DNA of 64,000 nucleotides from Hypomyces perniciosus. Lineage: Eukaryota; Ascomycota; Sordariomycetes; Hypocreales; Hypocreaceae. The notes under the pieces are model-generated. The model saw only the letters and a program-made list of their open reading frames with translations. It searched no databases and had not been told where the DNA came from. Shown here piece by piece: positions 1-64,000 of this stretch. Where the stretch lies: contig SPDT01000001.1 in the NCBI GenBank assembly GCA_008477525.1, positions 1,240,001-1,304,000 on the forward strand, read 5' to 3'. Numbering within the stretch: position 1 is the first letter of the stretch; every line of letters starts with the position of its first letter. A program made the position numbers and the translations under genes.

Positions 1-290
1 GTGTAGCCAGCCACCTTATGGCTATGAATACCGAACACAATGACTCCCCATGTCACTGAAAGGGTATTATGGGTATCCATTACAACGAGAAAATGGCCGA
101 GACTCTATTTCGTTATCGAATGGCAGCAAGTATATACATAAATTGAGATGGGTTTTGTGGCAACGTTCTAAATGATGGGCAAAGATAATGATTTACGTTG
201 CGGCTTTTATGGTTATGTGTTTGCATTGGCTTTTTAGTCCCCTTGTCTGTTCTAGTTAGCTTCGACACGAATCTCGAGCAGTCTGCTGTC
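1..290 (-). pseudogene. Distal fragment of the kinase-like domain, cut off by the hAT insertion
   Basis: Read on the minus strand from 290 downward, this flank begins with the codons DSRLLEIRVEAN and then meets a stop. On the other side of the 34-kb block the same frame reads HLVP immediately before the duplicated 8 bases, so deleting the block and one duplication gives a continuous HLVPDSRLLEIRVEAN. This matches, from memory, the region after GMRDEAPVA in a fungal P-loop kinase-like domain. Below about 255 no convincing coding remains, so the end of the gene has decayed or was deleted. The assignment of the first dozen codons is firm; that of the rest of the interval is weak. Confidence 0.6.
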
Positions 291-311
291 CAGGGCTGCA
301 TCCCGATCAAA

Positions 312-882
312 CAAAGCAAATCTGGACCCTACATTTAACTATTTGATCGAATTTCAATGCTACATTTAACTGTTTAACCAGATTTAATTTGATTTGATAC
401 ATTTAATTAGGTGATACTATTCCTAATTCCTTAGTGCCTTTATCCCTTAATTTCCTTAATATTAATACTAATTTAATCGCTCTGCTTCTCCCTTTTAAGA
501 ATAAAATTCCTTTTAAGTGTAATTACACTTTTTTGCAGCTAATTCTTTAAGTATATTACCTTTTTAAATATTAATAGCTTTATAGAAAGTCGCTAAAAGG
601 TTAATATTAACTTAATAAAACTAAAAGCTTTTTTATAGTTAACAGTTATAATAAGAATTGCCAATATATTAAAGGTAAATTTATTAAAGGTTAGAAATAT
701 ATATTAATATAATATCTATTACTATATTAAGTTATTAACTTTTAAAAGTAAATTAAAGTAATAATATTTCTTAAGTTTAAAGCTATTATTAAATAGTTTT
801 ACTATTTTACAATTAAACTATTATTAATAGTAACTCTTTTCTTTATTTTTCTTTAATATTAAAAAGGAGTTTTTTAATACTA
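312..882. other. Left arm of the hAT element, no readable gene
   Basis: This stretch lies between the left inverted repeat and the duplication of element A. Two degenerate copies of a roughly 30-bp unit starting CTACATTTAACT lie at about 331 and 360, followed by TTTGATTTGATAC. Beyond 400 the sequence is dominated by TA, AA and TT steps, and all frames are broken by stops. No coding feature can be supported. Confidence 0.6.
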
Positions 883-1189
883 GATTTTGTAACGGGTGTA
901 GCCTAACTGGAAAGCATACAGTTAGGGCACCTCTGTATTGTCTATCTATAGCTAAAGGAAGGAAGCTCTATACTAGCTATATATGCGTTATATAGTTGTG
1001 CGTATAGGGTTGTGGCTGAGGTGGTTTCCTAATTAGGTAAGCGGTCTAGTATTAGTTGTATTTCTGGATTCGGCGTAGTCGTGATTCCGGGAGACATAGC
1101 CTAGCCTGTAACATTACCCCCCCTTCTTACAGTGGCTCTCTCCTTAGGCGCCGTTACTTCGCTGGCGCATAGCTGTTAAGTGGCCTATC

Positions 1190-1400
1190 GTTAGATTCGA
1201 TTGGGCTATATTTAGATATATAGTTATCGAGAGCTGCTGTATCTTTAAATACGTGTATCGGTTCCCAGGTTGGCTGTATATATCCTTTCCACTGTATTAA
1301 TGCTTCGCGGAAAGAGCCGCGACCTCGCCGCTTAATCCTCGCGCAGAGGACCTCTTTAACTTCCTATTCATCCTTACTATCCACTTATATTAGTAGTAGT
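1190..1400 (-). pseudogene. Chromodomain-like C-terminus of the element A polyprotein
   Basis: On the minus strand this segment reads through a basic stretch into ALIQWKGYIQPTWEPIHVF and then AALDNYI. This matches the chromodomain pattern of chromovirus integrases (WKGY, then TWEP, then an acidic or helical tail). In such elements the domain is thought to steer integration toward marked chromatin. The segment is noticeably less AT-rich than the rest of element A and has no internal stop over about 50 codons. It sits close to the polypurine tract and 3' LTR, as expected for the C-terminal end of pol. Confidence 0.75.
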
Positions 1401-2844
1401 TAAGGGTTATTTAAAATCTGGCCTGGAAAGGGGTTATCGGCCACTCTTTTTAGCAGGTTAACGTAAAATCGCGGGTATATACCAGTTAATACGCCTAGTT
1501 CTACTATATAAAGGCTAATAACCTTTATTACTATATATTTATAATATAGGGCATTAAGCTTTTTAGAAGGCTAGGGAGTATTATAATTGCCGAGGTATAG
1601 CCAGACTTTATCTCTTACTTTATATCTTTTAAAGGGGCCTTACTGCTAGTTTGCGGAATCTTTATAGCATTATTATATAGTAGCAAGTACTGCTTAGGTA
1701 AAGGCAGTTACTTTTTCTAGTCTTTTAACTATTTCTTTTACAGCCTTCTCCTTTAAGTCCTTTAATCTAATAGCTTTATTTTCTTTTATATATAGCTAAA
1801 GGGGTTCTATATAGTAGCTATACTTAAGGAAAAAGGGGCTTATTTAGATAGCTGTATATTCGCGGTTATTTAAAGTTAATTACATTACTGGGAAAAGGTC
1901 TCTTTAATTGCTCTAAAAGTAGTTTATATATACTTTAAAGTATACTTAAATCTTTTAGTTGCTCCTCTCTAGTCTGCTATTAGTTTATAGGTAATATACT
2001 GTACTTAGGCGTTGCTGGGTTCCTGCTAGTTTATAGAAAGCTTTTTAAAAGCGGCTAGTCTAATTAAATCCTTAGTCACTAACTATAGACCAGGGTATCC
2101 TATAAAACTAATAGTAGCATTAAAGGAACCTCTTTATATATACTTTTACCTCTATACTCTTTATTACCTTAAAAGTAATATTTTTAATAAGCTGGTCAAT
2201 AATAACTTAAAGGTATTATACCTATATCAGTCTTATAGGTAATAGGTTAACTATAAAGTCTATAGCTAGGTTACTGCGGATATATTAGGGAATAGGTAAT
2301 AGTTTAAAGAGTCCTTGCTTATAGCTTCTCTATGCTTTTCCTCTTTTATATATACTGCAGTTATAGAGGAATTATTAGACTATACTGTTAATTCTTAGCT
2401 AAAAGAACCTACAGGAAATAATAGCTAGGGTTCTGTTATAACCTAGGTAGCCCGAGACTGCAGCATTATATTCTGCTTATATAATGCAAGTATACAGCAT
2501 TTCGCCTTCTTCTTCAGTTATAGCCAATACTTAAATACAGTCTTAGAACATTAATCTCTGTTCCTTATTAATTATATATTCTAATATCTATACTTTAAGT
2601 TAAAGGTCTGCGGGGAAAGAGCGCTCTTCCTTTTTAACTGCAGTATATACCTATTAATATACTAGGTCCTTTTAAATTATTAAGTTCTATAGGTCCTATA
2701 GTTCCTCGTTTCCGTTAAATATATATATTAAAGGGAGATTAATATCGCTATCCTTAAATCTCTATATCGCTAATGCAGCTAGGATAAATTATATATAATG
2801 GCTTAGTTTACGCTTATCGCCTTTATTAAGTGGAAGGTCTTATT

Positions 2845-4110
2845 CCCTGCAGCTTAACGCGTTAAAAGCGGCTGCCTTACTGCCTGGCCTATATTAGATT
2901 ATAAAATCGAACTAGGAAAGGAACTCTGCCCAGCGCGTCTATCGTTTAGAGAGTTTCCTGCGCGTTATAAAGAACTGTAAGTTCTTATAGTTTAAAATAA
3001 CTGTAAAGGGGTCGCAGCTATATAGCTCTGCTCTCCACTTTTCTAAACAGTAAATTACTGCCAGTATTTCTTTATTATAGATAAAATAGTTATATTTAAT
3101 AGGGCTTAGCTTTTATAAATAGTAAGCTGTAGTATAATATTCTCCTTTTTTATTCTTTTATAAAAGGACTCCTTTTAAAGTATATCCTAAACAGTCTACT
3201 TTAATAAAGGTGCATTTTATAAGATCTTAAGCTTATAGTATAAGGGCTTTAATAAAGAGGTATTTAAACTTTTAAAAGGCTGCTTCTTCTATACCTTTCT
3301 ACTAGAAAGAGGTCTTTTTTTTAGTTAGCCTTATAAGCAGGTAGGCTATCTAAGAGAACCCAGGGATAAATATCTAATAGTAATTAGTAAAGCTAAGGAA
3401 GCTTTAGACTTTTATTACTATTATAGGCGCCTGCCACTCGCTAATAGCTCGCTGCTTTTCAGGGTTATAGGCAATTCCCTTACTAGTATATATAATAAAC
3501 CTAAAGTATTTAATCTCTTTTTATATAAATATACACTTCTTAGGATCTAGGTATAGCCTAGTATTAGCAAAGGCGCGTAAAACTTGCTAGACTTTCTTTA
3601 TATAGTCCTTTTATAACCTATTAATATAAATTAAGATATTATTAAAGTATATAGATATAAAGTTATTTAAAAAGGGGTATAGTATTTGGTTAATATACTA
3701 TTAAAACGCTGCTGGTATACTGGTAAATCTAAATAGAATTACCCGCTATTTATATAAGCTATAATATATATAAAATATAGTTTTATATTCTTTTCTTTTT
3801 GCAACTTTAATTTTATAAAACGCACCTATTATATCTAGCTTTATAAACTACTTTACTTTTATTAAACTATTAAAGGTTTTAGAAAAAAGGGGGAGGGGGT
3901 AGCGATTTTGCTGCATTATTGCATTTAAGGTATAGTAGTCTATATAAAAGCGAATTCCTCTTTTAAGTTTCTGAATAAAGAGGATAAAGGCTATAGCAGC
4001 TAAACTGCTAGCTTAAATAAATCCTTTATTAAGCAAGTTGAGGAGGGTCTTTTATAATACTAATAGTTCCTTATATAATATACTGTAAAGGGGGCTTTAA
4101 AGGAGTTCTA
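2845..4110 (-). pseudogene. Reverse transcriptase and RNase H remnant of element A
   Basis: Minus-strand translation gives, in order, RT motifs (GIRFYIDYYTLNAI near 3,960, then FIKLDIIGAFYKI, then YFNNILIYIN near 3,640) and RNase H motifs (NKEILAVIYCLEKWRAEL near 3,070, then RQTRWAEFLSQFDF and YRPGSKA near 2,890). These are the Ty3/Gypsy RT and RNase H cores. The catalytic YxDD is read as YFNN and DHKN as NYKN, both G-to-A changes of Asp to Asn, and CAG and TGG codons appear as TAG. The enzyme cannot be functional. Confidence 0.85.
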
Positions 4111-6330
4111 GTTTTTTACTATATTTATTAGCTTTTAAGGGAATCTGTAAATTAACTTTAAGGCAGTATAGTGGAAGCTTAGTAGCTTTTTTTATAGAGA
4201 ATAGCGAATAAAACTTTTTATATAGTTTAAGGGGGATATATTCCTAGGGATTTATAGGTTTTTTAAGCTAGAGTACTTTTTTAATATCGGATAAGCTAAT
4301 AGCTTAAAGGAAATATACTTCCTTTTTACTGTTCCTTTTAGTGCGGCAGTATTCTGCTTGCAATATTAAGGCTAGTATAAGCCAGGCTCTTTATATAGCT
4401 TTAATATTCCCAGGCTTTTCTTTATCTGCAAATTATAGCTATAGGCTAGCTTTTCTATAGCTAACTTCCTTTTTAGCTGTATTATATATTACCTAGTTAG
4501 CCTTAACCTAAAGTTTACTAAGGATTAGGTTATAATCTAGTTAATCTACTATATAGGTATATTAACATTTAATATAGCTATATAGATCCAGGTAAATAAT
4601 AGCGATATAGCTGGTTTTTACTTTCTTATAGATCTCAGTAAATATCCTAATCTTCCTTTTAGTAATCTTAATCTGCAAAAAGTATAACTTCTAGGCAAAA
4701 GAAGAGTTTATAATAGTATAAAGGTTATAGCCAGTATCGAATAGTGCTATAATAGGTATATTCTCTATTCTGGCTTATAATATTGCTAATTCGCTAGTTA
4801 TTTACTCTTTAAACTCCTTTTATCCCTTTAGTTCTTTCTTTATAGGCTTTAACGCCTAACTTTGCATTAAAGCTAATCTTTTAACTTATCGCTAAAGTTA
4901 TCGTCTTCCTTGCCATTAATATACTAGTTATTATTATCAGACTTATAGTCGGCAATCTAGACCTAATACACCTAGGCTCTATAGCCTTTCTTGCAAAACT
5001 AGGCAATATATCCCTCCTTCCTGTAATAGTAATATATAGCCTCCCAGGCAGTATTTGCCTCGTTTACTAAAAAGCTGTATCAGCACTAGTTCTTTATATA
5101 GTTTACGCCCTTTATCTAGGTATTGCCCTTTATCTAGGTATTGCCCTTTTTATTAACTGCTTGTATATAGTCCTTTAAAGTGCAATATAGTTAAAGCTTA
5201 TTATATTTTTTCTGCTAGGAGTGGCCTATTAAGGCAGCTCCTGCGTTTTATTAGTCTAGATTTAATTGTTTAATGCAGTTAGCGATATCTTAGACTTTAG
5301 TAAGTTATTTGCTATAGGTAAGCAGCAGGTTTACTATTGCTAAGCGGAATTGTAGTTCTAGAGATAATACTCCTTTAAGGAAGATAATCTTGGCTTGGTT
5401 AGCTTAATTATTGCCGCCTGCCTTAGAGAGCTTTTATTTAAAATAGGGAAGGAAAGATAAAAGCAAAGTTTTATCTCTTTACTTAAAAGTGCGCAGCTTT
5501 TATACAGCTTAATTCTAAAGTCTTTAATCTTTATAGGTATAGTCTAGGTATTATATAAATTCTATTAGGTTATAGTTCCTATTAGTTCCTTTTAATATAT
5601 AGAAAATAGCGACTACCTGCTTAAATATAGCATTTAAACAGGAGTTAATAAAGTATTACTATTCTTTATTGCTGTTATAAAACTCTTTATTAAATTTAAG
5701 CTTCTTATATATATTTTGCGCCTATACAGTATACTCCCTTTACTTTCCTAAGAATTTAAATAGGTTAAAGAGTAGCTTCTTTTTAACTTTGAAAGCTTAT
5801 ATAAACTCTATTATAGAGGTTAATATAGGCTTTATAGTTGCGGCCTGCGCGGGTTTTTACTTAGGTTATAGAAGGAATAATATCTTATCTTCCTAGCTAT
5901 CTAGCCTTTAAGTCGCTAGTGCTATAAAGTCTAGCTTTCTTATTAATGCAGCTATTTATTCCTATAAAGGTAGAACAGCTTACTCGATCCGCGACTATAC
6001 ATTATCGCCCTTAGAGGCTTGGTCTCCGAAATTCGCTATTTTCCTTTTATAGTAAGAGTTCCGTTACTTACTGGCTAGGTAGTAGCTAAGCTATAGATAT
6101 ATAACAGGTATAGCTTAACTGGAAAGCACACAGTTAGGGCACCTCTGTATTATCTATCTATAGCTAAAGGAAGGAAGCTCTATATTAGCTATATATGTGT
6201 TATATAGTTGTGTGTATAGGGTTATGGCTGAGGTGGTTTCCTAATTAGGTAAGCGGTCTAGTATTGGTTGTATTTCCGGATTCAGCGTAGTTGTGATTCC
6301 GGGAGACATAGCCTAGCCTGTAACAGATTT

Positions 6331-6522
6331 TAATTAAATATACTTTTATTATCCTAGTTATAATATTAATACTTTTAGTATATAATAAGATTATTTTTAA
6401 TATAATAAAGCTATATAAACTAGTCCTTGCTATTCCAATAATTCTTTAATTATTTAATATTTAAGCTTAAATATAAAATAACTGTTACTATAAATAAAGG
6501 CGATTTTTTAAGCTAAGTATAA
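6331..6522. other. Middle piece of the hAT element between A and B
   Basis: These 192 bases separate the duplication of element A from that of element B. They belong to the interrupted hAT by subtraction. No motif was recognised; the composition is strongly AT-rich. Confidence 0.5.
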
Positions 6523-9500
6523 TAAATTGTCACGGCACTGACCGTGACGCGATATTGATGCCTTGTTATATAAGATCTGGTTATATAACCAGGCCCTAAC
6601 GCATTCTTAGCTATAGCTTTCTATGAAGCCTCAGGGCTTTCTTACTCTCTACAGCACAATAATAATATTTGCCTTAACCTACCTTTCCATACTATAATAG
6701 TTTATACTATCCTTTAACTCGGCTGCGCTATCGCAAGGCATATACCTAACCAATTATAAATCCCCCCTTATTCCTGAACCTATAATAATGCCTTTATAGC
6801 TTAGCCTTTACCTTTTAAACCTTATATTTATAGGAAATTAATTATAAGCGAAATAAATATAAATACCTTAAACCTTACCCTGCAGCCTAATTTAACTTAA
6901 TAGACTATAATTTTAACTATAAAGCTAATACCTTTCCTTTTTTTTTTAAAAACCTTATAAAAATCTAGTATTAATAGCGACTATATACACTTAATAAATA
7001 TAATTATTAAAAATAATAACCTTTATTATTAATTCTATCTCTTTAATTAAATAATAAAAAGGGGCTTAATTTAATAAAAAGAATAAAAGTAAACCTTTAA
7101 ATAGAAAATCGTAAAGTAGGCAATTAAAAACTAAAACCTTAAAGTACAAATTAAAGTTTAGGTTAAAGCTTTAAATATAGCTTTACTATTAAACTTTAAA
7201 AATAATAATCTATTTAGCTACTATTAAATTAAAAACTTTAAGTAATTTAATAATAAATAGAAAAATATTATTAAATATTAGTAAAAATATATTAATTAAT
7301 ATTTCTAAATTAATATCACCTTTATAGGCAATTAATTAATTTTGTTAATTAAATTTAAAAACATTTTATATATCATAAGTCTTTTAAAGGGAGATATATA
7401 TTAATTATAATAAAAAAACTTTAATATTATTATTAAAGGTCTTAATAACTCCACTTAATAGTATTAAAAGACTAATATAGTATTTCTTTTTAATTTTAAT
7501 AAATAATATAAAATATTTAACCTATCCTAAAAAATATTATAGTCTTTTAATAACCTATATATATTAAATAAGCCTTTTTAAAACTTTATAGTAAAGTTAT
7601 TTATATTAAGTAGTAAATGCAGTAAAACTATTAAATAAATAAGAAAGGCTTTAAAGATAAAGGTCTTTTAAAAGTTTGCTAATACTATAAAAATTTAAAT
7701 AATTAAGCTAAATAAATTTAATTTTATTAAATAGTATTAACTCTACTAAACTATTTATAATAAACTTTAAAAGGGCATTTACTATAATGCCCTTTATACT
7801 ATTTAAATAAATTAATATTAATAAAGCTATTAATAGTAATAGTATTAATATTAATAGTAATATTATTAATACTAATAAAATAACTAAACTACTACTTTAA
7901 TATTAGCTAGCAATTTAATATAGTTAAATACTATATATACTTTACTACTTTGCCTTTAAATCTGTCGCAAAGAATATATTATTAAAAGACTTTACTTTTA
8001 CTATAAAAAAGCAGGCTATAGCTTTAAGAAATATAATTAAAAAAAGTAATTTAATATATATTAAAAGAATCTATATTAAATATAAAACTAAAATCGCTAA
8101 ATCCAGCTATATTAGCTATACTTTAATTTAATAATACGTTAAAGCTAATAATAAAATAGCCTAGTAAAATATGATAATTAAACTTTCATAGTGCGTTAAT
8201 ATTACCTGTAATATTTAAATAACCTATGAATCTAGGCCTTAAATAATATACTCTCTTTAAATATCGATAAAAATAATAATAATAGTATTACTTTATTAAT
8301 TTTTAATCTACTTTAATTTAACTAGCTTTACCTATTAAGAATCTAGATTTAACTTATAAATTAAGGAAAAGATTAACTTTTATTAAAAGTTATAAATAAA
8401 GGTTAACTATAAATAAAACTATTATTTTAAATAAATCTACTATTATCTTTTTAATTAAAAACCCTTTAAATTTATATTAATAGATAATAAATCCCTTTTA
8501 ATATAAACTATATTATTCTTTATATATAATATCTATATTAAAAAAAACCTTTAATAGACAGCAGTTATATACTTTAAGCTTTTATTAGTTATACTTTTAT
8601 TAAATAATTTAATATTATTATTTAATAACTGCTATTTATTAAAAACCTTTTATTTATTAATAAAAGTATAGTTAATAAAATTTTAAACTTCTTTATTATA
8701 TAAACTATAATTAACTTTTATAAAAAACTTTACCTTTTCTTTATTATAAATATCTTTAATAATATACCTATAATCTTTAGCCTTTTATAGCTAAAAAATT
8801 ATAACTTTAATATTAACTAAGAGGAGTTAACTATTACTTTTAAATCTTATTACTATTATAATTATGATCTTTTAAAAAGTATAGCTAGCCTTATATAGGT
8901 TTTAATAGTAATCGAGAAAAAAGATAACTTTACTAAAGCTAATATAAAAAATATATATTACTAGTAACTAATAGTTAAAGATACCCTAAATAAAATAAAG
9001 CCTAAGTTAATTAAATAAAGAACTATACTATACCAGCAACTATTAATTAAAAATACTTTAAAAGAAATAAACTATAACTTAATTAAAAAGGGAGCCTTTA
9101 AATTATATATTCTATAAACTTTAATACTAAATTAAAATTATTATATAACCTGTAGGTATAGTAGAACTAATAATAAAGAAATATAAGTATAAAGAATCTT
9201 AAATTAAATATATATAAAGCTATAGCCAGCCTTTATAATTTACAGTTAATAATAAAAAGGAAAACCTTTATTAAAGCTATTACTATTACCTTTTAATATA
9301 TTATTTTTATAAAATTAAATTAAACTTGAAAATTAAAAAGTATATTTAAATATAGCAGATATATAAATAATAGTGGCTATAAACTTTATTACGCTTTATT
9401 AATAACTATATATCTATATAATAAACATAATTTAAAAAGAGATTAACTAAACTATTAAAATTAAAGAATTAATACCTATTATTTTATTAAAGCTTTTAAA

Positions 9501-10879
9501 TAAATTCTTCTAATAAATATTTATAGGATAAAGAGACTATATTAAAGTAAAAATAATATTATTTAAAGAAATATATAATTTTATTAATAAATATTACTCT
9601 TTAATATAACTAATAAAGATTATAGCTGTTAATATTAAAAAGTTTATAATAGGGAAACCTAAATTTAATAAACTAGATATTTTAAAAAAACTATTATTTT
9701 AATTATGAAATTTATATAATATTTTTTTATTAAAGATAATAAATAAGCTTTTTTTATAATAAACTTAAAACTATAAAATTAAAATACTGCTAAGAAAAGA
9801 CCTATTATATTAAAAAAATAGGCTATTTTTATTCAATAAACTATAAGTAATAAAAAATAATTAAGTAATAATTTAATGAAAGGATTTATCTGTAAATTAT
9901 AAATATAATGCACTACTCCCCTTTTTTTAACTGCAAAATTAAAAGGCAGCGTTTATATTTATTAAAACTATTAAAAGTTAAATAATATTAATATTCAGAA
10001 TTAATACCTATTACTATTAATTTGAAAAGCCTTTAATACTTTAAGCTGTATAAAAGTATATATAAAACTCGATATTATTACTATATTTAATAACTTTTAT
10101 ATTATTAAAAGGGATATATAGAAAATAGTATTTATTATAAAGTTTAGCCTTTTTAAAATATTAATTATATCTTTTAGCCTTTATAATATACCTATTATAT
10201 TTTAATATTATATTAATTATATTTTTTATAACCTTTTTAATTATATTTATATAGTATACTTTAATAATATCTTTATATATTTATTAAATTAAAAAAAGTA
10301 TTAAGAATATATATATAAAATTATAGCTTACCTTTAAAACACTAGCCTTTAAATTAATATTATTAAATATAAATTTAAAATAATAAAGATAAAATACTTT
10401 CATTTAATTATTACTTAACAGGAATTAAAAATAAATCTTAAAAAAGTTAAAGCTATATTAAATTAATAATTACTTAAAAGAATAAAAGACCTATAAAAAT
10501 TCTTTAACTTTATAAATTTCTATTATTATTTTATTTAAAAATATTTTAAAATAACTGCACTATTAAATATACTTTTAAGTTAACTTTAATCCTAGCCTTT
10601 TTTAACTTTAATAAACAAATAGTCTTTAAAGCTAATACCTTTAATTAAGTATTGAATAATATCCTATTATAGTATAATAAAAAAGGTATTCTTTACTTTA
10701 TTATTTTTTTTTTATAAAGTATAATATTTAAAAATATAACTATAAAATCTATAATAAAAAACTTTTAATTATTATTAAAGTAATAAAGATATAGCGCTTA
10801 AAATTATAAAGTTTATAAAAGTTTAATATTATTATAGACTATAAAAACCTTAAATACTTTACTTTAACTAAAGCCTTAT

Positions 10880-11720
10880 ATTAATAATAAGTCTAATAGT
10901 TTAAATTCCTCTTTAACTTTAATTTTTATATTACTTATTAACCTAGCTTTAAAGCTATAAAGCTTAATGCCTTAAATAGAAAAGCTAAAAAAAAGCCTAA
11001 AAATTAAACCCCTTTAATAATTAAATTAAAAATAGGCAATATACTATTCTTTTATAAAGTTTTTTAACTTTAAAGTTTAAGTAATATTTTAAAGAAATCT
11101 TATTAAATATAAAACTATATATAAAGGCTACCCTTATAGCCATAATAATACCTATAAAGGATAAATTAATTAATAATTTAATTATAGTAGTATATAAATA
11201 AAATATTATAGTAAAAGAAATAGTAACTGCACTTTAAAACTTTATTACCTGCTAATAGCTAAAAATAACTTTGCAAAAAACCTTAAATTATAATAAATAA
11301 CTATTAAATAATAAATAATAAAATCTATTATTAAAAGTAACTTTTTATTCCCTTTAATAATAAACGTTATATATAAATTCTATTTAAAACCCACTTAAAT
11401 AGCCTAGTTAAATACTTAAATAGATTTAAAACCTTAAACCTTATTAATTAAATATATTAATAGCTATAAATCTTAAAAAATATTAAAGTATTTATATAAG
11501 CCTATAAACTATATATTAAAATAGAAGCTTTATAATCTTTACTATAAAGCTTCCTTTAACTATTATTAATCCTATTTTATATATAATTAAATATATCTAT
11601 TAATTATATTATACGACTGCCTAAATCTTACTGCTATAATACTATTTATAAGTATTTATTAGTAATAGTCTATTACTTTATAAAAATATATTATTTTATA
11701 TTTATTATTTTACTATTAAT
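10880..11720 (+). pseudogene. RNase H and integrase remnants of element B
   Basis: Near 10,890 the plus strand reads a block matching the Gypsy pattern RW-FLFNFNFYITY-PSFKAIK-ALNRKA, with Arg and Trp codons turned to stops. This is the end of RNase H. From about 11,580 it reads INYIIRLPKSYCYNTIY followed by LLVIVYYFIK, the degenerate form of the integrase core DFI-GLP...LVVVDRFTK. Order and strand agree with element B. The stops and Asp losses make the product non-functional. Confidence 0.7.
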
Positions 11721-14700
11721 AAAAGAGTCAGTTAATATATTTATTTATAAGATTTACTGCTTTTATAATATATTTAATAATATTATATTAAACTATAATA
11801 TATAGTTTATATAAAATTTTTAAAAATAACTTTTAATGTAATTAAAAGTTATATTAAAACAATTATTAACTTTTTACTTTAAAATTAATAATTAAATTAA
11901 AAGAATTAATATAAATATGAAATAATACCTATAAGCTATTATTAACTTTTACTAGGATAACTAGATTTACTGGCTTTTATTAGTTAAATTTACTATGAAT
12001 AATACAATATTTAAAACTACTAGTATATTATTATTTTTTATTAATTATAGTTTTAATCCTTATTTAAAAATAAAGCCTTTATAGCTTTACCCTCTAAACC
12101 TTTCTATAGTGAAGAAAAAAAAGTTCTTTTATACTAATACTATTGCTAAATAATTTAAATATATTATTATACAGCTAAAGGCCTTTATTAAAGCTTTAAA
12201 AAACGATATAAAAAAATATAAATATATAAAAAGGCATTATTAGTCTATACTGTTAAATAAAAGGTTTTTATTAATATATAAAATATAAACACTAATTAGC
12301 TAATAAAGAAGCTAAATAATAAATAGGTAGGACTTTATATAGTAATACAGGTATATGTATAAGCTTATATTATTAGCCTGCTAGAAAATATAAAGATTTT
12401 CTTAGTTTTATATAACTCCCTTTTATAATTGAAAACAGCTATTTTACTATACTTTAAGTAAAAAATAATTAATAAAGTTAAATTAAAAAATATTTAAAGT
12501 AAAGTATTAAAAAGGAAAAATAATATAGATAAAATATAAAAGAAATAAGAATTTAAAGCACTTTTAAATTATTATAATAATAATAGATTTTATTACTTTA
12601 TTAAATAAAAATATTATATTATTATATACGAATTAGCTAAAAACCTATAAGGTTAAAAGAAAATAATACAAAGCTTTTATAAAAGAAACCTAGAAAAGTT
12701 AAGCCTATTATAATAAATACTAAAAAGAATTATAAAAAAAGAAAAAGAGGAAATAGTTAAAAAGAATCTAAAGCCTATAGATCGCTAATAAAAAACTATA
12801 TTATATTAAAACCTATAATTAAACTATATATTACTAATACTAAAAACTATTTTATTGGGGGTCACTGATATACCTAACGCACCTGCATTTCTTTTATTAA
12901 ATTTACCCAAGAAAAGTCGGCTGCTTATTTAAGCAGTTAGTGGATTAGGGGAGTATAAAAGTATAAAGATATATAAATAGACCTAGTTTAATATATAATA
13001 ACCTTTTTCCTCCTTTAATATATAACCCTACCTGTAAATATATAGCCGCTAAGGTATATAAAGGTAACTGTTAGTTACTTTTAGCTGCTGGCATTATAAT
13101 TAAATAATCTATAGTATCTTTTAAACCCTATATTACTTAATTGCTGCTTTATAGTTCTATTAAAAGCGCGGTCTTTATATTTAATACTAGTTATTGTATA
13201 TAGGTATATATATATTATATATATGTTTTAAAGTGTTAATTCCCCTTTAATAAAACTGGTAACTGAAATAAAGGGATATCTCGGAGATTATATCCTAGAA
13301 AGTAATTATTAAAGGCATTTTTATACTACTATTAAAACTTACCTTTACTTAACTATTAATAAAATTATAAGCTAACTTTACTTAATCTCTATATAAATAT
13401 AAAATCATTAGCTGAGGGAAATAGCTTAAAACCCTTTCTGCAATTATTTAATATAAATTAATATAATACTTAACTCTGAAAATGCAGTTTATTTAATTGT
13501 AATTTCTGAAAAGATGTTAAGATTAGTTAACCTAAGTGTAATGCGCTAAAATATAATAAAAAAGCAAAACCTTAAAAAACTACTAGTTAATAATACCTGT
13601 TAATCAAGAGGTAAGATCTTAAAGAAAATTATTAAAAGACTAGTTATTACAGTAAAAGTAAATATATAAGTAAAACAGTTAATACTATATAACTTAAACC
13701 CCTTTAAACTATTAATATACTATTATAACCTTTATTTCATTTATTAATAGGTAAGTTAATAGGTAGAATAGCTATAAAGGGCTAATAAAGGATATACTAA
13801 TTATTTAATTTCCTAGTATAAAGACTTTATTTTAATTTTACTAATATTTTTAGCTAGGTTTTCTTTAATACTAAATAAAAGCGCTATTTTTACTACTCTT
13901 ATAATCTTTAGTATATAGGCTATCTTTATTTATATTAAAGATATTTAAAGAAAATATAAAAAAGATAATAACTTAATATCTTATAATTAATATTAATATA
14001 TGAAATTATCTTTAAAAGACTAGCTAATTTCTTTATCTTAAGCAAATAAATGCAACCTTTTTTCTTTATTAAAAAACTCCTTACTTTAGCGGAATATATT
14101 ACTATAGCTGCTTTATTAAAAGAATATATCTCTTTTTTACTTAAAAAGGAATACTCTTTTAAAGTTTAAGCATTTAAATTAAATAACTTTAATCTATAAG
14201 GAAAAAGGCATTCTTTTAGTAAAAAACTATTTAATTAAAACTTTAACAATTTACTTGAACTTAAAGTGAAAAGGTTTAAATTAAATTAATAACCTCCTTT
14301 TAGTAGGATATTAAATATAACCTTGTCTTTAACCCTTTAATTTAAGGAATTATTTAATTATACACTTAACCTAATATTAACACTTTTTATATATATTATA
14401 ATAGAAACTAGGGAAAAGTCAGGTTTTTTAATAAAAAAAGGGAAATTATTATTTTAAAAGTTCCTCTTCTTTACTTAAACCTTTAAAAATATCTAAGGTA
14501 TAAAGCTACTATTAAGGACTAACCTTATAAGTAAATTTAATAGTAAAAATATATTTTAGTTCTTAAAAAGCTATAAATAAGAAATAAAAGATTAAAGAAT
14601 TTTAATTAAAGATTAAAAAAGGTATTTAAAACTATTTATAAAAGTAAAGGAATAGAAAATAATTTAGATTTTTATTAAAAAAGTATTAGTTAGGATAAAA

Positions 14701-17567
14701 TAAAGAAAAAGTTTATATAATACTATAAGTAATATAATAAAGATTGATTGGAATTATATATAGTATAACTCTAAAACCTTTATCGCTATAAACCTATAGG
14801 AATATAGTCTGCGATAAATTAATTGCTTTAATATTAATACCTCTATTAAAAGCTTAATAAAAGAAGTTAAAGGATAGTAATACTATATTTTTATAATATC
14901 GCGAAAGTAATACTATTAAAGCTGCTTTGACTAGTAATAGCTTTTAAAAGGATTAAAGAAATTAATAATTTTAAAGATTTAGTATATATTAAACTTTGGA
15001 TACTTTTTTTTAATAAAATATTAGCAGAGTTTAATATTTAAAAACCCTATTTTCAGGAGTTTAATAAAAGATTATTTAAGACTAGGGATTTATTAGATTT
15101 ATTTAAGTTAGAGTTAAGCCTAAAGGCGAGAAAATGGAAAAAAGAATAGCTTAAACCTATAGAACTAGCTATAACTTTACAGCTTAAAAATTAAATAAAC
15201 ACTTTATCCTCAAAATTTAATAAACTAGTAATTTAACTCCTTTAATAAAAGGAAAAAGCAATTAATTTAAAAGAAAAAGAATATTGTTATATTACTATTA
15301 ATAGCAATAAACTTAAATAAAGACTTTTTACTTTAATAATTACTATTAATAATATTAATATAATAAACCCTTTATATAATAATATATTAAATACTTTTTT
15401 TATTAATTATTTAAAGGCAATTGCTAATATTAAATATTATTAATATTATATAAATAAAAGCTATTTCCTTTAGAACTGTACTAAACTGGCCTATAATACA
15501 ACCTATAGGTTTATAATATATAACTTAGCAGTAAAAATAGTTTAGGTAAGCCTGCAGAAAACCTTAGTTTTAGCTTAGTTTATTATAGTAGTTATAACTA
15601 TTAAAACCTATATATAAAAAATACTAGCGCTTTAGGTAGAATTATATAAAGCTTAAAATAAGGTTTTGTTAAGCCTATTATTTGCAAAAAGATAAAATTT
15701 AGCTTTTTTAATTAAAAACTAAACCTTTATAAAACTAAACTTTTTAATACTGTTTATAAAGAAGTAGAGTATAAGGAGATATTTAAAATTTAAATACTAT
15801 AAAAGTTAAATATCATCCCTGTAAAAAGACTAATAATAAATATTATATACTTTATAGGTAAAGAGTAAATAATTGCTAGTAAAAGAGATAATATAGGAAT
15901 AAAAGGGATTAAAAAGATTTCTATAAACCTAATTAAAATAAACCCTTTAAAGGAACCTTTAAATAAATATCATTAAGCTAGCTTAATTAAGGAATTATTT
16001 AATTAAACTCTTTTTATTAACCCTATAACTAGGAAAGGATAAAAGTGCGTTTAGATAATTAATAAAGTAAATAAATAAGTTAAAAAAGAGCTATTACCGC
16101 TTTAATTAAAAGAGTTAACTAAAAAAAAGTAATTATATTTAAACCTTATACTTATAACTTTAAAGGCTATATTATTTAGACTATAATATAATAAAAAAGA
16201 TAGAATTAAAGGCGTTAAAAATAAAAAAGAATTGTTCAAAATAAAGCAAGTTAAAATAATAATTTAAGCTGCAATTTTAAATAATATAATTAAATTTAAG
16301 ACTAATACTCTTTTAAATACTATTTTAGAATTCGCAAATACTTTAAAAATAGACTTAATTGCAAAATTATAAAAGATTGCTAAAATATAATTTTATAAAA
16401 AAATTAACTTAACTATCTTTAAATATACTTTATATTAAGTAATATCTATCTCTATATATAAATACCCTTTAAAAGAAAAACTATTCAAAACACTGAATGT
16501 AATTATATATATAAAATTAACTATATAAATTATTTAATTACTATAAAACTAACCTTTTCAAGCTATAACCTTATAACCTTTACTAGTAAAGGGATTATTA
16601 AATAAAGAATTATTTAATCTTAAAGACTTAAATTGATTACTACCTTTAGAAATATACTTTTATAAGCTAAAATAATTAAATATAACTATTAACTATAAAG
16701 TAAATCATTTATAAAAGTCTATAACCTAGATTTATATAGTTTAAATAGGAAAGATCCTCTATTATTTATAAAACCTACTGCAGATATAAATATAATTAAA
16801 AGAGCCTAATAGTATATTTATCGAAGTATTTATAGACTTAAAGTTAAAAGGAAATATTATTTCTTATTAACTAGCTATAAAATATAACATAATAATATAC
16901 CCCTATAAAGCAGTTAATATTATATTTAATAATAGTAAAGTAAATATATATAGCAAAACTATTATTTAGGTATATATAAGCAATATATAAATAGCAGCTA
17001 GATTTTATATTATATTTAATAAAGTCTTAATGCCTTTTATTTTTAAGATACTATTTATTTAAGCCGCACAGCTAATATTTAATTATACACCAAAGAATAA
17101 AGATTTATATATAAAATATAAAATAAATAATATTTAAATTATTACCTTAACTACTAAAGCTATCTATTAAAAATATAAAATAAAGGCATTATATAACTTA
17201 AAGCTAAAATAAATATTAACTTTATACTTAAATATAAAGTTAATAAAGCAGAAAAAAGTTTAAAAAACCCCCACTTTACTTTGAAAAAGGAGGTTTTATA
17301 TAAACTATTAAAGTAAACTAAAAAAAACTTAATTTAGCTACTATTAGGTAATAAATTAAAAAATTAAATAAAAGTAATAAAAAAAGCAGTAAAAGAGTTT
17401 AAAAAAGTAAAGGAATAAAAAAGAAAGTTTTAAAAAAAGTATAAAAGCATAAACGGATTGAAACTAATACTATATATAAAAAAAATGTATAAAAATCTAT
17501 CTAGTAAATAATACCTTATTTAATAGTTTTATTCCTGCTAAAAGTCAATATTAAAAATAAAAAAAGT

Positions 17568-17586
17568 AAAAAAAAAAAAAAAAAAA
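17568..17586. repeat. 19-base A run
   Basis: An uninterrupted run of 19 A lies inside element C. It has no flanking duplication and is not at an element end, so it is recorded as a simple repeat only. Confidence 0.8.
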
Positions 17587-18029
17587 TTTAAACCCTAATA
17601 CCCCTTTTATTAAATATATTACCTTCAAGTTCTTATTAATTAAAGCTGAGTTAAAACTTATACTAAACCGCCTAGCAGTAATCTTAAAAATAATAAAAAG
17701 GAAACTAATTATATAAAAAACCGCAATCTTAATATAAATCTTGAAAAATAAAGAAATAGCATTTTCTTAGGATTTCACAGAAGATAAAAAGCTAAACCTT
17801 AAAATTGCCTTATTATAAACTATTTATATAATAAAGTATAACACTTAGCAGAGCAGCAATATCCTAATCCTTAAAGGCATAAAAAAGAAAATAATTAATT
17901 TACTATAAATATATATTAAAAAAGTCTTTTAAAAAAAGGCTATAGGCTATATAAAAACCTATTCTTTTTAATCTAAAAAAACAACAGCAGCCTCTACTTT
18001 ATTAACTCTATAATATAAATAAATAAAAT

Positions 18030-19160
18030 AACTATTAAGGACACTTTTATTCCCTTAAATATAGACTAATTTAATAAAGACTTTGCAGGTTATATAATAC
18101 TATTATTACTAGACTTTTTCTTAAGCTATAATTAAATCCCTTTTAATAAGAAAAGTTAAAATATAACTATATTTACAGGCCCTATTAGTCTTTTAAAATA
18201 CTGCACTCTTTTAATAGGCGCTATAAACTTAATAGCGCAATTTCAGTATATTATTCTTTAAATACTATTTAATTTTATACTTATAGTTTACTAACTATTC
18301 TTAAATAATATTATAGTATAAAGTTTAAAGTTTATATATAGCAGTAAAAAAGCAATACTTAAACTTTAACGCTATATTTTAAAGCATCTGCAAAACCTAA
18401 ATAAAACCCTAATAAATATTAAACTATCAAGATATACAATTTTAATAGTAAAATCAGTCTTTTATTAAAAATTCACTAAATTAATAAAATACTTATAGAG
18501 AATAAAAAGGTATTAATTAGCTATAGGCAAAATTATTAAAATTAAAAAATAAAAGAACTATAAAACTATTAATAAAGTTTAATCTTTTTTTAATTTAATT
18601 AGCTACTTTAAATATTAAATTAAAAATTTTGCGTAAATTACTAAGCCTTGAATAACCTTATTAAAAAAGACGCCCCTTAAAAGTAAATTAAAGAATAATA
18701 GCAAACTATGAATAAACTTAAAAAGCTTATTACTTCGACTTTAATATTAATAATATTAAATATAAATAAAAGATATAGGGAAGTAATCTTTATAGTTAAT
18801 ATTAATATAATAGGCTAAAGGGCTATTTTAATATAGATTATAAAAAAGAAAAGGCAACTAATTTAATATAAAAGTAAATATTAGCTTTTATCGGAAATAA
18901 AGTATAATGGTATAAAAAAGGAATATAAAGCTTTACTTTAAGCCTTTAAAAGGCTATATATTTATATTTATAGACTTTTATTTATATTCAAAATAAATAT
19001 TCAAGTAATTACTAATTAAATAAATAAAGGAATTAATAATCTCCTTAACAGATATATAACTTCATAGATTAATTATATCCTTTTTTTTAACTTTACTGCT
19101 AAATATATCCCTAGAAAAGAAAATATTATAGCAGATACTTTATCCTATAAACCAGTAACT
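18030..19160 (+). pseudogene. Reverse transcriptase and RNase H remnant of element C
   Basis: From about 18,060 the plus strand reads FNKDFAGYIILLLLDFF followed by ITIFTGPISLLKYCTL, IGAINLIAQFQ and FLNNIIV, the Gypsy RT core with the catalytic Asp pair changed to Asn. RNase H follows at 18,770-19,150, with EYKALL-AFKRLYIYIY, LFIFKINIQVITN and the terminal KYIPRKENIIADTLS. The RNase H variant is the type found in one fungal Gypsy lineage. Multiple TAG and TAA codons break both domains. Confidence 0.8.
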
Positions 19161-21247
19161 GCAATAAATAAAGTTAAAGCTAAGAAAGAAAGGGATTTAA
19201 AAGATTTTGTAGATATACATTTAAGTACAATTTCGTTTATACTATTAAGGGAAAAGTATAATATAGAGTCTTAATAAATTACGCAGTACCTTTAAATAAT
19301 ATAAAGACTATTTAATCTTTAAACTATAGACTTTTAGCAAGTTAAAAATAAAGTAAAAAGGTTTATTATAAAAGACAGGGAATTATAGGCAAAACTAATA
19401 AAACACTACTATTAGCCTATATTTATTTTTAATAGCGCAGCTATAAAGAAAATAACTATTTAACAGTATTATATAGAAATAGGCTATAAAGGCTAAAAGG
19501 TGACTTTCCAGCTTTTAAAGGAAAGATACTAATAGCTGCAGATATAAAATAATATATATAAAGCAGTAATATTATACCTTTAATGCTAAAGCTTTAACCT
19601 ATACTGCCTTAAAGAGCCAGCTATTATAATAAAACTAACCAGGCCTATAAAAAAAGTTTATTTTAATATTTAATATATTTTAAGTAACTGTAAATATATT
19701 TATTTATTTAACGGAAAATATAACTTTTATAAATAAATAAAAGTAAAACCTATACTTACTTTATTATCAGCAGTAATAATAAAGTTTATATTTAAATAAA
19801 TATATTAATTTAATATAATAATTTAGGCTATTATAAATAAAGGACTAGAAATAAAAAAGATATTCCTAAAAGTATTAATTAATCTAAAAGTTAAAATTAT
19901 TTAAATATTAATATATAATCTTAAAGTTAATACTGCAGTAAAGGTTAATTATTAAAGTTTAATATTAGCACTAGTAAAAATAGCTAAGCTTAATAAAAGG
20001 TAATTCTAGAACTTAAATAAAGCAATAATAGCTAATAGGTATATAGTAAAAAGCTTAATAAAGTACTTTATATTTTATTTATTATTTCACTAAGAACTAA
20101 TTTTTCCTTTAAAGGTAAAACTATTTATTTAGCAGCTAATTAATTAAAATAAAGTCTATATAATAAAAGATTAATTAATAGCGTATATGTATATACTGGA
20201 AAAAAAGAGGAAAATATTAAAATAGCTTAAGAGAAAGTTACTGCATTTCGCTAAATATTAGCTAAAAAGATAAATGCTAATAATTAATACTCGCTATAGA
20301 AAGCAACTAAACTGCTTTTCTTTAATGACTTTATTTTACTTTATAATATAAAGCGTTAAAGGGACCTTTTAAAAAATATAAAATTAAAAATATATTAACT
20401 AAGCCTATTTAAAATTAAGTTTTAAGCAGGTATAATAAAAGCATATAAACTAAAGATATTAAATAAAGTCCCGCTTAATAAAACTTACCTAAGCGAATAT
20501 TTAAAAAAGTTTATAAAAGATAAATTCGGCTAATAAATAGCTAAAAATAACAAAAAGACATTTATAAATAAAAACCTAAAAAAAAATAAAGACCTATTTA
20601 AAGGCAAAATAATTAATAAAGTCATAATTAAAGTTATTAATAATTAAAAGCTTAAAGAGCTTTATAGTAACTCTTTAACTGCTAAAAGAATATATAATTA
20701 ATAAAATTAAATAATTTAACTAAGAATTAAAGTATATACTTATAAGTTAAAGGAAGAAGAGATATTTTAATTAAATTATAGCCCCTTATAATACTTTAAG
20801 GTAATTATTCCTGGAATAAATTAAATAAGTTAGGATAATTACCTTTATATAAAGGATATATAGGTAAAGATAAGCGGCAATATTCTTAAAAATAGCTGCT
20901 AGGTACTGTTTTTAAAGGGGAAGAGACAGTTATTAATTAAAGTCTACTGCCCTGCCTATAAAAAATATAACTTAAGTATACTATAAGGAAAAGAACTATA
21001 AAATTAAATAATTTATTAACTATATTTCTTTATTAACTGTTTATTTTTTAATAGTAAAAGCTAAAATAAACTTCTAAACCTACTAAATTACTTAACTCTT
21101 TACTTTTTTATTTCCTTTAAAATAAAGAAAGTCCTTTATAAGATAAAAGGCTAGTAAAAGATTAAAATAGCTAGAGATTACTGGCCTAATAAAAGTAAAT
21201 ATTTAATCCTTCTTAAAGAAAGCAATAGCTATACCTCGGTCACTTTA

Positions 21248-21419
21248 TATTACAGCACAGAAAGGCAGGTCAGGGCAAAGATTATTGTTGTGCTGTAGAG
21301 AGCGAGAAAGCCCTGAGGCTCTACAGAAAGCTATAGCTAGGAACGCGTTGGGGCCTGGTTACGTGACCGGGGCTTACGTGACAGGGCGTCAATATTGCGT
21401 CACGGTCGGTGCCGTGACA
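21248..21419 (-). mobile_element. Solo LTR of the element B family
   Basis: This 172-bp copy, read on the minus strand, starts TGTCACGGCACCGACC and ends GCTGTAATA. It has the same length as the two LTRs of element B but clearly higher GC and fewer transitions. The 5-bp duplication CTTTA lies at 21,243-21,247 and 21,420-21,424. No internal sequence is attached, so it is the product of LTR-LTR recombination. It lies inside element C, which itself sits in an older B element, so the B family was mobile in at least two periods. Confidence 0.93.
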
Positions 21420-23376
21420 CTTTATTAAGGCTAATAACTAAGAAGATATCGCTAAATATAAAAAGAGGCCTTAAATTAAAGGCAATTTAAATAGTCCCTT
21501 TATTGGAAACCTAAGATAAAGATACAGTTATAAAAAAGGAATAAAATATATTCCTTAGCAGCTATAATAGTAATAGATTAAATCTAAAGGTACCCTTAAT
21601 AGAATTAAAGATTGCGCTATTTATAAAATAATATAAATAAAGCTTTATTATACTTTATTTATTTAAAAAAAGTATAAAAGAATTACGTATAAATATATAA
21701 AATCTCTGCTAGGATATAGATAGGCTTAAAAAGCTTTCCTTTAATAATATATATAATATTCTAAAAATATAACTAAAAGCCTTTAAAAGTGTAATATTAA
21801 AAGTATTCCTTAAAGGTATAACCTTTTATAAATAATAAAAGCAATAAAGATAATATAAATAAAAGGGAGAAAGTAATTTTTAAATAAATTAGTAAGTTTA
21901 ACCGACTAATATTAACATTACCTATAATCTAAATAGTAAAATACTTTTAAATTTAAATAAAGTTAAAATAAAGACGCTAATTAAATAATATTTATTTACT
22001 AGAGCTTTATTTAAAATAAATAGCTAAATAGAGAAATAAAACTAAGTTTAACCTTTTTAAAATAAAGAAATTTCGCTAAAGGTTTTCTTGCCTATAATAA
22101 GTATATTAATAAAGTCAGCTATATTAAACAATTAATAATAGGCTTTTTTAACAGGATCCTTTATAATTAAATAATAATTAAAAAAGGATTAAAAAGAAAA
22201 GAAATAAAAAAGAAAAAGGAAAATCAAAAATAAATAAATTATAAAGGCTACTTTAAAGGAGTAGTAATTTATATATAATAAAAAAACTACCTTTATATAC
22301 TAAACTGTATACCTATATTTATAAAAAGATAAAAATAATACTATACTTTACCTCTCTTTTTTCTCTTTATATATTTAAATATAATTTTATCTTACTATAA
22401 TTAAAGTATTACTTTTACTTTAAATCCTACTTTAGAATTATTTAATTATACCTATTTTCCTCTTTTACTATAATATCCTATTTAAAGAAAAACCTTTACT
22501 CTTTTACTTTATTTTTTTAGCCTATAAAAGATAAATTAAAAACTCTACTCTTTTATTATATTAGTTAAATATCTTTAAATTAAATTACAAACTTTTTAAA
22601 GTTAAATAAATAAAATCTTACTATTAGTTTTATTATAAGTCAATATAGCTATTAACTGCTATAAATTTACCTATAATGTAATTAATATACTAACAGCTAT
22701 TTATAACTACTTATTAAAACAGTAATCGGCTTAAGTGATGTTAAAAAGGAGGGCTAAAATGCAAGGATTTCTATGTAATTGGGTAACCTTCCTATTCTGG
22801 CTAGACCCAGAATTAGGCCCGACGCTAGGACTGAGTTCCGGAGGAACTTCAGTGTAAGTCAGGAAATTTCTGTTATCTTCAACGATAACAATTAAGCTAG
22901 GACCAGCTACCCCGCCTACCCTAGACTCAATACAATGGCCATAATGGCTATTGTGAAAAATCTGACCAAAATGGTTTCCCGTTTATATGGCCGTGAGTCG
23001 ATTTAACTGATTTTATATATAAATGAATTTTGCGGAAAATAGGAATGCGGCCATAAACCCAATTCTGCCACTGCACACCTATTATTAGGTCGGAGGACTA
23101 TTATAGAAGATAAAGCTATTATTCATACAATTCACTTCTACACCAGCCGCATATACACTAGATATTCTATAGCTTCTAGCTATTAGATTGTTTACAATTT
23201 AATTGTTTATCTATTGTTAACCTAACTAGACTCTTAGTCATTTCCTCATTGCTGCGTTAAGTGCACTTTCCTAGAAGCTGCACTTAAATGAGGTTCAGTA
23301 TAACCTTGTTATTTTAATAGGTTATAAGCCCGGGAGAGTTTTCCTTGGGTCTCTATTAGTGGATTTTTCTAGTGGT

Positions 23377-23508
23377 TACAGCACTTCCCTTAACGCTACT
23401 ATAGCACTTACAGCGGGTTTTTATAGTGCTTATCCTAATATTTACAGCACTTCCCTTAGCGCTACTACAGCACTTATAGCGGGTTTTTATAGTATTTATC
23501 TTAATGCT
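23377..23508 (+). repeat. Two tandem 66-bp units in the leader of Copia D
   Basis: Two adjacent 66-bp units begin TACAGCACTTCCCTTA at 23,377 and at 23,443. They share most bases, and their differences are mostly transitions. They lie just downstream of the 5' LTR, inside an open frame at 23,359-23,622 that shows the same duplication at protein level. I see no domain in that frame; it may simply be leader sequence. Confidence 0.75.
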
Positions 23509-23699
23509 TATATTAGCACTTTTAGGATCTTTGGCTATCTAAAGCTATTCCTAGGCTTCTACTGTAAATACTGTTACAGTTATAGTAGTACTACTACTAT
23601 TTTTACTATTTTTAGTAATTAATATATACTATATAGTATATTCCCTATTTTAATAGGATATAGGTCTAACAGCAGTATAAGTCGACCTATTAGGGCTTT

Positions 23700-25230
23700 T
23701 AGTAGCCCTATTTCCTTAATTAAGGATAATAGCTTTCCCTAGCAGTAAAAGGATCTATTTATTTAGGTGCAGAATATAAAATAAGAGCTTCAGGCGTAGA
23801 GGGCTTTTACTAAGACTGTTAAGGCATAGCTAAAGGGTCAGAATAATACTATGACCCAGCTAAATAATACTTTAATTAGCTTAGCTGCTGCTATCTCAGG
23901 TCTTTAATCTTAACGGACTATTAGTCTAATAGAAATTGATCCTGTAGCCCCTATATTAGTGCTAATATAAGCTCCTACTCTTATTCCTATACCAGTCCAG
24001 GTTCCATTTACATCTATTCCTTAACCCTAGAATACTATTTCTACTTTAAATAGTAGTTTTATTAAAGAGGCATTAAAAAAAGTCTATAGCTTTCCAGAAA
24101 GCTATAAGCTAATAGGCTTTAATAATTTTAATTAGTAGAAACAGTCCTTAAATATTATACTAAAGGCTATAGATTACTATGCTTTTATAGAAAATCCTAT
24201 AGTTGCTGATTCTTTATCTAATTTAAAACAGGCCCTATTACTTATACTAATTAAGGATAGTTTAACAGCTATTCCTGCTGTATCCATTACTTAGATTTAA
24301 AGCCTAAAAGAAGCATTTTTAGTATTAAAGAGACAATATAGTTACTTTAATACTTTATAAAAAGATTCCCTTTATAGGGAATTTCACTTATTAAATTATA
24401 GTAATTATAAAGGATCTTTAGCTGAATTTAATACTACTTTTAATAGCTTATTAGCTAAGCTAGCTATTTTAAAGGTTAATATTAATATACTAGATCAAGT
24501 AAATCAATATTTAAATGCCTTAGAAAAGACTTATCCTTAATAGGCTAAAAGAATTAAAGGAACTATTAGATCTAGCAGAGCTATTGGGCAATCTACTGAA
24601 GGTTTCAACATTCAGTTCTTTATAGCAGATATATTAGAAGAGACTAGGAATCTATCTTTAACTGCATATAAGGTTAATAAGGCCTCGGGCCCTTTTAAGT
24701 CCCCTAATTAAAAGCCAGCTTCTAATTCCAATAGAAGGAAAGGAAATTAGAAGAAACAAGGAAATCAGAAGAATTAGAATCAATAAAACCAGAAGCAAAC
24801 TATAGAGGATACTGCTTTTGCTAGTATATATCATCTAGCTACTAGGGAGCATAGCTTAAAAGAGCTGTTAAAAAAGTCTTCTACTAAAACTATTAGTAGT
24901 TTAGATAGTAATTGAAATCTTTTATATGCCTTAAATGCTAAAAAAGGCAAAAAGCCTTTTAAGCCTTTTAAATCTTTTAAAAAACCTAAATCCCTTAAAC
25001 TTCCTATTTAGGATAGTTTATTATATAATACTGGATCTATAGTTTATATAGTTAATTCTAGGAAATGGTTTATAGATTATAGACTTAATAAAGGGGACCT
25101 AGGTATTATCTATACTAGCGGGGGCCCTGTTACCTTTAAGGGAATAGGTATAGCTACTTTTAATATCTTTAATAAAGATAATAACTATAAAGAGATAAAA
25201 TTGCTAAATACCTTTTATTGCCTATAGCTA
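23700..25230 (+). pseudogene. Gag and protease remnant of Copia D
   Basis: The plus strand carries a gag-like region with Gln-rich, Asn-rich and Lys-rich stretches at 23,760-24,830. It then reads LLYNTGSIVYIVNSRKWF at about 25,020, the counterpart of the retroviral-type aspartic protease active site (normally D-T/S-G), with Asp now Asn. Stops are spread through the region. Position and order agree with a Copia polyprotein. Confidence 0.7.
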
Positions 25231-25800
25231 GATGTAAACCTTATGAGTGGTTTAAGGTATTACTAAGCTGGAGGATATATATAGTATAATACTCTTTTTA
25301 TAAAAACTATATAGCTAATAAGGCTATTAAATCCCTTAAAATATAGTTTTTTCCTTATAATTAAAGGATACACTACACTATACAGCTATATAAATAGCTA
25401 TAGAGCTTATAGCTCTATATAGGTTTAAATTCCTACTATTAGTAAGGAAAAGGCTTAGGAATATATTGCTATTCCGGAAGTAGTAGCTTCAATAAATAAA
25501 CAACCAACTAGATCTAGCCCTAGGCTTATAAAGAGGAATTATCTTAAGGAAAAGGATCCCTTTAAACTCCCTGAAACCCTAGGCTAAGTAAAGGAAAAGA
25601 AGCCTTGTATACCCTTATTGCCTGAGGAAATAGGGGGGAATAAGCCTATAAAGGATACCCTTATAGAGGAAAGGCCCTATATGCCTAGGGAATCCTCTAT
25701 TACTAAAGATCTAGAAGTTGTTAAGCTATCTGAACCAGAGGGAGATACTATTATTAATAGTAATTCTAGCTATAAACTGCTAAAGCTAGCCCTTTTATAG

Positions 25801-26700
25801 CATAAAAGACTAGGTTATATTAGCTTAAATCTGCTAAAAAAGACAGCTAAAATAACTACTAGAATTCCTAACTTTAATTCTATTAAAGAGACTAAATTCC
25901 ACTACCTAGCGTATAATAAAGGAAAAGCTATTAGGAGGCTTTATTTAAAGCCAATTCCTAATCCACTAGCCTCTCTAGATTATCTAGAAGCTAATACTTT
26001 CTCTATAAAGCCAGTGCCTTATAATAAGGCCCCTATTAGTCTTCTAATTATCAATAGAAAATTAAGATATAGGTGGCTATTCCTTTTAAGAGATCATAGT
26101 GGACCCACCCTTCTAGCTACTATATAAGGCTTTATAAATAGCCTGAAAATGCAGTATAACCGGTATCTTAAAGAATTTTATAATAATAGCGGAAAGGAAA
26201 TTAATCAAGAACTTTAGACCTAGTTCTTTTCCTTAGGAATTATATATTCCTATAGCAGCCTTTACATTTACAAGCAGAATGGTTTAATAGAACGCTTTAT
26301 TAGAGTTTTATTAGATAGGCTATAGGCTATTATTATAGCGGCTAACCTGCTATTATATCTCTAGAATTTTATAATTACTGCAGTTCTTAAATTAATTAAC
26401 TATATAGCTATTACTAATAGGGACTCCACCCTTTATTAAGAATTATATAAAGACCTAGACCTTAATAAGGATCATAAGCCTAATCTACGAAGATATAGGA
26501 TTATTGGCTTTTATTGTAAGGTATTTGTTCTGTAAGAATAAAGGGCTAAAGGCTATAAATTAGCCCCTAAAACTGAAACTGGGAGACTGCTAGCAGTTTT
26601 AGGTAGTAATACCTATCTTATCTATATTCCAACTAGATATATAGTCTTTAAATCGTTAACTATAAAGCTGTATAAAGATAAGATTCCTGAGCTTTAAATC
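25801..26700 (+). pseudogene. Integrase remnant of Copia D
   Basis: The segment opens with HKRLGYISLNLLKK, the degenerate pre-integrase HHCC motif (normally W-H-RLGH). It continues with FHYLAYNKGK and a core region ending in QNGLIERFIRVLLDRL, which matches the Copia integrase pattern N-G-ER-...-R. Several Trp and Gln codons are stops. The region from 25,618 upstream is open for 60 codons but belongs to the same polyprotein. Confidence 0.8.
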
Positions 26701-27072
26701 CTAGAGCCTACTATAGGTTAGGATAATAAGGAATTAAAGGGAGAAATAGAGCTAGATTCTATAAATTAAATAATTCCTAGCTTTTAGGATATTAATCCCT
26801 TACTCCCTGACCCTATTCCAGAGGGAGTACCTACTACTATTCCCCCTATTCCTAGTCTTATTCCTATACCAGTTATATAAGACTCTGCAGTTATAGAGGA
26901 TCCTATAGATATAGATATATCCCACTTTCTCTATAATAGCGTTAGAAAGCTAGCCTTTCTAGCTGCTGCAGCTTAAGACCCTCAAACGCTTAAGCAAGTA
27001 CTTTATAGTCCTAATAAAACTAAGTGGCTAGCAGTGATTTATAGCGAATTTGACCAGCTAGTCGAACAATAC

Positions 27073-27334
27073 TGTCAGAGACCCTCTTTGGGGCAGACGG
27101 ATCGGGCGAGGGGCTGCGACCCTAGGGAAGAGTAGAGGAGGTTGAAGAGCAGTCACTTGGAGGAGAGATAGATGCTAACAAGCAGGTAACAAGCCAGAAA
27201 CTAGTAGTTAGGTGTAGCAGCAGTAGTTTACTAGTCTCTGAAGTTCTATATCTTCGGGGACCACAGTTGCTCTTATATATGCATTCCGGCCCATGTGATA
27301 TCATGAGAGCTCCGGAGCTTCCGGTCTCCTGACA
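27073..27334. mobile_element. 262-bp solo-LTR-like insert inside Copia D
   Basis: The insert starts TGTCAGAGACC and ends GGTCTCCTGACA, near-perfect inverted ends, with the 5-bp duplication AATAC at 27,068-27,072 and 27,335-27,339. Removing it with one duplication restores the Copia frame as LVEQYTFTFIKRN. TG...CA ends, a 5-bp duplication and an internal TTATATAT box fit a solo LTR of another family. Its base composition is ordinary, unlike everything around it, so it arrived after the surrounding RIP. A small TIR element is the alternative reading. Confidence 0.85.
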
Positions 27335-27339
27335 AATAC

Positions 27340-28865
27340 ACCTTTACTTTTATTAAGCGTAATAGTCTTCCTAAAGGCAGGAATCCTATTACTAGTCGAT
27401 TAGTCTTAAAGACTAAGAAAGACCAGAATAATAGAATAGTTAAATTTAAAGCTAGGCTAATTGCTAGGGGCTTCCAATAACTAGAAGGAATAGATTTCAA
27501 CTAAACGTTTGCCTCAACAGCTGTTCTTTCTACCTGGTGGCTTTTATTAGCCCTAGCTACTATCTATAACTAGGAAATCGAACAAATCGACTTTATTGGT
27601 GCATTCCTTAACGGGATACTTAAGGAAACTATTTTCTTTAACTTCCCTGAAGGATTTAAAGACTATGCTAGTTAAGCTTCCCTTAAGATTAAGTCTATTC
27701 TTAGAAAGCTAGGTTATAACCCTGATATAGATTAGGTTATTCAGCTACAGAAAGCTCTTTACAGCCTAAAACAGTCCCCTAGAGAATGGTAACAGGCTCT
27801 ATAAGCCTTAGGAAATAAACTAGGATATAATCCTTTAATTTCTAACTCTGCTATTCTCTATAATCCAAACAACAGTATTTTTATTGTCACTTATATGGAT
27901 AACTGTCTTCTTATTGGACCAGATAAAGAAGCTATAGCCTAGCTAAAGCTAGCTTTTAATAAAGTCTATACTATAGAAAATAAAGGCGCTGCCTCTTTCT
28001 TTTTAGGGGTTTAGATAATTAGGGATAGAAAAAGAGGCCTTCTTTAGCTTTCCCAGAAACAGTATATTACTAAAGCTATAGAGTTTTTTAACCTTTAAAA
28101 CTCTAAGCCTATCCAATTACCCCTGCAGCCCTTTATTATAGCTAATAAGACTATAATTAAATTAAATAAAGCTAATACTAAGCTTTTCTAAGCTATTATT
28201 AGTACTATTATCTATTTAATAATTTATACTTAAGTAGATACTAGCTTTCTAGTTTAGTGGCTAGCTAGATAATTCTAAGGCCTATATAAAGAGCACTTAA
28301 ACGCAGCCTGTAACCTATTACAGTATCTGAATAGTACCTAGGATCTAGCTATTCAATATACTAGAAAATCTAGTCCTATACCTATTAGTTATTGCGATAG
28401 TGATTTTGCTGGGGATAAAGAATTAAGCAAATCGACTTATAGCTATATTATTATAGTTACTAATGGGCCAATTAGCTGGAAATCGAAAAGGGGCTTAACT
28501 ATCTGTCTTTCTACGCTAGAAGCAGAGTTCATAGCTCTTATAGAAGCTACCAGGGAGATTCAGTGGCTTATTGGCCTATATAAAGAGGTAGATCGACCAA
28601 TCAGACAGCCAATCTCTTTACTTAACGATAATAAAGGTGCTATTTCTACCTTAAATAACCCTACCCTTTATAATCAAATAAAACATACTCTATTGCGGTT
28701 TAATTATATTAGGGAATAGGTTAAAAATAGCGTTATTATAGTCAGCTATCTGGAAACCAGTAAAATAGTTGCTGATAGGCTTACTAAGCCTCTTCCAGGT
28801 CCGAAATTAAGGAACTTTATAAGTCTCCTTAATCTCAAGCTTTTACCTAAGGTCTATACCTAAAG
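27340..28865 (+). pseudogene. Reverse transcriptase and RNase H remnant of Copia D
   Basis: After the 262-bp insert the frame reads IVKFKARLIARGFQ and EIEQIDFIGAFLNG, then ALYSLKQSPREW and YMDNCLLIGP (normally YVDD). RNase H follows with YCDSDFAGDKELSKSTYSY near 28,395 and ISWKSKRGLTICLSTLEAEF near 28,480, finishing before KLLPKVYT and a stop at about 28,863. These are diagnostic Ty1/Copia motifs. In-frame TAG codons replace Gln and Trp throughout. Confidence 0.92.
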
Positions 28866-31800
28866 TTTTTACCCTTTTCTTTTTTATAGTTACTAGCTAT
28901 TTTTAGTTATTAGCTATCCTGGTTATTTTTGTTATTTTCAGCTATATTTAGCTATCCTTTTTATTGTTATATCCTAGTTACTTTCCTATATCTAAATCCT
29001 ATATTTACTTTAAAGTTATATAGGATAGTATCTATTCTAGAGGGAGTGTTAAAAAGGAGGGCTAAAATGCAAGGATTTTTGTGTAATTGGGTAACCTTCC
29101 TATTCTGGCTAGACCTAGAATTAGGCCTGATGCTAGGACCGAGTTCTGGAGGAACTTCGGTGTAAGTTAGGAAATTTCTGTTATCTTCAACGATAATAAT
29201 TAAGCTAGGACCAGCTACCCCGCCTACCCTAGACTTAATATAATGGCCATAATGGCTATTGTGAAAAATCTGACCAAAATGGTTTCCTGTTTGTATGGCC
29301 GTGAGTCGATTTGACTGATTTTATATATAAATGAATTTTGCGGAAAATAGGAATGCGGCCACGAACCCAATTCTGCTACCGCACACCTATTGTTAGGTTG
29401 GAGGACTATTGTAGAAGACAAAGCTATTGTTTATACAATTCACTTCTACACCAGCCGTATATACACTAGATATTCTATAGCTTCTAGCTATTGGATTGTT
29501 TACAATTTAATTGTTTATCTATTGTTAACCCAACTAGACTCTCAGTCGTTTCCTTATTGCTGCGTTGGGTGCACCTTCCTAGAAGCTGCACTTAAATGAG
29601 GTTTAGTATAACCTTGTTATTTTAACAAGTGATATTTACTATAAAAATCTTATATTAATACTTAACTTTAAAGTAGGCAAATAGTACTTTTATATTAAAG
29701 ATATTTATAATTTCTTATATAACCTTTCCTGTAAAAAATAAATATTAAACTTTACCTTAAAAGATATACTTTATATAATAATAAAAGGACTAGCGACTAT
29801 TAAAGCGGCCTAAGCTAAAATTATAATACTTATAGATGCATTTAAGGGTACCTTTACTTTTAATTAAATAATACTTTAAACTTTTAGTATTCTTAATAGA
29901 CTATAAAACTTCCAGCACTTTACTAAAAGATAATAAATCTTTATAGGGTTTATTTATTTCCTTAACTATTAATATATTTATATTTTTAATAAATATAAAT
30001 ACCTTTACTACTTTAACTTTTACAGGCATAACTGTAAACGCCAAGCGCAATAATTCCTTAATTTATAGGCCTATATAGTTAAAAAAGCTAGATTTCTTTA
30101 TTTATTTAGCTTTTATATAATCCTATATATAAAATAACCTAAAGCTAATAAATATAGCTATTTAAGCCTATTCTAGATTTAATAAATGCTTTATAGACTT
30201 ATTAATATTAAACTAAATCGATTAGCGGAATATTTAAGTAGAATTCCTATCTCCTTTAACTTTAAAAAGTATAAAACAATTAACTTAAAGGGAATTAAAG
30301 TTTTACTTTAAAATTAATATTAATACCTATAGTTTAAAAGTTTAGCTAAAAACTGTATAAATGTAATTTAAGTTTTGTATTAATTTATAACAGTAAATAA
30401 ATTTACTATTATAAATTTTAAAATATATAAAAACAATATCCTGCCCTTTTTAATTAAATATCATTTAATTAAATTAAATTAAAGCTAATAAGCTCTTTTA
30501 AAAATAACTTATAAAAGGAATATAATAAAGATTAGCAGTTAATGCCTAGCTGACTTTAAAGTACTAGTAAATGATCCTATAAAAGAGAATAGGTTAATTT
30601 ATTATAAAGAGAGGTTTTTTTAATAGCTAGCTGTTTTCTTACCTTTAAATATCTAAAAAAGATTATAATAGCAGCAGTTAATATTTAATATATAATTTCC
30701 TATACTAACAATACCTATACCCTTAGCTATATAGTTTAATTAATTGCAGTAAAAGAAAAGAAAAGTATTCTCCTTTGCTTTATAAATAGTACTAGTAATA
30801 AAGAAATAAAATAATACTGCTAGCCTGGCAATATAAACAGTAGCCTTTATAAAAGTAATAGTAGGATTAGCGACTAAAAGCAAATTAATATACTTTTTAG
30901 TAATACTATAACCTATACGACCCCCGTTAACTATATTAGCTATTATTAATAATATTAAAACTTTAAATGTAAAGTTAGCCTCTTTTAAAGAAAACAATAG
31001 CTCTTTTAATGCATTAAAGGATAATTAAAATATAAAAGATAAAAGAGTTTTAAAAGTTACTGCTAAATTTAACCGGCAAGCAATTAAAGATAATAAAAAG
31101 GATCTTTTAAAATTAGGCGAAAAAGGGTAAACTATAATAATAGCCTTTACAGCAATATTAAAAAAAACTATACTTGAATATTCTTAAATTTAATAAATTA
31201 TAGCCTTAAATATATACTGCAGTTTAACTTTATTTAAGTTAATAAATAAATTGGCTTAAAATAATATCTAAAAGTAAATTTATATACTTATATAAATAAC
31301 TAGATAGCTGATATAAAAAGAGTAGATAATAGCTTAGAATACCTAATAAGAAAAGGAATTAATAAAAAGGGATTATTTAATTATAATAATTCTAATAAAA
31401 GGAGAATAACTTAATATAGATTAAATAAAGAGGAATTAATAATATAGGCAGCAGTAATTCTACTTTTATTTTGTCTTTCTTTTTAATATATTTTTTCTAC
31501 TATTTTCCTATATTATTTATACTTTCTTTAAATATTATTATATTAGTATTAAAAGGATTAATAAGATAGGCATTCTATTAAGATTCGCTTCTTGTATTTG
31601 CAAATACTTATAGGGAGGGTTTTATTAGGGGTAATTAATATATTTAATATACCTGTATTTTTTTTATTAAACTTACTTAAAAAAAGTTAACTGCTTATTT
31701 AAGCAGTTACTAAATTAAAGGAATATAAGAGTATAAAGATATATAAATAGACCTAGTTTAATATATAATAACCTTCTTCCTCTTTTAATATATAACCTTA

Positions 31801-32322
31801 CCTGTAAATATATAGCTGCTAAGGCATATAAAGGTAACCGTTAATTGCTTTTAGCTGCTGGTATTATAATTAAATAATCTGCAGTATCTTTTAGACCCTA
31901 TATTACTTAATTGCCGCTTTATAGTTTTATTAGTAGCGCGGTCCTTGCGCTCGATACCAGTCGTTATATATAGGTGTATATGTATTATGCGTGTGTTTTA
32001 GAGGGCTAATTCCCCCTCAACAAACTATATAATTTGCCTTATTCACCTTTATATTAAAAGTATTAAAATAAATTACTTAGAATTTTAATTTATATAAATA
32101 ATATAGCTATTTGCAGCTGAATAGCGCAATAAAGAAGGGGGGTATTGTTATAGTATTAACTATAATGCAATATTAACGCCCTATTATATAAGCTCCGGTT
32201 ATATAACCAGGCCTTAACGTGTTCCTAGCTATAGCTTTCTATAAAGCCTTAGGGCTTTCTTGCTCTCTATAGCATAACAACAATATTTACCTTAACCTGC
32301 CTTTCTATACCATAATATAAAT

Positions 32323-34335
32323 ATTCAGCTTTTACTATATAATTGTAATAAAGACTTAAAGGTATACCTTTCAGTGTTCTTGAAAAAATAAAGTTTACTT
32401 TATTTATAATATTTAACTTATTCTTAATATAATTGTTTTATATATAGGCAAAACGAATTTATATTGCATTTAATTAGGATATAAAGGATTAAAAGGGTTA
32501 ATAGAGGGTTATTGCAAAGGTACCTTATTATATATACCTTAATTAAGTCGAGTTTATAATTTATATCTAGGTTTAAGTCTATTAAATTTCTTTATTAATA
32601 GGTATAGTATATAATACTTTCTAGTCTTTAAAGGACTTAAAAAGAAATTTAATGCCTATTATAAGATTATAAAGCTTACTAATAAGACCCTGGCGTCTTT
32701 AATAATAAAGATTATTACTAAAGCAATTAGCGATAATATAAAGTTATAATTCCTATTTAAAAGCTTTATAATCCTTTTTAAATAAAAAAGCCTAGCTAAT
32801 AAAATTTAAGATATACCTATAATATTATATCTGCCTCTTTAATGCATTATCTTTAGTTATTTATAGATTTAAACTGTAAAAGAAATACTATATATATATT
32901 ATTATTATTTAATATATTATTAAAGATAACTATACTAATTTAATTAGTAAAATTCTAGTTATCTATAATTTACTAAAAAGTATATATAAGATTCTCCCTT
33001 ATATAACTTTTAAGCTACTGTTAAAGAGTAAAAAGATATTATTATTAATAATTATATAGGTTAAAAAAATAGCTAGTAACTGCTATTATTGTATTTTAAT
33101 TTAGGGAAGTCTATAAATTAAAATTAAAATAAATTTATAATAATAAAGCATAAAGCTTTACTTTAAGAAATCCCTTTTTAAAGGAGAATACTATATTAAA
33201 GGAATTGCATTAACTTATTTTACTTTAAGAGATTTATTATATAAGATTAAGGTTTATTTAATATATTATAAATTAAAGATATTTATTTTTAAGCGCTTTA
33301 AATAGTAAATTAGTATTAATAATATATATAATATAAAGTTTATAAACTTTATATATATATAACTATAAAATTAATATAGTATTTTATCGCTATCGCTTAA
33401 TAAGGGGTAAAGTAATATTATTAAAATTAAAACTTATATTTAAATTGGTAATATTATATTTTAGTATTTTATACTGCTTTTTAAAGTAGTCGGTTATAGA
33501 GGTTATTACTAATACTTTAAATAACTTTAAAATAGCCCTTTTTTTATTACTGCAGCAGTAAATCTAAAAGTATTTACCTATAAAAATTAATATAGAAAAG
33601 GATAGGAATCTAGAATAATATATTTATAATATTACTAGTAAGGATTTCCTACATAAATTGCCTTTCCTTTTTAATTTAGTTTATATAGCTTTATAATCGT
33701 TTTTATAATATTAATTTATTAAAGATAAAGCAGCGACTGTATTAAGTTACTATTAAAATATTTTAATTATTTTATAGCTATTAAAGTAAAAAATAAAAAA
33801 GATAACTTTAAAGGCATTTTAAATTATAATAAAATACTATAATAAAGAGATAAATTAAAAATTAAAAGATTGATTATATTAAAGGTATATATATAAATAA
33901 AGTTATATTATTAATATATTTAAATGGCGATAATATATATAATATTGCAATATATATAAAGCAGTATTACTAGGCTAGATTTATATTAAAGGCTAGCTGG
34001 GCTATATTGTATATAAATTATAATAAAGGGTATAGTTAATAATTAATAAAAAAAGCTTATATAATAGTATAATCTCTAAAAATAACTATTATAAAAAGGT
34101 TATAGGTTTAATTTCTACTATAGGCTATATATATCTAGGTAAGCCCTTTTAAAGCTTATATAGATGTATTGTTTTTTTTTTATATATATCTAGGCCCAGA
34201 ATAACAATATTCTAAAGGAAAACTACCCTGAACTATTTAATCAAATAGGTTAAATATTAGGCCTTATACATTTGACTGTTTGATCATTGGGAATAGCTTT
34301 ATTTGTTTGTTTGTTTGATAGAATATTTGATTTGA
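32323..34335. other. Right arm of the hAT element, no readable gene
   Basis: Two kilobases lie between the TAAAT duplication of element B and the right inverted repeat. By subtraction they hold most of the hAT, presumably its transposase, but every frame is broken and I could not find a conserved hAT motif. Near the end, a TACATTTGACTGTTTGATC motif (about 34,267) and TTTG and TTTGA repeats (34,301-34,340) precede the terminal repeat. Confidence 0.55.
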
Positions 34336-34356
34336 TTTGATCGGGATGCAGCCCTG

Positions 34357-36598
34357 CTGCTGTCTGGCACCAAATGTCACAAGCCTGCGACTGGCGCCTC
34401 GTCTCTCATCCCAGTGATTAGCAGCACATCCACATCTACGGCGCCGTACACCACACTCAGAACATTCTCCTCTGGCAGCCGAGGTCGTTGCCGCACCTGG
34501 CCCTGGAAAAATGTCGTCAACGCTGGCCGGTGTTGTTCCTTGTAGGCACGGTCCCAAAGCAGGCGGTTCAGGTCGGCGCCGTAAGCTCCGCTGCTCAAGG
34601 GCAACAAGTCCCCGGCGACGTTGTAAACCCACCGCACGGCAGCTCGAGCTACTTCGGTTTCATCTTGGTCGCGGGGCCAGACATCAGTTACGACGCAGGC
34701 AAAGTCCCAGTCTCGACAGCCGAATGCAGTGGCATGGGCCGCCACATCGCCGACCGCTCCGCCCCCTTGCAGCAGGTGGAGATAGCAGAGTGGCGAGGGA
34801 CGATTCTCAACGGCCGCCACCAAGATGTCGGCGATGTTCACTGCTCCAATGCGCTTTAAGAATAAACATCGCTTGAACGAGGAGGTCTTGCCACCGCCGT
34901 GACCGCCGTGCATCTCGGACATGTACATCTCGGTCTCGAACACACCGACGCCGTCCACGGCCTTGAAATTGTCTTCCGGCCCCAAAATTACGCTAGCGGC
35001 CTGGTCGTGGAAGATTCGATCATGGTTACGCCAAGATGCAGCTGGTCTGTGTCCCAATACAGATACGCGTCCGCAGAACAGTTCCAGGGGAGGCCCCTGG
35101 CGACCAACTTATCAAAATCGCCGAGCCTGAGCTGCGCCTCGAGGTTGTCACTCAGCGGGATAACCCAGTTTCGAATCCAATAGGTCGGAGCCGCGACAGC
35201 CTTGAAAGTAACGCTGACCACGATACCAAAGTTGGTCCCGGCGCCTTTCATCGCCCATAACAGATCGGCTTCGTTTTTCGGGCGCACGGCACCGACGATA
35301 GCGTCGCACGCAAGCCTGTGCAGCCTAGCCACAGCCCTGCGCCTACGCTTAGGCAGGCCCCCAGGGGCACTGTCACGCCCGCCGCCATAATCTTGCAGAC
35401 GATATCCCCCGTCTTACAGCCAGCCTCGGCGACAACCAAGGAACCGGAGCCGGGACCGGGACCGGGACCGGATTTTCCTCCATCCTCCGCAGCTATGAGA
35501 ATATGTACTTTGTTAAAGGCGCCCATATCAACTGAGACGACGTTGGGCCAAACACAGTGTCCGCTGTGACCCCCGCCGACGATGGTTAGGCCGACCCTGT
35601 GCTTGAGAGCCCATCGAATGCACTGCTGGACGTGTCGGACCTCTGTCGGCCTGAGAATCGAGGCGGGACGGTGGAGGCGAGCCTCCCAGTTTTTAACCGT
35701 CTTGTCCCCCTTCACTGATGGCACCTGCGCCGTCAGCTCCGGCAACGTGGTTGCATGTTGGGTAAGGGCCGCCATGATGCTGGGCGAGCTGAATAAGAGA
35801 TAGTCTGGGCGGGCTTCCTCACGACGGCCCAAGGCGCGGCACACCTTACACCACTTAACTCGGATAGCCTCGTCTATATCCATCTCCTGCATGACAAACC
35901 CCGCAAAGAAAAGAGCAAAACAATCCAGCACATCATCATCATCTGCCACGCAAATGGCTGTAGTAGGGCAAGAAACCGTTCGATAGCATACTAAGCCGTC
36001 GAGTTGCAGGGTCCCGTCACGATAGAAAACCACCACTAATCCGCCTTCTGGCCCCTCAACAAGCATTTCCAGCGCTCGTTCAATGAACCCATGTTTGGGC
36101 TCCAGCCCGTATATACTGTGGCAGAATAAGATGACGTCGAATTTCTCGTCGCCATTGCTTGCTTGTATCGGTGCTGCCGTCTAGAACGAATAGGATTCGA
36201 TGGATATCGGGCGGGCTTTCCAGACAGGGCAGCGGGGACTCCGTCTCTGAGATAGGGCAAAGCCATTCTTCCAACCTGGTAGCAAACAGGTCGTTGGTCT
36301 CATATGTAGCGTATCTCGAAATCTTCCGTCTCAGATGGCCGGGCAGAAATCCAAGTATGCTCTTCGGGCCGGGTCCGATCTCTAGCACCGAGATATGCAT
36401 TCGCGAATTAAAAAGAGGGGCTAGCAGCTGAGATAGTTAAGGGATAATGAAGTCTCGGGACATCATCCATCCTGAGCCCTGCACCAAGATGTCGAAGCCA
36501 GCGCTGTACTGCGGTTCAGACAGCGGCTGCTTCGGGGACGACGTCGTTGCCGTGGCTTTCTGCCTAAGGGCGCACTTGAGGGAGTCAAGAGTGGCCAT
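34357..36598 (-). pseudogene. Broken multidomain gene: methyltransferase-like, FAD-linked oxidase, kinase-like
   Basis: The minus-strand start codon at 36,598 opens MATLDSLKCALRQK. A TAA at 36,439-36,437 (from CAA) follows, then ISVLEIGPGPKS, a SAM-binding glycine motif, near 36,390. A frameshift near 36,160 leads to DVILFCHSIYGLEPK and on to a PCMH-type FAD domain (TIVGGGHSGHCVWPNVVSVD, near 35,560). Further shifts lie near 35,325 and 34,995, and sequence is missing around GLW-ARLH and GAV-RPKNE. The oxidase part (FGIVVSVTFKA, then MHGGHGGGKTSSFKRC) then joins NRLLWDRAYKEQHRPALT of a kinase-like domain through a short GADL overlap, suggesting a deletion at microhomology. The gene ends at the hAT insertion. 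Related fungal proteins with this domain order are recalled from memory. The original reaction is unknown. Confidence 0.8.
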
Positions 36599-37558
36599 GT
36601 CGGATCAGCACGAGTGTGGAATCCGCACTAGTAGGGAGTAGCGATACTAGTGACGATACTTCGTATGTAGTTTGAGGAGGCTATAGATAGATACTAGGCA
36701 AAAAGGGCCAGAGCTAGTATGAGTATGTAGTGGCTCGCAACTGTGCAAAGCCACGGGAGGCACTTGGGGCGGGTCGCGGGTAAACATCCCGGCCAACGGC
36801 CGCAATGAGCAACAAGTCATTTATGCTATGTACCTATACGGAGTAGATCTGGCTATCTTTTTTACAAAGAATCAAAATCATGGACTAGTTACTTGCGAAA
36901 GTCCTTCATCGACATCGCTTTTTCAGGTCGCGGCTGAACTTGCGAGCCACTCACTGTACGGAATTTGCCCTCTTGCTTTGGCTCAGGGGCAGGGGGGCCG
37001 GAGCTTCAGGTTCCCACGAGGTAGCACAGATGCCTCGTTTGTTGAGAGCAAGGACAGCACCCCTGCCCATCCATGCAGTTTGCTATAATAAAGCCTTATT
37101 GCACAGGAATTTTGCAAGCTGTTCATGAAGAGATGGCAAGCATTTGCCATCTGTGACGTCTGGATAAGCCGGTGAATCCTGTCCATGAATTCTCTTCAGA
37201 TCCTTCATCCAGATGTTTTGAGCACGAGACACCTATGTCTGTCGTGTGCCACGTAGACTCCTGGCCGACGGGGACTTTTTTCAAGCCTATACGGAGTATA
37301 TTATCCATATTTAATTTTTGGGCATAGGCTAATTTATTCCCGGTTCTTTTTTTTAGTTTAAGCCAAAATAAGCTTATAAAAATGGTTTATCTATGGGACC
37401 CATGGCTGAGTATTTTATACACTATGTGGGATGTGACAATGAGAGGTGGTCTCCATCTGTAGATAATAAACTAAACTCGCTCTTTAATACACAGACATTA
37501 CTTCGTACACTCATAGCCTATCCTCAATAGGAGGATGATACCCATTTAGCGGTCCAGA
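36599..37558. other. Intergenic region between divergent genes
   Basis: This stretch separates the broken minus-strand gene from the plus-strand HET gene and should hold both promoters. CCTATACGGAGTA occurs twice in direct orientation (36,833-36,845 and 37,286-37,298). TACTTCGTA occurs near 36,657 and 37,499 and again near 40,957, downstream of the HET gene. A short AT-rich patch lies at about 37,300-37,385. No coding feature was found; the short open frames here have no support. Confidence 0.5.
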
Positions 37559-39954
37559 ATGCCCCTCGCTGAAGAGCCATCACTTACGGACCCCTCCGGT
37601 GATCCCACAGCCTTGACCCGCTGGAACTATCGCGACCTATCTGACCCCCCACTGCCCGATGACGACCCAACTCAGTCTTTCTGTTCCCGTCACACTGCGA
37701 CAATTGCCCGCTTGAAGCGCACTTCTTTTGGTCCCTACCCACTGAGTACTGGTCTGCCGTCACCACTTCGCGACTGGCACTTCGGAAAACTCGACCATGT
37801 CCTGGAGCGTCGGAGTTGGTGTTGCGTGTGTGCTCTGATCGCTGCTGCTGTAGATACGAGCGCGTATGGCAACCAGGCCGAGGTCATCGCCTGCTGGGTG
37901 TGGGATGGGGTGCTGAGCAGAGAAACAGAGACTAGGGATGGCCCTGAGATGGCCACATTGAGGCTGCGCATTGCACCCGAGATGGTGGAATGGGCGTCCT
38001 CGTTTGAACCATTCGATCTCGTGCCGCTGAGTAATAGCGAGGATGTGACGGCGAACGACCTATTTGCAGGCAGGCCCGTGGCAGTGGATCACTTTGACGT
38101 TACTGTTGTCAGGAACTGGATCAAGAACTGCGCTGAGTGGCATGGGAGTGAGTGCGTAGATGCGACACCTTGGCAGACTTCGGATCGGGGTGTGCCTTTC
38201 ATTCGATTGATTTCTGTGGCTGAGGACAGACTGATTGAGAGCCCGTCCCCGCCACCATATGCCGCACTGAGTTACGTCTGGGGATTGGCCCGTGTATTCA
38301 AAACACAGGAAGACAACATTAGCAGGCTGTTGCAGCCAGGAGGTTTGTCGTCCCAGCTATTTCCAAAGTCCATTCGCGATGCCATCTCCCTAGCGCGGGC
38401 TCTCGGTATTGACTTCCTTTGGATTGATTCCATCTGCATTATCCAGGACTCCTCTTTGGATAAGAAATTGCAGCTATGCATGATGGATAGCATCTATAGT
38501 CGGGCTAGCCTCACTATCGTCGCTGCGGCTGGCCCTGATGCTGACGCCGGAATCCCCGGCCTGGAAGCCGGAAGCCTGTCATTGACGCAACATATCGTCC
38601 GAATATCTGATGACTTGACACTCGCAGCACTTCTCCCAGATACGCACCGCCGCCTGATGGCGACGTCGTGGAACACTCGAGGTTGGACTTACCAGGAGCG
38701 ACTGCTTTCGCGGCGCTGTGTCTTCTCCTTCCCTGACGGTTCCTTGAGCTTCCAGTGTGCAAAGCCCGTTTGGGGAGAAGACTACTGTGCGGAGACACCC
38801 AATTTGGTACGCTGCGCACTGATGGTGGACATTTCACTCAACCGAAGCTGGATGGATCCGGGCAGTGTCACAGAAAGGGGCCTGCCCACTGTGCGGACGA
38901 TGAAGACACCTTACTTGCATGAGTACTCCCGGCTTGTCGAAGAGTACACTGGCCGGAATATGACTTACCCAAGTGATCGTGTTTTGGGGATCGACGGTGT
39001 GCTGGATGTCCTGCGAAGAGAGTTTGGCCTCCGCTTTATTCATGGCCTTCCTGAAGCCATTATTCACATCGCTTTGCTTTGGCAACCTCGCAATAAGCTG
39101 AAGAGTATGTCCAAGGATCAAAACACAGGTTTACCTCTCTTTCCAAGCTGGTCGTGGTCAGGTTGGATTGGACCTGTGGGTCATGAAAACTGGAATGAAT
39201 TCAACAGTCTTCCAGAGCTCAAGGAGCGGGCCAGGCGAGTGGTTCCCTTTTCTGAGATGAGCTTGGCAGGGTTGGGGCCACTTCAACATCTCTTCTCAAA
39301 GATAATCAAGAATTACCTTCTGGGTGGTCAAAAGTCTCAACTGTCGCCGACGGTGTCTGCTACATCTTCGGTAAAGACGTTAAGAGATACCATTCCGTCC
39401 CTTTCATATCAACATCACATCACTACTCGGCAGTTGTTGGTGATCCACAGTCGCTTGGTCTGTGTCTACGCACCCGTGTTGCGCGCTTCCGTATTACAAA
39501 TCTCCTGCGAAGTTCTAATATTCACAAAACGAATCACATCGTCGAACGAAGGGGCCGCTTTGGGCTAGCTATGCCGTCCCCGGCCATGTCTGACCGGCCA
39601 TGGTTGGGCACAATTCTCTTGCCAGTGCAGTATCACGCCAAGCTGGGCAAGGAATATGAGTTCATCATCCTCTCGGAGAGCTACGGGTTTAGCCGGCAAG
39701 AGGTGGAACCATCGATCGCAAAGGGACTACAGCCATTCGCTGTCTATGACGTGATGATGATCAGGAGAGTGGTTGGCGATGAAGTGGAAAAATACTATGC
39801 TCACTTTTCATCCTCAACAACTGGCGCCGATAAGGGAATGAACTTGAAGAATTGGTGGAGCGGGAAGACGGTGGTGGAGAGAGTTGGCATAGGAAGGATG
39901 GTTAAGAGTGCATGGAAGGATGATGATGTCTGGGAGGATATTATTCTTGTTTGA
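37559..39954 (+). CDS. HET-domain (heterokaryon incompatibility) protein, one proposed intron
   Basis: The frame opens at 37,559 (A at -3) and runs to a stop at 39,568. A phase-0 intron at 39,371-39,450 (GTAAAG donor, CACAG acceptor, pyrimidine-rich interior) would join 604 codons to a second exon ending at 39,954, giving 771 residues. The three HET boxes are clear: YAALSYVWG (234-242), LGIDFLWIDSICIIQD (282-297) and WNTRGWTYQERLLSRR (371-386). A WHGSEC motif lies at 194-199, as in many such proteins. Exon 2 supplies a typical C-terminus (RVARFRIT and VVERVGIGRM). HET domains trigger cell death on non-self recognition, in the cytosol. The first AG after the donor (39,433) would give a shorter 63-bp intron and an earlier stop. 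The gene looks intact despite its RIP-affected neighbours. Its partner locus is not visible. Confidence 0.88.
39371..39450 (+). other. Proposed intron of the HET gene
   Basis: The donor is GTAAAG and the acceptor CACAG; length 80 bp, phase 0. The removal changes frame by two, which moves translation from a frame that stops at 39,568 to one open to 39,954 and rich in HET-like C-terminal sequence. A simple frameshift near 39,460 is the alternative. Confidence 0.6.
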
Positions 39955-40455
39955 TGCCGCGAAATGATCACCAACCACCACTTTGTTTGGATGGAATAAC
40001 TAGATATTCATGGAATCAGATAGAGAGATTGACAGACTTCCGCTGTCTTGAATTGAATACTTGTGCCAAATATAATATGCAACCTACACTATCACCTTCA
40101 ATTCCCGAGGTGTAAACATCACTTCTGCTAGCTTGATTCGGCGATTTGGCACACTTACAGAACTTCCCGTATTGCCCAAAAACACATGCTCAGATACCTG
40201 TCATCTAGTCTGTGCTCGTGATCTGATCTGATAGAAATAGTGGCCTTTCATGCCTGTTAGAGCCGCGCTAACTTTTTAAATTGTTTGAGTCTTGGCTAGG
40301 TATGGGTATTTGTGTGATTCAACCATGCCTTTAATAAGCTTCTTCTAAGCACGGAGGCTCATCAGCAACCCCATGTACAGATGAGAGAAGGTCACGACCT
40401 GTAGGCCTGTTTGGTGGGTTTGTATACATGTTAGGTATCCTGTATCTACTCGTAC
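39955..40455. other. Region downstream of the HET gene
   Basis: About 500 bases of ordinary composition lie between the HET stop codon and the solo LTR. They probably hold the 3' untranslated region of the HET transcript. No gene, repeat or RNA was recognised. Confidence 0.5.
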
Positions 40456-40460
40456 GCTAC

Positions 40461-40838
40461 TGTGACGATCCGGGTTGATTCTCAAGGGATAAACCGAGGT
40501 TCGTGGGTTTATGTTGACAGAGAGGTCAGGGATGAATACTGAGCAGGGTAACGTAGTCACGATTCTGTAGAACAGGCGGTTCTAGCGAATACAATTATTA
40601 ACGACTATCTAAGTAACTATAGTAAATAATTGTGACTTATCTAGTCTTATATATAAAGGAGATATATAGTGAGCGTACTTGGATCGTTTGGATCACAGCG
40701 ATCCTGGATCATGGTTCCGTGCAATGATCCTCCTTATGGGATCGTGATTGTAGTGGTGATCTGCCGATGATTGGTCAAAGGTTCCGACGTTCTACCGTGA
40801 TCCCGTGACCAGGTCTTCGACATGGTCGGGTCGTGACA
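40461..40838. mobile_element. Solo LTR, 378 bp
   Basis: The element starts TGTGACGATCC and ends GGGTCGTGACA, with the 5-bp duplication GCTAC at 40,456-40,460 and 40,839-40,843. TG...CA ends with short inverted repeats and a 5-bp duplication are typical of an LTR left by recombination. A TATATAAA box at about 40,650 could be its promoter and would imply plus-strand transcription. It resembles none of the LTRs of A to E. It shows little sign of RIP, perhaps because it is short or recent. Confidence 0.9.
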
Positions 40839-40843
40839 GCTAC

Positions 40844-41378
40844 TTCAAGAAAAGATTGGACCGAGCTGACAGGTTAAGTCGGTAATCGTGATAAATGAAA
40901 TTCCTTCGGCGTTACGTTAACCGCTCTGCGTCATGACAAATAACACTACTTCGTATTTCATACTATACGCAGGGACCTTTGGCTTCTCTCTTTTCTCAAA
41001 AGAGGGTCCGCCGAAGCGGCGACGCAACTAACCTGCCTGTCTGACGACTCTTGGACTTACACCCCCGACCCTATAGTTTCCGGAGGAAAAAAAAGCTTTC
41101 CCCGTTTACATAGCTACTTCCTCTGCTCGTACGAGTACTCTGGACAAGCAGTATTACCAAGCAACTAGCTGATCCATTCCTCGGCGGAGACAACAACTAC
41201 TCGTACTCATAAGGTGGGCCCTTGAAAATCCTTTTCTTATAATTGTGAGTTGTTACAAGTAATATTTCAAGGGTACCTGTCGGCCATATCTTCACTTTTC
41301 CATGCAATCTTATCTATGGCTTCCGGATAAAACGTTTCCCCGCTAGAATGGTTTATCTCCTGCACTGAGGCTCCACGA
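40844..41378. other. Intergenic region with a 9-bp inverted repeat
   Basis: No gene was recognised. CCCTTGAAA at 41,219-41,227 and TTTCAAGGG at 41,265-41,273 form perfect 9-bp inverted arms around 37 bases, which could be a small hairpin or a chance pair. A run of eight A lies near 41,087. Confidence 0.4.
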
Positions 41379-41564
41379 TCATACAATCCCGCCAAGTGTT
41401 ACAAGTGGTCTATAATTGCTCATCTCATATCTCATCAAGCCATGGCGCATGAACATCTGTTTGCACAGAGTCAACTCGAAGATTTGCCGACCTTGGTTCA
41501 TAGGGTTTTCACTTCTTGATTGCCCGAAGCAGACAAAATCTTGTCGAATTGGGATATACATCGT
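41379..41564 (-). pseudogene. C-terminal half of an unrecognised gene split by the LINE
   Basis: Read on the minus strand from 41,564, the frame goes YIPIRQDFVCFGQSRSENPM, then FELTLCKQMFMRHGLMRYEM, and stops at 41,379. It is in phase with the frame at 56,944-57,061 when the LINE and one copy of the 16-base duplication are removed, giving one open frame of about 105 codons. The product is unknown to me. It is rich in aromatic, Met and Cys residues and has no signal peptide or transmembrane segment in this half. Introns outside the joined part cannot be ruled out. Confidence 0.5.
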
Positions 41565-42405
41565 TTGTTTGTTTGTTTTATTATTTACGTCCACTAAGTA
41601 AGCTAGTTACATAAATCCTTTATAGGCAATAGGATGTTAAGAGCTGGCGGCTTGCGCTGCTGTTTGCTGAGTTTCAATTGATAAAAGAAAAAGTATTAAT
41701 TTAAGTAATATTAATCTATTTCTGCTAAAAGCGGGCTATAAAGGTCTACTTCCTTTACTAGTTTCTGGAAAGCTTTACTTTTTATAAGTTTAAGTAGTTA
41801 AAAGAGGGGGGTTTCTTTTAAGGGGATATTTAAAAGGAAGGGTTTAATTATCCTGTATTCTATAAAGTAGCTTTGCCTTTTTAGTTTACTGCATTTATAA
41901 ATAGATTTTCTGTTATATTTAAAGCGTTTATAGTATTCCTTGAAATCTTTATATTTTAATCTTTCTATTAAAAGCCTATAAAGGATAAAGTATAAGAGTT
42001 TAAGCTTTAAAAGGGAAACTAGGGCCTTAAGCTTTTATTATTTATAGCTTTTTAAGGTCTTACTGAGCTAATCCTACTCTTTTACTTTTATAACTTCTTT
42101 TTTAATTTATTTTTTAATATATATAACTATAGCTTAATTCTGTAGTATAGCAGGGAAAGCCCTGCTTTATTTAATTAATTAATTAGCTTATTTATTGCCT
42201 ATAATATCTTTATATCTTAAAACTTATAAAATAAAGGTTTTGCAGGGTAAAATATTTTATATTAGTTTTTAAAAGTATATATATACTTTTTATAAAAAAG
42301 GGGGGGGTTTATTAAATAACTTATTAATAACTAATAAATTATTTAGGAAAAGATAGGTTATTTAAATTATAGGGTTTTTTTTATATTTAGCTATTAGCTT
42401 TATAG

Positions 42406-42631
42406 TGTAATGGGTATAGCCTAACTGGAAAGCACGCAGTTAGGGCACTTCTGTATTGTCTATCTATAGCTGAAGGAAGGAAGCTCTATACTAGCTATGT
42501 ATGCGTTATATAGTTGTGCGTATAGGGTTGTGGCCGAGGTGGTTTCCTAATTAGGTAAGCGGTCTAGTATTGGTCGTATTTCCGGATTTGGCGTAGTCGT
42601 GATTCCGGGAGACATGGCCTAGCCTGTGACA
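42406..42631 (-). mobile_element. Solo LTR of the element A family
   Basis: A 226-bp copy of the A-type LTR starts TGTAATGGG and ends CCTGTGACA, with the 5-bp duplication TATAG at 42,401-42,405 and 42,632-42,636. Length and orientation equal those of the LTRs at 888 and 6,100. It is less mutated than the surrounding LINE, so it is a later arrival. Confidence 0.95.
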
Positions 42632-42636
42632 TATAG

Positions 42637-43107
42637 CCTTTAAAGTAGCCTATACTTTTATATTATAAACCTTTATATTGCTAAGGCATTTAATATTTAT
42701 AGTTGCTTTTATTTTATAGTAAATAACTGCTTTTTAGCCTATACTCCCTTTAATTTAAAACTTATTAAAATAAATTAAAATTAAATAAAAAGGGAGGAAT
42801 TTAACTATTTTTAAGTATTTCTTTACTATAGTTAATTTATTTATACTTTTTAAGTTAAGATTAAAGAGAATATATAAAGACTTTTTAGCGAAAAGTATAA
42901 GTTTAATAGTTTTACTAATTAAAGCAGTAGTATATTACAGCTTAATTTATAGCAGTTAAAGAAAAAGCTTCTTATTAATATATTAATTAATAAAGTAGTT
43001 TTAATTTAGTTTTATAAACCTTATAGTATATTTAAATTAAGCTTAGGCTAAGGCGATATTAGTTAAGGGAACTTTTAATTCTTTATATAAAATAAGTATA
43101 TTTATAG
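42637..43107. other. LINE sequence between the solo LTR and Gypsy E
   Basis: AT-rich remains of the LINE 3' region. No motif was recognised in either strand. Confidence 0.5.
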
Positions 43108-43112
43108 TTTTT

Positions 43113-46100
43113 TGTTATAACGTGATCGAGGAAAGCTTTTAAAGCAGAAAAAGTGGGATGAAAAGACTAACTAATAGAGCTAACTGAAAGAGAAGTAAAG
43201 CTATATTATATAATGTCATTTATTATAAAGTGGCAATAGCTCTCAAGCTATTGTTAGGTATATCTGTGCAGCTGTCGTTAGGCACCTTTATACTAATTGC
43301 CCCTTTAAAAAATAACTGTATCTTTACAGTTCTGTAAGGTTATTACTCCTTGTCCTTTATGCCTATAACTACCTGTAATTATCTGATTTTCTTATAGGCT
43401 ATTTAAATTAACTTTTAGAGGGTATTGTTCTGTCTTACTACAGCCTGGTAGTCTAATCTTAATGTAACTACCTTATCCTGCAGATCTCCTATTATAGTAT
43501 ATAGCTAATTAATTGCTTTCTTACATATAGCAATATCCTTTTAGATAGCTACTATTTGCGTTTTTAAGTTAATCCTTTATCCCTTTAATTATTTAATATA
43601 GTAGAGGTGTATATTAATTTTTAGACTCAATTTAACTGTCTTACCAGTTATATTTATATAATGTCTTTCAAATACCTAAGGTTTATAGATAATGTCTATG
43701 ATTTTTAATAGTATATTTATTTAGGCCTTAAAGGCATCTAAATCGATATCTTTAAATAATGCAATTAGGCTAAATCTCTTGCCTAGGATTAATATCTTTT
43801 CCTTAATGCCTAATTCTAATAGTAATATTAACAGCTTATCCTAATCTATATTATACTTCCATTTTTTTATTATACTCAATAAAAGTTTATTAATATTACC
43901 AGTATTACTTTATTTATTTCCTATTTCCTTTAAGGTCTATACAGGAATATTTTTAACCTCTATATTCCTATTATTATTACGCTTATAGTCTATTACTTTT
44001 ATATCTTTTAAGGTTTAATGTTTTAATATTATAGATAATTTATTATTAAAGCTTATAATAAATTCTAGGGTTTGATATTTCCTATAGCCTTTAATAGTTA
44101 TAAACGAAGTCCCTGCTTTCTTTAAGGACTGCTTTAGTGTAAATATAACTGACTTTATAAATATTAATAGTTTTTTTAATTCCGCTAAAGGCTTTTTTAA
44201 GAAATAGGCGTAATACTTATATATTATATTATATAGCTCAAGATTTCTAAATTTCTCCTTTACTGCCTAATATATTAAATAAAGGTCTTTTTTAAAAAAA
44301 AGGCGCTTAGCATTAACTATTTAATCCAAATTAAATATTTATTATATATTTTATCTTTATACTATATTGCTTTATAGAGCTTATATACCGACGCTATTAT
44401 TTGCCTTTATTGCCCTATTTACTATATAGTATTCTAGAGATAGTATATATAGTCTATTTATTATATCTGCAATATACTTATAGCCTAAGTCTAGTATATT
44501 GCTATAACCCTTATTGCAGCTTTATATATAGGATTACTGGGTAACATATTTAGTTTATCTAGCTTAAAGGTTAGTAGTATTTTAATTTTCCTGCTTCCAG
44601 CTATTATAACTAGCGCATTACAGCTATTAGTTAAGGATAGTATCTCTATTATATATATCATAATAAAGGTAGAAATAAATAAAATATAAAAGCAGAGATA
44701 ATAATTTGCGATAGAGGTTTATTTTTCTTATTAAATTATAGTGACTACTGTAAATATATTTATAAAAGTGAAGTTTAAAGGGTAGAATTTAAAAGGTAAA
44801 GGAAAAGAAATAAAAACTTGCCTGCTAGGCTATTAAATAAAGAGAAAAAAAAAAATCTTTATATTTGCCAGTACTAGCAGCTATTAGTTTTCTAACTATT
44901 ATTTTAAATAATTTACTTTTACTTTTAGCTTTTAAATTTTGCCTTTTTTACTTAGCGAGTGCTTATTAAAGTCTTTAATAAATGCGTTGACATTTATTAT
45001 AAGCAGGTCTTTATTATACTATTTATTATACTCTGCTGTATAACCCTTCTACTTTATAAAGTATTATAGTTTATTATAATATATCCTTTTAGTTAATAGA
45101 GCTTTAATTTTATAAAACCTCTATTTTTTTTATATCTCCCTTTATATAGACTGCCTTAATAATATTTAACCTTAGTTTATTAAAAAGATCTTTACCTATT
45201 AACGCTGCTTTTAACTATATAATTAAGACGATTAGGTAAATCCTTTAATAGGTTAGTAGTTTAATTTTATATATATATATATTAATCTTCCTTTTTATAG
45301 TTAATAGTTTAATTTTCTGCTAATTAAACCTTACAGTTTACCCTAATACTAAATACCTATAATATAGCTGCAGAAAAACTTTATTACTTTCTGCAAATTA
45401 ATATTGCCTATATATTTTATTAAAGTATCTTTTATACCTAGTATTAATAAAGTCTATTATAATTTTTACTTTTTATTATTATAAACTATATATAAGTTCC
45501 AGTAGTTATTTAGTTTTAATATTACTAGTAAGCGCCTCTTTTAATAAAGTTAAAGGCGTTTATAGGCAGAATCCTATTACTATTTTATGAGGCGAATATA
45601 GTAGGGATATAATAAAGGTATTATTTAATAATAATTAAATTGCTAGTAATACTAATAGTTAATATTTATTTAAAGATATTAAGAAAAAATAATAGATAGC
45701 AGCTTTAATAATTGCATTAATAAACTCTAATTAACTATCCTTTATAGAGTGCTATATAGTAGTTATTATCAGTTAAATATTTGAAGCTATAAATAATTCC
45801 TGCTATAGGTCGCCTAACTACTTGCGATCTTTATTTAATATAATTATAGCAGGAATCCCTTAATTAGCCAGCAACTAAAAGGTAAAGAGAACCTTTACCT
45901 AAAACATTACCCTATATATTTTATATTTTCAAAGGATTCCTTTTTTTTAAAGGATTTGTATATTACTATTAGGATTATATTAAATTTATTAAACCCTAGT
46001 AACTTAAAACAAGAGTTTATCACTAAAATTACTAGTAACACTATAATAAAGTCAATATATTGCTTTTTATATAAAATAAACTCTAGTATAATAGGCTGTA

Positions 46101-49100
46101 AATCTCTATATAAAGGTTATCTAGATTACTTATATATACTATATTAGCAGTAGTTAATATATATATAGATATTCTATTATATATTTAAAAAAATAAAACC
46201 CTTTAGCTTATACTAGGTATATTTAATTCTAAAATACTATATATTATAGGCTATCTTAATAATAAGTTTTATTATAAGGCAGGGAATATATAATCTCTTT
46301 ATACTATCTTTATCTTTATATAATAATAATTTATCTCTATAAAGTTTAAAAGCTAAGCCCTTTTAAATATATATACTATCTTTATTAATAACTCTACCTA
46401 TATACTAGAGTTATATAATAATTTTCTTATATTTATAGTTATTTTTATATCCTTTTATAAATTTATTTTAAATATTATTATATACTATAACTTTAATACT
46501 TAAGCAGGCTATATTAAAGGGGGCTGGAATATCGCTTAAATAATCCTCTTATACCATTAATTAAGTTTATATATTGTTATTTATATAAAGGAGTTTAGAG
46601 AGTATATTAAGTAAAATATTAAGCTTCCTAAATACATCAATTATATAAAGATTATAGTAGGATAGGAAATTACTGGCATTAATAAAATATAGATTTATTT
46701 TTATAATATTAAATATAGATATTGACTTCTGCTTTATAATTAGCCCTATAGCTATATAGTCAGTAAAGATATAAGCAGGTTATTAAATACTGTAGAATAC
46801 TAGATGGTTCTTTATTATAACCTATACTAAATAAGCTATTTCTAGCTTTATAGGCTAGTAGCTACGCTCTGCAAGATTAAATATTTTACTCTAAAAACTA
46901 ATATAATTAATAAAAGACTTATTTAAAGTTGCTATAGCGTTTTTAACGTTAAAGTTACTGTAATAGTAAAAGAGTATAGCCTTAAAGCCCCTCTCTTTAA
47001 ATATATTTATTTTAGTAAATAGGCAATGAATATTATTAATATATACTAGCTTTAAAGATATATAATATAATAAGTTTTCCTATATAAGTTTAAATGCCTA
47101 TAATTATAGTCTATTATCTTTATTATTATTAAGCGATATTGACTTTATAGCTATAAAACACTTCCTTTTAGCCTTTAAATTAATATACCCCTCTTTATAA
47201 CCTACTGCCAATAGCGTAACTTTCTGCCGCTATAAAGGTTTAACCTTTTAAGTATATATAGGAATAAAGTTCTAAATTTAATTAATCGCGATAATATATA
47301 TTTCTAGGTATTTTAATATCGATAGATATAACTATTTTTACAATACATTAACTCAGTCTTCTATTAAAGATATACCAGTTCTATTAACTTAATGCTTAAA
47401 AAAGGTTATTGACTAGTATTTAATAAAAGATTTAGCTAGAGATAAGTATAATTTAAGCTTTTAGAATAGTTAAAAGATTATCTTTAAGTGCCGAATATAA
47501 TCGTTTAAGGTCTCCGAGAAAATAACTATATTATCGATATATATATAAGTAAACTTGCAATAAAGGTAAAGCTGTCAGTCTATCTATCTTTATATATATA
47601 AAGGCGAATTCTGAAATCCTATTAATAGTATATTTACCTGCTTTAAACTATAGTGTATAATTATAATAAATTTATTACAGTAATTAAAATATATTTAAAA
47701 TTAATAAAAGAAGAATTTTATATCTACTATTAATATATATTTAGCCCTTTACAGTAATATAACTATCTCTTTTTATTAAGGCAGTAAATATATATCTATA
47801 ATTATAATATTATTTAAACTTCTTAGATTAATAACTATATAGCTTTTATCTTTACTAGTAATCTTCTTTTATATAATAAAGATAAAAGCTATAAATAGTA
47901 TAGGTTTTATAACTTATAATATCCGACTTACTATATATAAAGGGTTAAAAGTCTTTTTAATAACCTTTTTATTACATATACTTATAGGGTATAGCTTACT
48001 TGCTAGTTATTATAACTGTTAATTATTTATTAATTATATTTTTATTTACTAATTATATTCTACTAGAATTATACCTTTATTGCGCTATATATTATAGTTA
48101 GCGACCACTTATATAAACCTCTTTATTACATTATTAATATCTATATATCTATATACCCCTTTAAGGCTTATAATTTCTTTCTTAGCCATTTAGCTAATTT
48201 TTAAAGATATATGGCTCATTATATATAGTAGTCTTAAACTATACTTTAATATTAATAAAGTCTTTGCAGTATAAATATAAATATTAAAGTTATTTAAATT
48301 CGTAAAAAAGGCCTTATTAAATATACCTGCATTATATTGCAATATAAAGTATTTATTATAATACTCCTCTATTATTAAAAAGTCTACTACTATATACTCC
48401 TTTATAGTAATATCCCGCTAAATAATATTATGTATATTCCCTGTATTATAGTCGAATTCCTTTATAATGCCTAAATAAATATTATAATTAATTTTTAATA
48501 GGGTATTTAAAAAATTTACTATTACTATATATAATATTTTATATAAAATAAAGGCATTTATAACTTTTAAAGAAATCTAACTTTATAATAAAGTATTAGT
48601 TTTAAAGGAGTTTTAAATCTATTATTAAACTTTACTAAATTATTATAAGGGCAGTACTACTATTATAGCTACTACTATTTTACATTTAAAATCTTCTTTA
48701 GCTTTTATATATCCTTACACCTATATATATAGATTTTAGCAGGATCTTAAGGTTATAGTTTATTTTTTAAAGTTTAAAAGGACGCTATATAAACATAGCT
48801 ATTATATTCCTAATAGCAGGGATAGGCCTAAACCTTTTATTACCTATATTTATATATATACTGCACTTTATCTCTTTTTTCTATTATTTAAAATTTTACT
48901 ATAGAGATAAATTATAAATATAGCCTGCTAGTCTCGTTTTACTATACTCTTTAATCCCTTAATAGGCTATAGCTTAACCTTAAATATATAAATACCCGGC
49001 CAAGACTTTAGTTAATCTTTATCCGCGATTAAAGTAAAGTACCCTGCATTAGCTAATGCCTAGAAAGCTATAGTCTATAAGCTAGCCTATAAATATATAT

Positions 49101-52100
49101 TAAAAGAGGTATAAGTGTATACTGTGAATTCTTTTAATCCTATACCTTTATAGATTAGGCGCGCTTTAATAACTAAATCTGCTTCTTTTATTATTACCCT
49201 TACTAGATATTATTTAGCGGAACCTAGATAGTTAAATAGTGCCTATCGGGTAATAAACTATATATAATATATATAATATTTTATTCTTTTAGGGTTTAAG
49301 ATCTCTTTTATATATACTTCCAGTATCTTTAAATATTGCTGTAAAGTATTATTACTGTTAAATACCCTGTAATATAAGCGATATTCCAGGCGCTTAGGAA
49401 TATTTAAGAGTATAGGTAGGGATTTAACCGCTGCCTATACCTGCTTAAATAAGTCCTTTATCTATTATAAATCTCTAAATGTAAATTCGAAATTGCCTAT
49501 AGCTTTATATATTAAATTATCTTTAAGTTTTTAGATTGCAGGGTTATTATCTTTAAATATATTAATATGATACTCTTATCTGTATAGTTATCTTTATATA
49601 TAATATAGGCTTAATTGGCAGTATAGTTAAAATATTAGAACTTTAGTTTATTAGCGTTTTTATTAAGCTGCTAGTTAAGTGAATTTATTAAAATCAGTTT
49701 CCTATAATATTTACTTAACTGACTTTTCTAATTAAATTAATTTAGATTAGTATTTGCTTTATTTACTTCACTATTGCCTTTAAAGGTATATTATCCCCCT
49801 ACTAGTTATTATACTGGGGAAAATAATAAAGGCTAATAGGCTGGCTGTTATTGCAGTTACTAGTATACTGTTTAGCTTAATATACTGCAGCCTCTTTATT
49901 AAGGCTTACTGGTATTCCTTTATCTTTATTATTAAACTATTAATAATAGACTATCCTACTATACTATAGCTTTCTCTTTTAATTTTAATAGCTAGATATA
50001 TAGTCTAGTATATAGATATAGCTTTATAACCTTTATACAGAGTTATAGTGCTAATTGGTTATATATTTGCGATATTACTGCTTTGTCTAATTGTAGATTG
50101 TATGCCTTGGCTAAACGTATAATAGTTATAGTAAATCTGTAAACTAAATTGCTTTATATATATTCCTTATAATTATATATTATTATATTTAACTGCCTTT
50201 ATGCTTAGCTTATATTTATTTTAAATCTATTAATAAAAGTATTAATCTAGTAGCGAAAAGTAGGCCCTTTTCTATATTTATTTTATTTCTATAGATATAC
50301 TATCCTCTATAAAAGATAATCTCTTTTTCCCTGGGGTATTTGGCTAGAAAAAACTAATTGCCTTTAGTTTAAATTTAGCTACCTGTTATCCTAAATATCA
50401 TTATCTGCAATTACAGCCTTTATTTAATAATATATTTAATAGGCTTAAAGACAGGTTATTTTTATTATATTTTCTTTTTCTCTAGCGATATTAATATATA
50501 TACTATTTATAAAATAAGTCAGAAAAGGAGTCTATAAAATGATCTTTATATCTATTCTAGCTATTATACTGTTTACTATAGCAGCAGTCTTTGAATTAAG
50601 AGTAGTATCGCTAATATTAAAAATAACTATTATCTGCTAACTGCTTATTGCGTATATTATAATAATAATAGTCTTATTATATCTTTAAGTAGTAGGTATA
50701 TTAAAACCTTTATAATAGGGTTTTACCTTCTTTATTTAAAGTATTATTTATATTTAAACTACTGTCTGCTAATTGCTAAAACCCTTTATAATATAAGCCC
50801 TAATGCCTAGTTATAATATCTCTATCCTGGCTTTAGTTTTTTAAGCGATTTTTTAGGTCTGCTAAATATTAGCGTAGTTTTTTTAAAGAGATATTATAGT
50901 TACTTAAAGCCTATAAAAGCTTTTCCTTATTATTCAGATAAGCTAGCTGTATTGGGTATAGGGAGAGGAGCAATTACCTATCTAAATAGATATTGCCTAT
51001 ACTTTTATTAAGACTAGCTTTATTTATTTAATTGACTTAATTAATATTATATAAGCTAGGGACCTTTAGTTCCTGGGGTAGATTTTCCCTTTGCCTGCTA
51101 TCGCGGGCTTCTTTATATTATAGGGATAAGACTATAGTATTGTTTTTGCCTATACAGCGATTTTAGTTAAAGTATATAGGCCAGTCTTTAATAGGGGAAT
51201 CTAAGTATAATATAGACCTTTCTAGGTTTATTTTACTTAAAATATCTAATAATAAAACCAGGATTAATATATTTAAGTTTACAGTAGAGTTACTGCTATT
51301 AGGTAGCGGTATACCTAAACCTATATTTAAAGAGGGCAGGGTATATAGTTTTAGTGTTATAGTAGATATTAATTAAGCAGTAGAGAGTAATATAAAAGAT
51401 TATAGAATTTAAAAGGCTAAATTTCTTTTTATATATTAATAGAAATTAATTGCTAAAGGATTTAAAGAGGAGGTATTAAATAGTACTGACTATATTAAAA
51501 GACTTTTTCTGTAAGATTATACTAATAATACTTTTATTAAGTAAAGCAACAGTTACTGCGTCTGCGCCCTTTTTAAGGCAATTAAGGCAGAGACTACTAC
51601 TATTAGGACTTACTTTTCTAAATTAGCCTATACTTATTATATAATAAATAATATTAAGCGCGATCTAGTTTATAGTAGGGGTAAAATATTTAGCTAGTGC
51701 CTTTACATCTATATATCAGCCTTTTATTTAGCGATAGCCTTAATATAGGCTTTTATATATAAAGTTGCTAAAGACTTAATATATTAATAAAAGAGTTTAT
51801 CTTTTTCTTTTAGCTTTTGCAGTATTTACTTAATTATATAAATTAGTTTATTAAGATTATTATCCTAGCTTACTGGATATATATTAGTTGTTTATTCTTA
51901 TAGGTATCGCTTAAAATAGCTTGAAAGTTTATTGAATTTTTACAGCCGCTAATTATCGAAATAATAGATATTATAAATTATACTGCTATAAAAAGGCCAG
52001 GATAGTTAAAATTAGGTGGGTAGTTTAGATCTGCTCTATTCTAGATAAAGTGTATTATTGTTATTATTGTTGCTGGCGCCTAAAGCTAGGTAGTATTGCA

Positions 52101-52372
52101 GTTTATTTAAACTGTCTTTACGATTAAATAGTATTGTATACTGCATTAATTGATGCTATATGCAACTAAAAGGTGAAATTGCTACTAATTGTTATAATGT
52201 AATCAAGGAAAGCTTTTAAAGCAGAAAAAGTAGAATAAAAAGACTAACTAATAAAGTTAACTAAAAGAGAAGTAAAGCTATATTATGTAATATTATCTAT
52301 TATAAAGTAGCAATAGCTCTCGAGCTGTTGTTAGGTATATCTATACAGCTGTCGTTAGGCACCTTTATACTA
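43113..52372 (-). mobile_element. Gypsy-type LTR retrotransposon E, nested in the LINE
   Basis: LTRs of 183 bp lie at 43,113-43,295 and 52,190-52,372, starting TGTTATAA and ending TTATACTA. TTTTT lies at 43,108-43,112 and 52,373-52,377 as the probable duplication, though a T run is weak evidence. A purine tract on the minus strand next to the left LTR (TTTAAAGGGGCAA) and the coding direction both indicate the minus strand. At 9,260 bp it is large. The differences between its LTRs are transitions. Confidence 0.88.
46630..47570 (-). pseudogene. Reverse transcriptase and RNase H remnant of element E
   Basis: On the minus strand, IYIDNIVIFSETLNDYIRHL near 47,530 is the Gypsy RT active-site region, with one catalytic Asp turned to Asn. 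RNase H follows at about 46,870-46,640 with PIKLEIAYLV-VI and AYIFTDYIAIGLI, matching the fungal Gypsy form PTELE-A-LVW...TDHSA. Stops replace Trp and Gln codons. The product is dead. Confidence 0.8.
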
Positions 52373-52377
52373 TTTTT

Positions 52378-55300
52378 TTAAATTAAAAGGATTACTTTTA
52401 CTATAGCTTTAAAGGCTTTATTTATTTTATTTATTAAGTTAATTATTTTTATATATATTTATTTAATAGGGTTAGCTTATAATTATTATTTAGATTTTAG
52501 CTATTATACTTTTATTTTATATAAGGCGATAAATAAGATATATATTTTCGCAGCTTATACTATAGCTTTAAAAAGTAAGCCTTCTTAGGTTTTATTAAAT
52601 AATTTCAGGAAGTTAAAGACTTTATATACTTTACCTATAAATATCTTTATATTTTTTTGAAAGTAAACTTTAAATTAAAGTAAACCTTTAACTATTAAAT
52701 ATTCTCTTTAAATTAAATTAATTTTCCTTTTATTATAATGCCTTTTTATATATTTAGCCTTTTATATAGTAAAAGTATAGTAATTTAGCTTTAATATAGT
52801 TAAAGGATATTATATTTTCTGCTTTTTATTTTAATACTTTATTAAATGTTTAGCATATAAAGGTAATAGTTTTTTAAATAAACTTACTTATAATAAATAT
52901 AGTAATATTATTAGTATATTTAAAGTAAAATTATTAGTTTTAAAGTTAAAGGATTAAGCTAAAAATAAAGTATTAATATAATAAAGGAGATAAAGGATCC
53001 CTATAAGGCTTTATATTTAAAGGTAAAGTCTAATAAATTCATTTTATTTATTTTATAAATAATGGCAGTTTTATTATTTATAAAAGATTCTGCTTATTTT
53101 ATAAATTAAATAAATTAACTTTATTACTTAAACTATAAAATTAGTTTATTTTTTATAATAATATTAAAAGCTTCAAATATGTTAAAGGTAAATAATATTA
53201 TAATTTCCCTTTTATTTAAAGTAATTTTAATATTATAATTTAAATAGGCAATTAAGTTTATAGCTGCTTTTTTAAAAAAGGCTTTAAAATACTACTTTAA
53301 AAGGATTTTATATTTAAATACTAAAAAGGATACTTTTTTAACTAGTAGCCTTTTACAGCTTTTTTTTATAAAAAAGCAGTAAAATAGGTTTAAAAGTTTT
53401 ATAGGTTATATAGTTAGGTTTATTAAATTTAAGTATAATAGTAACTTTAATATTTTTAAAAGGGAAAGGGTAATATTTTAATTTAAAGTAGCCTTTAAAA
53501 AGGTTTATAATAAACTTTTTAATAATAGGCTATATATAGTATAAAAGGGCAACTAATATATTATTTGCATTAAATGCAGTATTTCTTATACTAGTTATAG
53601 CTTTTTTTGCCATTTTTTAATAATTGTGTTATTTTATTATATTTAAAGGTTTTTTAATATTTAAGGTTTTTAAAGGTTGTTAATATCCTTTTTTACTTTT
53701 TTTTACTGCAGTAAATATTTTTTAAAAAAGGCTATTTACTTTTTAATGTTTAAAATACTTTTATTACTATATATTAAAGGGGGGGGGGGGGGTTCAAAAT
53801 TAATTTAGAGCTTTATACTATTTAGCTACCTATTAAATACCTTTACTTAAGCTAGCTTTAATTATAATTTTATTTTAATAATTGCGACTTTTATATTTAA
53901 CTGTATTATATAGTAGTGTCTTTACTTTAGTCTATTTAGTAATTTTAAAGGGTATTATAATATAGGCTAAATAGGCTATTTAATAGTCTTTATTTTATTA
54001 AAGGGCATTATATTTATTTTAATATTTCTTTTTACCTGTTAATTATATATAATTTATTAAGAGTCTATAAAGTATTTATATAGTTAAGTTTAGGTTTCTT
54101 TTAGTTAACTAATTATATTTACCTTTAAAAAGAGTTAGGTATATATATATATTAGCTAGCTAAACTTTTATACGCTTTTAAAAACAACATATTTCTTTTT
54201 AACGCTAACTATTAATTTAATTAAGCTTAAAAGGGTAATAGTAACTATATAATAGTTTAAGCTTATATTTAAGTTTTTTGCAATAGTTATTAATATAAGG
54301 TAGTTAAAGAAAATAAAGTTAATATATTTTTTAAAATCCTTTATAATGGTATTTATAAAAGTAAAGATTAAGTTGTATTTATCTGCTTATTTAACTAGTC
54401 TATTACTTATCGTATTTAGGATTTAGCTTAGTTATCATATTTAATATAATATATTAAAATCTTTTATAATACTTAACTTTAAAAGGGGTTAATTTTACTT
54501 TTTAAAAGCTTTTATTATAATATTAAAAAAAGCTTTCTAATAAATATTAGTAATAATTTAATTATAGACTTTTATTTAATAAACATAAGTACTTTTTAAT
54601 TTTAAAGGTAAAAGTTATTAATATAATAGATTTAATAATTTTTAATATATATAAAGATAAAGGGTTTAGTCTCCCTTTAATAATTAAATAAGTTAAATAT
54701 TTAAAGGTTAAAGTAAAACTTTATTTATTTTTTAAATAATAAAGTATTTTAGTAAATTTATAGCTTTTAAATAAATATAATATTAAAGTTATTTTTTAAA
54801 TTAATAAAAAGGCTATATTATATTTTTATTTTTATTTTCTTATATTAATTTAAAAGATTTTTAAGTTAGTCTTTTTAATAGTTTTAATAAAGTTTATTAT
54901 TTATAAATTAAATTTATCAAGTTTATTTCTTTTAAAGGACTTTTTTAAAGTATTATTTATAAAGTTATTAAAATTAATAACCTTTACTATAAAGTAAATT
55001 AATAAACTTTCCTTTAATAAGCTATTAAAGATATTTATTAAATTAATTTTATTTTAAAGGGGCTTTATTATAAAGGCAAACGGTATTATTTTATTTAAAG
55101 GGAAAAGGTTTTAAATTTAGGCTTTAAAAGTAGTAAAAGATTTAGTTAAAGGGGTTTAAAAAGCTTTTTCTTTAAATATATTAAATTTAAGCTTAAAGGT
55201 AAAAAGGGTAAAGTTTTTTTTTAAAGTTTTTAAATTTTAAATTCTTTAATGCTTTTAAATTATTTTTTAATAGTATATACTTTTATATTATTTTTAATAG

Positions 55301-56850
55301 TTAAATATATATAATAGTTTAAAGTATTAAATTAATAAAGTTTAAAGCAGTTAATATATTAAATAAAGTTATTATAGTTTTTATTTTTATTAATATATTA
55401 AAAAGTAGATTTACTATACTTTTTATAATATATAGTTTTAATATATTTTTAAAGGTTATTATACTTAAAGTATTTATTATATTAAATTATTTATACCTTT
55501 TAAATTTAAAGCTTTATTAAAATTAAATAGTTATAGAGTTTTAAGTTTATTTTAATTTCTTTTTTAAAAGAGATAAAGTAATAGTAAATATTAATAGTTT
55601 TATTAAAAGGGGCCCTTTAATAAAAAACTTTTAGTTTTTTAAATTTAATATTTTTTAAACTTTACTTAAAATTAATATATTAATAAAAAAAGTATTTAAA
55701 GTATTAAGATAATATTTAAAGATATTTTATATAAAAAAACTCTTTTATATATATATGTCTTTAATTTTTAAATTATTAGACTTTATAGTTAAACTTAAAG
55801 TAAAGATTTTCTATTTAATTCTTGTATTATTAATTTTTAATATAAAGTTTAATTTTAGATTTTAAAAGTAAATAATATTTTTATTTTTAAGTTTTTTAAT
55901 TTTAATAATTTTCTATTTAATTTTAATAATAGTAATCTTTTTTTAATTATAGTTTAAAGGGATTTAAAGGAAAATTTTATTATTACATTTTTTAAAAGTA
56001 ATATTTTATTTAATTATATTATTTTTTATAATAAAGGCTAGCTTTTTATTATTTTATAAAGTCAATTTACTTTTCTTTTTATTAAAAGGTTTTTATTTAT
56101 ACTTTTAATTATAATTATAGTTTATATAATTTACTTTAAGCTATTAATTACTAATAATATATTTAAGTTAATTTAAATTAAAGGGTAAAGTTTAGTTTAT
56201 TATTATTTATTATTTTAATAAAACTTTTTATTAATTAACTATATAGTTATTAATTAAATTAAAAAGGGGTTTTTATTTAATTTTTTAAAGTTTATAAAGG
56301 CCTTTAAAGAGAGGAGGCCTTTAAAAGTATTAATAAATACTTTATTTATTTATAAAATAGTTAAAAGATAATATTTTCTTTAATATTTAATTAGGCAGTT
56401 ATTGATAATTTAGGCTATTAAAAATAAACTTTTTTTAGCTTTTTAAATTATATTTATTTCTTTAATCTATATAAAGATTTTATAAGCTATAGTAAACTAT
56501 TTACTATTATTAAAGGCAGGTATTCTTTTTAATTTACTTTAAAGGGAAGAAAAAAAGCTTTTTTAAGTTTTTTTTTAAAAAAAAAGAAATATAAGGTTTT
56601 ATATTAAAGCTAAAATTGAATTTAAAGATATTAGTTTTAATATATTTATTATTAATATAGCGTTTTTAAGCGTAAATAAGACAATTATAGTTTCCTTTTA
56701 CTTCAAAAGTAAAAAAGTGCCTTTTTTTTTAAATCGCTAAAGTACTGCCTGCCTAGCAGTAGTAAAGTTTAATTATCCCTGGTTTATTTAAAGTTTAATA
56801 GTATTTGCTATCTCTTTTTAAATGCCTAGGAGGGGCAAGGGAGTGTTGTT
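52378..56850 (-). pseudogene. LINE open reading frame remnants (endonuclease, RT)
   Basis: The minus strand carries the best LINE signal here. At about 54,980-54,640 lies a Lys-rich stretch with spacing like the WW-...-KAKR-Y-...-LYK segment that follows the endonuclease. At about 53,460-53,340 lies ILKFNKPNYITYKTFKPILL, the RT motif normally ILKP-KP-Y--P-SYRPISLL. The RT is cut by Gypsy E at 52,377. A gag-like first frame would lie toward 56,800, but nothing is readable there. Confidence 0.65.
53779..53792. repeat. 14-base G run in AT-rich DNA
   Basis: Fourteen consecutive G follow TATATTAAA in the degraded LINE. It stands out in a region almost free of G and C. It may be a former purine tract of another lost element, or a homopolymer prone to assembly error. 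Confidence 0.8.
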
Positions 56851-56943
56851 AAGCTTGTTTTTCTTAATAGCTAGTTAAGAGGTTGTGAATTTTGGTGAGT
56901 AGGCACCTAAAAGGTAGGGTACCTGTAGGTGTAGGAGGGAAGC

Positions 56944-57061
56944 TTGGGATATACGTCGTAACCACTACTCCAAATGTAATTATTGGTGAATCCTTTGAAT
57001 ACTGTCTAACAAACCTATAGTAGGAACTTCGACTGACTATAAAGTAAATACAGCCCAACAT
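56944..57061 (-). pseudogene. N-terminal half of the gene split by the LINE
   Basis: The minus-strand ATG at 57,061, directly after an in-frame TAG, opens MLGCIYFIVSRSSYYRFV and continues QYSKDSPIITFGVVVTTYIP into the 16-base repeat. From there, in the uninterrupted site, it would continue at 41,564. The start may instead lie upstream in another exon. No family was recognised. The frame agreement across the duplicated site supports both the gene and the insertion model. Confidence 0.5.
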
Positions 57062-57152
57062 CTAGATCATCAAGTTCCTTTCCCCTTTCTATGAACAAGC
57101 CAGAGTTATCTTGAGTGTGTTCTTCTACCTAATACACTACATTATCTTCGAA

Positions 57153-58109
57153 ATGGTGTCTTCTCCCATTGACTTTAGCTATCCTTACTGGAGGTTAAGC
57201 GGGCAAGCCTTAAGGCATCAACTGCAAAGGGAATGCTCACTGTCCCGAGGCGCATGGTTTGGGCCAAACTGTACAGGAGCATTTTCGCGCCACTATGTCG
57301 ATCCCTGATGATCATTGGTATAAAAATGGAGAGCATATCTCTTGCCTTACCTCGAAGAGTTCCAAGCTGAACACATGGGCCTCAACCTGCAGCTTCCTCC
57401 AATACACCAACGGCGCACCTGAACGCGTTATTAAAACCCTCATCCCTCACCTGGCGGGCAAGTGTGGATTGTGCGGGAGCGCGCCGTATTATTACCCCCT
57501 GTGCCGAAAGTATACTGTGCATTTACCTACAAAGGTGATACATATATCGTAATGAGCAAGATCAAGGGGCAGATGGCTTCTCATGGATGGAACTGTCGGA
57601 CAGAAGAGTCAAAGAAACACATACTCAACCAGCTTCGGCGGATGATACATGAGCTTGGCTCCATCAGCCCTCCCGAGGTGATAAGTGTCGCGAATGTAGG
57701 CAGAGGCGCCTTCTGGAATCGGCGCTTGCCTTCAAACTTATTTTGGGACCCTTTCCCATCGATTCGTGGCTTCCACGAGGCGTTGGCGAATGGCACAAAC
57801 GTCGAGACAGACTACAAGAACCTCCCCCCTGGTCTACCAGAGCTCTTCGCCTTTCACAGACAGGCATTTGACAAGCCCGTCCTTACGCACGGCAACCTTA
57901 GCAGTTTGAATATATTACTAGGCGGGGATCAGGTAGTTGGCACCATTGATTAGGAAACTGCAGGGTACTTCCCCTTTTATTAGGGGTACACATGTGCTAG
58001 GAATATCGCAGTGAATGCATTTTCTGGGACGGAGATAGACCGATTTTTGGAGCCGATGTCTCATGAGCTCGAAATGGAAAACATCAGGCGAAAGTATTTC
58101 GATTTCTAA
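57153..58109 (+). pseudogene. Aminoglycoside-phosphotransferase-family (APH) pseudogene
   Basis: The start at 57,153 reads MVSSPIDFSYPYWRLSGQAL. Frames change near 57,300 and 57,490, through decay or unrecognised introns. The main frame then gives VPKVYCAFTYKGDTYIVMSK and SKKHILNQLRRMIHELGSI, then THGNLSSLNILLGG near 57,890, VVGTID, and an end at 58,109 after ENIRRKYFDF. This is the fungal APH kinase-like fold. The catalytic HGD is HGN (AAC at 57,894-57,896), and two Trp codons after VVGTID and PFY are TAG (57,951 and 57,981). All three are G-to-A changes, as RIP would cause on this strand, and the gene begins within 0.4 kb of the AT-rich block. The natural substrate of fungal members is usually unknown. 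Confidence 0.85.
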
Positions 58110-58402
58110 GCAAAGGCAACAACTCTCTTAAACAACCATATCAGTCAATGTGTCAACCTCGGGAACGGATAGTTCCACATCACGGCACATTCCTTCATTC
58201 CCGACTAGCTTGCAACAACAGCCGGATGCGTAGGTCAATGACGATATCATGACAACTCGAGTTCCTAGATCCGGATAGTCATGATCAATTAGTTAGCAAG
58301 TTTTCATGTATTTAAGCAGCAGCTTTTCTCACCTAACTTGGGATCGGCAAGGTTGTCGAAATCAATCATTTCCAATCCACCTATGAGCCCTCATACTGTT
58401 GA
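58110..58402. other. Intergenic, left copy of a 0.2-kb duplicated segment
   Basis: From about 58,221 this region resembles 62,971-63,182, sharing GCCGGAT, GGTCAAT-GACGATATCAT, CTAACTTGGGATC, AATCATTTC and CTCATACTGTTGATC in the same order. It lies just downstream of the minus-strand remnant at 58,403. No independent gene is seen. Confidence 0.55.
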
Positions 58403-58413
58403 TCAGTAACTGA
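58221..58413. repeat. Diverged direct duplication, copy 1 (copy 2 at 62,971-63,182)
   Basis: About 195 bases align in order and orientation with 62,971-63,182, with many substitutions and small indels. Both copies overlap the end of a minus-strand coding frame (TDQQYEGS here and TDQQYERT in the other copy), so this looks like the 3' end of a duplicated gene. Confidence 0.6.
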
Positions 58414-58800
58414 TACAAGACACACGCTCATTGTTCTCGAGCATGTCCCACGTTGGGGCCTTTGTCTGGTCGTAACATGTATCAAATTGGCCAGTATTGT
58501 GCTTAGCATCAATGTACCACATAGCGGTATCCCGCACAGTTTGCCACAGCCTTCCAGCTCGGCCATACTGGTGTTCGATCGAAAATAGATCGCAGTCGGC
58601 TTGAGCTTTTGATCTTTGCCACCAGTATGCGAACCGGAGGTCTTGTTGTTACGGCCATCGGAATCTCCCCCGCGTCGTATCTCCAAACAGATTGCAGGGT
58701 TGGAGGATCGCCTTCAAAACTGAGAGTATCTTTGACATGAAATCGACGGCCTCGACTGCTTGATGCCTCCTTTACGAGTATAGGGCTGAAAAACGAACTG
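58403..58800 (-). pseudogene. Remnant of a fungal protein family of unknown function
   Basis: Two overlapping minus-strand frames are coding-like. The first runs SFEGDPPTLQSVWRYDAGEI through RPPVRILVAKIKSSSRLRSI. After a shift or deletion near 58,570 the second gives VRDTAMWYIDAKHNTGQFD and QTKAPTWDMLENNERV, and stops at 58,403. This matches, from memory, a widespread family of unknown function in fungi (I believe DUF6914), in which about 30 more residues separate these blocks. The segment has no start codon. It follows the Gly-rich frame on the same strand and may be its decayed downstream neighbour or a lost 3' exon. Confidence 0.55.
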
Positions 58801-58801
58801 C

Positions 58802-59302
58802 CTATACAAGTAAGACATCTCCACCGCGAGCAGCCCCACCAGACGCAGTCGCTCCCGTCGCGTCCCCTCCATAGGCATTTCCTCCATGAAAATCGCCATT
58901 ATAAGGGCTATCGCCAGAGATGTCTCCATTATAGGCTGTTCTTTCTCCCGGCTTATTCCCATTCTCGATATTTGGGCTATATGTACTGTTATCCTTCCTC
59001 TTTATGCGACCCGCATAAACATCCCCGCCTCGGGCATCGCCAGCATAAGACGTTGTACCGCTAACGTTACCACCGCGCGCATTTCCGCCATGGATAGAGA
59101 ATTGTTTTCGAATCGAGTTTCCGAGCCGCCCGGGAGGTAACGATGGGTACTTCCAGGCGCAGAGAGCAATGATGAGTCCGATTATAGTTAAAATACCGGA
59201 GACTGTGCCAATGACAATACCAGTGATCTCCGAGGCAGTAAGACCTCCATTATCTCTGGGCCTTATCTCATTTCGGATAGTGAATGTCTTTATAGGAGCC
59301 AT
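58802..59302 (-). CDS. Small single-pass membrane protein with Gly-Asn/Asp-rich tail
   Basis: The frame is 166 residues from ATG at 59,302 in a good context (G at -3 and +4). A polar N-terminus (1-22) precedes a single hydrophobic segment at about 26-49 (ITGIVIGTVSGILTIIGLII), then a basic stretch. The rest is low-complexity: GGNARGGNVSG (72-82), AGDARGGDVYAG (87-98), then NGDISGDSPYNGDFHGGNAYGGDATG up to the C-terminus. No signal peptide or known enzyme domain is seen. Charges on both sides leave topology undecided. A nearby ankyrin-type gene makes a signalling role thinkable, but this is a guess. The open frame alone could be chance, though the membrane segment and repeat order argue for a real gene. 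Confidence 0.55.
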   Translation of the reverse strand: MAPIKTFTIRNEIRPRDNGGLTASEITGIVIGTVSGILTIIGLIIALCAWKYPSLPPGRLGNSIRKQFSIHGGNARGGNVSGTTSYAGDARGGDVYAGRIKRKDNSTYSPNIENGNKPGERTAYNGDISGDSPYNGDFHGGNAYGGDATGATASGGAARGGDVLLV

Positions 59303-59640
59303 TGCTGAATATGATATCAGGCGTTGAAGATAAAGAAGCGATAAGTTTTTGCGAGATACACTCAGTACATCCGCCGGCCGCTAAAAAGAATAGCCAATAT
59401 AAATCCCACTTCTCTCCACTCTGCTAACTTTCTTTTATATAATAAGGGTAAAGGGATAATTAAAAAAGAGTAATATTATAGGAAAGTAAAGAGTTTATCT
59501 TTTTAATAATACTAGTTAGTTGGGAATAGCCTTATTATTAAAGCTATTAAATTAAGTCAAAGCAACCAAATCACTTAAATCTATAGGCTAAAATCTAGTA
59601 AACACTCAAATCCAAGGGCCAGATTTGCTTTATTTGGTTG
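59303..59640. other. Short AT-rich patch with a hAT-like end
   Basis: A small AT-rich patch lies at about 59,430-59,600. Its right edge, read on the minus strand, goes CAGCTACCCAACC then AAAGCAAATCTGG, resembling the left end of the hAT at 291 (AAAGCAAATCTGG at 313-325). No matching left end or 8-bp duplication was found, so it may be one end of a related decayed element. Confidence 0.35.
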
Positions 59641-61400
59641 GGTAGCTGCGCTGTCCTTGACTTCCTGCAAGAGCACCTATGTGCGATACTGTGCGCGTTA
59701 CGCTGTGTCATTCACATGCGGATCTAAACTGCGGTCTCGCCAATAATATGAATGCTTCGGTATCTAGGTTGTACAGGTGATGAGACATTCAACGTTGCAA
59801 TGTCTTATTGGCTACAGCTCCCTTTCGTCATCTCGATCGATACTATAATTACAACAAAACCATGTAGGCCAACCGGCGCAAATATATAGGTTGTATTGCC
59901 ACAGATAGGGAAATTAAGACGGTGCTCCCCCACGTAAAAAGAGATAGAGCCACTCTTATGAATGCCTCGGTGACGCTTGGTGTTTGTTATCAGAATTTGC
60001 AGACGCACAACATCGATAGTTTGGTCACTCAACCTCATAGCGAACGCCAACCAAAAGAAAGTCAGTTAGCTAATGTAACACAACAATATCTTTGATGATG
60101 CCCAACTACCACAGCCCCACTTCTTCATCTCGGTGTGGTTTCGGCTGCGTATCATCACTCCAACTCATACATTGATAAGCCCTCTGCTTGGTCACTCACG
60201 ACAAACTCTCCACCTCTGCCCTCTCCACCCTTCCCTACGCCAAAACGCCCTGCCGTAAATTGTGCATTTCCACCACGACCTCCACCAGCTGTCCCACTGC
60301 CTCCAGTCCCGCGGGTAAGTTTTTATTGATCGCACACTTGCTCTGGTTTAATGTGAGTGGGAAAGATTAAGCGCGACTCGCATGCTTCCGGTCCCCTGCC
60401 TAGCCATTGACACCTCGATTTCAGTGACCTCTCTAAGTCATCGGGCGATATCTAGCCAAATACCTCAGCCCATACTCTCGTACGTATGACCAAAGAGTAA
60501 CGTAGCAAGAAGGGGGTATAATATACTATAGCTCTTACTCCTTTCAGGCACCTTTACTGATAAGGGGAGTTATGAGGATAAATCAATATATCTTACTACA
60601 GCTTCTTCATGCACTCGTCAGATACTTTCAGACCGTATTATTAGTAAGAGGTTAGGGGTCGGAAGGAAAGCTTGTCGTAGAGTATGCGAGGACGTGAGTC
60701 TGGGCCGCAATCTAAGAAAATAAGAGCGAAAGCTGCAACTCGAGGCGAATAGATGCCGAGGCGAGATTGAGAAATTTGGCCCAAATCCCCCCCGCCGATG
60801 GAGCTAAGGTTACGGGAATGGGAATGGGAATGGGAATAGGTGTGGTTCTCCTTGGGCAGGATCTCAACCGGTGGGAGGTTGATTTCGGCATCTGTATCTG
60901 CGTCCGGCTCAGGCATGATCAGGGTCGGCCCGAGCAGGGCATCGCAGTACAAGATTCCTGGCAAACGGAACTATGGCTCCCAGTAGGACTAGATGAAATA
61001 AATCCCTTTGCAGAAAAATAGTAACGCATCCTGTATACATTCATATATTTTACCGCTCATCTGCCCTACGCTCCTGGATCCGCTCAACACCTGGCTCACC
61101 TGGAAATAATGGCGGAACGGGGTTCTAGGATCAAAACGTGTCAGGTGATGCTATCGATGTAGGGAGTTGAATCAATATTCTGACTAGGAACCGTGTCTAC
61201 CTAGAATAAATCGTTCAGTCCTTCTGTGTCTTCTCCTTGCCACAAGCTAGGCATGCGTTCCCTTGGACGTCGCCCGTGTCCCAGCAAGTTTCGCATTGAG
61301 GCATCTTCGGATAGGAAAGCGATCCCTGGGGGCTTTGTGTGACATTCCACATCTTGTTCCCATTGAAGACCAAACTCCAACGGATATAGCAGTCGCTTTT
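59641..61400. other. Region without a supported gene
   Basis: Composition is ordinary, but only short open frames occur on either strand, none with a recognisable domain. A strong 5' splice-site-like GTAAGT lies at 60,314 after a Pro-rich plus-strand frame (60,135-60,329). Four to five GGGAAT units lie at 60,814-60,837. Decayed genes are likely, but I cannot name one. Confidence 0.4.
60814..60837. repeat. GGGAAT microsatellite, four units
   Basis: Four tandem GGGAAT units are followed by a variant unit. On the minus strand they encode alternating Ser-His in a short open frame without other support. Confidence 0.7.
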
Positions 61401-61417
61401 ATCGTTGAGCGTCGCCG

Positions 61418-61659
61418 CCTCACCATCCCGCAGGTTATCCTTTAAAAGGGATTGGTCTGACTGGCAATAAAATCACCGAGTGGACTCGCCCCGATGATGA
61501 TACGAGTACAAACTTTTTTTCACCCGACGAGAATGTGTCAAACCGTTATACCAAGCCAGCAAAAGTGAAGTGTACACCTGAGCAATTATAGCTGATAGTG
61601 CAGGTTATATTGCATTTGACAAATTCTCCAAGCTGCTGGTCCACAAGCGCCATGAGTAG
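61418..61659 (+). pseudogene. Unassigned coding remnant
   Basis: The plus strand reads PLKGIGLTGNKITEWTRPDD, then NRYTKPAKVKCTPEQL and a stop at 61,589. Shifting the frame there continues IADSAGYIAFDKFSKLL to a stop at 61,657. The amino-acid make-up looks like protein, but there is no start codon and no family I recognise. It may belong to the same broken gene as the frame at 61,965-62,135. Confidence 0.35.
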
Positions 61660-61964
61660 TCCGTAAGTACACTCAGAGACTGGTGAGCCTTCCTCTGGAC
61701 TCAATCTCAATTAGCCCCCAATTCGGAAAAAGGTCACATACTACTAAAAGCCTGCAGCGGTGGCCAAGTCGCCCTCGCTATTTCCAGGTGCATCAAGCCA
61801 AGCATCGTCGCGGTGATTTTGACCCTCCCACAGTGATGAAACTGCTAACTACACACTCCGTGATACGAGACAGAATTACTAACGGTTTTGTCTCCAATGT
61901 GAACACCTCAACAAAATTCTGGGTCTTTTACTAACTAGCCATTTAGGGGACTCTGAATTTGGAT

Positions 61965-62135
61965 ATGCCTCGTCTCACCTTCATGCCTGTCGATTATAAG
62001 CCATCACAGAAATTAGACGAATCAAACGACTATGAAGGGCAAGATGACGGTGTGACGTTTAATCGACTGGAGAAATACAATACAGTGACCGGGAACTTGC
62101 TGAATGATCTTTGGATGGCAAAATATGCACTTTAA
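61965..62135 (+). CDS. Short open frame, probable terminal exon remnant
   Basis: A 56-residue frame begins MPRLTFMPVDYKPS and ends LNDLWMAKYAL, acidic in the middle (LDESNDYEGQDDG). It is too short to judge as a gene on its own and matches nothing I know. It lies 0.3 kb downstream of the remnant at 61,418 on the same strand. Confidence 0.3.
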   Translation: MPRLTFMPVDYKPSQKLDESNDYEGQDDGVTFNRLEKYNTVTGNLLNDLWMAKYAL

Positions 62136-62364
62136 ACGAAAGTTTTAGAGCCTAGGCGCTACATCCCAGATTCCTGGCTGTTTGGTGTGTAGTCCTCTAC
62201 ATGGGAACTTTAAATCTTCATATTGAAGGTATATCTAGTGCTAGAAGGGGGAAGACTTCGTGGGTGGTCAGCTGAAACCATTTTCATCGAGAGCCTTATC
62301 TAGGGAAGACACCAGCAATTTGTCATAAATAACTACCCGAAACTGCCCCTTAGTGTCGCACTAA

Positions 62365-62553
62365 TTATCTTGCTACCTGGAGCGATAATTGTTTCATACT
62401 TGAGGCACAGACCTTGAGGAGGTGAATGTCTGGAAATAAGCTTTTCACAAGAAATGCTGAAGCCAGGTACGCCGCGCCAGTGGTGCCGAGGTGCAGGGCT
62501 TTAAGCCCAGTGAGTCGCGGCAGATAGAATGCGACGCAAGATTCCAGGGTCAA
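62365..62553 (-). CDS. Short Leu-rich open frame, possibly a repeat-protein remnant
   Basis: Sixty-two residues include LESCVAFYLPRLTGLKALHL, which has the spacing of a leucine-rich or F-box-type repeat. The frame stays open about 12 codons upstream of the ATG and is then stopped. The evidence is only the Leu pattern; function is unknown. Confidence 0.25.
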   Translation of the reverse strand: MTLESCVAFYLPRLTGLKALHLGTTGAAYLASAFLVKSLFPDIHLLKVCASSMKQLSLQVAR

Positions 62554-62970
62554 GCCTAGGCATGAGAAAGGAAGGCCAGCTCGGGCATCTGCCCATGCGA
62601 CTCAGAAGATAGCGGGCAGTGTGGTCGTGAGCTGCGGCTGGTCCGTTGATCAGATTTTCATCTCTATTCGTTACTATTGGTGTTGTTCATTCTGCTGGCC
62701 CTACTCTCCACAATTCTTTCCTTACTGGCTAGTTTATAATATGAGAAGAATGAGTCATGTTCTTCTTCCCGACCTCTTTAGTTCCTCCTCATGACCTATA
62801 TTGCAATTCCTTTCATTTCAGCCTAAATTGAGTTTTCCTAACATCACCGCATTATCCGATAAATTCAAACCAATCCTCTCTCTGGTCCCGAAGAAAGCGC
62901 ATGTCCCAATCATCAATTGTAAATGGATCGTCCTCCGAAATGAATTTTCAATGTCAAGAATGGATTCAGC

Positions 62971-63182
62971 GCCGGATCCGGCACAAAAGGTCAATCTATG
63001 ACGATATCATCGCTATTCAAAGACCGGATCCGTAAGATCTTAAGTCAGTGCCTGTTTGTGAGGTCATTCATTATATATTCAAAAGATAGCTTCTCCTAAC
63101 TAACTTGGGATCAGCAGAAGAGCACCAATTCAATCATTTCTAAGTTATTTATGTGCGCTCATACTGTTGATCTGTGATTGAT
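62971..63182. repeat. Diverged direct duplication, copy 2
   Basis: This is the partner of 58,221-58,413, with the shared blocks in the same order. Just beyond it on the minus strand, a short frame after a splice-acceptor-like TTACAG reads EEIVEWYKHHQPKGFLSITD and ends QQYERT. This could be the last exon of a gene extending to the right. Confidence 0.55.
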
Positions 63183-63408
63183 AAGAATCCTTTGGGCTGA
63201 TGATGTTTGTACCATTCAACAATCTCTTCTGTAATATCGATAGGGCATCAATGATCGTGAGCTTGGAAAGAAGAAGAGAAATTCACCTTTAGATACATAT
63301 AGGGATGGAGATCGGACTAGACCGTTCGCCATACACCTGTAGTAAATTCCCCAGGAAGGCGGAATGAGAAATTATATTTCCATTTTTACATTATCAGTCA
63401 AAATCCAA

Positions 63409-63660
63409 CTAAACCATCTCACAGTGCCCCTGCATACCTATCTTGACGACTGACTCGTCTAACTGTCGAAGCCTAACTGTCCCAGACTTTTCGATAATCC
63501 CATGTTGCAGATTTGGTGGATTTTGTGTCGATATTGAGTCGCTGTCATCATCATATTCTGTTATTGACAACAGCTTTCCACCATGGAGCTGCAACATATC
63601 TGCCCCATGTTGTGAGCGAAACTTATAGCCCAGTAATATGGTGTTCTTAAAAAAACATCT
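63409..63660 (-). pseudogene. Probable downstream fragment of the ankyrin gene
   Basis: The minus strand holds an open frame ending at 63,409 (SITEYDDDSDSISTQNPPNL and onward), and upstream, in another frame near 63,650, LRTPYYWAISFAHNMGQI. The latter resembles a decayed ankyrin repeat (TPL-WA---GH). The frames do not join without a shift or intron. Confidence 0.3.
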
Positions 63661-63682
63661 CCTCTATCGATATCGATATTTT

Positions 63683-64000
63683 TCACAGCAAGCAACGGTT
63701 TACCACAGCTTCATGCCCGTGACCTGAAGCTAGCGACAAAGGCGTGGACCCTATTATAGAGTTGTTTACATTCGCCATGGTTTGGCGGCTTATGTATTGG
63801 GAGTTAGAGTTGGCCCCCAGTTCTAGGAGAACTCTAGCTCTTTCAGTATCGTTTTGCTCCACAGCTACTTGCAGGGGCGGTTTCCACCCGCAAACCTCAG
63901 TTTCCAGGTTTTTAGAATCATGCTCGCATGCGAGATTCACATCAGCGCCATACTCTAATAGCAAATTAGTAACTTCTAGGTTACTCCTTGCCGCAACTTC
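63683..64000 (-). CDS. Ankyrin-repeat protein, partial, runs off the window
   Basis: The frame is open from the window edge (64,000) to a stop at 63,683, 105 residues. It contains VTNLLLEYGADVNLACEHD, WKPPLQVAVEQNDTERARVL, LLELGANSNSQ and GSTPLSLASGHGHEAVV, the consensus of two to three ankyrin repeats. Ankyrin repeats bind proteins, and in fungi they often form the C-terminal sensor of NACHT or similar receptors, but the part that would show this lies outside the window. The stop falls inside the last repeat (EAVVNRCLL instead of EVV-LLL), so the gene may be truncated here. Confidence 0.75.
   Translation of the reverse strand, partial: EVAARSNLEVTNLLLEYGADVNLACEHDSKNLETEVCGWKPPLQVAVEQNDTERARVLLELGANSNSQYISRQTMANVNNSIIGSTPLSLASGHGHEAVVNRCLL

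What the first reader, a model, noticed from the sequence alone, without database searches (positions are those of the whole stretch)
283..34364. A 34-kb AT-rich block resolves into a five-level transposon nest anchored by a hAT element
Seen directly: 21-bp perfect terminal inverted repeats, an 8-bp duplication CTGCTGTC, and inside them matched LTR pairs or solo LTRs with their own 5-bp duplications (GATTT, TAAAT, AACTA, CTTTA, AGTGA, AATAC). Subtraction returns plausible sizes for most elements. The order of arrival is therefore fixed: hAT, then A and B, then C, then D and a solo LTR, then the 262-bp insert. This is a dated stratigraphy of mobile elements in one locus.
Basis: partly seen in the sequence, partly recalled or inferred. 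Interest (0 to 1): 0.75.

Follow-up and report, generated by a model that had tools for sequence, protein, structure and literature searches.

The report
Five-deep transposon nest in a fungus
A 34-kilobase stretch of a fungal chromosome is one small DNA transposon into which six later mobile elements landed inside one another, an ordinary kind of structure that can here be taken apart to the last base and shows that the usual repeat-divergence clock can give the wrong order.

Summary
The nest is real. A 2,828-bp hAT element (21-bp perfect TIRs, 8-bp TSD) holds A (Ty3/Gypsy, 5,438 bp) and B (Ty3/Gypsy, 6,612 bp). B holds C (12,102 bp, 402-bp LTRs). C holds a solo LTR of B's family and D (Ty1/Copia, 6,622 bp). 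D holds a 262-bp solo LTR of a young Gypsy family, E. Pieces plus single TSDs equal the 34,066-bp span exactly. Other genomic copies of each host element run through each insertion point, giving paralogous empty sites.

Two claims fail. Nesting orders 14 of 21 event pairs: A cannot be placed against B-E, nor the B solo LTR against D or E. And the layers are not dated: LTR differences are 141 transitions to 5 transversions, as RIP makes; at two of four other loci the necessarily younger guest is two to three times more diverged than its host.

Unexpected: the genome's RID-type methyltransferase gene, 46 kb beyond the window, has an in-frame stop, and compared copies of two long young families are un-RIPped. 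The nest may straddle the end of RIP.

The parts
283..290 (.). left 8-bp target-site duplication CTGCTGTC
34357..34364 (.). right 8-bp target-site duplication CTGCTGTC
291..887 (-). hAT piece 1, with left TIR 291-311; transposase inferred on the minus strand (dimerisation domain of copy L014 maps to about 539-697)
6331..6527 (-). hAT piece 2 (6326-6330 is A's right duplication; 6523-6527 also serves as B's left duplication)
32323..34356 (-). hAT piece 3, with right TIR 34336-34356
888..6325 (-). element A, Ty3/Gypsy, 5438 bp, LTRs 888-1113 and 6100-6325, duplication GATTT; RT at 3503-3973
6528..32317 (+). element B, Ty3/Gypsy, 6612 bp net, LTRs 6528-6699 and 32145-32317, duplication TAAAT; RT remnant 9918-10574
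12851..32023 (+). element C, 12,102 bp net, LTRs 12851-13252 and 31621-32023, duplication ACTAT (or AACTA); no polymerase found; orientation inferred from PPT- and PBS-like sequence
21248..21419 (-). solo LTR of B's family, 172 bp, duplication CTTTA, not RIPped (GC 0.535)
22739..29627 (+). element D, Ty1/Copia, 6622 bp net, LTRs 22739-23319 and 29047-29627, duplication AGTGA; RT at 27364-28128 (139.9 bits, with stops)
27073..27334 (-). solo LTR of Ty3/Gypsy family E, 262 bp, duplication AATAC (27068-27072, 27335-27339)

Best explanation
A hAT element of about 2.8 kb landed by cut-and-paste between genes. LTR retrotransposons then inserted one inside another by integrase, each leaving a 5-bp duplication, to a depth of five: hAT, then B, then C, then D, then E's solo LTR, with A as a separate branch in the hAT and a B-family solo LTR in C. 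Two insertions were cut down to solo LTRs by LTR-LTR recombination. RIP (repeat-directed C-to-T mutation) rotted the long repeats and made the block AT-rich and frameless. Shown: boundaries, duplications, family members, paralogous empty sites, partial order, transition bias. Inferred: RIP as the agent, solo-LTR formation, strand of C and of the hAT gene.
For: Exact sum of parts. Empty sites in other host copies: A 6 of 7, B 5 of 7, C 7 of 7, solo B 1 of 1, D 1 of 2, E 3 of 3 copies span the point; 13 C copies run through the solo-LTR site and 17 D copies through the E site. hAT copies of 2.9-3.3 kb with own 8-bp duplications; hAT dimerisation domain in one copy. RT or other domains for A, B, D, E. 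141 of 146 LTR changes are transitions; 60 of 65 transitions between the solo B LTR and B's two LTRs run C>T or G>A, taking the solo as reference. TpA/ApT is 1.29-1.65 in the five long elements against 0.71-0.81 in flanks.
Against: No other strain was available, so the hAT's own empty site is untested. The hAT domain is seen in one copy only, with stops; none is listed for the window copy. C shows no polymerase. Copies L018 (A site), L014 and L016 (B site) and L043 (D site) did not span, because of deletions, other insertions or the end of the fetched piece.
Confidence: 0.95

Rival explanations
1. LTR differences measure age, so this is a dated stratigraphy with B and C oldest and A and D later.
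For: In the window divergence agrees with nesting (B 32/172, C 64/402, D 36/581). Transversions too: 5 of 574 in B and C against 0 of 807 in A and D, Fisher p 0.012, tested after seeing the data.
Against: Guest C against host: C8 49/360 and 10/219 (p 3.5e-4), C10 57/382 and 15/222 (p 2.6e-3), both inverted; C14 23/360 and 37/578 (equal); C5 68/397 and 65/510 (p 0.07). Nearly all changes are transitions.
Confidence: 0.07
2. The whole 34 kb is one large composite element that moved as a unit between the hAT ends.
For: Intact TIRs and outer duplication.
Against: Ten other two-ended copies are 0.7-3.3 kb; each inner part has its own duplication and copies elsewhere without the hAT.
Confidence: 0.01
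3. C is a compound of two elements or has been mutated past recognition, rather than a single large non-autonomous LTR element.
For: 12.1 kb is long for an LTR element (recalled). All 67 open pieces scanned lack a transposon domain. Copies seen are AT-rich.
Against: Five copies measured are collinear and 12,107-12,155 bp. B is more AT-rich (GC 0.172 against 0.202), yet its RT is found in the window and in 7 of 7 other copies with the same Gypsy query.
Confidence: 0.45
4. The nest is an assembly artefact.
For: Repeats of this kind can be misjoined; reads were not available.
Against: Seven independent pairs of duplications and an exact sum of parts are not what misjoins give.
Confidence: 0.01

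Closest known systems
Nested TE clusters of Mycosphaerella graminicola (PMC4522978; section 8 read in full, other passages by find)
   Same: LTR elements nested in a base element, 5-bp duplications verified, GC drop, RIP-like mutation; 78 clusters of 7.5-63 kb; DNA transposons or unclassified elements as base in some.
   Different: Here the base is a hAT with its own 8-bp duplication, and depth is five; the deepest entry in that paper's Table 4 (LTR-based clusters only) is four levels.
hAT superfamily
   Same: TIRs, 8-bp duplication, dimerisation domain in one copy, short internally deleted copies.
   Different: No intact transposase seen in this family.
Ty3/Gypsy and Ty1/Copia retrotransposons
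   Same: A, B and E have Gypsy-type RT; D has Copia-type RT.
   Different: Nothing unusual seen.
LARD-type non-autonomous LTR elements (for example RLX_LARD_Thrym of Zymoseptoria tritici, named in a passage of PMC9970103)
   Same: C is LTR-flanked with no polymerase recognised.
   Different: No sequence comparison was made; C may simply be too mutated.
Loss of dim2 and un-RIPped bursts in Zymoseptoria tritici (PMC9970103, passages)
   Same: Damage to a RIP methyltransferase gene together with young un-RIPped families.
   Different: Here the damaged gene is the RID-type one; the DIM-2-sized frame is open.

Membership tests
hAT superfamily (base element) | terminal inverted repeats | tested here: met
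   21 bp perfect
hAT superfamily (base element) | 8-bp target-site duplication | tested here: met
   exact in the window; 8 of 10 other two-ended copies exact, 2 with one mismatch
hAT superfamily (base element) | hAT dimerisation domain PF05699 | tested here: met
   one copy, C8:3074455-3074613, 26.3 bits over a cut-off of 21.4, 3 stops inside; no match listed for the window copy
hAT superfamily (base element) | DDE catalytic residues | not tested
   no intact copy
Ty3/Gypsy (A) | LTRs, 5-bp duplication, RVT_1-type RT before integrase | tested here: met
   RT 44.1 bits at 3503-3973 minus; RT region 4033-2846 then integrase region 2497-1814 on the minus strand
Ty3/Gypsy (B) | RT of Gypsy type before integrase | tested here: inconclusive
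   RT matched by tblastn at 9918-10574, E 4e-19, and in 7 of 7 other copies; integrase not seen; RT absent from the profile list
Ty1/Copia (D) | RVT_2, with gag-pre-integrase upstream | tested here: met
   RVT_2 139.9 bits at 27364-28128; gag_pre-integrs weakly upstream in copy L041, E 0.0014, below its cut-off
Ty3/Gypsy with chromodomain (E) | RT, RNase H, integrase, chromodomain between LTRs matching the 262-bp insert | tested here: met
   L045, (rve slightly under its cut-off, Integrase_H2C2 above)
LTR retrotransposon (C) | direct LTRs and 5-bp duplication | tested here: met
   window and L043/L044
LTR retrotransposon (C) | reverse transcriptase | tested here: not met
   none with Gypsy and Copia queries (B and D as positive controls) or a LINE-like query without a positive control; none in 67 open pieces
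RIP-mutated repeats | transition bias in the C>T direction, TpA excess, CpA/TpG loss | tested here: met
RIP-mutated repeats | mutation during the sexual cycle, needing RID or DIM-2 | not testable with these tools
   gene candidates only

The most novel reading that the evidence does not exclude
The nest straddles the end of RIP in this lineage. hAT, A, B, C and D were mutated by RIP; the family of the innermost insert E, and two long high-copy families elsewhere (a 783-aa hAT, 37 open frames; a 1254-aa RVT_1 element, 18 open frames), show no RIP in the copies compared. The likely cause is the RID-type gene 46 kb to the right, split by one in-frame TAG in a column where 107 of the 108 homologues with a residue agree. 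The block would then be a before-and-after record of the loss of a genome defence, beside the lost gene.
Probability: 0.35. Interest if true: 0.6.

Novelty: new member of a known kind. Interest (0 to 1): 0.42.

Why it matters
Nests give an order of events that needs no clock. Here that order, set against LTR divergence, shows the clock inverted at two of four control loci, a warning for LTR dating in RIP-active fungi. If RIP has really stopped, this genome offers a direct comparison of transposon families before and after the loss of RIP.

Tried and rejected
Rejected: a 34-kb composite unit; a hidden extra element inside C (five copies collinear over 12.1 kb); age dating from LTRs; reading low GC as depth in time (at C8 and C10 the later-arriving C has GC-poorer LTRs than its host; at C14 they are about equal).

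Led nowhere: the identity of C. Pfam on 67 open pieces gave three unrelated matches at E 0.047-0.075; tblastn with Gypsy, Copia and LINE-like proteins found nothing in C, the last without a positive control. In one search I compared 148 of the 259 RT matches (typed in, chosen by contig) with 38 predicted C spans, leaving out a copy cut at 1,728 bp and secondary pieces; four spans held one, at different distances from the right end (7,993, 10,743, 10,978, 12,029 bp). Those profile searches do not list B's RT either, so they are weak evidence. In one search, RNase H and chromodomain matches among 74 pieces were not traced to a family; only 30 of the 74 were then scanned singly. A PDB search with a D piece found nothing. 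L021's duplication differs from the window's by one base, but its flanks are unrelated. The four C guests were picked because searches showed them beside A or D; they are not a random sample. One search set the right end of the solo B LTR 3 bp too far (hence two gaps); 21419 is the corrected end.
Full report
WHERE IT IS. The window is bases 1240001-1304000 of contig C3 of an unnamed 44.0-Mb genome in 23 contigs. A HET-domain gene beside the block has its best matches in Hypoxylon and Trichoderma, and the genome's RID-type gene is nearest to Trichoderma and Cladobotryum proteins. The host is a sordariomycete fungus, probably of Hypocreaceae (inference); the species is not identified.

THE BASE ELEMENT. 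The 21-bp TIRs and 8-bp duplication are exact and are the only such pair in the window. The left end matches 14 further places and the right end 23, some partial or of related families. Ten other copies with both ends were read: six of 2.9-3.3 kb, one of 2.2 kb, three of 0.7-0.8 kb, each with its own 8-bp duplication, exact in 8 of 10. Aligning the long copies to the window gives three hAT pieces, 2,828 bp net. The hAT dimerisation domain is recognised in one copy, L014, with stops. No ORF of 120 aa or more with an ATG, GTG or TTG start lies wholly within the block.

THE GUESTS. A (888-6325, minus strand) is Ty3/Gypsy. B (6528-32317 overall) is Ty3/Gypsy by its RT. C (12851-32023) sits in B about 120 bp before B's right LTR. 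D (22739-29627) sits in C and is Ty1/Copia. A 172-bp solo LTR of B's family sits in C. The 262-bp piece at 27073-27334 sits in D just upstream of the RT; it begins TGTCAG, ends CTGACA, and matches both LTRs of a 7.1-kb element with RT, RNase H, integrase and chromodomain. It is a solo LTR, not a MITE. The same sequence sits at another point of a D copy on C23. Family assignments rest.

ARITHMETIC AND EMPTY SITES. The net sizes plus six 5-bp duplications counted once give 34,066, exactly the span between the TIR ends. In one search the two 70-bp flanks of each insertion were joined and aligned to other copies of the host element. The match crosses the point in 6 of 7 (A), 5 of 7 (B), 7 of 7 (C), 1 of 1 (solo B), 1 of 2 (D) and 3 of 3 (E). 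The genome-wide tables agree: 13 C copies run through the solo-LTR site (15 of 689 candidates scored) and 17 D copies through the E site (18 of 787 scored).

WHAT THE NEST ORDERS. Seven events make 21 pairs. Nesting orders 14: hAT before six, B before four, C before three, D before one. Open are A against B, C, D, solo B and solo E, and solo B against D and solo E. In the window A's LTRs differ as little as D's (14 of 226, 36 of 581), which hints that A is late, but the next paragraph shows why that cannot be read as age.

THE CLOCK FAILS. The four LTR pairs differ by 141 transitions and 5 transversions. The B solo LTR escaped (GC 0.535); against it, 60 of 65 transitions in B's two LTRs run C>T or G>A (the two LTRs are not independent). 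This is the mark of RIP. Control: four loci where C is itself the guest, in D at C5 and C14 and in A at C8 and C10, with the host resuming on the far side after an overlap of 4-11 bp. There the guest must be younger. LTR differences, guest and host: C8 49/360 and 10/219; C10 57/382 and 15/222; C14 23/360 and 37/578; C5 68/397 and 65/510 (Fisher p 3.5e-4, 2.6e-3, 1.0 and 0.07). Two are inverted, one is equal, one is higher in the guest but not significant. The window itself (host C 64/402, guest D 36/581) agrees with nesting. A likely reason is that RIP strikes families unequally, C being long and numerous (inference). Transversions alone (5 of 574 in B and C, 0 of 807 in A and D; p 0.012, post hoc) favour B and C being older here, but are too few to date anything. 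The same four loci show that C was active after some A and D copies had landed, so the window's order is not an order of families.

ELEMENT C. Thirty-seven other places hold essentially its whole right part (40 of 381 candidates scored), and ten hold its whole 8.4-kb left part. Five copies measured from the two tables are 12,107-12,155 bp. No polymerase is seen, although B, more AT-rich, still shows one with the same query. C is either a large non-autonomous (LARD-like) family or a retrotransposon mutated past recognition; the evidence does not decide.

RIP, AND WHETHER IT STOPPED. Two cytosine methyltransferase genes were found: a 1344-aa open frame at C4, of DIM-2 size (size recalled), and one at C3:1350235-1351107. 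The second is RID-like: its best relatives are 62% identical over 99% of its length, one of the 120 listed (of 861 found) is named rid1, and it carries PPCQYFSPAHT, a motif form found in 117 of those 120. Its frame is open for 347 and 331 codons on either side of one TAG. Of the 120, 108 have a residue in that column and 107 of those share it; the query has one gap column within 15 columns on either side, so no intron-like break. At the same time young families lack RIP. Four of the 37 copies of a 783-aa hAT differ pairwise at 1-4 of 3,298-3,420 bases, and three of the 18 copies of a 1254-aa RVT_1 element at 0-1 of about 3,980. E's one copy read in full has an LTR pair differing at 1 of 262. 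Loss of RIP by damage to a methyltransferase gene, with bursts, is described for Zymoseptoria tritici dim2 (PMC9970103, passages). Against this reading: the stop may be an assembly error or private to one strain; a recent burst without sex would look the same; genomic repeats can be RIPped without RID, through DIM-2, in Neurospora (PMC11969663, abstract); not all of E is clean, since another likely E copy (C23) has two stops in its RT and two E-type LTRs are only 85-86% alike; and a 262-bp insert is by itself too short to tell, as short repeats escape RIP (recalled), which also explains the clean B solo LTR.

PRIOR ART. Nested, duplication-verified, RIP-affected clusters are known in fungi: 78 in Mycosphaerella graminicola, with others named there for Leptosphaeria maculans and Epichloe (PMC4522978, section 8 in full and passages). 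PMC9910759 and PMC5915480 were seen as passages, PMC12543289 as a search of its text that gave only reference-list lines. Searches were listings. The species is unknown to me, so I make no claim that this locus is not in print.

VERDICT. The structure is ordinary in kind and unusually complete, with two by-products worth following: the inverted clock and the broken RID-type gene.

Noticed in passing
G000:C3:1350235-1351107 (L064), 46 kb right of the window: RID-type cytosine methyltransferase gene split by one in-frame TAG in a column shared by 107 of 108 homologues with a residue there.
   Followed up: partly
whole genome; L046, L066, L067, L068: A hAT family with 37 open 783-aa frames among 88 PF05699 matches; four copies compared are 99.9% identical and un-RIPped. 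A second family shows 14 matches of identical score with a 135-aa frame.
   Followed up: partly
whole genome; L069, L070, L071: An RVT_1 element with 18 open 1254-aa frames; three copies compared differ at 0-1 of about 3,980 bases.
   Followed up: partly
42000-57000: A second AT-rich block: A-family LTR at 42406-42632, a repeat pair 43112-43298 and 52189-52375 (90%), and a Gypsy-like RT remnant at 47341-47847 minus.
   Followed up: no
59520-59656: A stretch about 70-74% alike to the hAT's end, perhaps a remnant of a related hAT family.
   Followed up: no
34377-36180: Open frames on the minus strand with FAD-binding and, oddly, phosphomevalonate-kinase matches; the first ends 12 bp from the hAT's right duplication, so the hAT may lie just beside a gene end.
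   Followed up: no
L020, L021, L023: Short copies (0.7-0.8 kb) of the hAT with intact ends and 8-bp duplications, MITE-like deletion derivatives.
   Followed up: no
40458-40838 and 41565-41890: Dispersed repeats shared with an insertion in hAT copy L014 and with the flank of copy L015.
   Followed up: no
L041 (C23:3053012-3053269): A second, independent insertion of the E solo LTR in a D copy, in the opposite orientation and 180 bp from the window's site.
   Followed up: no
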